NCBI GenBank assembly: GCA_035771165.1
Contig: JAWNZC010000238.1
Coordinates: forward strand, 2,722,501 to 2,786,500
Reading direction: 5' to 3'
DNA: 64,000 bases
Source: Paragorgia papillata
Lineage: Eukaryota; Cnidaria; Anthozoa; Scleralcyonacea; Coralliidae
The notes under the pieces are model-generated. The model was not told the DNA's origin and did no database searches. It saw only the letters and a list, made by a program, of their open reading frames with translations. The position numbers were made by a program, and so were the translations under genes. Numbering within the stretch: position 1 is the first letter of the stretch; every line of letters begins with the position of its first letter. Positions 1 to 64,000 of this stretch are shown piece by piece.

Positions 1-389
1 CAGAAAATAAAGCACTTTATTTCTAATACGACATGCGTTGTAAAAACGACACCTAAACCTCTCTTAAGCTGCTACCGTGGGAGGTATGGGTGATACAAGC
101 TGTTGGCGCACTGCCTCTCACTACTGAAGTTAAGTAAGATGGATGGGTGACTAACTTAACTTAATGTCTTAATCATGTGAGTAGAGTTGTCGTTTCCCTC
201 TTGTGCCTCGAGGCTTTTTCCACGGGTTTTCTCCCTGCAAAATCAACACCATAGTTTCCCCCAGTTATTTCAACTAGTTTAATCAAGGGGTGGGAGGTAT
301 TGGATTATCAGTGTCTAAATAATGTTATATATTTCCCTCAATAAATAGAGTCCTTTAGTGTACCTTACTTTACCGGCTGGTAAAATGTA
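1..389. repeat. GPCR upstream block of a unit whose gene lies left of the window
   Basis: The first 40 bases match the sequence about 130-170 bp upstream of every GPCR start in the window (5461, 11213, 39897, 47438). The block continues in parallel with those copies, including a degraded 5S-like SINE stretch near 95-165. The unit is therefore cut by the window edge and a further minus-strand GPCR gene probably lies just to the left (inference). No coding region is seen here. Confidence 0.7.
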
Positions 390-765
390 TTCAAATAGCT
401 TTGATCAACGTGTAGACGACAAATAGAGTTGAAGTGAAGCAGAGAAGAAGAACTAGTGAAATTATTTCCAACGACGGCTTTTAACTTGGAAATAGGCTCA
501 GCGATGTTTTCGTAGAAAGTGCTGCATATTCATTTAATTGTAAACAGTAAAGTGAATAAAGTATTTCAAAATACTGACTCCTATGTCAGAAATGGTAAGA
601 TGAAGGAAGATGTACTAGTCGAATTGCTTTCGAATAAGGCGTTCCTTGATGAAAGTGTAGACAACTATATAGAAGATTTGAAGTGAGGCAAAGACAGAAA
701 CACGAGGATTACCAGAAACTGTTAATTTGAAGAACGACGCCCAGACGGTGTTGTTGATGTGCAGT
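390..765 (-). pseudogene. Two degraded N-terminal GPCR fragments (unit 0)
   Basis: Minus-strand stretches at about 390-470 and 568-765 align with the TM1-TM2 coding part of the intact GPCR genes, for example the blocks around TTCCTTGATGAAAGTGTAG and AGATTTGAAGTGAGGCAAAG. Stops and frameshifts break the frame. They are two serial partial duplications of the same N-terminal segment, also found upstream of each intact gene in the window. Confidence 0.7.
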
Positions 766-1208
766 TTGCTTTAGGGAAAGACGCTTTAAGTAGGTGTTGG
801 CTTTTTGGTCTCGTCGTTTTTCTTTTTTTATCAGGCAGCTGGAAGTCACAGCTGCCACGAAAAATACGTCTAGTTGAATCTAGGTTGTAAAAGATAAGGG
901 GGGGTGTACCCAACGACTTGTAGGTTTGAATTCAAGCAAAGAACATTTGCGTTGAAAATACAGTTTATTTTAAGTTATGTCATGGTTAAAAACTAAACGA
1001 ACGTTCGCGAATCAACTACTAATGGTGACAGCTGTATATTCCAGTTGCATACTAAAGACAAGTTCAAGAGCTTACACCATAACGTCAAATTAAAACGTCT
1101 TTCTATAACCCATTATAATTATGACTGTCTATATGTCGCAGGCTTGACTTCATTCGTTTGCTTTGCCTTTTGTTTTCTCCTTGTGCTTATGTCGCTAGTG
1201 TGAAGCAG

Positions 1209-1311
<103 letters not shown>

Positions 1312-1428
1312 AGCTTATTGAAACATCAAATAAAGGTTTATATAAGTTCATTAATGAATAATATTCACGCAATTAAAGTTCGAACTCAAAAGAGCAAAGA
1401 ATGAAAAATATTGTCTTTCTATAACCCA

Positions 1429-1893
1429 TTAAAGTGCCTATGAAACGAAAATTAAGTTTGTCTTATTTGAAAGAACACTTAAAATGATAGAGTAACATCT
1501 TTTGAAGTTTTTCGTGCTTCGTTCTTGAGATATTTCAGTTTGTTTGATATGCAAATTAAACACTTAACGCACATGAAAAAGTTATATATCTTTGCTATTA
1601 TCAAACCAAAAAAAATCGATGGAAGCATGTGCGTGTGTTTCGCCCAGAACACTAAACATGTAGATTTTCAAGTGATTATATTTGACAATGTTTTTCCATT
1701 AATTAATTTGGCAACGTTTTTCCATAACTCATTACGCACGTGTGACGTCGCAACATGCGACATTTACATCAAACAAACATACATATCTCAAGAACGAAGC
1801 AAGGAAACGAAAAACTGCAAAAGATGTTACTCTATCATTTTAAGTGTTCTTTCAAATAAGACAAACTTAATTTTCATTTCATAGGCACTTTAA
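1429..1893. mobile_element. TTAA-flanked MITE, copy 1
   Basis: The element starts TTAAAGTGCCTATGAAACGA and ends in the inverse, CATAGGCACTTTAA. Its arms of roughly 130 bp are inverted copies of each other (AATTAAGTTTGTCTTATTTG near the left, the complement near 1850). The TTAA at each end fits a piggyBac-like target duplication. Other copies lie at 41186-41664 and 58234-58733, with a partial one near 55705-55819. Short reading frames inside are not credible genes. Confidence 0.7.
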
Positions 1894-2190
1894 GAGAAAG
1901 AGAGTTTAAACTTTTTCCGGGCGACATCCCACTCTTATAAATCTTATGTATATATCTCAAACTCATTAATTCATGAGATAGTCAGCCATTTACAATATAT
2001 AGTTCAATAATCACCTGATTGAAGTTGGATACTCCAGTAAAACGCAAGATATTAGATGATAAGATGAAACCCGGTGTTCATCTAATTCTTAAGATCTCAA
2101 TTATCTATGCAAAATAAACAAGTTGCTGTATGGATAAATTTCACACACACTCATGAATAAGATCTCATGAGGGTTTATTTTAATTGCGTT
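1894..2190. other. Intergenic repeat-derived DNA
   Basis: AT-rich sequence between two MITEs. I see no gene, only microsatellite-free spacer. Confidence 0.4.
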
Positions 2191-2385
2191 TTCCAATAGA
2201 CCTTATTCAAAAATGGCCGCCGAATTAGAATTATTTTATGTGCATATAAATTAGTCCTTATGACCTCGTTTTAAAGTAAAAATTATTTTGAATTTCACAC
2301 ATGAAAACGAGTTCATAAGGGCTAATTTATATGTATATAAAAGAATTTTAATTCGGCGGCCAATCTTGAATAAGGTTTATTGGAA
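2191..2385. mobile_element. Palindromic MITE of about 195 bp
   Basis: The ends are inverted: TTCCAATAGACCTTATTCAA on the left and TTGAATAAGGTTTATTGGAA on the right. The arms continue inward through a GGCCGCCGAATTAGAATT block and its complement. A half copy lies at 54064-54146 and a related element at 61597-61777. Confidence 0.75.
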
Positions 2386-3800
2386 TCGCTCGATTGAGAT
2401 GCTATATCAACAACTCGTTTATCGTGTTTGGATCCCTTGATGGGACACTCAAACTGTTGATATATTACATCTTACTGTGACTAACGCCAGATCATTTTTC
2501 GCGTCACAGAGAAAATCCACCGACAGAAAACTATAAAAGGTTTAGGTTTATTAATGAGTAAATTTCATAAAATTAAAGTTCCGACTCAAAAGAGTAAAAA
2601 AAGATATCTTTTTGCTGCGAGCCCCCTGGCGAGCAGGATATATTCTTGATGGAATCTCGATTTGTGCGATTTTTGTGTGTCACGATGATTTTGAGCATGC
2701 ACTACGTATGTCCAGCGGGCTGCTTCGCCTGTTCAAGGTATTAAAGTATTCGCAAACTAATCATGCCAAGAGGTTTCTACAAGAGTGTTTAAAACCAGTC
2801 GTTGCTAGTGATGAAATGTTTATTTTACCAGTTTCAGACTCACACTACGTCAAGATCATGAACTTGCTAAACCTCTTAATTTAAGACTGACTTGATTAGC
2901 GCTCCGGTCGATTTTTTCCCCTTTTTTTCTTTTCTTTGCTCTCCTTTTTCTTTTTTTTTCTTTCCTTGTCTTTCTTTTCCTCTTTTTCTTTCCTTTTTCC
3001 CCTTTGCGAGAAAACTAAACAAAAATGCTTTGCGAATGTTGCGGTTGTCACTCACTTTGCAAGCGTAAACATTGAATATTAAAATGCTTAAAGCACTCTT
3101 TATTCGTGTGTTATCTTGTGTTAAACACTGCAGGCGGCCTCGCGACTGACACAAGTGCTTTAGTTCTTAAATATAAACATAATAATGGACACAAGTATAT
3201 TTGAAACTAACAGAACTGTCAATTTAATAACTATTCTAATTTCAGTTCAAAATACGTTCATGTGTACAAATATTTACCTGCATGGCACTAGTTGACACTC
3301 AGTTTCATTCTATGTTTCCTGCTCTTTTGAGTCCGAATTTTTATTGTGTGAAATTTACTCATTAATAGACTCAATTTTTTCTTGATGGTTTTGGTAAACT
3401 TAAACTCTCTCTCTTAATGCTTTATAAAAAGACGTTTTAAATTGGTGCATGTAAGCTCTTGACTTTAACTTGTCCGTTTAGCAAACTGACAGCTGCCATC
3501 CTTTTAGTTGATGCGAAATATATATAAACTTCCTGCAGTTAAATCCAGATTAGAAAGCTCACAACAAGCGAATAAATTGTACAAAGCATTAACCATTAGG
3601 TAATTTGTTTATTGTATGATTTGTTTATTATAAACATATAATCTTATAAAACTGAATATTGACATTGTCGCTATAGCATATAGAATCTTCACACTGCACA
3701 ATGACTTTGTCAAACGTCTATACATTGTTTACAATGTGTTTTTCAAAATGTAAAATTGAATTAGAATAAAGTTCTTGTTTATTATAATGCTTGCTTTTTA
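2386..3800. other. Unit spacer with polypyrimidine tract
   Basis: Non-coding spacer shared with 41690-41858 plus 44648-45670. It includes a pyrimidine-rich tract (about 2916-3003) of mostly T and C runs. Apparent reading frames over the tract are low-complexity and are absent or broken in the sister copy. No gene is supported. Confidence 0.55.
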
Positions 3801-3805
3801 AATAG

Positions 3806-3989
3806 CATTCATTCATTCAATCATTCATTCATTCATTCATTCATTCATTCATTCATTCATTCATTCATTCATTCATTCATTATTTCATTCATTCATTCAT
3901 TCATTCATTCATTCATTCATTCATTCATTCATTCATTCATTCATTCATTCATCCGTTGATTTGTTCGTTCGTTCGTTCGTTCGTTCGTT
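3806..3989. repeat. (ATTC)n followed by (GTTC)n
   Basis: About 145 bp of ATTC repeats, then CCGTTGATTTGTTCG and a short GTTC run. The same junction precedes every GPCR 3' flank in the window (9680-9735, 38133-38250, 45672-45780). Confidence 0.95.
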
Positions 3990-4416
3990 CATATTTCTTA
4001 GAGACTGCATGCCTCCGCCATTGGGTTATAGGGGACGTTTCTAGGGAAATGAGCCATCTTCTACACGAAAAATCTTGCGGTGAAATTTTTATGAAATTCT
4101 CATCCGATTCTGAACCAAAATTTAATAACTTTGTCCTTGGTATATGGCCAACCTTTCCACAAAATTACATCAAAATCGGTTCAATACTTTTTCAGATCTA
4201 ATATCCTAGTGACAGACAAACAGAACAACAACAGAGATAAAAACATAACTTCCAGACGGAATAAGTAAACTAAGATATAAGTTACTGACAATTTATTTAA
4301 TTTTTTTTCGTATTTTTTTACAAGCTCTTTTTGCTATATAATAAATCATTATTTTCTTCCTTAGAGCTGAAAGTATTTAATTTTTGTATATTTTTTACTA
4401 CTCTACTCACTCTACT

Positions 4417-5334
4417 TCAACGTCGAAGAATGTTGTTGAGTGCTTTTATATATCCACGCCGGATAGTTGCGTTGAAGATGCCATAAATAAAAGCTCCAGA
4501 ACAATTCGACAGAAGCATACTAACTATGGTTATCCAGGTAAAGAAATCCTTTAACCACGCTCGATGAAGCGCACTATCTTCTACTGGGTCAGATATAAGA
4601 ATGACTCTGCCAATTAGGAGTGGAGAGGAAGCCAGTAGGTAACAGATCATTACTGTAATGCTTATTCGAAATACTTTTATATTTACTTTTCTCCGCACAT
4701 TTTGTGATGTTGAGTTGAGGCCAGTCTCACGGCTGCGACGACATAACACGATTGCCATTGAACAGTTAGTAAAAACTAGAATAATCGCTGGTAGGATGTT
4801 AAAAAGTGTCAACCCCAAGTAAATGGGAATAACAAGGAAGCGAGGGTTCATGAAGCACACTCCATCAATTAACTGCGCATACACAGCAAGAAAAACATAA
4901 TAACTACACAATAATAAGACATTGGTAGCAGTGATGAATTTCTTCACTGACTTTAAGCTAACTTTCGGTTTAAACGGATATACAACTGACTTGAATCGAA
5001 TACATGAGATGAGTACAATATCTATGGTACCAAGCCAAAAAAAGTAGAGATACATTGGCGCAAAAAGTTTACACATGACAAGACCTAGTGCCCATCTATA
5101 GTCGTTTAAGAGATACATTAAATTTACCAAAGTATTGCAAAATACTACTCCTATATCAGAAATGGCAAGATGAACGAGGATGTACTCGAATGGCTTTCGA
5201 ATGAGGCGTTCCTTGATCAGGGTGTAGACAACTAGAAGATTTGAAGTGAGGCAAAGAAGAAACACGAAGATATTTGCAGTCAATTGTAACTCGAGGAACG
5301 GCGCCTTGATGGTCCCGTTGAAAGTCCCGTTCAT
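4417..5334 (-). CDS. Class A-like GPCR, tandem copy 1
   Basis: A 305-residue, single-exon seven-transmembrane receptor. The N-terminus has two NGT sequons (Asn2, Asn6). Helices fall near residues 18-42, 49-74, 88-111, 133-157, 166-197, 219-246 and 262-288. TM1 keeps SN (Asn32) and TM2 keeps LAISD (Asp60). Cys88 and Cys160 can form the TM3-ECL2 disulfide. The usual DRY is replaced by IRF (112-114) and the TM7 NPxxY by a divergent NCSGAFIYG stretch, so coupling may be atypical. The start used is the only Met ahead of TM1 and is preserved in all four paralogs. The ligand cannot be told; a peptide or orphan receptor is plausible. The plasma membrane is the expected location. Confidence 0.88.
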   Translation of the reverse strand: MNGTFNGTIKAPFLELQLTANIFVFLLCLTSNLLVVYTLIKERLIRKPFEYILVHLAISDIGVVFCNTLVNLMYLLNDYRWALGLVMCKLFAPMYLYFFWLGTIDIVLISCIRFKSVVYPFKPKVSLKSVKKFITATNVLLLCSYYVFLAVYAQLIDGVCFMNPRFLVIPIYLGLTLFNILPAIILVFTNCSMAIVLCRRSRETGLNSTSQNVRRKVNIKVFRISITVMICYLLASSPLLIGRVILISDPVEDSALHRAWLKDFFTWITIVSMLLSNCSGAFIYGIFNATIRRGYIKALNNILRR

Positions 5335-5822
5335 TTCTGGAGAATATTAATTTTCGGTTCAGTCTTGAATTGTGTCGTAATGCTGGCTATTCTTCTCTTG
5401 GTTGGTTGGTTGGAGGGCGATTGTGTAAATGCTTTAACTTTGTCTTCTTTCTAAGATACGGAAAATAAAGCACTTTATTTCTAATACGACATGCGTTGCA
5501 AAAACGACACCGAAGCCTTTCTTAAGCTGCTACCGGGAGGTTGGATGACACAAGCTGTTAGCTCGCTGCCTCTCACTACTGAAGTTAAGTAGATGGATGG
5601 GTGACTAACTTAACTTCATGTGAGTCCCTCTTGTGCCTCGAGGCTTTTTCCACCGGTTTTCTCTCCGCAAAATCAACACCATAGTTTCTCCCAGTTATTT
5701 CAACTAGTTTAATCAAGGGGTGGGAGCTATTGGATTATCAGTGTCTAAATAATGTTATATATTTCCCTCAATAAATAGAGTCCTTTACTTTACCTCACTT
5801 TACCGGTTGGTAAAATGTATTC

Positions 5823-6180
5823 AAATAGCTTTGGAATAAGACTTTTATTGATCAACGTGTAGAGGACAAATAGAGTTTAAGTGAAGCAGAGAAGAATGAA
5901 AATATTTCCAACGACGGCTTAATTTAAATTGAAAACATGCTCAGCGATGTGCATGAATAGAGTATTTCAGTAAAGTGAATAGAGTATTTCAAAATACTAC
6001 TCCTATAGTATACCAGAAATGATAAGATGAAGGAAGATTTACTCGAATTGCTTTCGAATGAGACGTTCCTTGATCAAGGTGTATTTGAAGTGAGGCAAAG
6101 ATAGAAACACAAAGATATTACCAGAAACTGTTAACTTGAAGAACGACGCCCAGACGGTCTTGTTGAAAGTGCAGTTCGCT
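5823..6180 (-). pseudogene. Degraded N-terminal GPCR fragments (unit 1)
   Basis: Two serial copies of the TM1-TM2 coding segment lie here. One is near 5823-5920 and is strongly decayed; a better one is at 5989-6178, from the region equivalent to the start codon through the TM2 end. Both are in the gene's orientation with frameshifts and stops. They lie about 490-850 bp upstream of the intact gene. Confidence 0.72.
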
Positions 6181-6731
6181 TTGGAGAAAGACGTTTTAAG
6201 TAGGTGTTGGCTTTTTGGTCTCGTCGTTTTTCTTTTTTTGGCAGGCAGCTGGAAGTCACAGCTGGCACTAAAAATACGACTATATAGCTGAATCTAGATT
6301 GTAAAAGATAAGGGGGGGGGGGTGTACCCAAGGACTTGTAGATTTGAAGTCAAGCAAAGAAGATTTGGGTTGAAAATACAGTTTATTTTATTATGTTATG
6401 GTAACGCTCAGCCATGATTTAATAACCGTGCTTTAATTTCATAAATGCACGTTAATTAACCCATTCCTGCTTGGCCAGCAAAAAAAACTGGATCTTTGTT
6501 GTCTTACTCTGTCTATCGCTAGACAATTTTACTCGTTAAAAGGAGAACCGTCAGACATCTCAAGCAGCAATAAGTAAACAAGTCGTTAAACACGGTTGCC
6601 AAATTTTTCAAACTTTGAATCTTTACCGAAAAATACAAAGATCGAAGAGCCAGTAGTATTACCGTTGCTCAACTCCTAGTTTAGGTATTTTATACGAATA
6701 TGAACTTGAGACTCGTTCTTTGCTACTTGCA
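6181..6731. other. Upstream spacer, unit 1
   Basis: Non-coding sequence with a poly-G run near 6311-6320. It is repeated with small differences at 11945-12491 and in shorter form near 800-960 and 48160-48400. Nothing gene-like is seen. Confidence 0.45.
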
Positions 6732-7182
6732 TGTTCACATGAAGCGAGTTATCTCGGGGGGGGGGGGGGTTATCCCTATCTCCTGAGGTATATCTGTACG
6801 TTAGTTTATCTCAATGTTTGAAAAGTAAATCGTCCACATGAGACCGAGATAACTCGGGGGATAGGGATAACTCTGTCTGATCTATGGAGTAACCCTACGG
6901 CAAGAGTTATCCCGCTTCTATGTGAAAGCTTCCACCTGAATTATCTCGGGGGATAGGGTCAACTTTTGTATAATTATTTGCATTCGTATACATAAACGTC
7001 GGTCAATTGTTACCAAGGATAACTCGGGGTGAACCGTTTACACGAAGCTAGGGTAATCTCGGAGGCCAGGCATAACTCGGTAGTTGCGTTTTATCATGTG
7101 AAACAGGGCCAACTTTGACTCTAGCCCCCGAGTTATCCTTACCTACCCCCCCCCCCGAGATAACTCAGTCTAATGTGAACAC
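6732..7182. mobile_element. GATAACTCGGGG-rich MITE, copy 1
   Basis: The ends are inverted (TGTTCACATGAAGCGAGTTATC and the matching GATAACTCAGTCTAATGTGAACA). The interior is built from scattered direct and inverted repeats of GATAACTCGGGG, typical of a non-autonomous element that grew by internal tandem duplication. A second copy is at 12492-12942 and a degraded one near 42718-42850. Confidence 0.65.
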
Positions 7183-7666
7183 GCCCTTTCCGAAGAAACT
7201 AAACAAAGATGCTTTGTGAATGATGCGGTTGCATTGAACTATAAGAAGACTGGAACGATAACTCAGCGGGGGATTTTGAAGCCAGTGCAAGCCAGTGCCA
7301 GTCCCTTTGCAGGTAGCTCCCGCAGTAGCTCCCGTGCTTCAAGTTACTTAATTTTCATCCTGCCATATATTTTGTTTGGGACGATAACAAATTACTCCAA
7401 AACAACGGATTGAAATACATTGTTTTATACATATGTTTTTAGAAATAGCATTGGCTTCAATTTGATGTATAGTATAAGTTTCCTCGTTATTTTAAACTTT
7501 TTAAAATGTAGTAAATGTTCGACCATATTTCGCTGGGAAATAACACTAAGAAACTTGTTGTAGTTTTTCTGAGGTTTGAGCTGAAATACTTAACGCTGAA
7601 CGTTGGGCTATATATGAAACTGAAGCTATTGAAAAATGCTATTTGGTATAGAAACATCAAGACTTT

Positions 7667-7774
7667 AGCTAGAAGGGAAATAATTAAAAAATATAAAAAC
7701 AACTGCCATTTTGTAACGTTCGGCAAACAAAATGGCAGTTGTTTTTATATTTTTTAATTATTTCTCTTTTAGCT
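7667..7774. repeat. Long near-perfect hairpin, copy 1
   Basis: Arms of about 48 bp bounded by AGCT pair almost perfectly (CAACTGCCATTTTGT with ACAAAATGGCAGTTG), separated by a loop of about 11 bp, AACGTTCGGCA. It is repeated at 13428-13535. It looks like a compact fold-back element; the ORFs on both strands only reflect the palindrome. Confidence 0.85.
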
Positions 7775-8561
7775 ACTAACAGTGACCCACTCGACTGCGT
7801 CTCGTGGGCCACTTTTTTGTTCTTACCACGTTGTGACGTCATCTGTGCATCTATAACTGGAACAGACAACGGCAAAATGGAATCTATTTGTTAATTAAAC
7901 ACTGCAGGCGGCCTCGCGACTGACCCAAGTGCTTTAGTTCTTAAATATAAACATAATAACGGACACAAGTATATTTGAAACTAACAGAACTGTCAATTGA
8001 ATAACTATTCTAATTTGTGTCTGAGGGTTCTTTCTTTGACGAGTAAAATCATCTGGCGTTAAACAGTATAAAACAATAAAGGGGCCATTCAGGCAGGAAT
8101 GGAATAATGACCATTCTAATTTCAGTTCAGAACACGTTCATGTCATATATGCATGCAGTACAAATTTTTACATCAACATGGCACTTGACACTCAGTTTCA
8201 TTCTATTTTTTTCCTGCTCTTTTGAGTCCGAACTTTTATTGTGTGAAATTTACTCATTAATAAACTTAATTTTCTCTTGATGGTTTTGATAAACTTAAAC
8301 TTTCTCTCTTAATGGTTTATAAAAAGACGTTTTAAGTTGGTGCATGTAAGCTCTTGACTTCAACTTGTCCGTTTAGCATGCATGCAGCTGAAACTGACAG
8401 CTGCCATAATTTTAGTTGATGCGAAATATATAAACTTCCTCCAGTTAAATCTAGATTAGAAAGCTCACAACAAGCGAATAAATTGTACAAAGCATTAACC
8501 ATTAAGTAATTTGTTTATTGTATGATTTGTTTATTATATAGAGAATAAAACATGGATGCGC
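7775..8561. other. Unit spacer
   Basis: Non-coding sequence duplicated at 13536-14321. Parts also resemble 3155-3600 and 45000-45500. No gene is seen. Confidence 0.45.
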
Positions 8562-8664
8562 GGAAATATGAAATTTATTTCGAGTGTTGACTAGGATATC
8601 TCACGAGTGAGCAAAGCGAACGAGAGATATCTTGGTTAACACGAGAAATAAATTTCATATTTCC
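8562..8664. mobile_element. Palindromic MITE-like repeat with the unoccupied Polinton site
   Basis: The arms GGAAATATGAAATTTATTTC and GAAATAAATTTCATATTTCC are inverted. The right arm contains CTTGGTTAAC with a single TTGGTT at 8632-8637. The paralogous copy at 14322-14397/35903-35935 is interrupted at exactly this hexamer by the Polinton, so this copy is the natural empty site. Confidence 0.9.
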
Positions 8665-9165
8665 AAGCATTCATATATTGTTCTGTTTATTGTATAAAAA
8701 AATAGTCCTATTTCCCCACAAAATAGAGTTCAACTCTAATGAGTTTATAGTTGAGTAAACTCTAATGCGTTTCACGATAATCGACACATGTGAGATTATC
8801 ATAAATAATCACACGAGATTATCATTTTTATATCTACTGCGCATGCGCGAGTAGATTGCTAAGGTAAGTTAACAAAAGAATGCCTTCGGAGCCAATCAAA
8901 ACATAGAATAAAACGATTGACTCACGACAGACCACCGAAGCCAAAATAACTACTGTACACCAAGCGATTTTCTTTTCCTTCTAACTAGATTGCATTATTG
9001 TTTGACAAATTGTTGTAATGAAAATATTTAAATACTGTATTAAATTAGTCAATTAAGTCAAATTTTGTGATTTGTAATATAATTAGATGTTAATTTGATT
9101 GACCTACTTAAAGCTTTACTACCATACTTTATGACTATAGCTTTTAGTACCATAGCTTTAATAGT
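8665..9165. other. Spacer with no gene
   Basis: The sequence is repeated almost exactly at 35936-36437 beyond the Polinton, confirming the tandem unit. No coding signal is seen. Confidence 0.5.
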
Positions 9166-9345
9166 CAAGCTATTAGTGCACTGCCTCTCACCACTGAGGA
9201 CCGGACTAAAGCCCATTTGGATTGAGTTAGTATTTGAATGGGTGACCATACACCTGTCCAGGCTTGGAACTCATGCCAGATATGAGTAGAGTTGTTAGCA
9301 CTTAGCCTTCTGTGCCTTGCTGGCTTTACTCTGAGATTCTGAGTT
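9166..9345 (+). repeat. 5S rRNA-like SINE, copy 1
   Basis: CTGCCTCTCACCACTGAGG followed by GTTAGTATTTGAATGGGTGACC resembles the 5S rRNA internal promoter region (family knowledge: SINE3-type elements). A second copy lies at 36438-36620, a minus-strand copy near 62430-62545, and short decayed versions upstream of the GPCR genes. Confidence 0.55.
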
Positions 9346-9585
9346 GACTGAGTTCTTTATCAAAGTTAAAACACAGCATGGCCTGTGAGCACACAGTAGA
9401 CAATTTTGTCCAAAATCTTGTTCAGCTCTAGATCTGAATACAAGGTTGTTACAACTATACAATTCCATCAATTTTGTCAAGAATCTTGTTCATCTATGAA
9501 TACAAGGTGTTACAAGTACACAGTTGCATCATTGTTTTTACCATAGTAGCTATAGGCATTAAACGCAGTAGATATATATGCACGA

Positions 9586-9677
9586 CGTAGCAAAGGCTTT
9601 TGACACTGTGTCACATGAAATATTATTAGAAAAACTGAAGTTCTATGGCATTTATGGAATATCTCTTGATTAGTTTT
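9586..9677 (+). pseudogene. Truncated LINE reverse transcriptase fragment
   Basis: About 90 bp encodes an AKAFDTVSHEILLEKL-type reverse transcriptase segment that breaks at TTTTCAT and joins the GTTC run. The full counterpart at 36860-38140 shows that the rest of the LINE and its ATTC tail were deleted here, with TTCAT microhomology at the junction. Confidence 0.75.
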
Positions 9678-10170
9678 CATCCGTTGATTTGTTCGTTCGT
9701 TCGTTCGTTCGTTCGTTCGTTCGTTCGTTCGCTCATTCGTTCATATTTCTTAGAGACTGCATGCCTCCGCCATTGGGTTATTAGGGGATGTTTCTAGGGA
9801 AATGAGCCATCTTCTACACGAAAAATCTTGCGGTGAAATTTTTAGGAAATTCTCATTCGATTCTGAACCAAAATTTAATAACTTTGTCCTTGGTATATGG
9901 CCAACCTTTCCACAAAATTACATCAAAATCGGTTCAATACTTTTTCAGATCTCAATATCTTAGTGACAGACAAACAGAACAACAACAGAGATAAAAACAT
10001 AACTTCCGGACGGAATAAGTAAACTAAGATATAAGTTACTGACAATTTATTTAATTTTTTTTCGTATTTTTTTACAAGCTCTTTTTGCTATATAATAAAT
10101 CACTATTTTCTTCCTTAGAGCTGAAAGTATTTAATTTTTGTATATTTTTTACTACTCTACTCACTCTACT

Positions 10171-11085
10171 TCAACGTCGAAGAATGTTGTTGAGTGCTTT
10201 TATATATCCACGCCGGATAGTTGCGTTGAAGATGCCATAAATAAAAGCTCCAGAACAATTCGACAGAAGCATACTGACTATGGTTATCGGGGTAAAGAAA
10301 TCCTTTAACCACGCTCGTTGAAGCGCACTATCTTCTACGTCAGATGTAAGAGTGACTCTGCCAATTAGGAGTGGAGAGGAAGCCAGTAGGTAACAGATCA
10401 TTACTGTAATACTTATTCGGAATACTTTTATATTTACTTTTCTCCGCACATTTTGTGATGTTGAGTTGACGCCAGTCTGACGGCTGCGACGACATAACAC
10501 GATTGCCATTGAACAGTTAGTAAAAACAAGAATTATCGCTGGTAGGATGTTAAAAAGTGTCAACCCCAAGTAAATGGGAATAACAAGGAAGCGGGGGTTC
10601 ATGAAGCACACTCCATCAATTAACTGCACATACACAGCATGAAAAACATAATAACTACACAATAATAAGACATTGCTAGCAGTGATGAATTTCTTCACTG
10701 ACTTTAAGCTAACTTTCGGTTTAAACGGATATACAACTGACTTGAATCGAATACATGAGATGAGTACAATATCTATGGTACCAAGCCAAAAAAAGTAGAG
10801 ATACATTGGCGCAAAAAGTTTACACATGACAAGACCTAGTGCCCATCTATAGTCGTTTAAGAGATACATTAAATTTAACAAAGTATTGCAAAATACTACT
10901 CCTATATCAGAAATGGCAAGATGGAGCAGGATGTACTCAAATGGCTTTCGAATGAGGCGTTCCTTGATCAGGGTGTAGACAACTAGAAGATTTGAAGTGA
11001 GGCAAAGAAGAAACACGAAGATATTTGCAGTCAATTGTAACTCGAGGAACGGCGCCTTAATGGTCCCGTTGAAAGTCCCGTTCAT
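10171..11085 (-). CDS. Class A-like GPCR, tandem copy 2
   Basis: A 304-residue, single-exon seven-TM receptor nearly identical to the gene at 4417-5334; the offset of 5754 bp is the tandem-unit period. It keeps Asn2/Asn6 sequons, TM2 Asp, the TM3-ECL2 cysteine pair and IRF in place of DRY. Differences are scattered: a one-residue deletion and changes in the ECL3 region (SDVEDSALQ against SDPVEDSALH) and W to P at the start of TM7. The frame is intact, so the gene is probably functional. Flanks are copied with it, including both N-terminal pseudogene fragments upstream. Confidence 0.88.
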   Translation of the reverse strand: MNGTFNGTIKAPFLELQLTANIFVFLLCLTSNLLVVYTLIKERLIRKPFEYILLHLAISDIGVVFCNTLLNLMYLLNDYRWALGLVMCKLFAPMYLYFFWLGTIDIVLISCIRFKSVVYPFKPKVSLKSVKKFITASNVLLLCSYYVFHAVYVQLIDGVCFMNPRFLVIPIYLGLTLFNILPAIILVFTNCSMAIVLCRRSRQTGVNSTSQNVRRKVNIKVFRISITVMICYLLASSPLLIGRVTLTSDVEDSALQRAWLKDFFTPITIVSMLLSNCSGAFIYGIFNATIRRGYIKALNNILRR

Positions 11086-11574
11086 TTCTGGAGAATATTA
11101 ATTTTCGGTTCAGTCTTGAATTGTGTCGTAATGCTGGCTATTCTTCTCTTGGTTGGTTGGTTGGAGGGCGATTGTGTAAATGCTTTAACTTTGTCTTCTT
11201 TCTAAGATACGGAAAATAAAGCACTTTATTTCTAATACGACATGCGTTGCAAAAACGACACCGAAGCCTTTCTTAAGCTGCTACCGGGAGGTTGGATGAC
11301 ACAAGCTGTTAGCTCGCTGCCTCTCACTACTGAAGTTAAGTAGATGGATGGGTGGGTGACTAACTTAACTTCATGTGAGTCCCTCTTGTGCCTCGAGGCT
11401 TTTTCCACCGGTTTTCTCTCCGCTAAATCAACACCATAGTTTTCCCCAGTTATCTCAACTAGTTTAATCAAGGGGTGGGAGCTATTGGGTTATCAGTGTC
11501 TATAAATAATGTTATATATTTCCCTCAATAAATATAGTCCTTTACTTTACCTCACTTTACCGGCTGGTAAAATG

Positions 11575-11945
11575 TATTCAAATAGCTTTGGAATAAGACT
11601 TTTATTGATCAACGTGTAGAGGACAAATAGAGTTGAAGTGAAGCAGAGAAGAATGAAAATATTTCCAACGACGGCTTAATTTAAATTGAAAACATGCTCA
11701 GCGATGTGAATAGAGTATTTCAGTAAAGTGAATAGAGTATTTCAAAATACTACTCCTATAGTATACCAGAAATGATAAGATGAAGGAAGATTTACTCGAA
11801 TTGCTTTCGAATGAGACGTTCCTTGATCAAGGTGTAGACAACTAGAAGATTTGAAGTGAGGCAAAGATAGAAACACAAAGATATTACCAGAAACTGTTAA
11901 CTTGAAGAACGACGCCCAGACGGTCTTGTTGAAAGTGCAGTTCGC
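11575..11945 (-). pseudogene. Degraded N-terminal GPCR fragments (unit 2)
   Basis: As in unit 1, two serial remnants lie at about 11575-11675 and 11743-11945. The second still reads ASFFKLTVSGNIFVFL, the counterpart of [16 protein letters not shown] in the intact receptors. It then frameshifts, and a later segment matches the TM2 end (IGVVF). Confidence 0.75.
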
Positions 11946-12491
11946 TTTGGAGAAAGACGTTTTAAGTAGGTGTTGGCTTTTTGGTCTCGTCGTTTTTCTT
12001 TTTTTGGCAGGCAGCTGGAAGTCATAGCTGGCACGAAAAATACGACTAGCTGAATCTAGATTGTAAAAGATAAGGGGGGGGGTGTACCCAAGGACTTGTA
12101 GATTTGAAGTCAAGCAAAGAAGATTTGGGTTGAAAATACAGTTTATTTTAGGTTATGTTATGGTAACGCTCAGCCATGATTTAATAACCGTGCTTTAATT
12201 TCATAAATGCACGTTAATTAACCCATTCCTGCTTGGCCAGCAAAAAAAAATGGATCTTTGTTGTCTTACTCTGTCTATCGCCAGACAATTTTACTCGTGA
12301 AAAGAAGAACCGTCAGACATCTCAAGCAGCAATAAGTAAACAAGTCGTTAAACACGGTTGCCAAATTTTTCAAACTTTGAATCTTTACCGAAAAATACAA
12401 AGATCGAAGAGCCAGTAGTATTACCGTTGCTTAACTACTATAGTTTAGGTATTTTATACGAATATGAACTTGAGACTCGTTCTTTTGTGCC

Positions 12492-12942
12492 TGTTCACAT
12501 GAAGCGAGTTATTTCGGGGGGAGGAGGTTATCCCTATCTCCTGAGGTATATTTGTACGTTAGTTTATCTCAATGTTTAAAAAGTAAATCGTTCACATGAG
12601 ACCGAGATAATTCGGGGGATAGGGATGACTCTGCCTGAGCGATAGAGTAATTCTAGGGCAAGAGTTATCCCGCTTCTATGTGAAAGCTTCCACCTGAATT
12701 ATCTCGGGGGATAGGGTCAACTTTTGTATAATTATTTGCATTCGTATACATAAACGTCGGTCAATTGTTACCAAGGATAACTCGGGGTGAACCGTTTACA
12801 CGAAGCTAGGGTAATCTCGGAGGCCAGGCATAACTCGGTAGTTGCGTTTTATCATGTGAAACAGGGCCAACTTTGACTCTAGCCCCCGAGTTATCCTTAC
12901 CTACCCCCCCCCCCCCCGAGATAACTCAGTCTAATGTGAACA
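12492..12942. mobile_element. GATAACTCGGGG-rich MITE, copy 2
   Basis: Tandem-unit copy of the element at 6732-7182, with the same terminal inverted repeats and interior motif plus scattered substitutions. Confidence 0.65.
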
Positions 12943-13427
12943 CGCCCTTTCCGAAGAAACTAAACAAAGATGCTTTGTGAATGATGCGGTTGCATTGAAC
13001 TATAAGAAGACTGGAACGATAACTCAGCGGGGGATTTTGAAGCCAGTGCAAGCCAGTGCCAGTCCCTTTGCAGGTAGCTCCCGCAGTAGCTCCCGTGCTT
13101 CAAGTTACTTAATTTTCATCCTGCCATATATTTTGTTTGGGACGATAACAAATTACTCCAAAACAACGCATTGAAATACATTGTTTTATACATATGTTTT
13201 TAGAAATAGCATTGGCTTCAATTTGATGTATAGTATAAGTTTCCTCGTTATTTTAAACTTTTTAAAATGTAGTAAATGTTCGACCATATTTCGCTGGGAA
13301 ATAACACTAAGAAACTTGTTGTAGTTTTTCTGAGTTTTGAGCTGAAATACTTAACGCTGAACGTTGGGCTATATATGAAACTGAAGCTATTGAAAAATGC
13401 TATTCGGTATAGAAACATCAAGACTTT

Positions 13428-13535
13428 AGCTAGAAGGGAAATAATTAAAAAATATAAAAACAACTGCCATTTTGTAACGTTCGGCAAACAAAATGGCAGT
13501 TGTTTTTATATTTTTTAATTATTTCTCTTTTAGCT
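13428..13535. repeat. Long near-perfect hairpin, copy 2
   Basis: Duplicate of the hairpin at 7667-7774; both arms are unchanged. Confidence 0.85.
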
Positions 13536-14391
13536 ACTAACAGTGACCCACTCGACTGCGTCTCGTGGGCCACTTTTTTGTTCTTACCACGTTGTGACGT
13601 CATCTGTGCATCTATAACTGGAACAGACAACGGCAAAATGGAATCTATTTGTTAATTAAACACTGCAGGCGACCTCGCGACTGCTCTGAGTGCTTTAGTT
13701 CTTAAATATAAACATAATAACGGACACAAGTATATTTAAACTAACAAAACTGTCAATTTAATAACTATTCTAATTTGTGTCTGAGGTTTCTTTCTTTGAC
13801 GAGTAAAATCATCTGGCGTTAAACAGTATAAAACAATAAAGGGGCCATTCAGGCAGGAATGGAATAATGACCATTCTAATTTCAGTTCAGAACACGTTCA
13901 TGTCATATATGCATGCAGTACAAATTTTTACATCAACATGGCACTTGACACTCAGTTTCATTCTATTTTTTTCCTGCTCTTTTGAGTCCGAACTTTTATT
14001 GTGTGAAATTTACTCATTAATAAACTTAATTTTCTCTTGATGGTTTTGATAAACTTAAACTTTCTCTCTTAATGGTTTATAAAAAGACGTTTTAAGTTGG
14101 TGCATGTAAGCTCTTGACTTCAACTTGTCCGTTTAGCATGCATGCAGCTGAAACTGACAGCTGCCATAATTTTAGTTGATGCGAAATATATAAACTTCCT
14201 CCAGTTAAATCTAGATTAGAAAGCTCACAACAAGCGAATAAATTGTACAAAGCATTAACCATTAAGTAATTTGTTTATTGTATGATTTGTTTATTATATA
14301 GAGAATAAAACATGGATGCGCGGAAATATGAAATTTATTTCGAGTGTTGACTAGGATATCTCACGAGTGAGCAAAGCGAACGAGAGATATC

Positions 14392-14397
14392 TTGGTT
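14392..14397. repeat. Left target-site duplication TTGGTT
   Basis: TTGGTT abuts the first base of the Polinton and is repeated at 35903-35908. Six-base duplications are characteristic of Polinton integrases. The empty paralog at 8632-8637 has one copy. Confidence 0.95.
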
Positions 14398-14607
14398 AGT
14401 AGTGTCAAAAGGCGGATCCTGGGCCAAACCTTAATGGCCGCCATTTGTTTACTAAAATTTTGTTTGACGATCCTGGGACATGGTTCGCGACCCCCTCCTG
14501 GAATTTTTTGGGTTGGGACTTTGACTTCCGGTTGCTTTAAAATTTTTGACTTCCGTTTCTGGAATATTTTGACTTCCGGTTTGGGGAATGGTTGCCAAGT
14601 TTTTGGG
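14398..14607 (+). repeat. Polinton left terminal inverted repeat
   Basis: These 210 bp match the complement of 35693-35902 base for base as far as I could compare. Three copies of GACTTCCG start at 14523, 14548 and 14571. At the inner edge ATGGTTGCCAAGTTTTT is reiterated three times (about 14588-14656), while the right end has one. Confidence 0.95.
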
Positions 14608-14712
14608 GAATGGTTGCCAAGTTTTTTAAAGATGGTTGCCAAGTTTTTGGGATTTTTTGGGATTGGGGTTTTGAAATTGGGTTGTTTGTTTTTTTTAAAT
14701 AAAAAGAATAAA

Positions 14713-14979
14713 ATGCGAAAAAGAAATGAAGAAAACAAATGCATTCAATATTGTTATAACAAACGCCATTACACTTGCAAAAATTGTAAGTTTGAAACAA
14801 ATACATACACTACAATGAGGTTACACTACAAGTCTGTTCATGGGGTTGAAATGATAGGTTCTAACCATATATGCTCAAAATGTTCCAAAACTTTTAAAAC
14901 AAAAAAAGAACAAATTAATCATTACAAATCTCATGAAATAAGAATAACTTGTCATTCAAAAAAACCCAAAAAACTTTAA
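14713..14979 (+). CDS. Polinton two-finger C2H2-like protein
   Basis: An 88-residue basic protein beginning MRKRNEENK just inside the left inverted repeat. It carries two C2H2-type fingers: CKNC...H...H at roughly residues 21-43 and CSKC...H...H at roughly 56-76, followed by a lysine-rich tail. Such a protein could bind DNA, perhaps element ends or promoters (inference). The frame is open further upstream through the inverted repeat, but the Met at 14713 follows AATAAA and precedes the first finger, so I chose it. The family is not recognised. Confidence 0.55.
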   Translation: MRKRNEENKCIQYCYNKRHYTCKNCKFETNTYTTMRLHYKSVHGVEMIGSNHICSKCSKTFKTKKEQINHYKSHEIRITCHSKKPKKL

Positions 14980-15038
14980 ACATTCCTTTAAAGTTTGAAT
15001 CGTTCTTGACAGATTTTAAAAATTTTAAAAAAATAAGA

Positions 15039-15296
15039 ATGATCTCAAACAAAGAACTATTAAAAATTAAACTCCGACAGAAATTACAAGAAAAGAAAAA
15101 CCACCGTTTGGACCAAACAGACTATGATAAAAACCACTATGCAAATGTTGGAGGAACAGAAAGCGACCAATGGATACAAAAGACCCTCAAAATTGGTAAG
15201 TCCAAACATACCCCAACCATACCTTCCCTAAAAACTGCAAGACAAACACTGAAAAACAACAAAAAAATGGTTGCATTACTGGAATCCATACAGTAA
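15039..15296 (+). CDS. Polinton small basic protein, paralog of the one at 24380-24631
   Basis: An 85-residue, lysine-rich helical protein. It shares with the 83-residue minus-strand protein at 24380-24631 an N-terminal KLRQKLQEKKNHRLD-like helix, an HTP motif in the middle and a C-terminal KMVALLESIQ-like end (KMDKLMKSIQ in the other). An upstream in-frame Met at 14949 would overlap the zinc-finger gene; the paralog's length favours 15039. Function unknown; a small nucleic-acid-binding or core protein is possible. Confidence 0.5.
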   Translation: MISNKELLKIKLRQKLQEKKNHRLDQTDYDKNHYANVGGTESDQWIQKTLKIGKSKHTPTIPSLKTARQTLKNNKKMVALLESIQ

Positions 15297-15334
15297 ACCA
15301 CAAAACAAGAAAAAACCCAAAACATCCACAAAAT

Positions 15335-15357
15335 TTGTATCCTTAAGTTGGATACAA
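15335..15357. terminator. Hairpin between convergent genes
   Basis: TTGTATCC, a 7-base loop, then GGATACAA: an 8-bp perfect stem in the 75-bp gap between the plus-strand gene ending at 15296 and the polymerase gene ending at 15372. Placement suggests a transcript-end signal. Confidence 0.55.
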
Positions 15358-15371
15358 CTTTTGAACTTAAT

Positions 15372-18300
15372 TTACTTAGTTTTGTAATGGCCAATCGCAA
15401 GAGTTGAGATACCATCATCCATAATTATTCTTTTGTCGTCTTCTGAATTTAGTGCAATCTTATTTACATGGATGGTGTGGATGGTATGTTTGGTACTTCT
15501 AAAAGTATTCATTCCTCTTAGTTCATTTTTTCCTGTGGTCAAACAGTTGTAATAATCATCAAATTTGATGTTATTGTTGATGACCGCCTTTGCAACTCCT
15601 TTGCATTTTTTTTCTTCCTTTTCATCCCACAAACCAGTTAATGGGTTTTTCTTTTTTGCCATTTTGATGGCATAAGCTTTTGAACGCAATCCCACAAACT
15701 TTGAGATTTGGTCAGCACCTGTTTCTAACTTCATCATACCAAGTACTTTTTTGTTCATTCTTTTGATACCACTTGGATGGTCCTCTGGAAAGTTAGAGGT
15801 GTCAAACTTTTTTGCAACATCTGGTGTAATATCTTTGAAAAAATCTTTTGTTTTAATTTCATAACACAAGGAGTCTGTGTCTGTAAACAACAACTTTGCC
15901 CGATCCCCATATTTTTGCTTTACATAATTGTAATGAAAGTCATACATGGTAATTTTACTCTTATCCAATATTGCTGCTCCACAATATATGGGTTTGTTTA
16001 ATTTTACTCTTGACTTTCTCATATGCACAGCACCCAAGTTTTCTGAGAAATGACTGAATGCTTTGTATGTTGTTTTTTTTGCTAATTTTTCAAACTGGTC
16101 CTCAAATGACACCAGTCGGAAGTCATCCCTGTTTCTGACATTTTCCATGGTCTTTCCAAAAGGGGAGTTATTCATTAGTTTAAAGAAATCCTTCTCAAAG
16201 TCATTCTTGGCGGCTGTTCTTAGTTTTGTGTTTAACATGATGTAATCTTTCATCCATGCCTTTTCATTGAATGAAATTCCACGATGGATTTTTGTCAGAA
16301 CCAAACCATGATCCACCATTTGTTTCAAGGCTTCATAGTGGACAACATATTTCTCCTTATCATTCAAATTTGGAACCAGCTTTTCAACCTTGTCAATCAT
16401 TAATCTTTCAGCTGCAAATGGCATTTCATTGTGCAGATTATGGAGTTCTTCTGGATATTTAAGATCCACTTCTAGAAAACACCCCTTGCCTTCTCTTAAC
16501 AAATATTTTTGCCAGTCTTTAAGTTCATCTTTTGGTACCCACTCAAAACCACCAACTGGCAATGGTTGAACCATTGAATGACCATACAGATTGTTTTTGT
16601 CGAGGTATGGAATGTAAATGCTTTCTTTTTCAGGATTGAAGTCCTCCATATACTTATTGTTTGCTTCTGCATATCTGTGGGTGATGGTTGAAATCCCACC
16701 ACGAATTCCTTTTTCAATCATTAAAAACATATCAGGTTCTGTTAAAAGTTCCAGCTGTTGTTCTGACATTTTTAACAGGGCATCCCAAGCCAATCCAGGA
16801 GCTGTGTAGTGCCACATTGGGTCAAGTTTGTAAGTGGTTTTGCACATCTTTCTAAAACTTTGGATGACGTCCGAAAGTCCCAACACATCTGTTTTCAAGT
16901 ACAGTTCCATATAATCTCTCAAACTTTTGCAACCAAACTTGTTCCAAACTTTTTGGCCATGTTCATAATCTTCGGCACTGACATTTTTTCCTGTCAGTCT
17001 GGAATGAAACTCCTTGTGTGGTGGAAATTCTTTTACCTCCAACTTTTTTCGGTTGTTTAGAAATTCATATGGAAACACCCCCTTTCTTTTCAACAGATCC
17101 ACATCTTCCTTTGGGTAATCTTTGAAACCATTTTCGGTGTAGTGGAACTCGTCATTTGGTAAGTTTGATGTCAGTGTGGCCAAAGAACTTGACATAAATT
17201 TTAATGAGTCCAAGAATCGCAACTCCAGTGGCACCCACTTCTTTTTTAACTCTCCTGTTTTTGGATCCTTTTTCATCCCACCATCCATCCATAGTTTCTT
17301 ATTTACACTGATGTACTCCTCATCAGTTTTTGCTATGCAACCAATGGTACCACTTGAGATCCCCAAATATTTTACTAACAAATGACTGTCATATCCACTG
17401 AAATTATGGAAAAGAACAGGAATGTGTCTGGCACTTGCCATCGAGTAATTGCAGTCATTGTGGGCTGCTCCTCTGTACCTTCCATTTAAATGGTCATGAT
17501 CTCTAACTTTTGACTTGGGTGTATTTTTGTTAGCTTTCCACAAACTTCTTGGATCTAAACATTTGGGTTTCTTATATACAAACACACCACCACAGACATA
17601 GCACTTGGTTGCATTTTGGAAATTTTGTTCATCTTCCATTGTCATGATGATCTTTTTTGGTTCTTTGAGATATGTGTGCCAAATCTTTTTTGCTTCTTTT
17701 TCAAGACTCTCGACAAACATTTGACCAATATCTTCAAAATCATATTTTTTTGTGTGGCTTACATATTTACCAGGAAATACAGATGGATCAGAACAAATAA
17801 TGTTGAACCCATAACTGATTGGAATGTGTTCCTGATATTTTTGGGTGTAACTTTCTTTTTCGTTGTTAACTCCTGTTTTTAAAGTTTTCAACATACACTC
17901 GAAGTCAGCCACAATGATGAATGGCACATTTTGAGTTTTTTTGAAATCTTTTAAACCCCAACCCATAACAGAACCTTTTTCTGGATATTCTTGGATCTGT
18001 GCAACATGGGATTGACAAATAAGATGGCTTTCGTGTTCTTCCAATGCTACCTCTGTTTCAAAAGGGTTCAAACAAAAGTCGCAGAAGAATTTTTTACTTT
18101 TGTGTTTGTTAATTTGTTTTGTTAGAAGTTTACTTTTGTCCTTTACACAGCTGAAATGGTCATTCCACCAAAATAAGTTGACCCTCTTTTTGTGTTCGGA
18201 TCTTGAGATTCTCATCTGGAAAACTTTTTTGATCTCATCATCCCAACTTAAGACATTGACACCAATCTTATTTAACTTTTCAAATTTTGAGATGTCCTTA

Positions 18301-19340
18301 ATTTTTACAGGAAATGTTAGACCTGCCACATCATATTCTTCCACCATAAGTTGGATTGACACTGGAATCCCCCCAAGTTTTTTGGCATTTGGCTCTTTTT
18401 CCAGGGTTTCAGCAATGGCGACTGCGTACAGAAAACAATAGTCATCTTTCAAGTTTTGGGGGTTGATGATTGCTTTTTTGTTTTTGACAGGTTTTGGTAG
18501 GTCCTGAAACTTTTTACCATTTAAAGGTTTGTATTTTGTTATGGATATGTGTAAAGATTCAACAGATCGTATGGACCATCCAGAACCTTTCTTTTGATGA
18601 GATGACAAATTTTCAAGCATCTCTCTTTTTGACTCTTTGTACAACTCCGTGACGTCTTCAGTGGTTGTCATGGCTTTCATGTGGGATGTAAAGTAAAAAA
18701 GGTCAACACTTTCGACACCATCCACATAGTTATAGTGGACCAACTTACAAACTAATGTTGTTTTGACTTTTTTGGAATTTTCAATACTGTTTATGAGTTT
18801 TTCAACGCTGGCTGTGGTCTGTTCCAAAAACACCCCTGGATCTTTGTAATTTTGGCCCGAGATCTCATACAGGGCTGACTTTCCATTTAAGAAATCTTTG
18901 ATCATAATGGGCTCTGTTTGACGAATTTTTTTGTTAATTTTTGTCTTTTTTCTAAAAATTTTTGTTAGTTTGTTACCAAGGACTTGGCGGGTTTTCTTAA
19001 GTTTTTTGCTAGTACCCAACCATTTCTTGTCCCACTTAATTTTGTCTTGCCTTGCCTCTTCCTGTTTGATCTCCTTGGTCCATTTTGCTCGTTCCTTTGT
19101 CTGTAATTTTCTCTCTGTTTTTTGTTGAAATTTTTTAAGATCATCTTGGAGTCTATCTTGCTGGTTAACAAGTTTTTGCTCCATTTTTAACTCCTTCTCC
19201 TTCTGTTTTTCTTGGAGTTTGGCAAGTCTTTCGGGATTGAAGGGTTTCATTTCTTTGTCCCTCTGCAGCTGCCTCTGTTTTCTAAGACGGGCAGCTTCCC
19301 GAATTTTAAGAAGTTTTGGATCATTCGTAAATTTTGTCAT
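15372..19340 (-). CDS. Polinton family B DNA polymerase (protein-primed type)
   Basis: A 1322-residue DNA polymerase expected to copy the linear element from its ends. An N-terminal Lys/Gln/Glu-rich segment (1-130) looks coiled-coil. CDFC...H...H at 420-439 is a zinc-finger-like motif. Exonuclease motifs are ADFE (478-481), HNFSGYD (645-651) and YLKTD (814-818). Polymerase motifs are A, YLDKNNLYG (912-920); B, NNSPFGKTMEN (1057-1067); and C, FTDTDS (1152-1157). Between ExoI and ExoII lies CYVCGG...DHDHLNGRYRG...NDC (580-630), resembling an endonuclease VII/HNH zinc fold. AATAAATA lies 8 bases upstream of the start. The frame is intact, so the enzyme is probably active. It is by far the longest gene in the element. 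Confidence 0.96.
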   Translation of the reverse strand: MTKFTNDPKLLKIREAARLRKQRQLQRDKEMKPFNPERLAKLQEKQKEKELKMEQKLVNQQDRLQDDLKKFQQKTERKLQTKERAKWTKEIKQEEARQDKIKWDKKWLGTSKKLKKTRQVLGNKLTKIFRKKTKINKKIRQTEPIMIKDFLNGKSALYEISGQNYKDPGVFLEQTTASVEKLINSIENSKKVKTTLVCKLVHYNYVDGVESVDLFYFTSHMKAMTTTEDVTELYKESKREMLENLSSHQKKGSGWSIRSVESLHISITKYKPLNGKKFQDLPKPVKNKKAIINPQNLKDDYCFLYAVAIAETLEKEPNAKKLGGIPVSIQLMVEEYDVAGLTFPVKIKDISKFEKLNKIGVNVLSWDDEIKKVFQMRISRSEHKKRVNLFWWNDHFSCVKDKSKLLTKQINKHKSKKFFCDFCLNPFETEVALEEHESHLICQSHVAQIQEYPEKGSVMGWGLKDFKKTQNVPFIIVADFECMLKTLKTGVNNEKESYTQKYQEHIPISYGFNIICSDPSVFPGKYVSHTKKYDFEDIGQMFVESLEKEAKKIWHTYLKEPKKIIMTMEDEQNFQNATKCYVCGGVFVYKKPKCLDPRSLWKANKNTPKSKVRDHDHLNGRYRGAAHNDCNYSMASARHIPVLFHNFSGYDSHLLVKYLGISSGTIGCIAKTDEEYISVNKKLWMDGGMKKDPKTGELKKKWVPLELRFLDSLKFMSSSLATLTSNLPNDEFHYTENGFKDYPKEDVDLLKRKGVFPYEFLNNRKKLEVKEFPPHKEFHSRLTGKNVSAEDYEHGQKVWNKFGCKSLRDYMELYLKTDVLGLSDVIQSFRKMCKTTYKLDPMWHYTAPGLAWDALLKMSEQQLELLTEPDMFLMIEKGIRGGISTITHRYAEANNKYMEDFNPEKESIYIPYLDKNNLYGHSMVQPLPVGGFEWVPKDELKDWQKYLLREGKGCFLEVDLKYPEELHNLHNEMPFAAERLMIDKVEKLVPNLNDKEKYVVHYEALKQMVDHGLVLTKIHRGISFNEKAWMKDYIMLNTKLRTAAKNDFEKDFFKLMNNSPFGKTMENVRNRDDFRLVSFEDQFEKLAKKTTYKAFSHFSENLGAVHMRKSRVKLNKPIYCGAAILDKSKITMYDFHYNYVKQKYGDRAKLLFTDTDSLCYEIKTKDFFKDITPDVAKKFDTSNFPEDHPSGIKRMNKKVLGMMKLETGADQISKFVGLRSKAYAIKMAKKKNPLTGLWDEKEEKKCKGVAKAVINNNIKFDDYYNCLTTGKNELRGMNTFRSTKHTIHTIHVNKIALNSEDDKRIIMDDGISTLAIGHYKTK

Positions 19341-19358
19341 GATGCTATTTATTATGGT

Positions 19359-19532
19359 ATGAAAAAAATTTCTATAAATAAAAAAATGGATAATGTTGAT
19401 ATTGAAGCTGCTGCCAATTATGTTGACGAACAGATTGTTGAATTGGTAAACAAAGTTTCGTTGTGGGGTGTATTTACAATTGGAGTCATTATTTTGAATA
19501 TTATTTTTGTTATTTGGATAATAATTTTGTAA
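19359..19532 (+). CDS. Polinton single-TM mini-protein
   Basis: A small plus-strand gene. Starting at Met 19386 (48 residues, after AAATAAAAAA) or 19359 (57 residues), it has an acidic helix (DNVDIEAAANYVDEQIVEL) followed by one hydrophobic helix to the C-terminus. It probably sits in a membrane. It lies divergently from the polymerase gene with its start in the short shared upstream region. Family unknown; it may be a minor virion or holin-like protein, but nothing proves it. Confidence 0.45.
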   Translation: MKKISINKKMDNVDIEAAANYVDEQIVELVNKVSLWGVFTIGVIILNIIFVIWIIIL

Positions 19533-19545
19533 AAAACTTCATAAA

Positions 19546-19577
19546 AAAATTACTACCCAACAAAGGATAGTAATTTT
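19546..19577. terminator. Hairpin between convergent genes
   Basis: AAAATTACTA and TAGTAATTTT form a 10-bp perfect stem around a 12-base loop CCCAACAAAGGA. It lies between the plus gene ending 19532 and the minus gene ending 19667. Its loop resembles that of the hairpin at 21480-21507. Confidence 0.6.
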
Positions 19578-19666
19578 GGAAAAAAATATTGATGACAAAA
19601 GTTTACAATGAAGCATAGTCTTAGAAAACAGTCGGTTACTGTTTATTAGTGTGGTTTTTAAAAAAT

Positions 19667-20161
19667 TTAACGACTTATTGACCACCATTCACCACAAAAC
19701 CAAACATTCCTGTTTTTTTTAATGCAATAGGGGATGTAACTTGGATTTCTATGCAAATTTAGGGCTGCATTGTAAATACTTGGAAACTTTAATGTTTCGC
19801 CAGCAGCAGAAGTTAAAGTTATTTTAACAGGTGTCCTAATGACATTTCTGTGGTGCTTGTCATAAACTTCATTTTTAACATGTTGGATTTCCAATTTCTC
19901 GCAAATGGTTTCCAAATTTAGACTGTGGGATCCTTTAACACCAAGTTTTGATCCTATTTGTCTCAGTTCTTTAAGAGATGTGGGTGGTAAATTTTCATCT
20001 CTTATTGTTTGAAGTCGTTTGGTTGCACTTTCTCTAAGTTGCATACGAATTTGAAATAATTTTTTGAGTTCCATAAGTTTTTTTTGACGACCGGCTTCAA
20101 GTTCAACTTCTTCTTCGTTTTGTAAATAGTTGTTGATGTTTTCAGGTGTTAATGTTGTCAT
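19667..20161 (-). CDS. Polinton SAP-like plus IENR1/NUMOD-like protein (one module)
   Basis: A 164-residue protein. Residues about 60-95 form a short helical segment (LKELRQIGSKLGVKG) resembling SAP-type DNA-binding helices. The C-terminus (about 110-164) has the pattern of nuclease-associated modular repeats: PVKITLT..., then KFPSIYNAALNL, ending in a WFCGEWWSI block. The neighbour at 20600-21436 carries two such modules, so the two are paralogs. No nuclease catalytic core is visible. A DNA-binding role is inferred. The start is preceded by AATAAAC. Confidence 0.5.
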   Translation of the reverse strand: MTTLTPENINNYLQNEEEVELEAGRQKKLMELKKLFQIRMQLRESATKRLQTIRDENLPPTSLKELRQIGSKLGVKGSHSLNLETICEKLEIQHVKNEVYDKHHRNVIRTPVKITLTSAAGETLKFPSIYNAALNLHRNPSYIPYCIKKNRNVWFCGEWWSISR

Positions 20162-20191
20162 TGTTTATTATAGTGGTTTTCTTTTTAATTT

Positions 20192-20211
20192 CTTATTTTT
20201 TTTAAAATAAG
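20192..20211. terminator. Hairpin after the myristoyl-motif gene
   Basis: CTTATTTT, a TTTT loop and AAAATAAG form a perfect 8-bp stem downstream of the minus-strand gene ending at 20312, in a 150-bp gene-free gap. Confidence 0.5.
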
Positions 20212-20311
20212 GAATTTTTTTTTAAAATTTCAATAATAATGATTATTTCTTTCATTGTTGTACACCCATATGTCTTTTTCATGTTGGACCCATTTTTTCT
20301 TGAGAAGTGTG

Positions 20312-20596
20312 TTACGTCTGGCTCTCCGCTGTTGCTGGATTTGTTGCCACCAATTTTGAATTTTCGTTAGCATTGTCATTATTTATTTTATTTGTTTTTA
20401 AAGAATCTGTAGAAGTTGATTTTTTACAACTTGGAACTTTTGAGTAATTTTTGACTGTTTTATTTGTCCACCCTATTTGCAGATTACCTTCCATAACCAG
20501 ATCCTCTCTACCGAAACTTAGGCCCAACTGGAATCCTTTTTTTGAAATATGATTTTTGTTTATTTTCTCTTTTGGTTTTGATTTTGAGTTGCCCAT
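20312..20596 (-). CDS. Polinton small protein with N-myristoylation motif
   Basis: A 94-residue protein starting MGNSKSKPKEK. Gly2 and Ser6 followed by lysines match the N-myristoylation consensus with a membrane-binding basic patch, very like the Src-family N-terminus MGSNKSKPK. The rest is polar and Ser/Asn/Thr-rich, probably disordered. If the N-terminus is modified by the host enzyme, the protein would sit on the inner face of a membrane. The function is not known. Confidence 0.5.
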   Translation of the reverse strand: MGNSKSKPKEKINKNHISKKGFQLGLSFGREDLVMEGNLQIGWTNKTVKNYSKVPSCKKSTSTDSLKTNKINNDNANENSKLVATNPATAESQT

Positions 20597-20599
20597 TTT

Positions 20600-21436
20600 T
20601 TATTTGCGTTTTACAGACCAATATTTACCATCGTACCAAACAATTGTTTTATTTTTGATGTAATATTCAATACTTTTGTGTGTTTTTTTTTCTAATGCAA
20701 GGGCTGCTTGGGTCATACTTTGAAACTTGATTGTCTCTCTTTTAAAAGGTACCACTGCTGTAAACAAAACTTTTATGGGTTTGGTGTTGTTGTTGTTATA
20801 TTTTATATGTTCAACATAAGGTAACCCAAGTTTGTAACACAGTGTTTTGTTAGTAAGGTCTCTTGGGGCCGCTATTCCGATTTTAGAAGCTAATCCAAAT
20901 AGCTCTGGTTTTGGAATTGAGGAAAAGGGTGTAAGTTTAGAAAATTCTAAATTTTTTTCATGCAGTTTTTTCTGTAAAAGTTCAACCTCAACTTCGTCTT
21001 CTGTTTTTTGTGTGTGGCAACTGACTTTCCAAATTTTTTCGTTATACTCAATGATGGTTTCATTTCTAATATAGTAGTAAATACTTACTTCTGTTTTCCC
21101 AACAGCGAGGCCAGCCTTGGCCATACTTTGAAATTTAATTTCGTCGTTACCATCAACCTCTGTAAAAGTTGTTTCAACAGGAAGCAAATTATAAAGATTT
21201 GGATTACCTGGGTTTTTATGTGGATGAAATTTCAATCCAAGCATTTCAAAAAATGTTTTGCGTGTTGTTAAACCGCTTATATCTTTAAATCCTTTTTCAT
21301 AAGATAAGGTGTGTAACTCCGAACATGATAAATAGGAATCTGTCTCAGATTTTGGATTATGAAGTTTCTCTAGTTTTTCATACAACTCATTTTGTAAAAG
21401 TTTTATTTCTAAATTTAACTGATCTTTACTTTCCAT
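20600..21436 (-). CDS. Polinton two-module SAP-like/IENR1-like protein
   Basis: A 278-residue protein made of two copies of a helix plus modular-repeat unit. The first is at about 1-145 (KFQSMAKAGLAVG...YYYIRNETIIEYNEKIWKVS) and the second at about 147-278 (KFQSMTQAALALEKK...EYYIKNKTIVWYDGKYWSV). Each has a preceding SAP-like helix pair with a leucine-rich pattern. It is a paralog of 19667-20161. These domains are associated with homing nucleases and DNA recognition; no catalytic residues are visible. The start is at ACAATAAATGG. Confidence 0.5.
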   Translation of the reverse strand: MESKDQLNLEIKLLQNELYEKLEKLHNPKSETDSYLSCSELHTLSYEKGFKDISGLTTRKTFFEMLGLKFHPHKNPGNPNLYNLLPVETTFTEVDGNDEIKFQSMAKAGLAVGKTEVSIYYYIRNETIIEYNEKIWKVSCHTQKTEDEVEVELLQKKLHEKNLEFSKLTPFSSIPKPELFGLASKIGIAAPRDLTNKTLCYKLGLPYVEHIKYNNNNTKPIKVLFTAVVPFKRETIKFQSMTQAALALEKKTHKSIEYYIKNKTIVWYDGKYWSVKRK

Positions 21437-21479
21437 TTATTGTACTTTTAAAAAAAACCATTCTTTTAAATTCAATTTT

Positions 21480-21507
21480 TTTTCATAACCCAACAAGATT
21501 ATGAAAA
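21480..21507. terminator. Hairpin after gene 21533-22039
   Basis: TTTTCATAA and TTATGAAAA form a 9-bp perfect stem around CCCAACAAGA, in the gap downstream of the minus-strand gene ending at 21533. Confidence 0.55.
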
Positions 21508-21532
21508 CAAAAGAAATTTAAGTAATATCATT

Positions 21533-22039
21533 TCAACTGTTATTGGGATCAACAGAATTGCTACCACTGAGATTTTCAGAAGAATTTTCATCAGTTTGTA
21601 CTGTAACATTTTTTTTATTTAAAGTTCCTCCCTTGTCCCAAACATGTTTAGCGATAATGATGCCACCAGTGAGCAAACCAATCATTGGAATATATGGCGA
21701 AATTTTTCTGACCATACACCTAACGTCATCGCAGAAAAGTTTGTTTGAAGAAAGTTCAGCATCCAATTTTTCATCATCCTGCACCAAATCCAGTTGTTCC
21801 AATAACTCTGAAAATTTGGTTACAAGGGTCTCAGTTAACAGAGAAGTTGTTTTGTCAAGTTGGGTTCTCTCATAATTTAGCTTAATTTTTTCAAGTTGGT
21901 TCATCGAAGCTTTTTTCAGATATGCTTCCGAATATTTGATCTCCTTTGCAAAGGATAAGCGAATTAAATCTTCTCGAAGTGTCAAATTTTGCGGTTCTTC
22001 ATTTTTTTCGTCATTCATTGTTGCGTATTCTGTGTTCAT
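21533..22039 (-). CDS. Polinton helical protein with one membrane segment
   Basis: A 168-residue protein. Residues 1-105 are charged and helical with coiled-coil character. A hydrophobic helix lies near 115-132 (YIPMIGLLTGGIIIA) and a polar, Asn/Ser-rich tail follows. Probably a membrane-anchored virion component (inference). It starts at ATTATAAATGA. The next gene upstream ends 12 bases before it. Not recognised. Confidence 0.5.
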   Translation of the reverse strand: MNTEYATMNDEKNEEPQNLTLREDLIRLSFAKEIKYSEAYLKKASMNQLEKIKLNYERTQLDKTTSLLTETLVTKFSELLEQLDLVQDDEKLDAELSSNKLFCDDVRCMVRKISPYIPMIGLLTGGIIIAKHVWDKGGTLNKKNVTVQTDENSSENLSGSNSVDPNNS

Positions 22040-22051
22040 TTATAATGGTGT

Positions 22052-23368
22052 TTATTTTTTCTTATAATTTTTGTATTCTGTGTAAACAAAATATGTCAAA
22101 CCTATTGCAAGGACCCACAGATTTTTTGCCAGCCATGCTAATCCTTTTGCTCCCCATGACAAAGCAGTTGCCAATATGCTAAGAATTGGTGCCAATACGG
22201 GCCAAGCAAGTTTTGCAAGTTTCGCCAATGCTTTTGCTAATGCTCCTGTTGCCTTTGCAGTAGTTACAACAGCAGCTTTTCCGGCTAAAACAACAGTTGT
22301 TATGATCCCACCAATGGAAATGGCAATTGCAGCTGTTGCTCCCATGTTTTCTTTGGCCCATTCTTTAAATTTTTCGAATCTGGTTCGGATATGATCCCTA
22401 AGCAAATTTTTAACATATTCGGATTCTGGTGGTAAGTTGTACAACAGTCTAAGTTCTTCTGCTCTAAGTCTACACACAACCTCAACCTCCCTGAACTTTC
22501 TTTTTTTTACTGGATCTTCTTCTTTGTCTGCTATATCTTTCCAAAACTTTTGGTTAATTACAACAGACCTCAAATCTGTTGCTCTTAGGGTTCCTCTAAG
22601 GTTTCTAAGAGCACCATCACCAGCAACTGTATCAATATCTCCATCATCATTTGCTTCAATGTTGTCCATACCTATTGTTACTTCATCACCCAAATCTCCG
22701 GCGACATTTTCTCGAATGTTTGTTACATCTTCAAAACTGGTATTTTCTGGGTTAAGTCCTGCTTGTTTTGTGGTAACATAGTCTGCTGATTGTTGATATG
22801 CTTCCTGTGCGCTTAAATACATTCTGTTGAACTCTTTTAATATGTTGGCGGCTTTTGTTCTATCTTCTTCTGCAAATTTTTCAGGGTTGGTAAATCGGAA
22901 TTTGCCAGGATTTTCTGCATCCTTGACAAGAACCATAAATCCCTTAAAAGTAATTCCACCGGGCTCTCTTTTATTTTCTGGATCTGCGAATAGTGTACTT
23001 TGACTTATTAAGTCAATGGCAGATTTTCCATAAGATTTGTTAATTGGAAATCCTAACCTTTCGTTAAAAAATTTTGTTTTTTGTTTGGTAGCAGAGGTTT
23101 TGTTTTTTGTTCGTAGTTTTTTTATCCATTCATCAAGTCTAGCCTCAAAACCTTGTTTTGTTTCTTTTGTTTTTGGGGTTGCAGTTCTAACTCTATCTTT
23201 TAAAGTTTTGTAGTTATCATCCGAGTGGTCATATGGATCAAAGTCAAAACTTTCAAAAAGATCATTATAAGATTGATTAAAATCTTTGTATTTAATGTTT
23301 TCTTTTAACGGGGTTGATCTCTCAGGCATTTCATATTCTTGTTCTTGACCAGGTACATTATCAGCCAT
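22052..23368 (-). CDS. Polinton large protein with C-terminal hydrophobic/amphipathic domain
   Basis: A 438-residue protein. The first 90 residues are acidic and polar; a folded-looking middle (about 90-335) carries many Lys/Arg/Glu helices. The last 100 residues form a chain of Ala/Leu/Lys/Trp-rich amphipathic or membrane helices beginning near MGATAAIAISIGGII and ending in a KKK tail. Such a layout fits a membrane-interacting structural protein. No family is recognised. It lies immediately downstream of the integrase gene with a 12-bp gap. Confidence 0.5.
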   Translation of the reverse strand: MADNVPGQEQEYEMPERSTPLKENIKYKDFNQSYNDLFESFDFDPYDHSDDNYKTLKDRVRTATPKTKETKQGFEARLDEWIKKLRTKNKTSATKQKTKFFNERLGFPINKSYGKSAIDLISQSTLFADPENKREPGGITFKGFMVLVKDAENPGKFRFTNPEKFAEEDRTKAANILKEFNRMYLSAQEAYQQSADYVTTKQAGLNPENTSFEDVTNIRENVAGDLGDEVTIGMDNIEANDDGDIDTVAGDGALRNLRGTLRATDLRSVVINQKFWKDIADKEEDPVKKRKFREVEVVCRLRAEELRLLYNLPPESEYVKNLLRDHIRTRFEKFKEWAKENMGATAAIAISIGGIITTVVLAGKAAVVTTAKATGALAKALAKLAKLAWPVLAPILSILATALSWGAKGLAWLAKNLWVLAIGLTYFVYTEYKNYKKK

Positions 23369-23380
23369 TTGTTTATTTAT

Positions 23381-24352
23381 TTATGTCTGTTCTCCAATAA
23401 CTTTAACCAACTCCTCACCATAAAATTTTCCCATAATGTCCTCCTCCTTATCCCGAATTCTATACATAACAGGAACTCCTCTGAAAACAGCTGACACAGT
23501 AAAAATTTCATTTGTAAAATTTGGATCATAACCTTTTGCAAAGTTTTTTCTGTATTTTTGGATTCTTACATGATCCCCAATTTTGAATTTTGGGTTTACT
23601 TGAGATTCAAGAGGCGGGATCCCATACAGGGTAAAGAAAACTTTGGATTGGTTGCCATTATTGACATCCTTTGGTTTCATTTTAATGGTGCTGTGGATTG
23701 TGTTGTTGTAACTATTTGTAAACTTGTCAAGACTATTTAACCACTCCTTGTTCCCTTTAAAAGTAAAAAATTTCCACATTCTGGTTTTCAAAGTTCTGTT
23801 AAATCTTTCCACAAGTGCAGCCTTTCTGTGGGATCTGGATGAAAAATATTCTATGTTTAGAGATTTCAAAAGAGTTTTTACACCAACATTGTAAAACTCC
23901 TTTCCCTCGTCAAACTGGACTGTTTCTGGATATTTGCCAAATCTTTTCTTAAATTCTTCCAACATTTTGCTAACACCAGGCACCATAGCGACAGTACTCT
24001 TTCTTTTAACAGGAACAGCGAAACCAAATCTTGACAAAATTTCAATACCTGTCAATATCCACTTTTGATCATTATTTTCAGAACCAAATTTCGCCATATC
24101 CACCAAGTCCATTTGCATTTGGTCGGCAAGATTTTTAACGAATGTTTTTTGGTATTTTTTTGGTTTTTTGATGGGTTTGTGCAATGTAAAAACTTTTTGG
24201 CTGTGTAACCACTCCCTAACCAGTTTTCTGGTTATTGAAGAATTTTCTTTAACAGCAGCTTTGTAAAGTTTCTCCATGGATTGGTAGCCAGTTACAGGGT
24301 TGTAGTAAATGTCTCGAAGTTCAAGATCAATAAGTAAAAGTTTATCTTCCAT
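23381..24352 (-). CDS. Polinton DDE integrase (rve)
   Basis: A 323-residue integrase that inserts the element with 6-bp duplications. The catalytic triad is Asp82 (MDLVDM), Asp148 (VQFDEGKEF) and Glu182 (AALVERFNRTLK), in the order and spacing of retroviral-type integrases. The N-terminal 70 residues are helical and may replace the zinc-binding domain. The C-terminus (about 255-320, from FKIGDHVRIQK) looks like the SH3-like DNA-binding domain. The frame is intact and the adjacent start motif AAAATAAATGG is clear. Confidence 0.93.
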   Translation of the reverse strand: MEDKLLLIDLELRDIYYNPVTGYQSMEKLYKAAVKENSSITRKLVREWLHSQKVFTLHKPIKKPKKYQKTFVKNLADQMQMDLVDMAKFGSENNDQKWILTGIEILSRFGFAVPVKRKSTVAMVPGVSKMLEEFKKRFGKYPETVQFDEGKEFYNVGVKTLLKSLNIEYFSSRSHRKAALVERFNRTLKTRMWKFFTFKGNKEWLNSLDKFTNSYNNTIHSTIKMKPKDVNNGNQSKVFFTLYGIPPLESQVNPKFKIGDHVRIQKYRKNFAKGYDPNFTNEIFTVSAVFRGVPVMYRIRDKEEDIMGKFYGEELVKVIGEQT

Positions 24353-24379
24353 TTATTTTGGGGTTTTCAATACTTAAAG

Positions 24380-24631
24380 TTACTTTTGTATGGACTTCAT
24401 AAGTTTGTCCATTTTTTCTTCATTTTTTATACAATCTTCAGAAAATTTTAAGACAAAATTTGGTGTGTGTGTAGGATTTTTTTGTTTGTGTGGTATGTGT
24501 CTCTCTTTTTCAAAAACATTATCGGGTTCTGCTGCATAAAATTCGCAAAGATTTTTGTACTTATCCATACGTTGGGATTTTTTTTCCAGTATTTTTTGAT
24601 GTAATTTTTTTCTTAATTCATGTCGTTCCAT
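24380..24631 (-). CDS. Polinton small basic protein, paralog of 15039-15296
   Basis: An 83-residue lysine-rich protein. Shared features with the plus-strand gene at 15039-15296 are a KKLHQKILEKKSQRMD helix, HTP around residue 52 and a terminal KMDKLMKSIQ block. The two are too diverged to be a recent duplicate. The start sits at AGAATAAATGG, 24 bp from the divergent gene at 24656. Function unknown. Confidence 0.55.
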   Translation of the reverse strand: MERHELRKKLHQKILEKKSQRMDKYKNLCEFYAAEPDNVFEKERHIPHKQKNPTHTPNFVLKFSEDCIKNEEKMDKLMKSIQK

Positions 24632-24655
24632 TTATTCTTTAAACTTAAATAAACA
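24632..24655. promoter_or_regulatory. 24-bp divergent promoter
   Basis: Only 24 bases separate two divergent start codons (24631 minus, 24656 plus). The gap holds an AATAAA-type box in each direction (AATAAAC near the plus start, AATAA abutting the minus start). It must contain both genes' core start signals unless one is transcribed from afar. Confidence 0.5.
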
Positions 24656-25870
24656 ATGACAGAATCTAAAAAATGGCCAGAAGAGTGGGACGTTTTTGGG
24701 ACAGTCCAAAAATTTTCCAAACAAAAGAAGGCTTCTGTAAACATAAACACGATTACAATTTTTGTAAATGAAAGAGAAAATTTTATTGTAAATTTGAACC
24801 CCATCGATTTAACTTTTCAACAGCCAATGAAAACAAGGAACCCAAACATAAATGATTTCCTCACTATTCCATATTTTACAGCTATTGCTGCCAGTTATGT
24901 TGCAAGCTACTTGTGCGGTATTTCTAACAAGCATTTCCAAAATAATTTTAAGAGATTTCGGTCTTCTTTTTTGACAAGCATTGTCCATTACCACTATGTT
25001 TTTCAGGTTAGAAGGTTCTTAAAACATCCTGACAAACTTAGAAGGTTTTTGACAGAAGATGTCATAAAAATTTTACAACACAACCCCAATGACGTTTGGG
25101 TAAAGAAAATAAGTAATTCCACACAAAGTGCGAAAGAATTTACACAGGATATGAAAGACCTTGGATATGAAGTTAGATATGTAAATTTAACAAAAGAAAG
25201 TTATGGAAGGATAAACACATATGAAGAACTGGTTTCAGCTGGTTCAAGACATCCCGATGATTTTAAACATTTCGTACCAGAAGATTCCAATGGGCTAACA
25301 CTATTGGGTCAAAAATTATTCCAACAATCCTTAGAATCTTTTGTTTACTGTGTTTTGGGAGCACAAGCAAAAACAAGATGGGTCATTGTTGGCGAAGGAG
25401 CTAAAAGTTTACAAACACAAGAAGTGTTTAAAAAGTTAATGGAGGATACAATAGCCCAGGATGACATTACTGTTTCCATTTCAAATATGAGGCAAGCCAT
25501 CAAATCCACAAATGTTGTTTTAAATTTTGCTGTGTCTCCCGGTTTAATTTTAATCCCATCTGACATGAGAATTCTTATTAATCCAATTAGTGGATTCAAC
25601 AATGTTCTTACACTGGCCACAACAAGAATGACTCTTGGGCTTAACAGACATCTCAATATTGGCAAACCTGTTGGGAAATCCATTGTAAAATTTCCTGTAA
25701 AACCCATTGAAACTATCGATGATGTTGTTAAAATTAATGAAAGAAAATATAAGCCAGGAATCTTTACACCTGACATTGTTGAAAAAACTGACAACAGATT
25801 ACCAGAAGTTTTTGGGGCTTCAATCGGAACTGTTTTCTTGGTATTTAAAGGGATAGCGAGATTAATTTAA
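24656..25870 (+). CDS. Polinton 404-residue protein of unknown function
   Basis: One of the few plus-strand genes, followed 13 bp later by another. It is a soluble-looking mixed alpha/beta protein with regular hydrophobic spacing. A hydrophobic patch occurs near 70-88 and a Gly-rich loop at IVGEGAKSL, about residue 248. I recognise no catalytic motif. Its length and intact frame suggest an important role. It could be a conserved Polinton gene without assigned function or a virion protein. Confidence 0.55.
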   Translation: MTESKKWPEEWDVFGTVQKFSKQKKASVNINTITIFVNERENFIVNLNPIDLTFQQPMKTRNPNINDFLTIPYFTAIAASYVASYLCGISNKHFQNNFKRFRSSFLTSIVHYHYVFQVRRFLKHPDKLRRFLTEDVIKILQHNPNDVWVKKISNSTQSAKEFTQDMKDLGYEVRYVNLTKESYGRINTYEELVSAGSRHPDDFKHFVPEDSNGLTLLGQKLFQQSLESFVYCVLGAQAKTRWVIVGEGAKSLQTQEVFKKLMEDTIAQDDITVSISNMRQAIKSTNVVLNFAVSPGLILIPSDMRILINPISGFNNVLTLATTRMTLGLNRHLNIGKPVGKSIVKFPVKPIETIDDVVKINERKYKPGIFTPDIVEKTDNRLPEVFGASIGTVFLVFKGIARLI

Positions 25871-25883
25871 TAAAAAGAGAGCA

Positions 25884-26534
25884 ATGTCATTTCGAAAATT
25901 AAATATTTCAAAATTTCCAATCATTGAAACCCCCGAAGAAGAACAACCAAAAGATTTCAACAAAAGTCTTCTAGAACTTGAAACCCTAAAAAACAAAAGT
26001 AGTTGTTGTAAGGCAAAAATGGAAGAAATTGAAGGGTTCATAATTTGTGGAAAATGTGGTTTGGAGTTATTAAAGTTACATGCATGGAACCACAGAGAGA
26101 CAAACTTACCACTTCTCCTTAAAAATTATAGCAAAATGTTTTGGAAACTGTTCCCAAAGGAAGAGAAAATTGTTGGGTACGAAATTATGAAATTTTTTTT
26201 TAAAACAAAAGAACTTCTTAAAGGTTTAGGTTTGATTTCAGATAAACATTTTGGCATAAAATACATTATGTTCATTATTTTAGGAATTTGCCAAAGAGAT
26301 GATCTTTTAAAAAAAATAAAAAAACCAACTGCAGCAGAATTAAGAACATTTGATGAGATTAGGTACATTTTAAATTATTCTCCAAAAAACAATGCTTACA
26401 TACCATACCAAACAGGGTTCAAAATATTTGGGAATGCTCTCAGTGTTGAAAATGTTTTAAAAATAGAAGAAATGAGTGGTATCAGAAAGTGCAAAGAGTA
26501 CACAAAAATTATTGAAGAAGGAAAGAATCTTTGA
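25884..26534 (+). CDS. Candidate VLTF3-like late transcription factor
   Basis: A 216-residue protein. A possible zinc-binding segment lies at 39-60: CC at 41-42 and CGKC at 55-58 with a TFIIB-like hydrophobic spacing. The first pair is CC rather than CxxC, which weakens the call. Downstream are helices (GIKYIMFIILGIC, about 120-135), then NAYIPYQTGFKIFGNAL. These recall the C-terminal helices of poxvirus/NCLDV VLTF3-like factors, including the FLSYSYVLYKF-type block. If right, it would recruit an RNA polymerase to the ATAAATG-type starts. Alternative: an unrelated zinc-ribbon protein. Confidence 0.4.
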   Translation: MSFRKLNISKFPIIETPEEEQPKDFNKSLLELETLKNKSSCCKAKMEEIEGFIICGKCGLELLKLHAWNHRETNLPLLLKNYSKMFWKLFPKEEKIVGYEIMKFFFKTKELLKGLGLISDKHFGIKYIMFIILGICQRDDLLKKIKKPTAAELRTFDEIRYILNYSPKNNAYIPYQTGFKIFGNALSVENVLKIEEMSGIRKCKEYTKIIEEGKNL

Positions 26535-26560
26535 GAAACTTGGGAGAAACTTTTTAAAAC

Positions 26561-26582
26561 TTATAACAAAATTTTGTTATAA
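26561..26582. terminator. Perfect 22-bp palindrome between convergent genes
   Basis: TTATAACAAAA directly followed by its complement TTTTGTTATAA, in the 71-bp gap between the plus gene ending 26534 and the minus gene ending 26606. Confidence 0.6.
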
Positions 26583-26605
26583 ATTTTTACCAATATTTTT
26601 AACCC

Positions 26606-27004
26606 CTAAACAACAACCGCCAACAACCAACCAGCACCAGCCCCAAGAAGTGTTACAGTAATGGTCATATATTTTTCCATTTCATCACTTGGTTGGTAAT
26701 AATCTTCAAGTTTTGGTTCAACTGGTTTTTCTTTTTGAATTTCGTGGAGTTGTTGGAATGCTTTTGATGTTACTGCCATGTCATAGTTTGCATTCCGGAT
26801 TTCATCTTGGAGTTGTCTAATTTTGTCTTTTCTTTTAATTTCATTTTCAAAGAATCTTTCTTTGTCTTTTTGAAGTCTTTCTGTTGCCAAATTATGTCTT
26901 TTTGCTTCGTCAGCATAACCATGTTTGTTAAATGACTGGAACAAATAACCAGCACCTGCAAAGGCAACCGCATTAAACAACCCTCCTGCTATCATTGATG
27001 CCAT
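26606..27004 (-). CDS. Polinton membrane/coiled-coil protein
   Basis: A 132-residue protein. The N-terminal 22 residues are hydrophobic, a long charged coiled coil follows (about 30-90), and a C-terminal hydrophobic helix (GAGAGWLLAVVV) ends the protein. It would cross or anchor in a membrane at both ends. Start at AAATAAATGG. Next to another small membrane gene. Role unknown; perhaps a virion protein. Confidence 0.5.
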   Translation of the reverse strand: MASMIAGGLFNAVAFAGAGYLFQSFNKHGYADEAKRHNLATERLQKDKERFFENEIKRKDKIRQLQDEIRNANYDMAVTSKAFQQLHEIQKEKPVEPKLEDYYQPSDEMEKYMTITVTLLGAGAGWLLAVVV

Positions 27005-27060
27005 TTATTTAAAAAAAAGAAGTTTGGGATTGCAGTTCAAATTTTTACCAAGTCTTTTCT

Positions 27061-27291
27061 CTATGATTTCTTTGGATCCACATTTTTCGGTATGTATCCC
27101 TTGTCCTGTGCCATTTTTACGGCAAACAATCCACCAGCAACTGCAACCCCAAGTTTAGCTGTTTCTTTAATACTTGCTGGGGCTGCTAAGGATTGTCCTG
27201 TTAATTTTTTGACAACCATACTTACTCCAACGGCGGCAACAGTTATCAAACCTGCCTCATACAAATCATTTAAAACCTCGTTCTTATTCAT
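27061..27291 (-). CDS. Polinton small membrane protein
   Basis: A 76-residue protein with two hydrophobic helices (about 14-25 and 45-60) rich in Ala, Val and Gly, and a short charged tail. Start motif TAATAAATGA. Not recognised. Confidence 0.5.
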   Translation of the reverse strand: MNKNEVLNDLYEAGLITVAAVGVSMVVKKLTGQSLAAPASIKETAKLGVAVAGGLFAVKMAQDKGYIPKNVDPKKS

Positions 27292-27314
27292 TTATTAATA
27301 TAGTTAGAAAAAAA

Positions 27315-27335
27315 TTATAACATTTTTTGTTATAA
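27315..27335. terminator. Hairpin after gene 27351-27533
   Basis: TTATAACA, a T5 loop and TGTTATAA: an 8-bp perfect stem, with a stem half also used in the palindrome at 26561. It lies in the gap between minus genes. Confidence 0.5.
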
Positions 27336-27350
27336 GTTTTCAGAAAAGTT

Positions 27351-27533
27351 TTAGAAGATTTTCAAAATTTCAATTACTTTTACATAATTCTTTAAAGCTG
27401 GTATTAAATCGTTTATAGCTGTCTTTAAGTTTGTCAAATTTTGGTCTTTTTCATTTTTCAAAAATGCTTTCAATCTTATCAAGTGGTTTAACATCTCTTC
27501 AGCGGTTTTAATTTTATCAATGTCTATAATCAT
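27351..27533 (-). CDS. Polinton small helical protein
   Basis: A 60-residue all-helical protein with a leucine/isoleucine heptad pattern. It ends 8 bp before the penton candidate's stop on the coordinate axis, so it is the next gene in the minus direction. Start near a TTTTATTATGG context on the plus strand. Very short; function unknown. Confidence 0.4.
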   Translation of the reverse strand: MIIDIDKIKTAEEMLNHLIRLKAFLKNEKDQNLTNLKTAINDLIPALKNYVKVIEILKIF

Positions 27534-27541
27534 CTCTTTTA

Positions 27542-28201
27542 TTATGGAGTCTCATAATTCTGTGGACACAAAAAAATCTCAAGAAGGATGTCGCCAACAT
27601 TGTGGTCAACTTTAAATTTGAGTTCGTTGTAAACACCATTGTCCAGCATTGCCTCAGAGTTGATGTTTGCAAATTTTTCAACTGATCCCTTCAATAGTTG
27701 TCTTGTTGTAATTGGAAGAACTGCAGCTGTTCTGTCCCGTTTTCCTGAAAATGATGTCCTAGTTCCATCAATCATTTCGCAAGATATACAAACAAATTTC
27801 ATTCCAAGATTTATGTTGACTGTTTTTGGACTGACCATGCCGGTCCGGTTTCCTGATGATCCCCTAATTATTGTTGTTTCTGGATATCCAAGCAAAGGAC
27901 CAAGTTTGAGTAAATGTAGGTCTTCTGTTGGGTATAGTTTAATTTTGCAGCTGTATGGAAGTAATTCTGACTTTATTAAATTTTCCTTTAGCACCCTCAT
28001 AATCATGCCAACAGTCCAATAGCCATTGTCGAAACTAATTTTTTTTGTCCCATGCATGACGTAAGTTGGACTTGTTAAATTATTGTAATTCCAAAAAACT
28101 GTTGCATCCTTAACCATTAGTTTGGTATCTTCAATGATCAAAGGATCTTCAAATTTAACTGTTGTTTCTCCGTTTTTCAACAAAATTCTTAGGTTCCTCA
28201 T
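27542..28201 (-). CDS. Candidate minor capsid (penton) protein
   Basis: A 219-residue beta-rich protein next to the ATPase and major capsid candidate, the position expected for the penton of Polintons and Polinton-like viruses. It shows alternating hydrophobic strands and no helices of note, fitting a single jelly roll. I do not see a diagnostic motif, so the call rests on size, strand pattern and gene order. Start at AGATAAATGA. Confidence 0.5.
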   Translation of the reverse strand: MRNLRILLKNGETTVKFEDPLIIEDTKLMVKDATVFWNYNNLTSPTYVMHGTKKISFDNGYWTVGMIMRVLKENLIKSELLPYSCKIKLYPTEDLHLLKLGPLLGYPETTIIRGSSGNRTGMVSPKTVNINLGMKFVCISCEMIDGTRTSFSGKRDRTAAVLPITTRQLLKGSVEKFANINSEAMLDNGVYNELKFKVDHNVGDILLEIFLCPQNYETP

Positions 28202-28268
28202 TTATCTTAAAGGTTTGCCAAAGTTCAAAGTGTCATGAAAAAGACGTCGCGAAATCTTCATTAAAGCT

Positions 28269-28898
28269 TCAAAAATTTATCAAGTTTTCCCCAAATGGTT
28301 CAACTATTTTGTGGTCATATGGGTGGATTAAATTGATCTCTAATTTTGAATATTTTTTTGATTTTAATGTTTCTTTTATTTTTTTTTCTTCTTCTTTTGG
28401 TATGTCTAAATAATCATCTAAAATAACTTGCATATCTTTTCTGTTTGGGTTGTAAAAGGTAACCAGTTTTGAAATATTTTCCCGATATGGTTTCGCAATG
28501 CTTGTCAACTGTTGGGTAACAACTATTGTACTAATATTCATATGCCTTGCACCAAAACCAAGTTTTACCAATTCGCTGGTTCTGTTTTTGACACTCTGTC
28601 CAGAAGCACAGTCATCCAGGATAATGAGACTTGGGGTTCCTTTACAATAATCAACAACATATTTTAGAAAATCTTCAGACTCATCTTGGTCGCAAGGGAT
28701 AACAAAGAATCTTGGATCATGTAAATGTTCCCATTCCAAATATGTTTTGTTCCATACAAAAGTTGGACATATTAAAACTATGTTTTCAAATTTTTTTTTA
28801 TAATTTTCTTCTAAATTTTTCAACAAATAATGAGTCTTTCCACAACTCGTCATTCCAACAATGATTATATTGAATGGTTTTGGATCTTCGTTTTCCAT
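28269..28898 (-). CDS. A32-like (FtsK/HerA) packaging ATPase
   Basis: A 209-residue ATPase that would pump DNA into a capsid. Walker A is GMTSCGKT (15-22), Walker B is LIILDD (91-96) and a TQQ sensor-like motif lies at 128-130. Size and spacing fit the A32/Polinton ATP family. It ends upstream of the penton candidate and starts 16 bp from the end of the capsid gene, giving the usual ATPase-MCP cluster. Start at AAATAAATGG. Confidence 0.92.
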   Translation of the reverse strand: MENEDPKPFNIIIVGMTSCGKTHYLLKNLEENYKKKFENIVLICPTFVWNKTYLEWEHLHDPRFFVIPCDQDESEDFLKYVVDYCKGTPSLIILDDCASGQSVKNRTSELVKLGFGARHMNISTIVVTQQLTSIAKPYRENISKLVTFYNPNRKDMQVILDDYLDIPKEEEKKIKETLKSKKYSKLEINLIHPYDHKIVEPFGENLINF

Positions 28899-28914
28899 TT
28901 ATTTCTTGGGATTC

Positions 28915-30126
28915 TCAATAATTGACACTCTGGAATGCCCCTCCTTGGACTTTCAATAAGCCATCCGAGAGAATGAAAACATGACATCTCAAATCTGTTG
29001 CTGTTGCCTTTTTCTTGATTTCTAACATAATCCCAGATTGTGTAGTCAAAAGTTTTGTACCATCTCCATAGACAGCATTGTCATTAATTGACCGAAGATC
29101 CACAACAAGTGCAAACTGGTTTTCTGTAAAGAATTCGTCAGCTTGGATTGTTGGATAGTTGGTATGTCTGAAAAGTCGCTCAGCCTCTTCAAACAATCTT
29201 CGTTTTGGGATGCCTTGGGAGTAAATGCTGTTTGGGACTCCTTCGATGGTAATTTTGACTCTTTCAATGTTGGGATACACAAATTCTTCAGATCCACTTC
29301 TTGTTGCCTTTGTAAACAACATTACAACCGCCTTCATGCTTTTTCTTGGCAGGTTAATGGTTTCGTTAATTAATGTTGTGGCAGCAGCCCATGGTGTGGT
29401 TTTCATCAAAGTTACATGTTCAAAGGAAAGTGCGCGACCCATTTGGTAAGAAGATTCGATCTCCTGGACCAAGGCAAAGTTGGTAATGGTTTCATATTCC
29501 AACTCGATATTTTCCAGAACATACCCAGCCACAGATTGACTACTTTGTGCCTTCATGATATCGGTGGCTTTTGGAAGAGTGATGATATATTGTAAATCAT
29601 TCGCCATACTGTGGGGTGCATATAACCCATGATCCTTTAAAATCATGTCCAACTTGATCCTCTGTTTTGTTCCATATACAGCAGCATATGTGTCAGAAGA
29701 GGCATCATCAGATTTCGAAATAAGTTTTCGCTGATTTTCTGTCGCGATACCATCTTCGATCATGTTTGCCCTCTCATGTTTGTCCAACCACAAATCTTTG
29801 TAAGTCCCCAAAAGACTCTCCCCTGTGTTGTCATAGACTTTTTCTCCTGCAAATCTTACTTCTAAACGTTCTTGGAGTTGTCTTGCAAGATTGTTATTAA
29901 ACCAAGATTTTGTGTTCTTGTTCTTAAAGTCAAACAGAAGGAACATCTTGTCAGGAACTAATGTTGTCCCTGGTTTGAGTTTTGGAATGTGGATGTAAAT
30001 AACTTCTCCTGCATTGGCAGAATTGGGATTGAAAGTAATTACATTCCGGGCTCGTTCCCCAGTTATTGAACTTCTGTGTAACCGGTTGAAACCGGGTTCT
30101 AATTCAACTTCTCTCTCAGTATTCAT
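28915..30126 (-). CDS. Candidate major capsid protein (double jelly roll)
   Basis: A 403-residue, beta-strand-rich protein directly next to the packaging ATPase, the standard place of the Polinton major capsid gene. The N-terminus (ELEPGFNRLHRS) is followed by two halves of similar strand-rich composition with charged loops. At 403 residues it fits the shorter double-jelly-roll capsid proteins. It is the best candidate by position and size, but no motif proves it. The virion would self-assemble from trimers of it. Start at TAATAAATGA. If this is not the capsid protein, no other gene fits better. Confidence 0.65.
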   Translation of the reverse strand: MNTEREVELEPGFNRLHRSSITGERARNVITFNPNSANAGEVIYIHIPKLKPGTTLVPDKMFLLFDFKNKNTKSWFNNNLARQLQERLEVRFAGEKVYDNTGESLLGTYKDLWLDKHERANMIEDGIATENQRKLISKSDDASSDTYAAVYGTKQRIKLDMILKDHGLYAPHSMANDLQYIITLPKATDIMKAQSSQSVAGYVLENIELEYETITNFALVQEIESSYQMGRALSFEHVTLMKTTPWAAATTLINETINLPRKSMKAVVMLFTKATRSGSEEFVYPNIERVKITIEGVPNSIYSQGIPKRRLFEEAERLFRHTNYPTIQADEFFTENQFALVVDLRSINDNAVYGDGTKLLTTQSGIMLEIKKKATATDLRCHVFILSDGLLKVQGGAFQSVNY

Positions 30127-30147
30127 TTATTAATATATAGAAAAATT

Positions 30148-30438
30148 TTAATAATTATTGAAAAATTCATCTTCATTTTCAAATTCTTCTTCAAAATCGT
30201 TTGGCATCAAAAGATCAAAATTTGACCACAAATGATAACAATGGTTTTCATTATAATTTTTGGTATCATATTTACTATACAACAACCAAAGTTTGTATCC
30301 TTCATAACTTCCCTTTGAGATTAAAAAAATAAGTTTTCCAATATTAAACCAGTTTTTACTTCCAAAAACACATTCTGTTGCATAACTGTTGACAATCATG
30401 TTTATTGAATTTCTTTCCAATTGTGGAAAGAATTTCAT
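30148..30438 (-). CDS. Polinton acidic protein of unknown function
   Basis: A 96-residue protein with aromatic residues in the first 70 positions and a strongly acidic, Asn/Glu/Phe-rich end. Its start lies 9 bp past the next gene's end. No family is recognised and no catalytic residues of the protease type are seen. Confidence 0.4.
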   Translation of the reverse strand: MKFFPQLERNSINMIVNSYATECVFGSKNWFNIGKLIFLISKGSYEGYKLWLLYSKYDTKNYNENHCYHLWSNFDLLMPNDFEEEFENEDEFFNNY

Positions 30439-30447
30439 TTTAAAAAT

Positions 30448-30819
30448 TTAAAGATCATATTTCGAAAGATCCTTGAAAACTGTTTTTGACTTTTGGGGTT
30501 TGTCTTTGCTTTCTTCTGGCTCTTTCTTCCATTTGGAGTAGGTAATGTAGGTGGTAAGCAGGGCAGCCACTGTACCAAGTATCGCACAGGTTGTGGAAAT
30601 ACTTACACCATTTTCTTCTTTTGGTTCTTCCTCTGCTTTTTCTTTTTCAAGTCTGGCTTTTTTTCTTAATTTTGCTTCCTTACTAATTGCAGCAAGTTTT
30701 TTGCCTTGGGCAACTCTTTTGGGATTTTTGACACGGATGGGTGGAGGTGTTTTTGTAATGGTTTGCTCCGGTTTGGTCTCCTGTTTTTGTTCCGGTTCTG
30801 GTTTTTGTTCTGGTTCCAT
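30448..30819 (-). CDS. Polinton Pro/Lys/Glu-rich membrane protein
   Basis: A 123-residue protein. The N-terminal 70 residues are Glu/Pro/Lys/Gln repeats with basic patches, followed by one hydrophobic helix (about 75-93, ISTTCAILGTVAALLTTYI) and a charged C-terminus. It looks like a single-span protein with a long flexible cytosolic or luminal arm. Start at AAATAAATGG. Confidence 0.5.
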   Translation of the reverse strand: MEPEQKPEPEQKQETKPEQTITKTPPPIRVKNPKRVAQGKKLAAISKEAKLRKKARLEKEKAEEEPKEENGVSISTTCAILGTVAALLTTYITYSKWKKEPEESKDKPQKSKTVFKDLSKYDL

Positions 30820-30838
30820 TTATTTAGTTGTGGTTTGT

Positions 30839-31117
30839 TCAACAACTAGTTAAAATTTGTTCAAAACAGCTAGCTGGAATTTGTCTGGAAGTTGCTTTCA
30901 ACCAGTGACCAGATGGAAAAATAGCTGTTACAGTCATTGAAAAGTTGACTCTTGTTTGTTTTGGAAAAAATGTGTGGTTAATGAGCTTGTTTTGATCTGT
31001 AAAAACTTTGCCACATCTGCATACAAATTTCCCTGGTTCTGTCCATTGAACAGATTTGAAATGGGGAGTAAAAACTGGGGTTTCTGCAGTTTTGTATTTA
31101 ACCATTCTTGATACCAT
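30839..31117 (-). CDS. Polinton protein with one zinc-finger-like motif
   Basis: A 92-residue protein with FVCRCGKVFTDQNKLINH (about 31-48): C-x-C-x12-H. This is one variant C2H2-like finger without a clear fourth ligand. The rest is soluble. It ends just before the fibre/primase block and starts beside the primase stop. Function unknown. Confidence 0.45.
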   Translation of the reverse strand: MVSRMVKYKTAETPVFTPHFKSVQWTEPGKFVCRCGKVFTDQNKLINHTFFPKQTRVNFSMTVTAIFPSGHWLKATSRQIPASCFEQILTSC

Positions 31118-31119
31118 TT

Positions 31120-32214
31120 TTATTTTATTTTTAAAATGGTTTGTTTCTTCTCAATTTTTTTTATAAATATTTTTTTAAAGTTATTGTTCGCCTTTTTTTT
31201 TTTCTCCTTACAAATTAAACTCGCATAATGGATTATTGTCCCTATTGAAAAACTGGTTTCAACAGGGTTTTCCCAAAATTTGTTGCACTCACTTTCATCA
31301 TATTTTTCTGGACATTTTTGAGAAAAGAGGTGCCAGAGATCTTTGCCATAATCTTGTCCATGACTTTCATTGTAAAGTGCGAACCCAACAGACCTCCATG
31401 ATGTGTAATCCTCAGCAACATCATCTGGAATTTGGTCAATATAATTTTTTAACTCTTCCTCATCTTTTTGTTTGTGTTCATTAAAATCAATGATGGTTAC
31501 ACTTTTTACACTTTTTTCAATCTCTGGCACAAATAATAATTTACTAATTTTTGTGTGTGGCTTTTGTCTGACTGAGAGCAAGTGGATGAGTTCTTGGTTT
31601 GAATATTGGCTTGCAACATGGTTCCTCTTCTCCTCAATAATGTAACTAAGAAGGTATGGATCCGATGTTGGGCTCTTTTTAGAACCATATAGAAACCAGT
31701 TCCCACTAATGACTGCATTGTCAAGTTGGATTTTTGTTCTCTCTTGCACAAGGTTGTTAATGTGGAGTCTTTCATTCCGAGTCAACCAAACATGTGGTAA
31801 GTGTAAGTGGAAACCATTTTTGTATACACCATCCTTGTAATAACCCGGTTTTTCAAGAACAAAGCAATCCAAATTTTGTGGGTTTTCAAGATTTTCAACC
31901 AATACTTTTTGGAATAGTCTTGTCAGTTTTTGGACTTGTTTTTCTGTGTACAAAGGTTTTGGGTTTTGGGTCTTCCTTTTTAGATCAATGTCAATAATTA
32001 TGGGTCCAATTTCTGTTGTTCTTTCTAAAAGATATCTGTTGAAATTTCCAGATTTTGACAAATATGTGTATGCCTTTGTATATTTATTTAGGAGATCATC
32101 TTCATTTTTAACAAAATATGGTCTTTTGTTGTAAAGATCCATATGCGTAATATTTTCCTTGCTAAAACTTTCATACAACAAAGTTGATAATGTGTTTTGT
32201 TTAAACATAGCCAT
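31120..32214 (-). CDS. D5-like archaeo-eukaryotic primase with PriCT-2 domain
   Basis: A 364-residue primase. The metal-binding DID motif is at 75-77 (GPIIIDIDLK), the nucleotide-binding FHLHLP at 135-140, and the third Asp at 165 (IQLDNAVI) followed by YGSKKS at 176-181. These are the signatures of the D5-type AEP. Residues about 266-332 (DDVAEDYTSW...GKDLWHLFSQKC...DESECNKFW) match the PriCT-2 domain. The usual SF3 helicase is missing. It would make RNA or DNA primers, unusual next to a protein-primed polymerase. Most animal Polintons are not known for such a gene (family knowledge). Confidence 0.8.
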   Translation of the reverse strand: MAMFKQNTLSTLLYESFSKENITHMDLYNKRPYFVKNEDDLLNKYTKAYTYLSKSGNFNRYLLERTTEIGPIIIDIDLKRKTQNPKPLYTEKQVQKLTRLFQKVLVENLENPQNLDCFVLEKPGYYKDGVYKNGFHLHLPHVWLTRNERLHINNLVQERTKIQLDNAVISGNWFLYGSKKSPTSDPYLLSYIIEEKRNHVASQYSNQELIHLLSVRQKPHTKISKLLFVPEIEKSVKSVTIIDFNEHKQKDEEELKNYIDQIPDDVAEDYTSWRSVGFALYNESHGQDYGKDLWHLFSQKCPEKYDESECNKFWENPVETSFSIGTIIHYASLICKEKKKKANNNFKKIFIKKIEKKQTILKIK

Positions 32215-32235
32215 TCTTTCTTTTATTTTTTTTCT

Positions 32236-33786
32236 TTAACTCAATCTAAGGAGGTTGATTTCAACATCCCAAACATTGAAAAACAGGAAAGTATAGTCAT
32301 CACCAATAGAACCAGAATAGGAGTGTAAAGACATTTGGGTCCCTTTCTTAATAGTTGCAATTCCTTGACAGAAAACATTGTGTGGAGCATGTTCATTGTA
32401 TGTCCTTCCCATGGTTATGGTTTCCAAACCTGAAAGTTTGTTTGATCTATCTGTAATGTTACCATGGTAAAGATTTGTTTTTAAGTCAAAATAAGCATTG
32501 TAAGTGGTTCCATCATACCAAGATGATTTTTTACTCTGTTGGTCTATTTTGTGTCCATCGGGTTGGAGTTTAAACCAATATGAGACTAAATATTTTCCAG
32601 TATCATGGGTTGCTGTAAATGAGAGCAGGGTGCTAACGTTATTTGTGTTATCCCATGCACCCCCTTTATGGTTTGTTTTTCCACTATCTTTCTTATATTT
32701 TACCAACTGCGAAAAAGTTCCAGCTGGTCCAGTGACTCCTGTAACACCTCTCAAACCTCTCAAACCTCTCAAACCTGTTGACCCTTTGCCTCCTGGCAGT
32801 CCTCGAACTCCTTGGTCGCCTTGGTCGCCTTTGGGTCCTGGATCTCCTTTATCCCCTTTTGTTCCTTGGGGTCCTTGGGGTCCTTGCGATCCTGTTGAAC
32901 CTGTGTTTCCTTTGGCTCCTGTTGATCCTTGGCTCCCTTGTGGGCCTTGGGCACCCTGTGGACCTTGGGGTCCTGTTGCCCCAGTGTTGCCCTTGTTCCC
33001 TTTCGCACCATCGTCACCAGGATCTCCTTTGGCTCCTTTTTGTGCAGCTGTTCCTGCCATACCTTTGTCTCCCTTGTCACCCTTGTCTCCTTTGGATCCT
33101 GTTGCACCTGTTGTTCCATGGTCACCTTTGTCTCCTTTTTGACCTTGTGGTCCTGTTGCACCTGCTGTTCCAAAAGTACCTCTGTCGCCTTTGGTTCCTT
33201 GTGGTCCTCTAATGCCAGTGTCCCCTTTGTCTCCTTTGGTTCCTTGCAAACCTCGATCGCCTTTGTTGCCTTTTGGTCCAGTGTTACCAACATCTCCCTT
33301 GTCTCCTTTTGGTCCTACTTTATGTGCATCTGTACCAGCCATGCCTGTCAAACCTCTGTCACCCTTGTCACCCTTGTCACCTTTAGAACCTTGTGGTCCT
33401 GGATCTCCTTTTTGTGCAGCTGTTCCTGTTGGACCTTTTGGTCCTGTTGGTCCTATTGCACCTCTATCTCCACTATTTCCTTTGTCACCTGTTAAACCTC
33501 TTTGTCCCTCCAAACCTTCGTCACCTCTGTCACCTTTGTTTCCTGTCAAACCTCTGTCACCTTTTGGTCCTGTTGGTCCTGTGGATCCTGTTGGACCTGT
33601 TGCACCTGTCAAACCTTGGTCACCTTTTGATCCTTTTGGTCCTGTGGATCCTGTTGGTCCTGTCAAACCTCTGTCCCCCTTGTCTCCTTTTGCACCTGTG
33701 TCACCTTGTGGTCCTGGTTCTCCGTCAGCACCACCACCACCTCCATAAGAATAATCTGGGTCATCATAACCATAGTAATAACTCAT
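32236..33786 (-). CDS. Collagen-shafted fibre with C-terminal globular head
   Basis: A 516-residue protein. [10 protein letters not shown] at the N-terminus is shared with the next gene. Residues about 20-356 are Gly-X-Y repeats, mostly perfect, with a few interruptions such as GTAAQKGD and [10 protein letters not shown]. The last 160 residues (TFSQ...) are a beta-rich, C1q/TNF-like globular head candidate with aromatic and Gly residues at strand ends. Collagen trimers carry trimeric heads, so this fits a virion spike or fibre. The C-terminal fold is inferred. Antisense proline-rich frames over the shaft are artefacts. Confidence 0.75.
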
Positions 33787-33814
33787 TATTTATTTAGAAG
33801 AAATTTTTTAACAT

Positions 33815-34639
33815 TTAGATGAAGTTTCCATATTCTTTCATCATATCCTTGTTAATTTTTACAATCTCGGGAGGTAATAATGGTCCATGAACAATTTTGA
33901 TCCCATAAATTTTTCCTTTTAGTTGGGTACTATTTGAGGGGGTTCCAGACAATCTTTTGTTTAAAAATACAGATCCAAATGGACTACCAATATCTGCCAA
34001 ATCCGATTTAAAATCTGATCCTGTCTCCTTTTTTGCATTTACGTAAACACAGGAACCAGTCCCCAACCAATGACAGGAAACTAAGTGTTTGCTAAGAATA
34101 CTGTGTGGGCCAACAATATCAAAAGTTTTTTTAGTGTTATCTCTTACACCACCAATTATCATTTTGGAGTAAGAGTATGATTTGAAACTGACATATTTAT
34201 CATAATTTCCATTATCATTCCCAATAAGATAACACCAATCGTCAGGTACAGATGTGTCAACAACAGCGCAAACAACAAAAACAGAAACATCATTAAACTG
34301 TAATTCGGTGTTGCAAAACATCATGTACTTACCACCTTTGTTTTCAATGTAGTCTATGCCAGGACCAATGGCATCCGAACCAAATGATGGGGCAATGGTT
34401 TTGTCATCTTGCCACAAAACAGAGTTACCTTGTCGTGCTTGGGTTATTCTTCTCTCACCACCATATGTTTCAAATGTTTTGGTGGCTTTTGTTATGTTGA
34501 GATCGAAAACAGTTTCATAATTTTCTTCATGCAGGGAAAGTTTTTTTAATTTTTTTTCAATTTCTTTAATTTTATCTCCATAATCAGTACCACCTTCCAA
34601 TGATCGCCTTTGTCTACCATAACCATAATAATAACTCAT
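33815..34639 (-). CDS. Second fibre-like protein with LamG/ConA-like domain
   Basis: A 274-residue protein. It begins MSYYYGYGRQRR, matching the first residues of the collagen-like protein. A short coiled coil (DKIKEIEKKLKKLSL) follows. The rest is beta-rich; near the end GSVFLNKRLSG...LKGKIYGIKIVHG...PPEIVKINKDMMKEYG is typical of concanavalin-A-like lectin/LamG folds. A host-binding role is likely but inferred. Start at AAATAATGAG. Confidence 0.65.
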   Translation of the reverse strand: MSYYYGYGRQRRSLEGGTDYGDKIKEIEKKLKKLSLHEENYETVFDLNITKATKTFETYGGERRITQARQGNSVLWQDDKTIAPSFGSDAIGPGIDYIENKGGKYMMFCNTELQFNDVSVFVVCAVVDTSVPDDWCYLIGNDNGNYDKYVSFKSYSYSKMIIGGVRDNTKKTFDIVGPHSILSKHLVSCHWLGTGSCVYVNAKKETGSDFKSDLADIGSPFGSVFLNKRLSGTPSNSTQLKGKIYGIKIVHGPLLPPEIVKINKDMMKEYGNFI

Positions 34640-34657
34640 TATTTATCTTGCAAAATT

Positions 34658-34675
34658 TTTAACATTTTTGTTAAA
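34658..34675. terminator. Hairpin after gene 34712-35416
   Basis: TTTAACA, a TTTT loop and TGTTAAA form a 7-bp perfect stem downstream of the acidic coiled-coil gene and upstream of the fibre gene start. Confidence 0.5.
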
Positions 34676-34711
34676 GATTTTTGTTTTTGTTTATGTTTTT
34701 TTTAAATGGTT

Positions 34712-35416
34712 TTAAAGTTCAATGCAATCGTCTTCTTCTACAAGTTGTCGGTCTTCTTCTTCAATAATTCCAAGTTCGTCAGATACTTCTTCAAAGCCTT
34801 CGTCATCATCAGAGTCATTAGAGTCGTCATCATCGTCATCAATTTCTTCAAGTTCGTTGTTATCAGCTTGGTTTCTCAAATTTTCAACAATTCTTCTCAA
34901 ACTTTCTAGGGTTCTTTGGTATGTGTTAGGTTCATCTTCCTCTTCAATTTGATTTTCAATAATTTCAGTTTGTTCTTCATCTTCGGAGTCATCTTCATCA
35001 TCTTCCTCTTCAATTTGATTTTCAAAATTTTCAATTTGTTCTTCAAGATTTTCAATAATTTTTTCGTTAGCTTCGTTTTGTCTTACCAGAATTTCATTTT
35101 CGCTTTCCAAAGCTTCATTAAGTTTTTCCAAATGGCTGGTACAAGCCTCATTTTCAATTCTTTCATTTATAATTTCAATTTCTGCCATTTCATTATTTTT
35201 ACTCAAATTTTCATTGGCATTAATTTTCAGTTCCATGTTTTCCTCTTTAAGTTGTTCAATGCGAGTTTTCAGTTCCATGTTTTCTTCAGAAATTTTGGTT
35301 GCATTAATTCTTATTCTTAAAATTTTTTCAAGTTTGTCAGCTATCTCTTCCCCAAGCATTTGTTTAAGTTCAACAATTTCTTTGTTTAAACTTTTGATTG
35401 TTTCATTTGAGTTCAT
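34712..35416 (-). CDS. Polinton acidic coiled-coil protein
   Basis: A 234-residue protein. Residues 1-165 form a long coiled coil with heptads of Leu/Ile/Glu. The C-terminal part is a run of Asp/Glu/Ser (EEDDEDD, DDDDDD). Such proteins may act as scaffolds or bind basic partners such as the small lysine-rich proteins of the element (inference). It may equally interact with host factors. Not recognised. Confidence 0.55.
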   Translation of the reverse strand: MNSNETIKSLNKEIVELKQMLGEEIADKLEKILRIRINATKISEENMELKTRIEQLKEENMELKINANENLSKNNEMAEIEIINERIENEACTSHLEKLNEALESENEILVRQNEANEKIIENLEEQIENFENQIEEEDDEDDSEDEEQTEIIENQIEEEDEPNTYQRTLESLRRIVENLRNQADNNELEEIDDDDDDSNDSDDDEGFEEVSDELGIIEEEDRQLVEEDDCIEL

Positions 35417-35455
35417 TCTTATTCTTTTAATTTTTTTCGAAAAAAATAGTTCGAT

Positions 35456-35656
35456 TCAAAAAACTGTGTCATATACCCCAGTTCTAACCAACATTTGGGT
35501 TTTTGTTTCGCCTGGATGTATGTAGTTGCAAACTGTTCCTGGATGTGTACTCTTGTTAAAATATATAATATTTGGAGGTTTACCTGGGTATGTTGTAAAT
35601 CCAACCCACATACATTTTTCCCTGTCTGGACATAAGTTACTTCTTTTGCTATTCAT
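35456..35656 (-). CDS. Polinton small Cys/His protein near the right end
   Basis: A 66-residue protein starting MNSKRSNLC. Cys at 9, 15 and 43 with His at 47 (CPDREKC...CNYIH) may form a CCCH-like zinc site, although the C15-C43 spacing is longer than in known CCCH fingers. It is the first gene inside the right inverted repeat, which may make it early expressed. AAATAAAG precedes the start. Unknown. Confidence 0.4.
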   Translation of the reverse strand: MNSKRSNLCPDREKCMWVGFTTYPGKPPNIIYFNKSTHPGTVCNYIHPGETKTQMLVRTGVYDTVF

Positions 35657-35692
35657 CTTTATTTCTGTTTAAAAACCCACCAACCCCAGAAA

Positions 35693-35902
35693 CCCAAAAA
35701 CTTGGCAACCATTCCCCAAACCGGAAGTCAAAATATTCCAGAAACGGAAGTCAAAAATTTTAAAGCAACCGGAAGTCAAAGTCCCAACCCAAAAAATTCC
35801 AGGAGGGGGTCGCGAACCATGTCCCAGGATCGTCAAACAAAATTTTAGTAAACAAATGGCGGCCATTAAGGTTTGGCCCAGGATCCGCCTTTTGACACTA
35901 CT
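35693..35902 (-). repeat. Polinton right terminal inverted repeat
   Basis: Complement of 14398-14607. It contains three GGAAGTC blocks and one TTGGCAACCATTCC unit at its inner edge. The last bases, CACTACT, are followed by the target duplication. Confidence 0.95.
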
Positions 35903-35908
35903 TTGGTT
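35903..35908. repeat. Right target-site duplication TTGGTT
   Basis: Second copy of the hexamer flanking the Polinton. Confidence 0.95.
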
Positions 35909-36437
35909 AACACGAGAAATAAATTTCATATTTCCAAGCATTCATATATTGTTCTGTTTATTGTATAAAAAAATAGTCCTATTTCCCCACAAAATAGAGT
36001 TAACTCTAATGAGTTTATAGTTGAGTAAACTCTAATGCGTTTCACGATAATCGACACATGTGAGATTATCATAAATAATCACACGAGATTATCATTTTTG
36101 TATCTACTGCGCATGCGCGAGTAGATTGCTAAGGTAAGTTAACAAAAGAATGTCTTCGGAGCCAATCAAAACATAGAATAAAACGATTGACTCACGACAG
36201 ACCACCGAAGCCAAAATAACTACTGTACACCAGGCGATTTTCTTTACCTTCTAACTAGATTGCATTATTGTTTGACAAATTGTTGTAATGAAAATATTTA
36301 AATACTGTATTAAATTAGTCAATTAAGTCAAATTTTGTGGTTTGTAATATAATTACATGTTAATTTGATTGACCTACTTAAAGCTTTACTACCATACTTT
36401 ATGACTATAGCTTTTAGTACCATAGCTTTAATAGTCA

Positions 36438-36620
36438 AGCTATTAGTGCACTGCCTCTCACCACTGAGGACCGGACTAAAGCCCATTTGGATTCAGTTAG
36501 TATTTGAATGGGTGACCATACACCTGTCCGGGCTTGGACTCATGCCAGATATGAGTAGAGTTGTTAGCACTTAGCCTTCTGTGCCTTGCTGGCTTTACTC
36601 TGAGAGTCTGAGTTGACTGA
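36438..36620 (+). repeat. 5S-like SINE, copy 2
   Basis: Same segment as 9166-9345 in the second tandem unit, with CTGCCTCTCACCACTGAGG and GAATGGGTGACC conserved. Confidence 0.55.
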
Positions 36621-36859
36621 GTTCTTTATCAAAGTTAAAACACAGCATGGCCTGTGAGCACACAGTAGACAATTGTGTCAAAAATCTTGTTCAGCTCTAG
36701 ATCTGAATACAAGGTTGTTACAACTATGCAATTCCATCAATTTTGTCAAGAATCTTGTTCAGCTATGAATAGAAGGTTGTTACAAGTACACAGTTGCATC
36801 ATTGTTTCTACCATAGTAGCTATAGGCATTAAACGCAGTAGATACATGCACGCCTGGGC

Positions 36860-38199
36860 GTGCCTATTTTTTGATTTAGCAAAGGCTTTTAACACTGTGT
36901 CACATGAAATATTATTAGAAAAACTGAAGTTCTATGGGATTTATGGAATATCTCTTGATTGGTTTTCATATTTATCAAACAGAAAACAATGCTGTTTAGT
37001 TGAAGGTTGTATACTTCTAAACTTCAAAAAGTTCAATGTGGTGTTCCACAAGGGTCTATTTTAGGACCCCTACTTTTTCTACTTTTTATTAATGACTTAC
37101 CGCGGCATGTTTGCAATACACAAAAGCTCGTATGTATGCAGATGATACAACACTAAGTGTTTCATCCAAATCGACTACAGAACTTCAAAATAAAGTTAAA
37201 TGTGACTTAATAAATGTCGACAAATGGCTACAAGCGAATAAATTAAGTTTAAATGCCGCTAAAACTGAGCACATGTTTATTGGTACACAGTTTAAATTGG
37301 ACAATTTGGGTCCACTTTTTCCTATATTAATTGGTGATAAACCTATCAAAAGAGTCGAGTCTACTATATGCCTTGGAATATATTTAGATGAAACTTTGAG
37401 CTGGAACGAACAAGTCGATTACTTGTTTACAAAAATTTGTCGTTCCATAAATGCATGGTCTAAAGCAAGCACGTAAATTTGTTCCACGCAGAACTTTACT
37501 TACTATTTATAATTCGCTTATCATGCATCCTTATTTCGATTATTGCGACACTGTTTGAGGAAATTTAAACAAAGGACTCTCTACTCGTTTGCAAAAGCTC
37601 CAAAATCGCGCTGCTCGTATAATAACCAATCAAGGTTATGATGTTAGATCGGCAGATATATTAAAAGAACTGAAATAGGGCAATCTAACCATTAGAAGGG
37701 ACAAACATTTGTGCCTTATGGTTTACAATGCTTTGAACAAAAATGCGCCCAGTTATTTGAGTGACTTATTTACTAAGCGGTTGGAACAGTGTCCCTATAA
37801 GAATAAACTAAGAGAGAGTCATCATAATTTATTAACAACTCGAATTTCTCAAACAGAATGTTACAAAGGCAGTTTCTCATACAGAGGTGTACAGTTATGG
37901 AACTCTCTTCCTCCTGAACAGAAAACACCCCAATCTAAATCAGGATTTAAAAAGAAGTTATTCCTTTGAAATTGTCATTCATATATGTATATATTGTATA
38001 TAGTTAGCATCTATTGTAAATTAGTATTCATATTTTCAAAAATTATAAAAATATTGTATTTTTTAACTTATATACGGCTTTCATGGAAAGAAGTATTTAT
38101 ACTTATGAAACTACCGTACTGAAATAAATGTGATTCATTCATTCATTCATTCATTCATTCATTCATTCATTCATTCATTCATTCATTCATTCATTCATT
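36860..38199 (+). pseudogene. CR1/L2-like LINE 3' half with (ATTC)n tail
   Basis: The stretch reads FDLAKAF (RT), then a frameshift, a [15 protein letters not shown] block, YADDTTLS (RT catalytic motif C), CLGIYLDETLSW and a C-terminus typical of CR1/L2 (WNSLPPEQ...FKKKLFL). Stops break it several times. AATAAA precedes the (ATTC)n tail ending near 38199, so the microsatellite is the LINE's 3' tail here. A truncated duplicate is at 9586-9677. Confidence 0.8.
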
Positions 38200-38845
38200 C
38201 GTTGATTTGTTCGTTCGTTCGTTCGTTCGTTCGTTCGTTCGTTCGTTCATTCATTAATATTTCTTAGAGACTGCATGCCTCCACCATTGGGTTATTAGGG
38301 GATGTTCCTAGGGAAATGAAGAGCCTTCGCTCGAAACGTTAGACTCCTACGTTCTCTGTTTCGGCAGTATATCTAACCTTACTATTATTTCGATTGTTAT
38401 TAATAATTCCGGACATTGTCATTATCTCATGCTTCGCCAAAGCATACACGGTAAATATCATACTTTTACCGAGCCATCTTCTACACGAAGAATCTTGCGG
38501 TGAAATTTCTATGAAATTATTTTCCAATTCTCAACCAAAATTTACCACAAAATTACATCAAAATCGGTTCAATACTTTTTGAGATATCTTAGTGACAGAC
38601 AAACAGACCAACAATAGAGATAAAAACATAACCGCCGCGGACGGAAGCAATAAGTAAAATAAGTAAACTAAGATATAAGTACTGACAATTTATTTAATTT
38701 TTTTCGTATTTTTTACAAGCTCTTTTTGCTATATAATAAATCACTATTTTCTTCAAATAGAGCCGAAAGTATTTAATTTTTGTATATTTTTACTACTGTT
38801 GCTATCATCTGATTAAACTCTGGGTGATTAAGTCACTACTCGACT

Positions 38846-39766
38846 TCAACGTCGAAGAATGTTGTTGAGTGCTTTTATATATCCACGCCGGATAGTTGCG
38901 CTGAATATGCCATAAATAAAAGCTCCAGTACAATTCGACAGAAGCATACTGATTATGCTTATCGGGGTAAAGAAATCCTTTAACCACGCTCGTCGAGGCG
39001 CACCATCTTCTACTACGTCAGATATAACAATAACTCTGGCGATTAGGAGTGGAGAGGAAGCCAGTAGGTAACAGATCATTACTGTAATGCTTATTCGGAA
39101 TACTCTTATATTTACTTTTCTTCGTACATTTTGTGATGTCGAGTTGACGCCAGGCTGACGGCTGCGACGATATAACACGATTGCTATCGAACAGTTAGTA
39201 AAAACAAGAATAATCGTTGGTAGGATGTTAAAAAGTGTCACCATGAAGTAAGTCACAATAACAGCAACGGAGCGGGGGTTCACGTAGCACACTCCATCAA
39301 TTAACTGCAGATTCACAGCAAAAAAAACATAATAACTACACAATAATAAGACATTGCTAGCAGTGATGAATTTCTTCACTGACTTTAAGCTAACTTTTGG
39401 TTTAAACGGATATACCACTGACTTGAATCGAATACATGAGATGAGTACAATATCTATGGTACCAAGCCAAAAAAAGTAGAGATACATTGGCAGAATAAGT
39501 TTACACATGACAAGACCTAGTGCCCATCTATAGTCGTTTAAGAGCAACATTAAATTTAACAAAGTATTGCAAAATACTAGTCCTATATCAGAAATGGCAA
39601 GATGGAGCAGGATGTACTCGAATGGCTTTCGAATGAGGCGTTCCTTGATCAGGGTGTAGACAACTAGAAGATTTGAAGTGAGGCAAAGAAGAAACACGAA
39701 GATATTTGCAGTCAATTGTAACTCGAGGAATGGCGCCTTGATGGTCCCGTTAAAAGTCTCGTTCAT
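38846..39766 (-). CDS. Class A-like GPCR, copy 3 (more diverged)
   Basis: A 306-residue, single-exon seven-TM receptor. It keeps the family core: sequons, TM2 Asp, the disulfide Cys pair and IRF in place of DRY. It differs most in the region after the ECL2 Cys (CYVNPRSVAVIVTY against [13 protein letters not shown] in the others) and at TM3 (LILPMYLY instead of LFAPMYLY). These changes sit where ligands usually bind, so it may recognise a different ligand (inference). The frame is intact. Confidence 0.88.
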   Translation of the reverse strand: MNETFNGTIKAPFLELQLTANIFVFLLCLTSNLLVVYTLIKERLIRKPFEYILLHLAISDIGLVFCNTLLNLMLLLNDYRWALGLVMCKLILPMYLYFFWLGTIDIVLISCIRFKSVVYPFKPKVSLKSVKKFITASNVLLLCSYYVFFAVNLQLIDGVCYVNPRSVAVIVTYFMVTLFNILPTIILVFTNCSIAIVLYRRSRQPGVNSTSQNVRRKVNIRVFRISITVMICYLLASSPLLIARVIVISDVVEDGAPRRAWLKDFFTPISIISMLLSNCTGAFIYGIFSATIRRGYIKALNNILRR

Positions 39767-40281
39767 TTCTGGAGAATATTAATTTTCGGTTCAGTCTTGT
39801 GTCGTAATGCTGGATATTCTTCTTTTCGTTCGTTGGTTGGTTGGAGGGCGATTGTGATAATGCTTTAACTTTGTCTTCGTTCTAACTGGATACAGAAAAT
39901 AAAGCACTTTATTTCTAATACGACATGCGTTGCAAAAACGACACCGAAACCTTTCTTAAGCTGCTACCGCGGGAGGTATATATATGGGTGATACAAGCTG
40001 TTAGCGCGCTGCCTCTCACTACTGAAGTTAAGTAAGATGGATGGGTGACTAACTTAACAATTAATCATGTGAGTAGAGTTGTCGTTTCCCTCTTGTGCCT
40101 CGAGGCTTTTTCCACGGGTTTTCTCCCTGCAAAATCAACACCATAGTTTCCCCCAGTCAGTATTTCAACTATAGTTTAATCAAGGGGTGGGAGCTATTGG
40201 ATTATCAGTGTCTAAATAATGTTATATATTTCCCTCAATAAATAGAGTCCTTTAGTGTACCTTACTTTACCGGCTGGTAAA

Positions 40282-40675
40282 ATGTATTCAAATAGCTTTG
40301 ATCAACGTGTAGACGACAAATAGACTTGAAGTGAAGCAGAGAAGAAGAATGAAATTATTTCCAACGACGGCTTTTAACTTGGAAATAGGTTCAGCGATGT
40401 TTTCGTAGAAAGTGCTGCATATTCATTTAATTGTAAACAGTAAAGTGAATAAAGTATTTCAAAATACTGACTCCTATGTCAGAAATGGTAAGATGAAGGA
40501 AGATGTACTAGTCGAATTGCTTTCGAATAAAGCGTTCCTTGATGAAAGTGTATAGACAACTATAGAAGATTTGAAGTGAGGCAAAGATAGAAACACAAAG
40601 ATATTACCAGAAACTGTTAATTTGAAGAACGACGCCCAGACGGTCAGTCTTGTTGAAAGTGCATGCTGTTCGATT
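40282..40675 (-). pseudogene. Degraded N-terminal GPCR fragments (unit 3)
   Basis: Two serial remnants as in the other units (about 40282-40375 and 40458-40672), with stops and insertions. Confidence 0.7.
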
Positions 40676-40966
40676 CGGAGAAAGATGTTTTAAGTAGGTG
40701 TTGGCTTTTTGGTCTCGTCGTTTTTCTTTTTTTTTCAGGCAGCTGGAAGTCACAGATGCCACGAAAAATACGTCTATAGTTGAATCTAGGTTGTAAAAGA
40801 TAAGGGGGGGGGGGGTGTACCCGACGACTTGTAGGTTTGAAGTCAAGCAAAGAACATTTGCGTTGAAAATACAGTTTATTTTAAGTTATGTCATGGTTAA
40901 AAACTAAACGAACTAATGGTGACAGCTGTATATTCCAGTTGCATACTAAAGACAAGTTCAAGAGAG

Positions 40967-41068
<102 letters not shown>

Positions 41069-41185
41069 CTTATTGAAACATCAAATAAAGGTTTATATGA
41101 GTTCATTAATGAATAATATATTCACGCAATTAAAGTTCGAACTCAAAAGAGCAAAAAATGAAAAATATTGTCTTTCTATAACCCA

Positions 41186-41664
41186 TTAAAGTGCCTATTA
41201 AACGAAAATTAAGTTTGTCTTATTTGAAAGAACACTTAAAATGATAGAGTAACATCTTTTGAAGTTTTTCGTGCTTCGTTCTTGAGATATTTCAGTTTGT
41301 TTGATATGCAAATTAAACATTTAACGCACATGTGCATAATGAGTAATTGAAAAAAGTTATATATCTTTGCTATTATCAAACCAAAAAAAGTCGATGGGAG
41401 CATGTGCGTGCATGTTTCGCCCAAAACACTATATGTAGATTTTCAAGTGATTATATTTGACAATGTTTTTCCATTAATTTGGCAACGTTTTTCCATAACT
41501 CATTACGCACGTGTGACGTCGCAACATGCGACATTTACATCAAACAAACTGACATATCTCAAGAACGAAGCAAGGAAACGAAAAACTGCAAAAGATGTTA
41601 CTCTATCATTTTAAGTGTTCTTTCAAATAAGACAGACTTAATTTTCGTTTCATAGGCACTTTAA
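41186..41664. mobile_element. TTAA-flanked MITE, copy 2
   Basis: Duplicate of the element at 1429-1893 with the same TTAA ends and inverted arms. Confidence 0.7.
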
Positions 41665-43016
41665 GAGAAGAGAGTTTAAACTTTTAAACATATATCTTTT
41701 TGCTGCGAGCCCCCTGGCGAGCAGAATATATTCTTGACGGAATCTCGATTTGTGCGATTTTTGTGTGTCACGATGATTTTGAGCATGCACTACGTATGTC
41801 CAGCGGGCTGCTTCGCCTGTTCAAGGTATTAAAGTATTCGCAAACTAATCATGCCAAATCCAAACTTATTTGTTGCTGACATTTCACGGGGAAGACAATG
41901 TTCTTTTATGAGTTTTTCAGCGTTGTTTATGTGCTCAGAGTTTGCCGATCGAACACTGGAGCGCTTCCACAGTACTGCCCACTCAGCTACTCATAGCATT
42001 TCCCTTGCAATTTGTTAAGAGAGAGAGAACAAGTTTAAGTTTATTAATGAGCGATCTTTCATTTAATTAAAGTTTGGATCCCAAAGAGCAGGAAAATAGA
42101 AAATGAAACTGAATGTCGAGTGTCCTGTCGTTTTGAAAATTTGTACTGTATATGACATGAACGTATTCTGAACTAAAATTAGAATGGTCATTAATCCATT
42201 GCTGCCTGCCTGAGCCGCCCAAAAATGGCCCCTTTATTGTTTACATGCATTGTCTAACGCCAGATGATTTTACTCGTCAAAGGAAGAACCCTCAGACATC
42301 CTAGGTAGCAATGAGTTAAGAAGTCATTAATCCATTCCTGCCTGAGCTGGCCAAAACTGCGCTTTTATTGTTTTACTCTTTCTAACGCGCCACACAATTT
42401 TACTCGTCAAAGACAGAACAAGTGGCGTAACTTTGGGCTAGGGTGCCCCTGGCCCAAACCGAAAAGGGCCCTCGATCCCGGGGGACCTAGGGCGCGAAGC
42501 CCCGGAATCGAATTTCACATGCCCCAGAAGTGCATTTTCAGCGATTTCTGCGAGGAATTTTCTAAAAAATTAATCGGTGTTTAACACAAGATAATGCACG
42601 AACAAAGAGTGCTTTAAGCATTTTAATATTCAGTGTTTACGCTTGCAAAGTGAGTGACAACCGCAACATTCACAAAGCATCTTTGTTTAGTCCCCTCGCT
42701 AAGGGCTTGTGCCTTGTTCACATTGGACCAAGTTATCTCGCAGGGTAGGGATACCTCGGGGCCTAGAGTTAACGGATCTTCCGAGATAACTTTGGTATGA
42801 ACGTTCACATGGAGGCGGGAAAACTCTGACCCTAAGTTACCCTATCGCTATTCCTACAGCAAAGCGAAAAAGTGGTAAAATGCTGAGAATAGTTTGACAA
42901 CGAAATACTGACGTTTCAAAATCAAATCTCGAAAATGTCCGCATATAGACTGAATAAAAACTTTCTTTCTAATCAACAATTAGACAAAGAAAAGATCCAA
43001 GGTATTCATTCATTCT

Positions 43017-43017
43017 T

Positions 43018-43116
<99 letters not shown>
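43017..43116. repeat. (TTTA)n microsatellite
   Basis: Uninterrupted TTTA tandem repeats; the ORF over it reads Phe-Ile-Tyr-Leu and is not a gene. Confidence 0.95.
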
Positions 43117-43339
43117 TCAATTCATTCATTCATTGATTCGTTCATTTATTCATATACACAGTAACGTCCAAAGTACCGTAAAAAACTTTATAACCGACTC
43201 TGTGACAAAGTATTCTTATTTCTTTCCAGTAGTAGTAAATTAAAACATAAAAACATGGTTACAGAAGCTCAACTCGCTCATGAACGCTAATTGTTACACT
43301 CTAGCGCTAGCAACAACCCGTTACCTCCGCCAGGAGGTT

Positions 43340-43343
43340 ATGT

Positions 43344-43416
<73 letters not shown>

Positions 43417-43446
43417 GCCTGCCTGCCTGCCTACCTGCCTGCCTGC

Positions 43447-43478
<32 letters not shown>

Positions 43479-43742
43479 TTGTCTGTTTGTCTGTTTGTCT
43501 GTTTGTCTGTTTGTCTGTTTGTCTGTTTGTCTGTTTGTCTGTTTGTCTGTTTGTCTGTTTGTCTGTTTGTCTGTTTGTCTGTTTGTCTGTTTGTCTGTTT
43601 GTCTGTTTGTCTGTTTGTCTGTTTGTCTGTTTGTCTGTTTGTCTGTTTGTCTGTTTGTCTGTTTGTCTGTTTGTCTGTTTGTCTGTTTGTCTGTTTGTCT
43701 GTTTGTCTGTTTGTCTGTTTGTCTGTTTGTCTGTTTGTCTGT
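43340..43742. repeat. (TCTG)n/(TTTGTCTG)n microsatellite
   Basis: About 400 bp of TCTG then TTTGTCTG repeats. Open on several frames of both strands because the unit has no stop, so it gives apparent Cys-Leu-Ser-Val proteins. Confidence 0.97.
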
Positions 43743-44079
43743 CTTTCGTCAGGATATCTCAAAAAGTATTGCGCCGATTTTCATGAAAGTTTGCAGAAGG
43801 ATTGGCCATAGAGCAACGAATCCATTAAATTTTGGTTGAATTTAGTCAAAATTTGGATGCGAAATTAATAAAAATCTGATCACAAGATTCTCCATGTAGA
43901 AGAAATGCTTGATTGCACTCATTATCCTTATTTTATGCAAATAATTTTGCATAATTTTGGTATGAGTGCAATCAAGCATTTTATTCATACATCACGTGTT
44001 GGTCTAGTGAGCTAGTTGGTTAGCGGGATGGCTCGTTTTCTTTTTTAACATCTCTAAAACCCCGCTGGCGGAGGTATAG

Positions 44080-44362
44080 GGGTGTTGGTGGCACAGTGGT
44101 TAGCTAACGTGCCTTTCAACTCTGCGACTTGGGTTCGATACCTGCTCAGTTCAGTTATCTGATTGAAAAGTTCACCTTGGCCGCATGTGAGAAGAGTGCT
44201 TCCAGTTTGACTTACCAAACATCAGATGTTTGGTAGAGTCAAACTGGTGATCGCATACTCTGGTTTCCTTAACACTGGACTACTAAAGGATGGCCCTTAC
44301 TGGACCTCTAGGGAGAACAGTTATATATAACTGATAGCTATCCAGTATAAATAAATAAGATT
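44080..44362 (+). repeat. tRNA-derived SINE
   Basis: TGGCACAGTGGTTAGC followed by GGGTTCGATACC matches pol III A and B boxes. A unique body follows, with an inverted pair around ACCAAACATCAGATGTTTGGT, then a short AATAAATAAG end. Confidence 0.6.
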
Positions 44363-44421
44363 AGTTTAGTTTAGGTTATGTAGTCTCTGAGTGCCCTCTA
44401 GTTGATGTTTTTGTTGAATTT

Positions 44422-44634
44422 TTAAGCAGTCTTATTTTTGATTTTTTGTATATCCGTTGCTTTCATTCCTATCATCTTTTCCATTCCTTTCAATTCTAAA
44501 GGATCTACCATGATTTTTGTTTCCAGGTTTTTCTGTATTTCCCTGGCTCGTTTTCTTTCTTCTTCGCTCACGTTGAATGCTTCAAACATTTTGTCCTTCA
44601 ACTTAGCTGAAGCCATTCGTGGTAACTTATCCAA
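44422..44634 (-). other. Exon-like ORF of unknown origin
   Basis: Up to 70 residues of normal amino acid composition (MDKLPRMASAKLKDKM...KKMIG-like helices), open upstream in frame and ending at a TAA. Inside an insertion, with no splice partners seen. It may be a captured exon or retrocopy end. Not recognised. Confidence 0.3.
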
Positions 44635-45671
44635 TTCCTTCGGTTTTGTTTCTACAAGAGTGTTTAAAACACAGTCGTTGCTAGTGATGAAATGTTTATT
44701 TTACCAGTTTCAGACTCACACAACGTCAAGATCATGAACTTGCTAAACCTCTTAATTTAAGACTGACTTGATTAGCGCTCCGGTCCATTTTTTCCCCTTT
44801 TTTTCTTTTCTTTGCTCTCCTTTTTCTTTTTTTCTTTCTTTCCTTATCTTTCTTTTCCTCTTTTTTATCCTTTTTCCCCTTTGCGAGGGGACTAAACAAA
44901 GATGCTTTGCGAATGTTGCGGTTGTCACTCACTTCGCAAGCGTAAACATTGAATATTAAAATGCTTAAAGCACTCTTAGTTCGTGTGCTATCTTGTGTTA
45001 AACACTGCAGGCGGCCTCGCCACTGACCCAAGTGCTTTAGTTCTTAAATATAAACATAATAAAGTATATTTGAAACTAACGGAACTGTCAATTTAATAAC
45101 TATTCTAATTTCAGTTCAAAATACGTTCATGTGTACAAATATTTACCTGCATGGCACTTGACACTCAGTTTCATTCTATTTTTCCTGCTATTTTGAGTCC
45201 GAACTTTTATTGTGTGAAATTTACTCATTAATAAACTCAATTTTTTCTTGATGGTTTTGGTAAACTTAAACTCTCTCTCTTAATGCTTTATAAAAAGACG
45301 TTTTAAATTGGTGCATGTAAGCTCTTGACTTCAACTTGTCCGTTTAGCAAACTGACAGCTGCCATCCTTTTTTAGTTGATGCGAAATATATATAAACTTC
45401 CTGCAGTTAAATCCAGATTAGAAAGCTCACAACAAGCGAATAAATTGTACAAAGCATTAACCATTAGGTAATTTGTTTATTGTATGATTTGTTTATTATA
45501 AACATATAATCTTATATAACTGAATAATGACATTGTCGCTAGCATATAGAATCTTTACACTGCACAATGACTTTGTCAAACGTCTATACATTATTTACAA
45601 TGGGTTTTTCACAATGTAAAATTGAATTAGAATAAAGTTCTTGTTTATTATAATGCTTGCTTTTTAAATAG

Positions 45672-45780
45672 CATTCATTCATTCATTCATTCATTCATTC
45701 ATTCATTCATTCATTCATTCATTCATTCATTCATTCATTCATTCATTCATCCGTTGATTTGTTCGTTCGTTCATTCGTTC
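45672..45780. repeat. (ATTC)n then (GTTC) run
   Basis: Same junction as at 3806-3989. About 80 bp of unrelated sequence is inserted just after it at 45808-45890 in the otherwise shared GPCR 3' flank. Confidence 0.9.
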
Positions 45781-46285
45781 ATATTTCTTAGAGACTGCAT
45801 GCCTCCGGGTAATCTTCAGAGGTCTTCGTGCGCTCTTCGAGATCAATAGTCCTGTGGGTGGTCTTCACCATCAGACCGATTCTCCGCCATTGGGTTATTA
45901 GGGGACGTTTCTAGGGAAATGAGCCATCTTCTACACGAAAAATCTTGCGGTGAAATATTTATGTGATGCTCATCCGATTCTGAACCAAAATTTAATAACT
46001 TTGTCCTTAGTATATGGCCAACCTTTCCACAAAATTACATCAAAATCGGTTCAATACTTTTTCAGATCTAATATCCTAGTGACAGACAAACAGAACAACA
46101 ACAGAGATAAAAACATAACTTCCGGACGGAATAAGTAAACTAAGATATAAGTTACTGACAATTTATTTAATTTTTTTTCGTATTTTTTACAAGCTCTTTT
46201 TGCTATATAATAAATCATTATTTTCTTCCTTAGAGCTGAAAGTATTTCATTTTTGTATATTTTTGACTACTCTACTCAGTCTACT

Positions 46286-47203
46286 TCAACGTCGAAGAAT
46301 GTTGTTGAGTGCTTTTATATATCCACGCCGGATAGTTGCGTTGAAGATGCCATAAATAAAAGCTCCAGAACAATTCGACAGAAGCATACCAACTATGGTT
46401 ATCCAGGTAAAGAAATCTCTTAACCACGCTCGTTGAACCGGACCATCTTCTTCGATGTCAGATATAAGAATGACTCTACTGATTAGGAGTGGAGAGGAAG
46501 CCAGTAGGTAGCAGATCATTACTGTAATACTTATTCGGAATACTTTTATATTTACTTTTCTCCGCACATTTTGTGATGTTGAGTTGAGGCCAGTCTGACG
46601 GCTGCGACGATATAACACGATTGCCATTAAACAGTTAGTAAAAACAAGAATAATCGCTGGTAGGATGTTAAAAAGTGTCAACCCCAAGTAAATTTGAATA
46701 ACAAGGAAGCGGGGGTTCATGAAGCACACTCCATCAATTAACTGCACATACACAGCAAGAAAAACATAATAACTACACAATAATAAGACATTGCTAGCAG
46801 TGATGAATTTCTTCACTGACTTTAAGCTAACTTTCGGTTTAAACGGATATACAACTGACTTGAATCGAATACATGAGATGAGTACAATATCTATGGTACC
46901 AAGCCAAAAAAAGTAGAGATACATTGGCGCAAAAAGTTTACACATGACAAGACCTAGTGCCCATCTATAGTCGTTTAAGAGATACATTAAATTTAACAAA
47001 GTATTGCAAAATACTACTCCTATATCAGAAATGGCAAGATGAACGAGGATGTACTCGAATGGCTTTCGAATGAGGCGTTCCTTGATCAGGGTGTAAACAA
47101 CTAGAAGATTTGAAGTGAGGCAAAGAAGAAACACGAAGATATTTGCAGTCAATTGTAACTCGAGGAACGGTACCTTAAACGTCCCGTTAAAAGTCCCGTT
47201 CAT
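46286..47203 (-). CDS. Class A-like GPCR, copy 4
   Basis: A 305-residue, single-exon seven-TM receptor, close to copies 1 and 2, with [10 protein letters not shown] after the second sequon and LIS at the TM6 end. Disulfide cysteines, IRF and TM7 are as in copy 1. A (TTGG)n array has expanded upstream (47265-47375) compared with the other copies. The frame is intact. Confidence 0.88.
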
Positions 47204-47264
47204 TTCTAGAGAATTTTAATTTTCGGTTCAATCTTGTGTCGTAATGCTGGGTATTCTTCTCTTG

Positions 47265-47375
47265 GTTCGTTGGTTGGTTGGTTGGTTGGTTGGTTGGTTG
47301 GTTGGTTGGTTGGTTGGTTGGTTGCTTGGTTGCTTGGTTGGTTGCCGGGTTGGTTGGTTGGTAGGTTTTTTGATT
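47265..47375. repeat. (TTGG)n array in GPCR upstream region
   Basis: Expansion of the GGTTGGTTGG seed present upstream of the other copies. Confidence 0.9.
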
Positions 47376-47799
47376 GGTTGGTTGGAGGGCGATTGTGATA
47401 AATGCTTTAACTTTGTCTTCCTTCTAAGATACGGAAAATAAAGCACTTTATTTCCAATACGACATGCGTTGCAAAAACGACACCGAAACCTTTTTTAAGC
47501 TACTACCGGGAGGTTGGGTGACACAAGCTGTTAGCTCGCTGCCTCTCACTACCATGAAGTTAAGTAGATGGCTGGGTGACTAACTTAACTTCATGTGAGT
47601 CCATCTTGTGCCTCGAGGCTTTTTCCACCGGCGGCTCTCCGCAAAATCAACACCATAGTTTCCCCCAGTTATCTCAACTAGTTTAATCAAGGGGTGGGAG
47701 GTATTAGATTATCAGCGTCTAAATAATGTTATATATTTCCCCCAATAAATATAGTCCGATCCTTTACTTTACCTTACTTACTTTACCGGCTGGTAAAAT

Positions 47800-48155
47800 G
47801 TATTCAAAGCCTTGGAATACGACGTATCTTGATCAACGTGTAGACGACAAATTGAGTTAAAGTGAAGCAGAGAAGAATGAAAATATTTCCAACGACGGCT
47901 TTTAACTCGAAAACAGGCTCAGAGATGTTTTCGTAGAAAGTGCTGCATGTTCATTTAATTGTAAACAGTAAAGTGAATAGAGTATTTCAAAATAATACTC
48001 CTATGTCAGAAATGATACGATGAAGGATGATGTACTCGAATTAGACAACTAGAACTTCAAGATTTAAAGTGTTGCAAAGATGGAAACACGAGGATATTAC
48101 CAGAAACTGTTAATTTGAAGAACGACGCCCAGACCGTCTTGTTGATGTGCAGTTT
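47800..48155 (-). pseudogene. Degraded N-terminal GPCR fragments (unit 4)
   Basis: Two remnants (about 47800-47900 and 47985-48155) parallel to the other units. Confidence 0.7.
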
Positions 48156-48703
48156 GCTTTAGGGAAAGACGCTTTAAGTAGGTGTTGGGTTTTTGGTCTC
48201 GTCGTTTTTCTTTTTTTGGCCGAGGCAGCTGGAAGTCACACCTGCCACGAAAAATACGTCTAGTTGAATCTAGGTGTAAAAGATAAGGGGGGGGGGTGGT
48301 ACCCGACGACTTGTAGGTTTGAAGTCAAGCAAAGAAGATTTGCGTTGAAAATACAGTTTATTTTAGGTTATGTCATGGTTAAAAACTAAACGAACTTTCG
48401 CGAATCAATTACTAATGTGGCAGCTGTCAGTTCCAGCTCAGTGCATACTAAAGACAAGTTCAAGAGCCTACACTATAACGTCAATTAATTAAAACGTCTT
48501 TCTATAACATTAAATCCTGGTTTACACTAGCGACATAAGCACAAAAACAAAGCATAACTTTTCTTCTGGGACTTGCAGAAACAAAACAACGAGATATTTT
48601 CTTTATTTTGTCTTTTGTTCTTCTCTTGCCTTATATCGCACTTCAGGCCATCGATATGTATGTAGATCATTGTCCGATATGGATGAGTTCAGGTGGCTTT
48701 CCG

Positions 48704-48862
48704 TAAAGCCTGGTTTCCATATAGCTGTAAGAGCCGGCGGCATGGCTGCGGCAAGGGGCGATGGTCCAATCATAGACAGTGTTGAATTAGCCAGCAATAA
48801 AAAGCTGGCCCCTTGCCGCAGCCTGCCGCCGACTCTTACGGCTATATGGAAACCAGGCTTAA
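48704..48862. mobile_element. About 160-bp MITE inside the LINE
   Basis: Ends AAGCCTGGTTTCCATATAGC and its complement, with arms of about 60 bp. A second copy is at 61422-61587, flanked by TTAA. Confidence 0.8.
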
Positions 48863-48990
48863 TACCAATAATATCAAATCGAGATATCTATTGTAAAACT
48901 CTCAGTTCATCTACCTTATTTCAAAGGCAGATATTTATATGCGCAACTCTTAAGTCCTTCGGCGAGCCGTTGAGGTCTGAAGCCGCCTTT

Positions 48991-49480
48991 CTTAGGGGGC
49001 CTTTACACGAGCCCGGGTTGAGAGCCAACCCGGGTTAGCTCGCCAACCCAGGTCAACCCGTCTACGAATAAACCCCTGTTAGCGTTTACACGATAGCCGG
49101 GTCAACCCGTCTTGCCAGGTTGGAGAGGTGCGACGGTGCGGAACTTTGGTCAATTCCTTCATGTAAACACGGGTTGACTTGACCCGGGCTGGTGTAAAGT
49201 GTTGGCAATATCATAATTTGTGTTGAGAAAAGCTGACCCGGGTTGAGAAAAGCTGACCTGGGATGAGAAAAGCTGACCCGGGATGAGAAAAGCTGACCCG
49301 GGATGAGAAAAGCTGACCCGGGTTGAGAAAAGCTGACCCGGGATGAGAAAAGCTGACCCGGGTTGGGAAAAGCTGACCCGGGTTGGGATAGAAAGCAGCC
49401 AACCCGGGTTCATGTAAACACGAAAAAAGAATAACCAGGGATGGCGAGGTGACCCTGGCTCGTGTAAAGACCCCCTTAGG
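48991..49480. mobile_element. About 490-bp MITE with 20-bp minisatellite
   Basis: Inverted ends CTTAGGGGGCCTTTACACGA and CGTGTAAAGACCCCCTTAG. The interior has about nine tandem copies of a 20-bp unit GACCCGGGTTGAGAAAAGCT (49213-49395). Confidence 0.8.
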
Positions 49481-49864
49481 TAATCGTCATCGACGCTTGT
49501 GATCTTTTCATTGTTGTCATGTAGAGATTCGATATTATCCGATTCGTCTTCGAAGAAAGAGTTTCCTATACACGGGAGAGAACATAATGAGCATATCCAG
49601 TCAATTGTAGGATTCTTGAAATAATATTGAAACCGAGCTTTAGACATCTTGAGGCATTTCGCATGTGACCAAATGCTACATTCGGAGCACAGAATGGCAT
49701 CCTGATTTTTTCTAACATTTTCACCACACTCCTTGCATGGATATTTAGGGACTGATTGTTGTCGAGGTCCTGGATTGCTTTGGATATCACCACAAAGGGC
49801 CAGTCTGCTGAGTTGAAAGCTCATTGTTCCTTTTGCAGTATGGGGCCATATTGTCTTCGCCAAA

Positions 49865-50888
49865 GGCGAGGTTGAAGAACGGTGTTGTTAATTTCTTTTA
49901 ATGTCAAAATGTGATGCTATCCTGCTGAATCTCGTTCTCTAATTGGGAATTACTCTGCTTTCTGATTGATTTATTACTGGTCTAGCTGTAGGACAGTTAA
50001 GGCAATAAAGAGTTGTAAAATTATAATAATAACAATTTATGCATTCAAAAAGCGCTAAAACTATAAATATTCTAAAGCGCTAGTACTATAAGTCAATATG
50101 TAAAAATAAAAAAAAATAAAAATATCTATGTACAGCTCAATAGTGTGATTAAAAAGTTAAAAACGTTTAAACATGAAATGCTTTCCTAAAAAGGAACGTC
50201 TTAAGTTGGCTTTTAAAATTATAAGCGTTCACCAGCGTACTAAACCACGTTCGACCGCCATAATAAGATATAAGGCTATGAAAAATAAAATTGTCAGTAA
50301 CTTCTATCTTAGTGACATGATAAGTTGTACGTATACATGTAGTGCATGTGGTACGTTTGCGAACTTGGTGTAATATGTAACAGACGTTCGGTGGCAGCGT
50401 GATGTTTTTCAGGGGGAACGGCTTTCACCCACTATTTTTGTCGGAGGAACGCCGTTCCCCCTGACAAATATTACGGCCTTCCCCCTAACAAAAATTAAAC
50501 GTAGTGGAAACACTGTTCAACACCGCACTATTTTTGCTTTGAGTCAATGAGTGTACTCGTTTTTCAACCAAGTTAGCCAACCAGCTAGCCTGAGCCAGGC
50601 TTTTAGTAATCTTTTCACACACCCATAATTAACTTTCGCGACAGGAGCCACGCCCATTTAATTTTACGACCAGTGGCCACACCCATTTGACGTTAGTGAG
50701 CGTTCCCCAACTTCCAAAATTTGGAAATCATCACTGTTCGGTGGACGTTCGTCAAGCTCAATTACTGAAACTTCTATCTTAGTTTACTTATTATCTTCGC
50801 CAGAAAGTTATGTTTTTACCTCCGTTTGCCCGTAGTCTTTTGGGTCTGTTGGTCTGTTTGTTCGTCTTTCCAGTTTGTTCGTCAGAAT
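49865..50888. other. No gene recognised
   Basis: AT-rich spacer with scattered inverted repeats (for example AAAAAGCGCTAAA near 50050). A GGGGGAACGGC block and its complement occur near 50412-50470, likely another fold-back element. Confidence 0.4.
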
Positions 50889-51096
50889 ATCTCGCAATCT
50901 CGTTCCCAGAGCCCACGTTCCCCACCCGGGAAACGAGAGACTCTGGGATAATCCGTTTCACATAGATATTTCATTGGCTGATGAACACAGTGAACTCTAA
51001 ATAACTCTTCTTCCGTATCCCATAATCCCAGAGCCTCTCGTTTCCCGCCCGCTGGGTAAGGGGAACGTGGGCTCTGGGAACGAGAGTGAATATCTC
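50889..51096. mobile_element. CTCGTTCCCAGAGCCCACG fold-back MITE, copy 1
   Basis: Left arm AATCTCGTTCCCAGAGCCCA and the complement TGGGCTCTGGGAACGAGAG on the right. Arms of about 70 bp. A bigger copy is at 63155-63571. Confidence 0.75.
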
Positions 51097-51357
51097 GTTG
51101 TCTCTTAGTATGTTCGTCTGTTGGTCTGTTGGTCTGTTGGTGTGTTCGTCTGTTATAGTAGTAGGTTATGTGTTCGCAAATTCTTGCAATCAATATAGTT
51201 GTTATTAAATCATATGCATCAGAAGGAAAATCAGATGGTGTGAACAGATCGTTTGCACATGACGTCAATCATTCATTCATTCATTTATTAATTCATCCAT
51301 CCATCCATTCAATCATTCATCCATTCATTCATTTATGATTAATTTATTCGTCCATTC

Positions 51358-51770
<413 letters not shown>

Positions 51771-51774
51771 CACC

Positions 51775-52025
51775 CTCCCACATGTTTACAGTACAAAAGC
51801 ACAGACAAAATCAGACAATTTCCATGGCAGGCCACGTCCCCCCCCTTCCCCCCACTCCCCCAACCCAAATCAAAATTTACCGTCTTTTTCATGTATATCG
51901 CGTTTAAATCTGTCGTCTATTTTTCGCGTAATTTTAGGCGGTTGTTATTTCCCGTGATGGTGATCAAAGGAGTCAAAAGATGCAAAGGTTTTTATTTTTA
52001 AAAAGTGCTTTCCGATGATGAAAAT
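51775..52025. other. Upstream region of the inositol kinase gene
   Basis: GC-richer 5' flank with C-runs. A stop (TAA) in frame at 51999 precedes the start codon, so the coding region is not longer upstream in this exon. Promoter elements are not obvious. Confidence 0.4.
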
Positions 52026-53005
52026 ATGGCCCAGGAATATGTTATTTATCCTCACCAAGTCGCAGGACACCGATTTGAAGATGGAGGGCAAGGTATTAAC
52101 GCTTTAAAACTGCGATATTTATGGCCTAAAATTTAAGTAAACAAACTTAAATATACTTAACTTTTATACGGTAAATACCAATGTTGTAAAATTTCTTTTG
52201 TGTTGTAGTATAAATGTAGTATAATATGTTTCTACAAGCTGTTGCTAATTTGACATCATTGATAAGTCTGATAATACATTTGGCTTTTTAATATATATAA
52301 TATTTTGTGCTCAATGCTTCTCAATTGTTTACAAAGAAAGACTTTCTCTACAGGATACAGGAAGTTCCATAAACACGTTTGCCCACTGATCTCTATACAT
52401 GTACAGTATAACGATATTCTACATTTGCCTCACAAATTAAACGAGCAATGAAATCATATATATTATCTCAAAGCAAATAATGATAATATTGCCAAAAACC
52501 AGATCTATTATAATTTATTGGATCATAGCGTACTTATATTATGCATCAGTCAATTCCAGCGTTGCCCATCCTCCCCCCCCGGGCCGATCCCCGGGCATTT
52601 GCATTTTAAATTTTTTTTAATGCAAATGCCCTGGGGTTGGGCAAAAAAGACGCTACAATGCACCACCTGAGCCAAAAAAATGGATGACACATGCCCCACC
52701 CCAGGGTCAGTTTGACTCGTGAAGTCATCAGGAAATTAAACATAAGAAAAATCCTAGCATGTTGATGGTCTTTAGATTCAGACCATCAGATGACAGTACT
52801 ATACTGTATATATATATACATGTATATATGTATATATATATATATATGCGCACTTCACGCTATCTGAATGTACTTCACCGATGCTGTCCCACATGCAGTT
52901 GTCACCGACGATCGCATGTGTATAAGTAATTGATGAAATTCATTCAGATTGTTCCAAGCTACACTGATGAGCTGTTGTACAGCGAAACACCGTGTCTGTA
53001 GATTG

Positions 53006-53066
<61 letters not shown>

Positions 53067-56000
53067 CGAAATATAGTAAGGTTAGATATACTGATGAGGG
53101 GCCTTCGCTCGAAACGTTAGATTCCTACGTTCTCTGTTTCGGCAGTATATCTAACCTTACTATATTTCGATTGTTGTTTCTACATTGCCTACGCAAGCAC
53201 GCTACTTTTATTTTATTATATATATATATTATATATTTCATTTTACAGGAATGTTAATAGACAATGATGGAAAGTTACTCAAACCTATCCAGGAACCACC
53301 AAGAGGAGAAAGAGAAGTTAAGATATATCAACATATCTTTGACGATGATGTGTCAGACTCTGTAACGCTAAAGCTTAGATCATTTCTTCCAACATTTTAT
53401 GGAACCAAAATTGTTTCTTTATCTGGTCCAGTATTCAAAAATATCCTTTTGTTCACTATTCGTCATTCAAATCTTGAAGTGGATAATACCATTATATTGC
53501 AATTTAACGAAATATTGTGTTTAGTTAATTTTCCTTTTTAAAGTGTGGTCTGTAAAGTGAAAAAAATGTGTTGGTATTTTTGCTGTTTTAATGAATATAC
53601 ATGTATGAGCACTAACCCAAAATTTGATAAGAATCTGGTATAGTCTTCATGCTATTAACTATCAAGTTTTGTTATAATGGCTAGTTTGTGTTTGGAGAAA
53701 ATTTGTGCTCTCCACTATACATATAAGAACAATGGATTTTAGCATCAGTGATCCTAGACTTGGATCAAGTCTGTCTCTCTAGGTGGGGGCAAGGGAGACT
53801 TGATTATGCAATGTCAACAGTGATCCATATGTGTAAGTCATAAGGCATTAAAGTTTTTTCGTTTGTTTTTGCTGTACAAGCTGTCGTAAGTTAAACTCAG
53901 AGAAAAACTCTGAGCTCCAGACGGGACTCGAACCCACAACCTTCCGAATGCCAGCCGGACGCTCCCACCATTGAGTCACTGGAACTCAGATGGTAGATGA
54001 AGGTTGTTTCTCGAGGTTGTTTTTCGAAACCTTTACCAACTTCAAGCTGAAAACACCACTATCATAGACCTTATTCAAAAATGGCCGCCGAATTAGAATT
54101 CTTTTATGTGCATATAAATTAGCCCTTATGACCTCGTTTTAAAGTATTATCAGAAATTAATGACAAAATGGCCACCACTTGAAAGCCAATTTACATATAT
54201 TCTTTAGAGGATGGCGCCCCATTTTGAACAGTAAATATATAAGGCGAATATATTAAAGTGAGAATTCTGCTTATTGAGTAGCTTGCCAACCATTTGCCGA
54301 CCTCCTGATCTAAACAACAACCATTATCCAATCATTTAGTCACCTATTTATTTTCATCAGGTATATCTGCGATCTGCCAAATTGTGTTGAAAATAGTAAA
54401 CAAATAAGCTAGTCATGCACCACTGGATTGCGGTAGGATTTTGTTTGATACCTTCAAAATCGTCTTTGGTCAAATGTTTGAGAGTTGATAGAAGAACCTT
54501 TATCTTGTATGTAATAAATTACACATTGACCAAATTGGCTGAAGTTGTATACATCCAATTCAACAACTATACCCGACTTGTAATGACAACAAGAAAATAT
54601 GCATTTTGAACACACCATGATTAATGGAGGCTCAAACATTGACAAACGATAGGTCAAGAGATATAGTCATTTGGCAGATCGTAGGTAGACCTGATTTAAG
54701 CAATAAGGAAGTGAATAATTTGAAAATCGCTGTTGCTTAGATAGTGAGGTCGGCAAATAGTAGGCGAGATACTCAATTAGCAGAATTTTCATTTTAATAT
54801 TTCCCCTCTATTATATTACTGTTCAAAATTAGATGCCATTTCATAAAGACTATATGTAAATTAGCCCTTAAGCAGCGGACATTTTGTCATCAATTTCTTG
54901 TAATGCCCAAACTCTAAAAACGAAGTATCCTGCATGGCAAATTTTGATAGTTAATCGCTTGAACACAAAAATACATCAGATTCTCTTGACATTTTCAGTG
55001 AATGCGTATACTGCATCTATGAGGTGAAAAACTTGTTGGCAACTTTTTTATTGTTCTAATCAACAGAAGATCACGACAGGAGCATTCATTGAAAATTTCA
55101 AGGCAATCTAATGTATATTATAAGTAATATTGGACATTTCACTCGATTACATAGCATGTTCTAAGGCTTTTGGGTGAAGGAAAATTCCTGCCGGAAGGGC
55201 TGTGTAGTTGCATTTTTCGCAACTGGTCCCGGTTTGGTCTTAAAATGTATATATTCTACACTCGAATTTTCCTTCATTAACAGGCCCTGAGTGAAGAAAA
55301 GCATGTCATGAGATGTGAGAGGGAGAAGAAGGCTGAGGATGACCATTTAAACATTAATGTTGTTGTTGTATATACAGTATACCTATTCTTTAACAATACT
55401 AACTAGATAACTATATTAGACTTGAAGACATAACAAGGCATTTTAATAAGCCTTGTATTTTAGACATCAAAGTTGGTCAGTTTGTCTCGGATCATTTGGC
55501 CACGAAAGAAAAGAGGGAAAGAGGAAAGAGAAAATATCCAGAACAGGAGATATTTGGTTTTAGGATTCTTGGTATGAAAGCGTACAAAAAAGATTCGAAA
55601 GATTTCAAATTTTATGACAAATTATTTGGGAGAAAACTAAAGACACGCCAAGAAGTCTTGAAAGGTATTACTGTATTTCCTCTATTAAGCCCCCAAACAG
55701 AAATATATATCTCAACAACGAAGAAAGAAACGAAAAGCTACAAAAATGTTACTTTGTTATTTTAAATGTTCTTTCAAACAAGACAAAGTAACTTAATTTT
55801 TGTTTCATACGCACTTTAAGGATGTCCTAATAATTTTTGATTTTAGTGAATCAACAATTTCAGTTTTGACGACTCTTCTAGATGGATGTCGTGATCGCCT
55901 TCCACAAGTTTTAACCCAAGGTGGTTTTTGTTATTTTTTATATATCAGGTCGTCTCGTAACCGCTTTCCATCTTGCTCTGTCTCCGCACATCTCCAAATC

Positions 56001-59000
56001 AATCGACTTTCCATCTTCCTTGATGCAATCCTTCCATCTCTGTTTCGGTCTTCCTTGCGGCCTTTTCCCCTCTTCTCTTCTGTCTGCTGCCCACTTAATC
56101 ATTTCATTGTCCTCACACCTTCTCACATGACCATACCACCTCAATCTGCTTTCTTGCACCTTATCTCACATTTGCACCACTCCAACATCCCTACGCACCT
56201 CTTCGTTCTTCATTCTATCCCTCTTGGCGACACCTCTTATCTCCCTCAGGCATTTCATCTCCGCCACTTCCAACTTGCTTAGGTGTATTTTCTTCACGGC
56301 CCACGTCTCAGATCCACAGAGGGCTGCAGGTCTGACCATCGTCTTGTAAGTCTGTTCCTTCAGTCTTACAGGCATCCTTCTGTCATACATGACCTCGCTG
56401 ACGTTAATCCACGCTTCTCCTATTCCCTTCACCCTTGCCCGTATTTCGTGATCCAGCCCTCCTTGCTCGTGGGCCCAGCTCCCAAGGTATTTAAAGGCCG
56501 CAGTTTGTCTCAGTGCCTGACCATTTATAATGATGGATATCCTCGGTGCTGGTTCCGTACGTGTTACTACCATAACCTCCGTTTTCGACTGGCTCATCTT
56601 CATACCGTGGCTGCGCAGCTCTTCGTTCCATTTGTTGGTGGCTCTTTGTTGCGCATCCTCGGTGTTCTCATTCAGTGCAATGTCATCAGCGTATATCAGT
56701 TTCGATCCGCGACTCGATGGACACCTTCTGCTAATATAGTCCAGGATCATGATGAAAATCAGTGGGCTTAGGGCAGAGCCCTGGTGTAGCCCGACATTCA
56801 CCTCGAAGCCTTCTGTCTTCCCGAAGCACGTTCTGACTCTGGTTGTTGGTGTGCGGTACATTGCTGTAACCATAGTGATGATCTCTTCTGGTACTCCATA
56901 GAGCCTCAGAATCGGTGCAATCATCTGTCTGTTAATCTTATCGTATGCCTTCTCCAGGTCTAAGAATGCCCAGTAACTATCTTGGCCGAATTCCAGTTTC
57001 CTTTCCATCAGTTGTCTCAGAATAAATAGTGCGTCGGTGGTGCCCGGACCTTTTCGGAATCCGAACTGTTCTTCTCCCAATTGCTCGTCGACGATCGGCC
57101 TGATTCTGGCCGTATGATGAGTACTTCTCCTGGGCTTGCTCTTTCCGTTAGCGACTGAAGGTCTGTTCTGAACTGGCCTTTGACATCGTCGTCGCATCCG
57201 CTCTGTGGTGCATAGCATGATACTATAAACACCATCCGTTCCTTCAGTTGCACTCGCTGGTGGCCATTAGTCGGTCGTTGACCCTAATCACTTCCACTAC
57301 CGTCTTCTTTATATCACCACGACGTAGCACTATCCCTACGCCATTCCTCTTCTCGCTGTCCTTTCCATCTAATCTCTTGCAGGCACAACACGTCAATCTT
57401 CCTCCGTACCATCATTTCCGTACATTCTAATCTTTTATCTGTTAAAGTCAATACATTTAGGGTCGCCACTCGTAGTTGTGTTGTAGCAGGTCAGATGTTT
57501 TACCTCCACTTTTCGCCTTTTGGGCTAGGCTCCACGACCTAAAGGAGCCAGGTAGAGGGGAATCCGCCGGTATCCTACTGGTCCGTGGCTGCCGGACTTT
57601 CTGGCGGGTGAACACTCGGCATAGGACTGAATAGCCCTCCCACCGTTGATGATTACCCCTGGCGGGGCGACGTTTTAGATTCCATTATGTCGACCCTTAT
57701 AACTGGTAACTGCAACCACCCTTCCCTCTGGCTGTCCCATGGTAACGAGACTGTCAACTTGCGCCATTAGTAATCCACCGGTTGGCGGGACCTGCCGTGG
57801 ATTCGCAGTACCCCACTAACTTTGGCGGGTGACCGGCGACCTTGTTCCAACCTTAGTGGGATCATGATCGCCCGTCATGGCAAGCCTACCACTGTCTCAC
57901 TCTCGGGTTCGTGCCAGGCTGCCTAACACCTTGCTGCTGCCCAAGGTGTGTTTAACTCGCGTTGGCAGGGCCGTTACTCCCTGAGTAGCTCTCCAAGCTA
58001 CCGCGTACCATACCGCGTACTTATACAAGTGTGAAATCTTATAAACATTTTCTAAATGACGAAAAAAGCCCAAAGTAAACACACGTGAATGGCCGTTAAC
58101 GTAAAAGCTTTCGGAATTATCGAATTCCCCGATATAGTTTTGTCTGTCACAACCTAAAAATTTCTTGCGATAGTTCCCAAATCCCACTCTGTTGAGACCT
58201 CTACTTATACTATCCGTTTTATATATCTCTAACTTAAAGGGCAATAGCACTAAAAATTAAGTTTGTCTAATTTGAAAGAACTCATAAAATTGTAATAGAA
58301 CAGCCTTTACAACTTTTTCGTATCTCTCTTCGTTTTCAAGATATTTCAATTTGTTTGATATGTAAATGAGATGGTCTCTGACGTCAGGAGCAGGGTAAAA
58401 TATTTTCACATGTAGCAAAACCAGTTATGTCTCTAAGTTTGTTCAGCGAAATCATTTGAAACTGTGCACATAAAAACTCCTTGCGACGCTGAACATTTCA
58501 TGTTACACGACGCTGAACATTTCATGTTAGATATGTAAGTGATTTTTCTCTGTATGAAAATATTTTACCCGACTCCTGACGTCAGAGACCATCTCATTTA
58601 CATATCAAACAAATTGAAATATCTTGAAAACGCAGAAAGATACGAAAAAGTTGTAAAGGATCTTCTATTACAATTTTATGGGTTCTTTCAAATTAGACAA
58701 ACTTAATTTTAAATAAATGCCAATCCCCTTTAAGCTTAAAGTCATTTGTGGAATTTGCTTCCTTGACAAACGTTGGTAACATGTTCCAGTATTTGATCAC
58801 TCTACGTTGAAAAATGTCGTTGCCTTTAGTAGTGTAAGAGTGACGACACAAATAACATTGCTATCCTATACTGTTGTACTCTCTTTAGTCTTTACTGTAT
58901 TAAATCGTTATTACTCAGCCTGGAATGGTAAGGGAGCAGGAGGGGGGGGCCTTATTTAATTTTTTTGCTGAAAGGGTGGGCGCTTATTCGAGGAAATACG

Positions 59001-59548
59001 GTATCATATGCAAGATTTCCCTTCAATTGTCAATCTTGGAAGTGAAATAAATTATCCATTACAATGTCTTTACAGGTCTTCGAGAATTCTTTTGTCCAGA
59101 AGATCATGGCAAGAAGCATATCTTAGGAATACTAGAACAGTGTAAAGCGATTAGAACTTGGTTTTTACAACAGACGAAATTTAGACTTTTTTCAAGTTCC
59201 ATTTTGATTGTGTATGAAGGAGATTCTGGACGCGCGATTGATGAACATTTAGTACAATGCAAAGATCTTAAGAAAATTCCTGCATCAAAGTACTTAAGTT
59301 GTTGTGGAGAATCACCAATCACAAGCGAACACTGTGAGAACGAGACATTTTTAGACCATTTTGAGAATAGCAACCATACCCAGCACGAACATAGTCATGC
59401 TAAAGACCAGGAGTTAAACGTTCCTCGAGTCACTGTGCGTTTGGTGGACTTTGCTCATACTTACATTGGAAGCTACTCTGACGTTGATGGAAATTACCTA
59501 TATGGTCTACAGAGTCTGATACAGTGTTTTGAAGAACTGGTCATATAG
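52026..59548 (+). CDS. IPMK: Inositol polyphosphate multikinase-like gene, four exons
   Basis: Exons at 52026-52092, 53249-53425, 55407-55664 and 59076-59548 join into an open frame of 975 bases (324 residues). Every junction has GT/AG and phase 1. Exon 1 carries HQVAGH; exon 2 GERE after a Pro-rich loop; exon 3 IRLEDIT and the substrate-binding PCILDIKVG (PxxxDxKxG). Exon 4 carries the SLL-type SSSILIVYEG and IDF-type VRLVDFAHT. It would phosphorylate inositol phosphates (IP3 to IP5) in nucleus and cytosol. It is shorter than the 416-residue human enzyme; I did not see a clear nuclear localisation signal. The start is the first in-frame Met after a stop. Introns hold SINE, MITE and LINE debris. 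Confidence 0.9.
53011..53064. repeat. (TA)n microsatellite in intron 1
   Basis: About 54 bp of TA, next to a fold-back element. Confidence 0.9.
53064..53172. mobile_element. AATCGAAATATAG fold-back repeat
   Basis: AATCGAAATATAGTAAGGTT on the left and AACCTTACTATATTTCGATT on the right enclose CCTTCGCTCGAAACGTTAG. Related copies lie at 62042-62207 and in part at 38320-38400. Confidence 0.7.
53914..53985 (-). tRNA. tRNA-Ala(GGC)-like sequence, possibly SINE head
   Basis: 72 bases on the minus strand fold as a cloverleaf: 7-bp acceptor stem (GTTCCAG/CTGGAGC, one G-U), anticodon stem TCCGG/TCGGA with loop CTGGCAT (anticodon GGC, U33), and a B box GGTTCGAGTCC. The D stem is weak. It lies in kinase intron 2 and may be a tRNA-derived repeat rather than a working gene. 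Confidence 0.4.
54064..54146. mobile_element. Half copy of the palindromic MITE of 2191-2385
   Basis: Left arm only: GACCTTATTCAAAAATGGCCGCC and following bases. Confidence 0.65.
54150..54895. mobile_element. About 745-bp imperfect palindrome in intron 2
   Basis: Left GAAATTAATGACAAAATGG pairs with right ATTTTGTCATCAATTTC, and inward the arms continue (ATTTACATATATTCTTTA against ATATGTAAATTAG; GGTCGGCAAATAG near 54748 against TTGCCGACC near 54296). It looks like a long fold-back element. Confidence 0.6.
55705..55819. mobile_element. TTAA-flanked MITE end fragment
   Basis: Right arm of the 1429-1893 family ending GCACTTTAA, in intron 3. Confidence 0.55.
55938..57480 (-). pseudogene. LINE with endonuclease and reverse transcriptase, internally deleted
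   Basis: Minus strand in intron 3. The AP-endonuclease part near 57480-57110 (CLQEIRW, then a stop, then VSCYAPQ) breaks in mid-domain near EVLII, joining directly to the reverse transcriptase. The RT part runs from FGFRKGPGTTDALF through FLDLEKAYDKI and LIYADDIAL to the thumb region; it ends RLRWYGHVRR...RRPDI near 55940. The C-terminal DRMKNEEVRRDVG-type block is common in RTE/Proto2-like LINEs, but I cannot fix the clade. Confidence 0.75.
57481..57896. other. GC-rich LINE 5' or unknown sequence
   Basis: Higher GC than its surroundings, immediately upstream of the endonuclease. Probably the 5' part of the LINE; no gene is recognised. Confidence 0.4.
57897..58900 (-). pseudogene. CR1/L2-like LINE C-terminal fragment interrupted by a MITE
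   Basis: On the minus strand, 58900-58738 encodes a WNMLPTFV-like block (a LINE C-terminal pattern) with stops. The frame is broken by the TTAA-bounded MITE at 58234-58733, and a continuation (LEIYKTDSISRG) may lie at 58230-57900. Weak, but the nested structure is clear. Confidence 0.45.
58234..58733. mobile_element. TTAA-flanked MITE, copy 3
   Basis: TTAA on both sides; arms of about 160 bp are inverted (GAGATGGTCTCTGACGTCAG with the complement CTGACGTCAGAGACCATCTC). Confidence 0.75.
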
Positions 59549-59563
59549 TTACGACTTGAGAGA

Positions 59564-60651
59564 TTAGGGGGTGTTTACATGAGGCCAGCCCGAACTCGGG
59601 CAGGAATGACTTTGGGTCGGTTGCACTGATCTCGAAATAATACTGGATTAAGTATCTATTGTTTACAAAATGAAGCTGGAAGTCAGCCATTACTAAGGGA
59701 CCAAGTGATGGTCTTTCTAGCGTATTCTGGCACCGATATAAACATTTTGTTGAATGAGATGCTGAATCTTTGAAAGAAAATATAGTTAAATATTCTTTTG
59801 GGGTACAGAAGACGTTTTAAGAAGACATAAAGACATTTTTCAGAATGTTTGGTCCCTTAGTAATGGCGGATTTCTTTTGTTTAGCTTGCTTCATTTTATG
59901 AACCAGTGGACAATAGGTTGCACTATCCAGTCTTCTTTTGAGATCAGTGGTCGGTTGTAGTTTTTACTGTAGATCGTTTTCATGAGTCTGGCCGGAGATT
60001 CAGTTCACGCCGGCCTAATCTCAGGTCACCTGCTAGACTTGCTCAGTCCCTTGTTTATCGGTGCACGCGCGTGTGCCGTGGTCGCCTGCTACACGCGTAA
60101 AAATCTCACAAGTTGTTACAGCATTGTTGCCTGAACAATGCTGTAACAACTTGTTGACATATGTGAACAACATTGATAAATGAACAACATTGTTCATCAT
60201 TGTTTCAACAAGTTGTTACAGCTTGATGAAACAACAACCGTTGTTCACGCATGTTGTAACAACCGAAGAACGTGTTGATACATCAACCATGTTCACCATT
60301 GTTGTAACATTGTTGTTCATCGTTGTTATTTCGTCATGCTGTTACAACATGTTGTATCATGTGCGAACAACGTTGTTGGCTATAAAAATGTGCTGTTGGA
60401 ACAACTTGTTCATGACTGTTGATTTATCCGTGAACAAGTTGTTCGAACAATAAGTGAACAACTTGTTGACAACTTGTTCACGGCGAGCAGCACAACATTG
60501 TTCACGCCTGTTGACAACCGTGAACAAGTTGTGCGTTTTTACGCGTGTAGACCGAACTGAAATTTTGGTGGACTAGGAACCAAGGCCATATAATTTCTAG
60601 ACCTGCCTCGTGTAAATTCAGTCCGGCCTGGCCTCATGTAAACACCCCCTT
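59564..60651. mobile_element. About 1.1-kb MITE in the kinase 3' region
   Basis: Ends TTAGGGGGTGTTTACATGAG and CTCATGTAAACACCCCCTTA are inverted. It starts 15 bp after the kinase stop codon, so it may be part of the 3' UTR. It encloses the smaller element at 60089-60550. Terminal motif is related to 48991-49480. Confidence 0.75.
60089..60550. mobile_element. MITE built of AACAAGTTGTT palindromes
   Basis: Ends CTACACGCGTAAAAA and TTTTTACGCGTGTAG are inverted. The interior contains many AACAAGTTGTT/ACAACTTGTT units and their variants in both orientations, so every segment can fold with many others. Confidence 0.75.
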
Positions 60652-60659
60652 ACTTGTAA

Positions 60660-61421
60660 GCACAAGTCGAAAAAATTTCTAGAAAATCAAATTTTGGAAA
60701 TAATGGTGGCTATATTTTCTAAATACCAACGTGTAATATAGCATGGATTTTAAAAGGACTGGATAGGAAACTAATAGTCATGTGGGGTGTTTTGAGCTTT
60801 CTGATTGGTTAAATCGCATTCACTGAGTTTGCAAAATGGTTGAAACCTAGTTGCAAATCTATCGTAGATGCATCTCTAGAAAGAACAAAGAAAACCGACT
60901 TAACTATTATTAAATAACCAAAATTGTTAGTAACCCCAGTAAAGGTGAAGGTTAATTACCTACAACTCTCACCCAAAAATCAATCAAGTTATGGAATGAC
61001 AGATCGGCGGCTGGATAAATAGAGAACCTCACTTCCATGCCTGAATCAGTCACCACTATACTGAGTAGAATATCAATCTGTGCTGTTAAGGAACCGGCAG
61101 GCTCGTGAAATAACGTAGATCAGAGTCTGTCAGAGTTGCCAAAGTAGCGCCCCCCCCCCTAATTAACGGGTGTCCCGAGAGTAACGTTAAATTTTCGATA
61201 CCATGTAAACACACAAGTGAAATTCGAACTACGAAAAAAACCTTTGACCGACGTAATAGGAACCAAGGCCATAATGTCAAGACCAGCCTCATGTAAACAA
61301 AATGCAAAATTCAGTCCGGTCTTAGCCTGCGTCGCAGCCCAACGTACCACCCGGCTGAGTTCGGGCCGGATTGATTTAATCACAGAACGTCACGCGAATT
61401 CTCATTAAGTTGGAACATAGT
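60660..61421. other. No gene recognised
   Basis: AT-rich spacer. A stretch near 61180-61380 contains CAGCCTCATGTAAAC-type termini of the 59.6-kb MITE family. Confidence 0.4.
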
Positions 61422-61587
61422 TTAAGCCTGGTTTCCATATAGCCGTAAGAGCCGGCGGCATAGTTGCGGCAAGGGGCGATGGTCCAATCATAGACAGTGT
61501 TGAATTAGCCAGCAATAAAAAGCTGTATGCGATTGGACCATTGCCCCTTGCCGCCGGCGCTTACGGCTATATGGAAACCAGACTTAA
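61422..61587. mobile_element. Second copy of the LINE-inserted MITE
   Basis: TTAA-bounded, same ends (AAGCCTGGTTTCCATATAGC) as 48704-48862. Confidence 0.8.
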
Positions 61588-61596
61588 TAGAACTTA

Positions 61597-61777
61597 GACC
61601 ACTTTCATAATAGCGATTAATTTCAATATTCTTTTATGTGCATCTTAATAAGCCTTTCTAGCCTCGTTTGTGTGTCTGTAATTCAAAAGAATCTTTGCTT
61701 CATAACGAGGCCAGAAAGGCTTATTTAGATGCACATAAAAGAATATTTAAAATGGTGGCCATTATGAAAGTGGTCTA
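61597..61777. mobile_element. Palindromic MITE related to 2191-2385
   Basis: AGACCACTTTCATAATAGC with the complement ATTATGAAAGTGGTCT; internal arms TTCTTTTATGTGCATCTTAA are inverted as well. Confidence 0.7.
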
Positions 61778-62041
61778 TACAGTAGTTGGGAAACACGTCC
61801 AAATCATTGTTCTATGTTTTTGTTTATGGAAATTTGTGCAACTTCACGGTATTGTATTTTGTGTATGAAGCAGTAATCAAATAGCAACGATTGGGTTTAA
61901 TTACGTGTCCATAGAATTTACTTCCATATATGGAACTCTATTGTCTTTCAACATGACTATATCACTTCATGTTGAAAGACAATGGAGCTTCCAACCATGT
62001 ATACGTTATATTAACTATGGTTGGAACAAGTAATAACAAAG

Positions 62042-62207
62042 CAACAATCGAAATATAGGAAGGTTAGATAAGGAGTGTAACGTTTCGAGCGAAGGTCCTT
62101 CGTCAGAGAGGAGGTCCTTCGTCAGAGAGAAGGGCCGCTCTGACGAAGGGGCCTTCGCTCGAAACGTTCGACTCCTTATCTAACCTTACAATATTTCGAT
62201 TGTTGCT
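62042..62207. mobile_element. AATCGAAATATAG fold-back repeat, copy 2
   Basis: Arms of about 60 bp. The centre has two tandem GTCCTTCGTCAGAGAG units not present in the intron copy. Confidence 0.75.
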
Positions 62208-62429
62208 TTAACACTGCCTACGCAGTACGCTACTTTTAATAACAAAGCATCCTTTTAGCGGCGACCCTTCTGGTCCCCTTCGTTCTATTGTCTCTGGAGA
62301 GAGGTTTAGGTTAGATTTAGATTTACTGTCGTTATTGCCTATAGCAACTGAACATGACTACCATGATGTAGGTGTTGATTTTACGGAGGGAGGAAAACTG
62401 GAGAAGAAAATCCCTCGATGCACAGGACA

Positions 62430-62545
62430 GATCAACTAACGGGGTCATTCCCAAGCGGTCACCCATCCAAGTACTAACCCCGTCTAATCGGGATTAACTT
62501 TTGGTGAGAGGCAGCGCGCTAACAGCACACGCCCCCCGTGCTCCC
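62430..62545 (-). repeat. 5S-like SINE, minus strand
   Basis: On the minus strand it reads GCTGCCTCTCACCAAAAG, then GGTTAGTACTTGGATGGGTGACCGC, close to the 5S internal promoter region. Confidence 0.55.
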
Positions 62546-62691
62546 CCTAAGGAGGGAACATACAGCACCATGTAAAAATGTCCAACAATTGGAAAGTTTA
62601 TTTCATTTTATTACTAGCAGAAAAACAAAAAAATTACACTTAATGAAAATAAAACAAAGTTGTTCTTTTTTGTTACGAGAAAAGTGGTCTA

Positions 62692-62900
62692 CTAGAGCTG
62701 TCCACAATCGGCAATAACAATTTTTTTGGATGTCTTCCCTGACTCAGAACCATACCCTTCAATCTTTTCCACAACATCCATTCCTTCCACAATTGAACCA
62801 AAGACCACGTGTTTGTTATCCAACCATGTTGTCTTCACTGTACAGATAAAGAACTGAGATCCATTGGTGCCTGGGCCTGCATTGGCCATGGACAAAATAC
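62692..62900 (-). CDS. PPIA: Terminal exon of a cyclophilin A-type peptidyl-prolyl isomerase
   Basis: Minus-strand exon with an acceptor (TTTTCCATAG) before GT ATT TTG. It encodes, after a split Gly codon, [20 protein letters not shown] and continues to ADCGQL and stop. It is the C-terminal third of the cyclophilin fold, with the catalytic-loop residues of this part (QFFICT). It folds proteins by cis-trans isomerisation at proline. Upstream exons should lie at higher coordinates or beyond the window; I did not find them in 62.9-64 kb. A typical poly(A) signal is not assigned. Confidence 0.9.
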
Positions 62901-63154
62901 CTATGGAAAAATAAATATTCAACAAATAAAACATAAAGCTCCGTGCATATGTACTCTTATAAAGGCACGTTTGACGTCATTTGAACACGAAAGAAGTTGC
63001 GTAGCGTAGAGGCATTAGCCAATGGGAATTTTGCGTACAATCCCTACGCATAAACCCAAGAAGTTACAGCTTCAGTAGCAGGCACTCTTTCAAGTCCGCC
63101 CCGTCAGCGAACCGCCCCCCGGAGCGCCTGCTTCGCAGGCTAGACTGTATTTTC

Positions 63155-63571
63155 CCAATCTCGTTCCCAGAGCCCACGTTCCGCACCCGGGAAACGAGAC
63201 TCTGGGATAATCCGTTTCAAATCGTTACGTTATTGGCTGAATAGTGAGCATGAGTTGGTCTGAAGTGACCGGAAGTAGAATTAATAAAATCAAAATAACA
63301 AAGATGTCGGACGACAAGACTCCAGTGAAGACGTTGCCGCGATCGATATCTTCCCCGTATGTGTGTAGATGCTGTAATTCGAGATTCGCCAGCAACCCCA
63401 TTGACTTGTTTGGGGAAAAGTCAAACAAGGAGAACATACTATCCAGATTCCGCTGGGATATTTACGCATGCGTACCTCAACCGGAATAACAAGAATCCTG
63501 TGATTTGAAACGGATTATCCCAGAGTCTCTCGTTTCCCGGGTGGGGAACGTGGGCTCTGGGAACGAGATTG
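63155..63571. mobile_element. Fold-back MITE copy 2, enclosing an exon-like ORF
   Basis: Arms of about 70 bp (CAATCTCGTTCCCAGAGCCC and its complement) enclose about 270 bp absent from copy 1 at 50889-51096. This insert contains a plus-strand ORF (63244-63489, with a likely inner start at 63304). Confidence 0.75.
63304..63489 (+). other. Exon-like ORF within a MITE
   Basis: About 61 residues starting MSDDKTPVKTL. CRCCNSRF and a DLFGEKSNKENI segment look like a Cys-containing first-exon fragment of a zinc-binding host protein. No splice donor is seen at its end. Probably a captured gene fragment; product unknown. Confidence 0.35.
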
Positions 63572-63604
63572 GTATTCTCCTTGTTTTCCAACGCTAATGT
63601 GCAG

Positions 63605-63661
63605 CTAACTCGTCAGGGCACCCCCAATTTCATGAAGAAAGTGATGATGGTCCAACCAAAG
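63605..63661 (+). other. Possible host exon of 57 bp
   Basis: Preceded by a pyrimidine-rich tract and GTGCAG, ending AAAG before GTATAC. It reads NSSGHPQFHEESDDGPTK in one frame. Splice-signal evidence only, so a weak call. It might belong to the gene from which the MITE ORF came. Confidence 0.25.
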
Positions 63662-64000
63662 GTATACATTTATCAACATTGTATATTAGTTAGGACGGGC
63701 AATGAAACATTTTCAATAAACTGTTTTCAATAATCCAAGTAAACAAAACAACTCTTGTGGCTTGTGCCAAACAACATCACTAACTTCGATAGACAATCTT
63801 GCCGTTCGCCATCTTGTTGTAAGCCCTTGCCTAATTAACTGACGTCACAAGCTGGGTAAACATGATAAAACGTATTCAAGATTCTGGCAGCTGAATTTCT
63901 GTGGTATGTTTTTAAAGTGTTGTGGTTTAATCAAGAATGAAAATCATCTACAAAAAATGAATTTCAGAGTTCAGACTTATATATGTGAAAGTATGGCTAA
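63662..64000. other. No gene recognised
   Basis: AT-rich end of the window. I see nothing that supports a feature. Confidence 0.4.

What the first reader, a model, noticed from the sequence alone, without database searches (positions are those of the whole stretch)
14398..35902. Apparently intact Polinton with a natural empty site next door
Full 21.5-kb element with 210-bp inverted repeats that look identical, TTGGTT on both sides, and a tandem paralog at 8632-8637 with one TTGGTT and no insertion. This dates the insertion after the GPCR tandem duplication and gives a base-exact integration record. Frames are mostly open, so it may be active or recently virus-borne. The gene set (primase, two fibres, candidate transcription factor, many membrane proteins) differs from textbook Polintons.
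Basis: partly seen in the sequence, partly recalled or inferred. Interest (0 to 1): 0.85.

Follow-up and report, generated by a model that had tools for sequence, protein, structure and literature searches.

The report
Young intact Polinton with empty twin
A complete virus-like element (Polinton) sits in a tandem animal gene next to an uninterrupted twin of its landing site, and its host genome carries well over a hundred related insertions whose capsid genes are almost unchanged in protein yet differ widely in silent DNA, as if a live virus kept entering the germ line.

Summary
Confirmed: a 21,505-bp Polinton at 14398-35902, 210-bp inverted repeats without mismatch, TTGGTT on both sides, and a base-exact empty paralog at 8632-8637. 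Core frames are open; motifs of polymerase, integrase, packaging ATPase and primase are present. The host assembly (617.9 Mb, unnamed) has at least 170 loci with an open capsid and/or primase gene of this family. All 13 repeat pairs examined have perfect 6-bp duplications and together differ at 13 of 3532 columns, whereas nine capsid genes differ at silent sites by 0.36 on average with dN/dS 0.026. So insertions look young, the lineages are old and partly mosaic, and the capsid is the most constrained gene measured. Best reading: an integrating capsid-forming virus that has repeatedly seeded this germ line. Unusual: a stand-alone archaeo-eukaryotic primase beside the putative protein-primed polymerase (12 of 13 paired elements; one lost it by deletion), and no recognised maturation protease. 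Known kind, new variant. Not shown: virions, expression, polymorphism, host name, total copy number, minor capsid identity.

The parts
14392..14397 (.). left target site duplication TTGGTT
14398..14607 (.). left terminal inverted repeat, 210 bp, starts AGTAGTGTCAAAAGG
   Evidence: 0 mismatches to the right repeat
15372..19340 (-). [quoted passage not shown]
   Evidence: ordered motifs (labels recalled); 35 of 35 scored genomic copies full length without stops; no polymerase profile or PDB sequence hit
19667..20161 (-). 164-aa protein related to the C-terminal part of the next NUMOD1-like protein
   Evidence: pairwise score 146, shuffles at most 61
20600..21436 (-). 278-aa NUMOD1-like protein
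   Evidence: PF07453 E 9.4e-6
21533..22039 (-). 168-aa protein with a hydrophobic stretch, function unknown
   Evidence: translation; no Pfam hit
22052..23368 (-). 438-aa protein with hydrophobic C-terminus; only weakly similar frames (27-31% over 89-220 codons, homology not tested further) at this place in 3 of 4 copies examined
23381..24352 (-). retrovirus-type (RVE) integrase, 323 aa, D-D-E motifs present
   Evidence: PF00665 E 3e-6, below Pfam's cut-off; IS481 model E 1.3e-14, below its cut-off; motifs; 323 aa open in 4 of 4 copies
24380..24631 (-). 83-aa accessory protein; paralog of 15039-15296
   Evidence: score 90, shuffles at most 57; not found in the fetched region of 4 of 4 copies
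24656..25870 (+). 404-aa protein, function unknown, conserved
   Evidence: open (394-405 aa) in 4 of 4 copies, dN/dS 0.07-0.11
25884..26534 (+). 216-aa protein with a zinc-ribbon-like cysteine pattern; candidate transcription factor
   Evidence: motif; open in 4 of 4 copies, dN/dS 0.18-0.21; no Pfam hit
27542..28201 (-). 219-aa protein, candidate minor capsid (penton) by position and size only
   Evidence: no Pfam hit; structure model failed, pLDDT 32
28269..28898 (-). A32-type genome-packaging ATPase, 209 aa
   Evidence: PF04665 E 6.9e-14; Walker A and B
28915..30126 (-). [quoted passage not shown]
   Evidence: model pLDDT 81, fold matches; 103 of 103 scored copies 98-100%; dN/dS 0.026
30148..30438 (-). 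96-aa protein resembling the PriCT-2 domain
   Evidence: PF08707 E 7.3e-4, just under Pfam's cut-off
31120..32214 (-). archaeo-eukaryotic primase (C962R type) with PriCT-2 domain, 364 aa, no helicase found
   Evidence: PF23162 E 8.3e-28, PF08707 E 4.7e-18; catalytic motifs; 112 scored genomic copies; dN/dS median 0.16
32236..33786 (-). collagen-repeat fibre protein with a non-collagen C-terminal part, 516 aa
   Evidence: PF01391 E 3.4e-52
33815..34639 (-). 274-aa protein sharing its first seven residues with the collagen fibre; candidate second fibre
   Evidence: translation; no Pfam hit
34712..35416 (-). 234-aa acidic, coiled-coil-looking protein
   Evidence: translation; no Pfam hit
35693..35902 (.). 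right terminal inverted repeat, 210 bp
35903..35908 (.). right target site duplication TTGGTT
8632..8637 (.). empty site: single TTGGTT in the tandem paralog

Best explanation
It is an integrated copy of a Polinton-type virus. Shown: a 21.5-kb DNA with identical ends was inserted at TTGGTT with a 6-bp duplication, and at least 170 related gene loci exist in the same genome. Shown: insertions look young by repeat identity while copies are deeply diverged at silent sites and partly mosaic, with strong purifying selection, strongest on the capsid among the genes measured. Inferred: the RVE integrase makes the staggered insertion; the polymerase copies the linear genome by protein priming from the inverted repeats; ATPase and capsid package it; collagen fibres attach it to cells; the diversity was built up in a replicating, recombining virus population passing through virions, not by local copying of a few masters. 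Inferred and least certain: the primase lays primers on displaced single strands, making the second strand or restarting forks; it is an accessory, since one otherwise similar element lost it.
For: Ends, duplication and empty site. 13 of 13 examined repeat pairs with perfect 6-bp duplication, 13 mismatches and 4 gap openings in 3532 columns. Capsid: 103 of 103 scored copies 98-100% identical and without stops; 36 pairs of nine full genes mean dS 0.360, dN 0.0093, single pairs 0.010-0.056. Primase dN/dS median 0.16 in 29 copies; integrase 0.04-0.11 in 4 copies. Nearest neighbours among 30 copies 82-98.2% identical. Mosaics: C12 has our repeats (210 of 210 bp) and a nearly identical 438-aa gene part (dS 0.01, 226 codons) but integrase dS 0.29, capsid dS 0.41, primase 74%. 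Capsid fold matches double jelly-roll capsids.
Against: No reads, particles, expression or population data were available. Copies were ranked by similarity to this one and the lists are capped, so open frames are over-represented. Many primase rows count 1-3 stops inside the aligned stretch; in the 29 copies looked at, the open segment still covers 347-359 of 364 codons. Gene conversion between an element's own repeats could make insertions look younger. Purifying selection shows use over the lineage's history, not that any copy works now. Four of 30 copies form a closer cluster (about 97-98%), so some recent shared ancestry exists. The mosaic signal is partial: primase and capsid distances still correlate (r 0.19, p 0.002; control halves of the primase r 0.49), and only 2 of 435 pairs passed the strict 'primase far, capsid close' threshold and 0 the reverse. 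The polymerase has no profile hit; protease and minor capsid were not identified.
Confidence: 0.72

Rival explanations
1. A self-synthesising transposon that moves inside the germ line without virions, kept up by many active master lineages.
For: RVE integrase, inverted repeats and 6-bp duplications are also what a transposon needs; none of the tools here can show particles. A small cluster of closer copies exists.
Against: The capsid gene is the most constrained of the genes measured (mean dN/dS 0.026; integrase 0.04-0.11; primase median 0.16), unexpected if capsids are not needed; the ranges of single pairs for capsid (up to 0.056) and integrase touch. No pair above 98.2% among 30 copies.
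Confidence: 0.17
2. Old endogenous copies whose repeats are kept identical by gene conversion; age is underestimated.
For: Repeats of our copy and C12 are identical although the DNA just inside is 88-91% identical where it aligns, so repeats do get exchanged between lineages.
Against: All 13 examined pairs keep perfect 6-bp duplications, and all scored capsid and polymerase frames are free of stops, though these are the best-scoring copies.
Confidence: 0.08
3. Assembly artefact: two haplotypes, one with and one without the element, laid end to end as a false tandem duplication.
For: Paralogs are close (97%) with 600 identical bp beside the site.
Against: At least four GPCR copies at different distances; about 2% substitutions and many indels; the same end structure at 12 other places. 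Even if true, the empty site would then be an allele and the insertion heterozygous.
Confidence: 0.03

Closest known systems
Vertebrate Mavericks/Polintons (PMC8097293, abstract and passages seen)
   Same: 6-bp duplications, inverted repeats, integrase, capsid, ATPase, strong purifying selection on core genes, read there as evidence for spread by virions
   Different: There 134 intact elements in 17 species, at most 38 intact per genome; the word primase does not occur in the held main text. Here over 100 open capsid genes in one genome (a looser definition of intact), a primase, no recognised protease
Cnidarian polintons (octocoral Paramuricea clavata capsid homologs; Stylophora polinton mentioned in PMC11071308, passages)
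   Same: Capsid protein 52-64% identical to the 8 Paramuricea rows; cnidarian capsids are reported to fall outside the main Maverick cluster (PMC10120064, passages)
   Different: Here about 300 residues before the OTU-like Cys are in one frame with the polymerase (whether they are a terminal protein was not tested), whereas the Stylophora element is described with a separate terminal protein. Host of this window not named
MELD / polinton-like viruses with primase-helicases (PMC11071296, PMC12220804, PMC4642659, passages)
   Same: Archaeo-eukaryotic or PriCT-2 primase together with adintovirus-like or polinton-like capsid genes; [quoted passage not shown]
   Different: There the primase is described as fused to a helicase, mostly in place of the protein-primed polymerase; here it stands alone beside a polymerase
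Giant-virus (NCLDV) C962R/D5-type primases and capsids
   Same: Pfam C962R domain; capsid fold closest to iridovirus and PBCV-1 capsids; only primase relative found, P0121, is a longer protein with the same two domains
   Different: No helicase domain found; 21-kb element with inverted repeats and integrase

Membership tests
[quoted passage not shown]
[quoted passage not shown]
   motif level only: exonuclease I-III, polymerase A, B, C and OTU Cys/His in order in 1322 aa (labels recalled); Pfam, PHROGs, NCBIfam and PDB sequence searches gave no polymerase hit
Polinton/Maverick | RVE integrase | tested here: met
   (profile hits below the curated cut-offs, D-D-E motifs present)
Polinton/Maverick | A32/FtsK packaging ATPase | tested here: met
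   PF04665 52.3 bits against a cut-off of 22.8
[quoted passage not shown]
[quoted passage not shown]
   219-aa candidate, single-sequence model pLDDT 32
Polinton/Maverick | Ulp1/adenain-type maturation protease | tested here: inconclusive
   no Pfam hit in the 27 element proteins scanned, but Pfam also missed the polymerase, so a diverged protease is not excluded
Adintovirus | polymerase with N-terminal OTU-like domain | tested here: inconclusive
   Cys 302 and His 392 contexts present (one search match starts); no structure model made
Adintovirus | hexon recognisable by BLASTP to Alpha or Beta references | not tested
   reference sequences not at hand
Polinton-like virus with primase-helicase | primase fused to a helicase that replaces the polymerase | tested here: not met
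   364-aa primase without a helicase hit, beside a polymerase gene

The most novel reading that the evidence does not exclude
A Polinton lineage that carries two ways of starting DNA synthesis, protein priming and an accessory archaeo-eukaryotic primase, and that circulates as a real, recombining virus of an invertebrate, seeding one germ line at least 170 times with insertions far younger than the lineages they sample.
Probability: 0.35. Interest if true: 0.8.

Novelty: new variant of a known kind. Interest (0 to 1): 0.6.

Why it matters
Whether Polintons are transposons or viruses is an open question (PMC8097293, passages). Here one genome offers over a hundred open copies, and the sampled ones are young by their ends yet old by their lineages, with the capsid as the most constrained gene measured; that makes the virus reading directly testable by insertion genotyping and particle or RNA searches. 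[quoted passage not shown]

Tried and rejected
Viral-contig scans with the capsid (single and alignment), primase and polymerase found no relative. A phage search with the capsid gave one weak chance hit. PDB sequence searches with capsid and primase gave no hit, with the polymerase two irrelevant ones, with the integrase weak hits, some of them integrases. The host GPCR search gave three hits, two unnamed and a distant Xenopus one, so the host is not identified. The minor-capsid model failed. The genome-wide count of repeat tips was asked many times and never answered; total copy number is unknown. The most relevant paper on stony-coral polintoviruses (PMC11131425, known only from a reference list) is not held, so prior description of a primase there cannot be excluded; paper searches that touched this are (listings), with passages of seven papers read. 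A first repeat comparison used the wrong orientation and was redone; the right-flank base count was thrown off by an offset and an indel and is not used.

Full report
Observation. The element spans 14398-35902. Its ends are identical for 210 bp and differ at the next base. TTGGTT lies directly outside both ends. The tandem paralog at 8632-8637 has one TTGGTT, and the joined flanks equal it for 60 bp on each side. The paralogs differ at 87 of 4742 columns on the left (1.8%) and by 21 mismatches in 1071 columns on the right, plus gaps; the 600 bp left of the site have no mismatch, which suggests a conversion tract. If the insertion were as old as the duplication, about 3.9 differences would be expected between the 210-bp repeats; there are none (my arithmetic, Poisson about 0.02). 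The order duplication first, insertion second is therefore likely but not proven.

Genes. A hand-picked list of 26 open frames covers 91% of the element. Pfam supports an A32 packaging ATPase, a C962R-type archaeo-eukaryotic primase with PriCT-2, a collagen fibre and a NUMOD1 protein, and weakly an RVE integrase; NCBIfam's IS481 model supports the integrase (E 1.3e-14, below its cut-off). The 1322-aa protein has exonuclease and polymerase B motifs in order and OTU-like Cys and His contexts (labels recalled, the architecture as described in PMC11071308, passages), but no polymerase profile hit. The 403-aa protein, modelled with 23 relatives (mean pLDDT 81), matches double jelly-roll capsids, best iridovirus and PBCV-1 (E 1e-16 to 4e-16) and further down mavirus (5.5e-11) (viral library). 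No protease of the Ulp1/adenain type was recognised in the 27 element proteins scanned, which is not conclusive.

Relatives. The capsid has 240 homologs at E up to 0.001; of the 120 listed, the 8 named rows are all Paramuricea clavata, an octocoral. The primase has one, a longer protein with the same two domains.

The same genome. G000 has 617.9 Mb. Capsid: 103 of 103 scored copies (1071 first-look candidates) are 98-100% identical, 403 aa, without stops. Primase: 112 of 112 scored (888 candidates), 72-100% identical, open frames 351-469 aa; many rows count 1-3 stops inside the aligned stretch, and in the 29 copies looked at the open segment covers 347-359 of 364 codons, so those stops lie near the end. 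Polymerase: 35 of 35 scored (7863 candidates), 86-100%, no stops. The capsid and primase lists merge to 170 separate loci. These lists keep only the best-scoring candidates, so they over-represent open and similar copies, and totals are lower bounds.

Ages. Thirteen elements with both ends fetched all have perfect 6-bp duplications, each of different sequence; further pairs visible (for example on C317, C428 and two more on C229 and C1) were not examined because one or both ends were not fetched. One element (C1) has an additional internal repeat end. The 13 repeat pairs differ at 13 of 3532 aligned columns with 4 gap openings; several differences lie near the inner edge, where the repeat may already have ended. 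Between elements the repeats are only 87% identical at the median. Nine full capsid genes (ours plus eight fetched of the 102 others listed) give 36 pairs with mean dS 0.360, dN 0.0093, ratio 0.026, single pairs 0.010-0.056. Primases of 29 copies against ours: dS 0.17-1.12, ratio 0.12-0.27, median 0.16. Among 30 copies of about 4 kb the nearest neighbour is 82-98.2% identical; four of them form a closer cluster of about 97-98%. So silent divergence between copies is about a hundred times the divergence between the two ends of a copy.

Mosaics. C12 shares our repeats exactly (210 bp) and 99% of a 438-aa gene segment (dS 0.01 over 226 codons), yet the integrase 12 bp further on has dS 0.29, the capsid dS 0.41 and the primase is 74% identical. 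In the other three copies examined, the best frame at the place of the 438-aa gene is 27-31% identical over 89-220 codons (homology not tested further), beside integrases at 94-97%. Primase and capsid silent distances correlate weakly (r 0.19) against 0.49 for two halves of the primase, but only 2 of 435 pairs passed the strict discordance threshold and 0 the reverse one, so exchange is partial or mostly older.

Primase as accessory. Of the 13 paired elements, 10 (ours included) have the primase in the list, 2 more carry an open one at 73%, and 1 (C422) lacks it. There the 92-aa gene and the collagen fibre are almost adjacent, and the junction keeps a short stretch matching the primase's 3' end in T-rich DNA, so it was most likely lost by deletion. 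C422 is otherwise the closest scored polymerase relative of our copy (94%) with repeats identical over 290 bp. Whether the loss came before or after insertion is unknown.

Reading. Young ends, old lineages, some exchange between lineages and strongest constraint on the capsid fit a virus population that repeatedly integrates. PMC8097293 (abstract and passages) drew the same conclusion for vertebrate Mavericks. The new points here are the scale in one genome, the stand-alone primase beside a putative protein-primed polymerase, and the base-exact empty twin. [quoted passage not shown] I could not read the stony-coral polintovirus paper, so priority is open.

Noticed in passing
window 4417-5346, 10171-11097, 38846-39778, 46286-47215: Four tandem intronless rhodopsin-family GPCR frames, the host array around the insertion; Pfam 7tm_1 tested on one copy.
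   Followed up: partly
G000:C1:4296243-4322428: An element whose two outer ends share ACCATC but which has a further repeat end at 4302010 beside an A-run: rearranged or nested copy.
   Followed up: no
G000:C422:78030-81000 (L075): Close relative of our copy that lacks the primase, most likely through a deletion leaving a short 3' remnant.
   Followed up: yes
window 22052-23368: At the place of the 438-aa gene, three of four copies have only weakly similar frames (27-31% over 89-220 codons) beside integrases that are 94-97% identical; candidate variable gene.
   Followed up: partly
window 15039-15296 and 24380-24631: Two small basic proteins on opposite strands are paralogs (score 90, shuffles at most 57); the second was not found in the fetched region of four other copies.
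   Followed up: partly
window 30148-30438: 96-aa protein beside the capsid gene with a weak PriCT-2 match; a similar 79-aa frame is kept in the primase-less C422 copy.
   Followed up: no
window 43271-43720: Long array of 8-bp repeats.
   Followed up: no
window 56166-57266: Reverse transcriptase fragment, Pfam RVT_1 E 3.8e-26; a non-LTR origin is recalled, not tested.
   Followed up: no
G000:C238:2847607-2848815: Another capsid gene of the same family about 96 kb downstream on the window's own contig.
   Followed up: no
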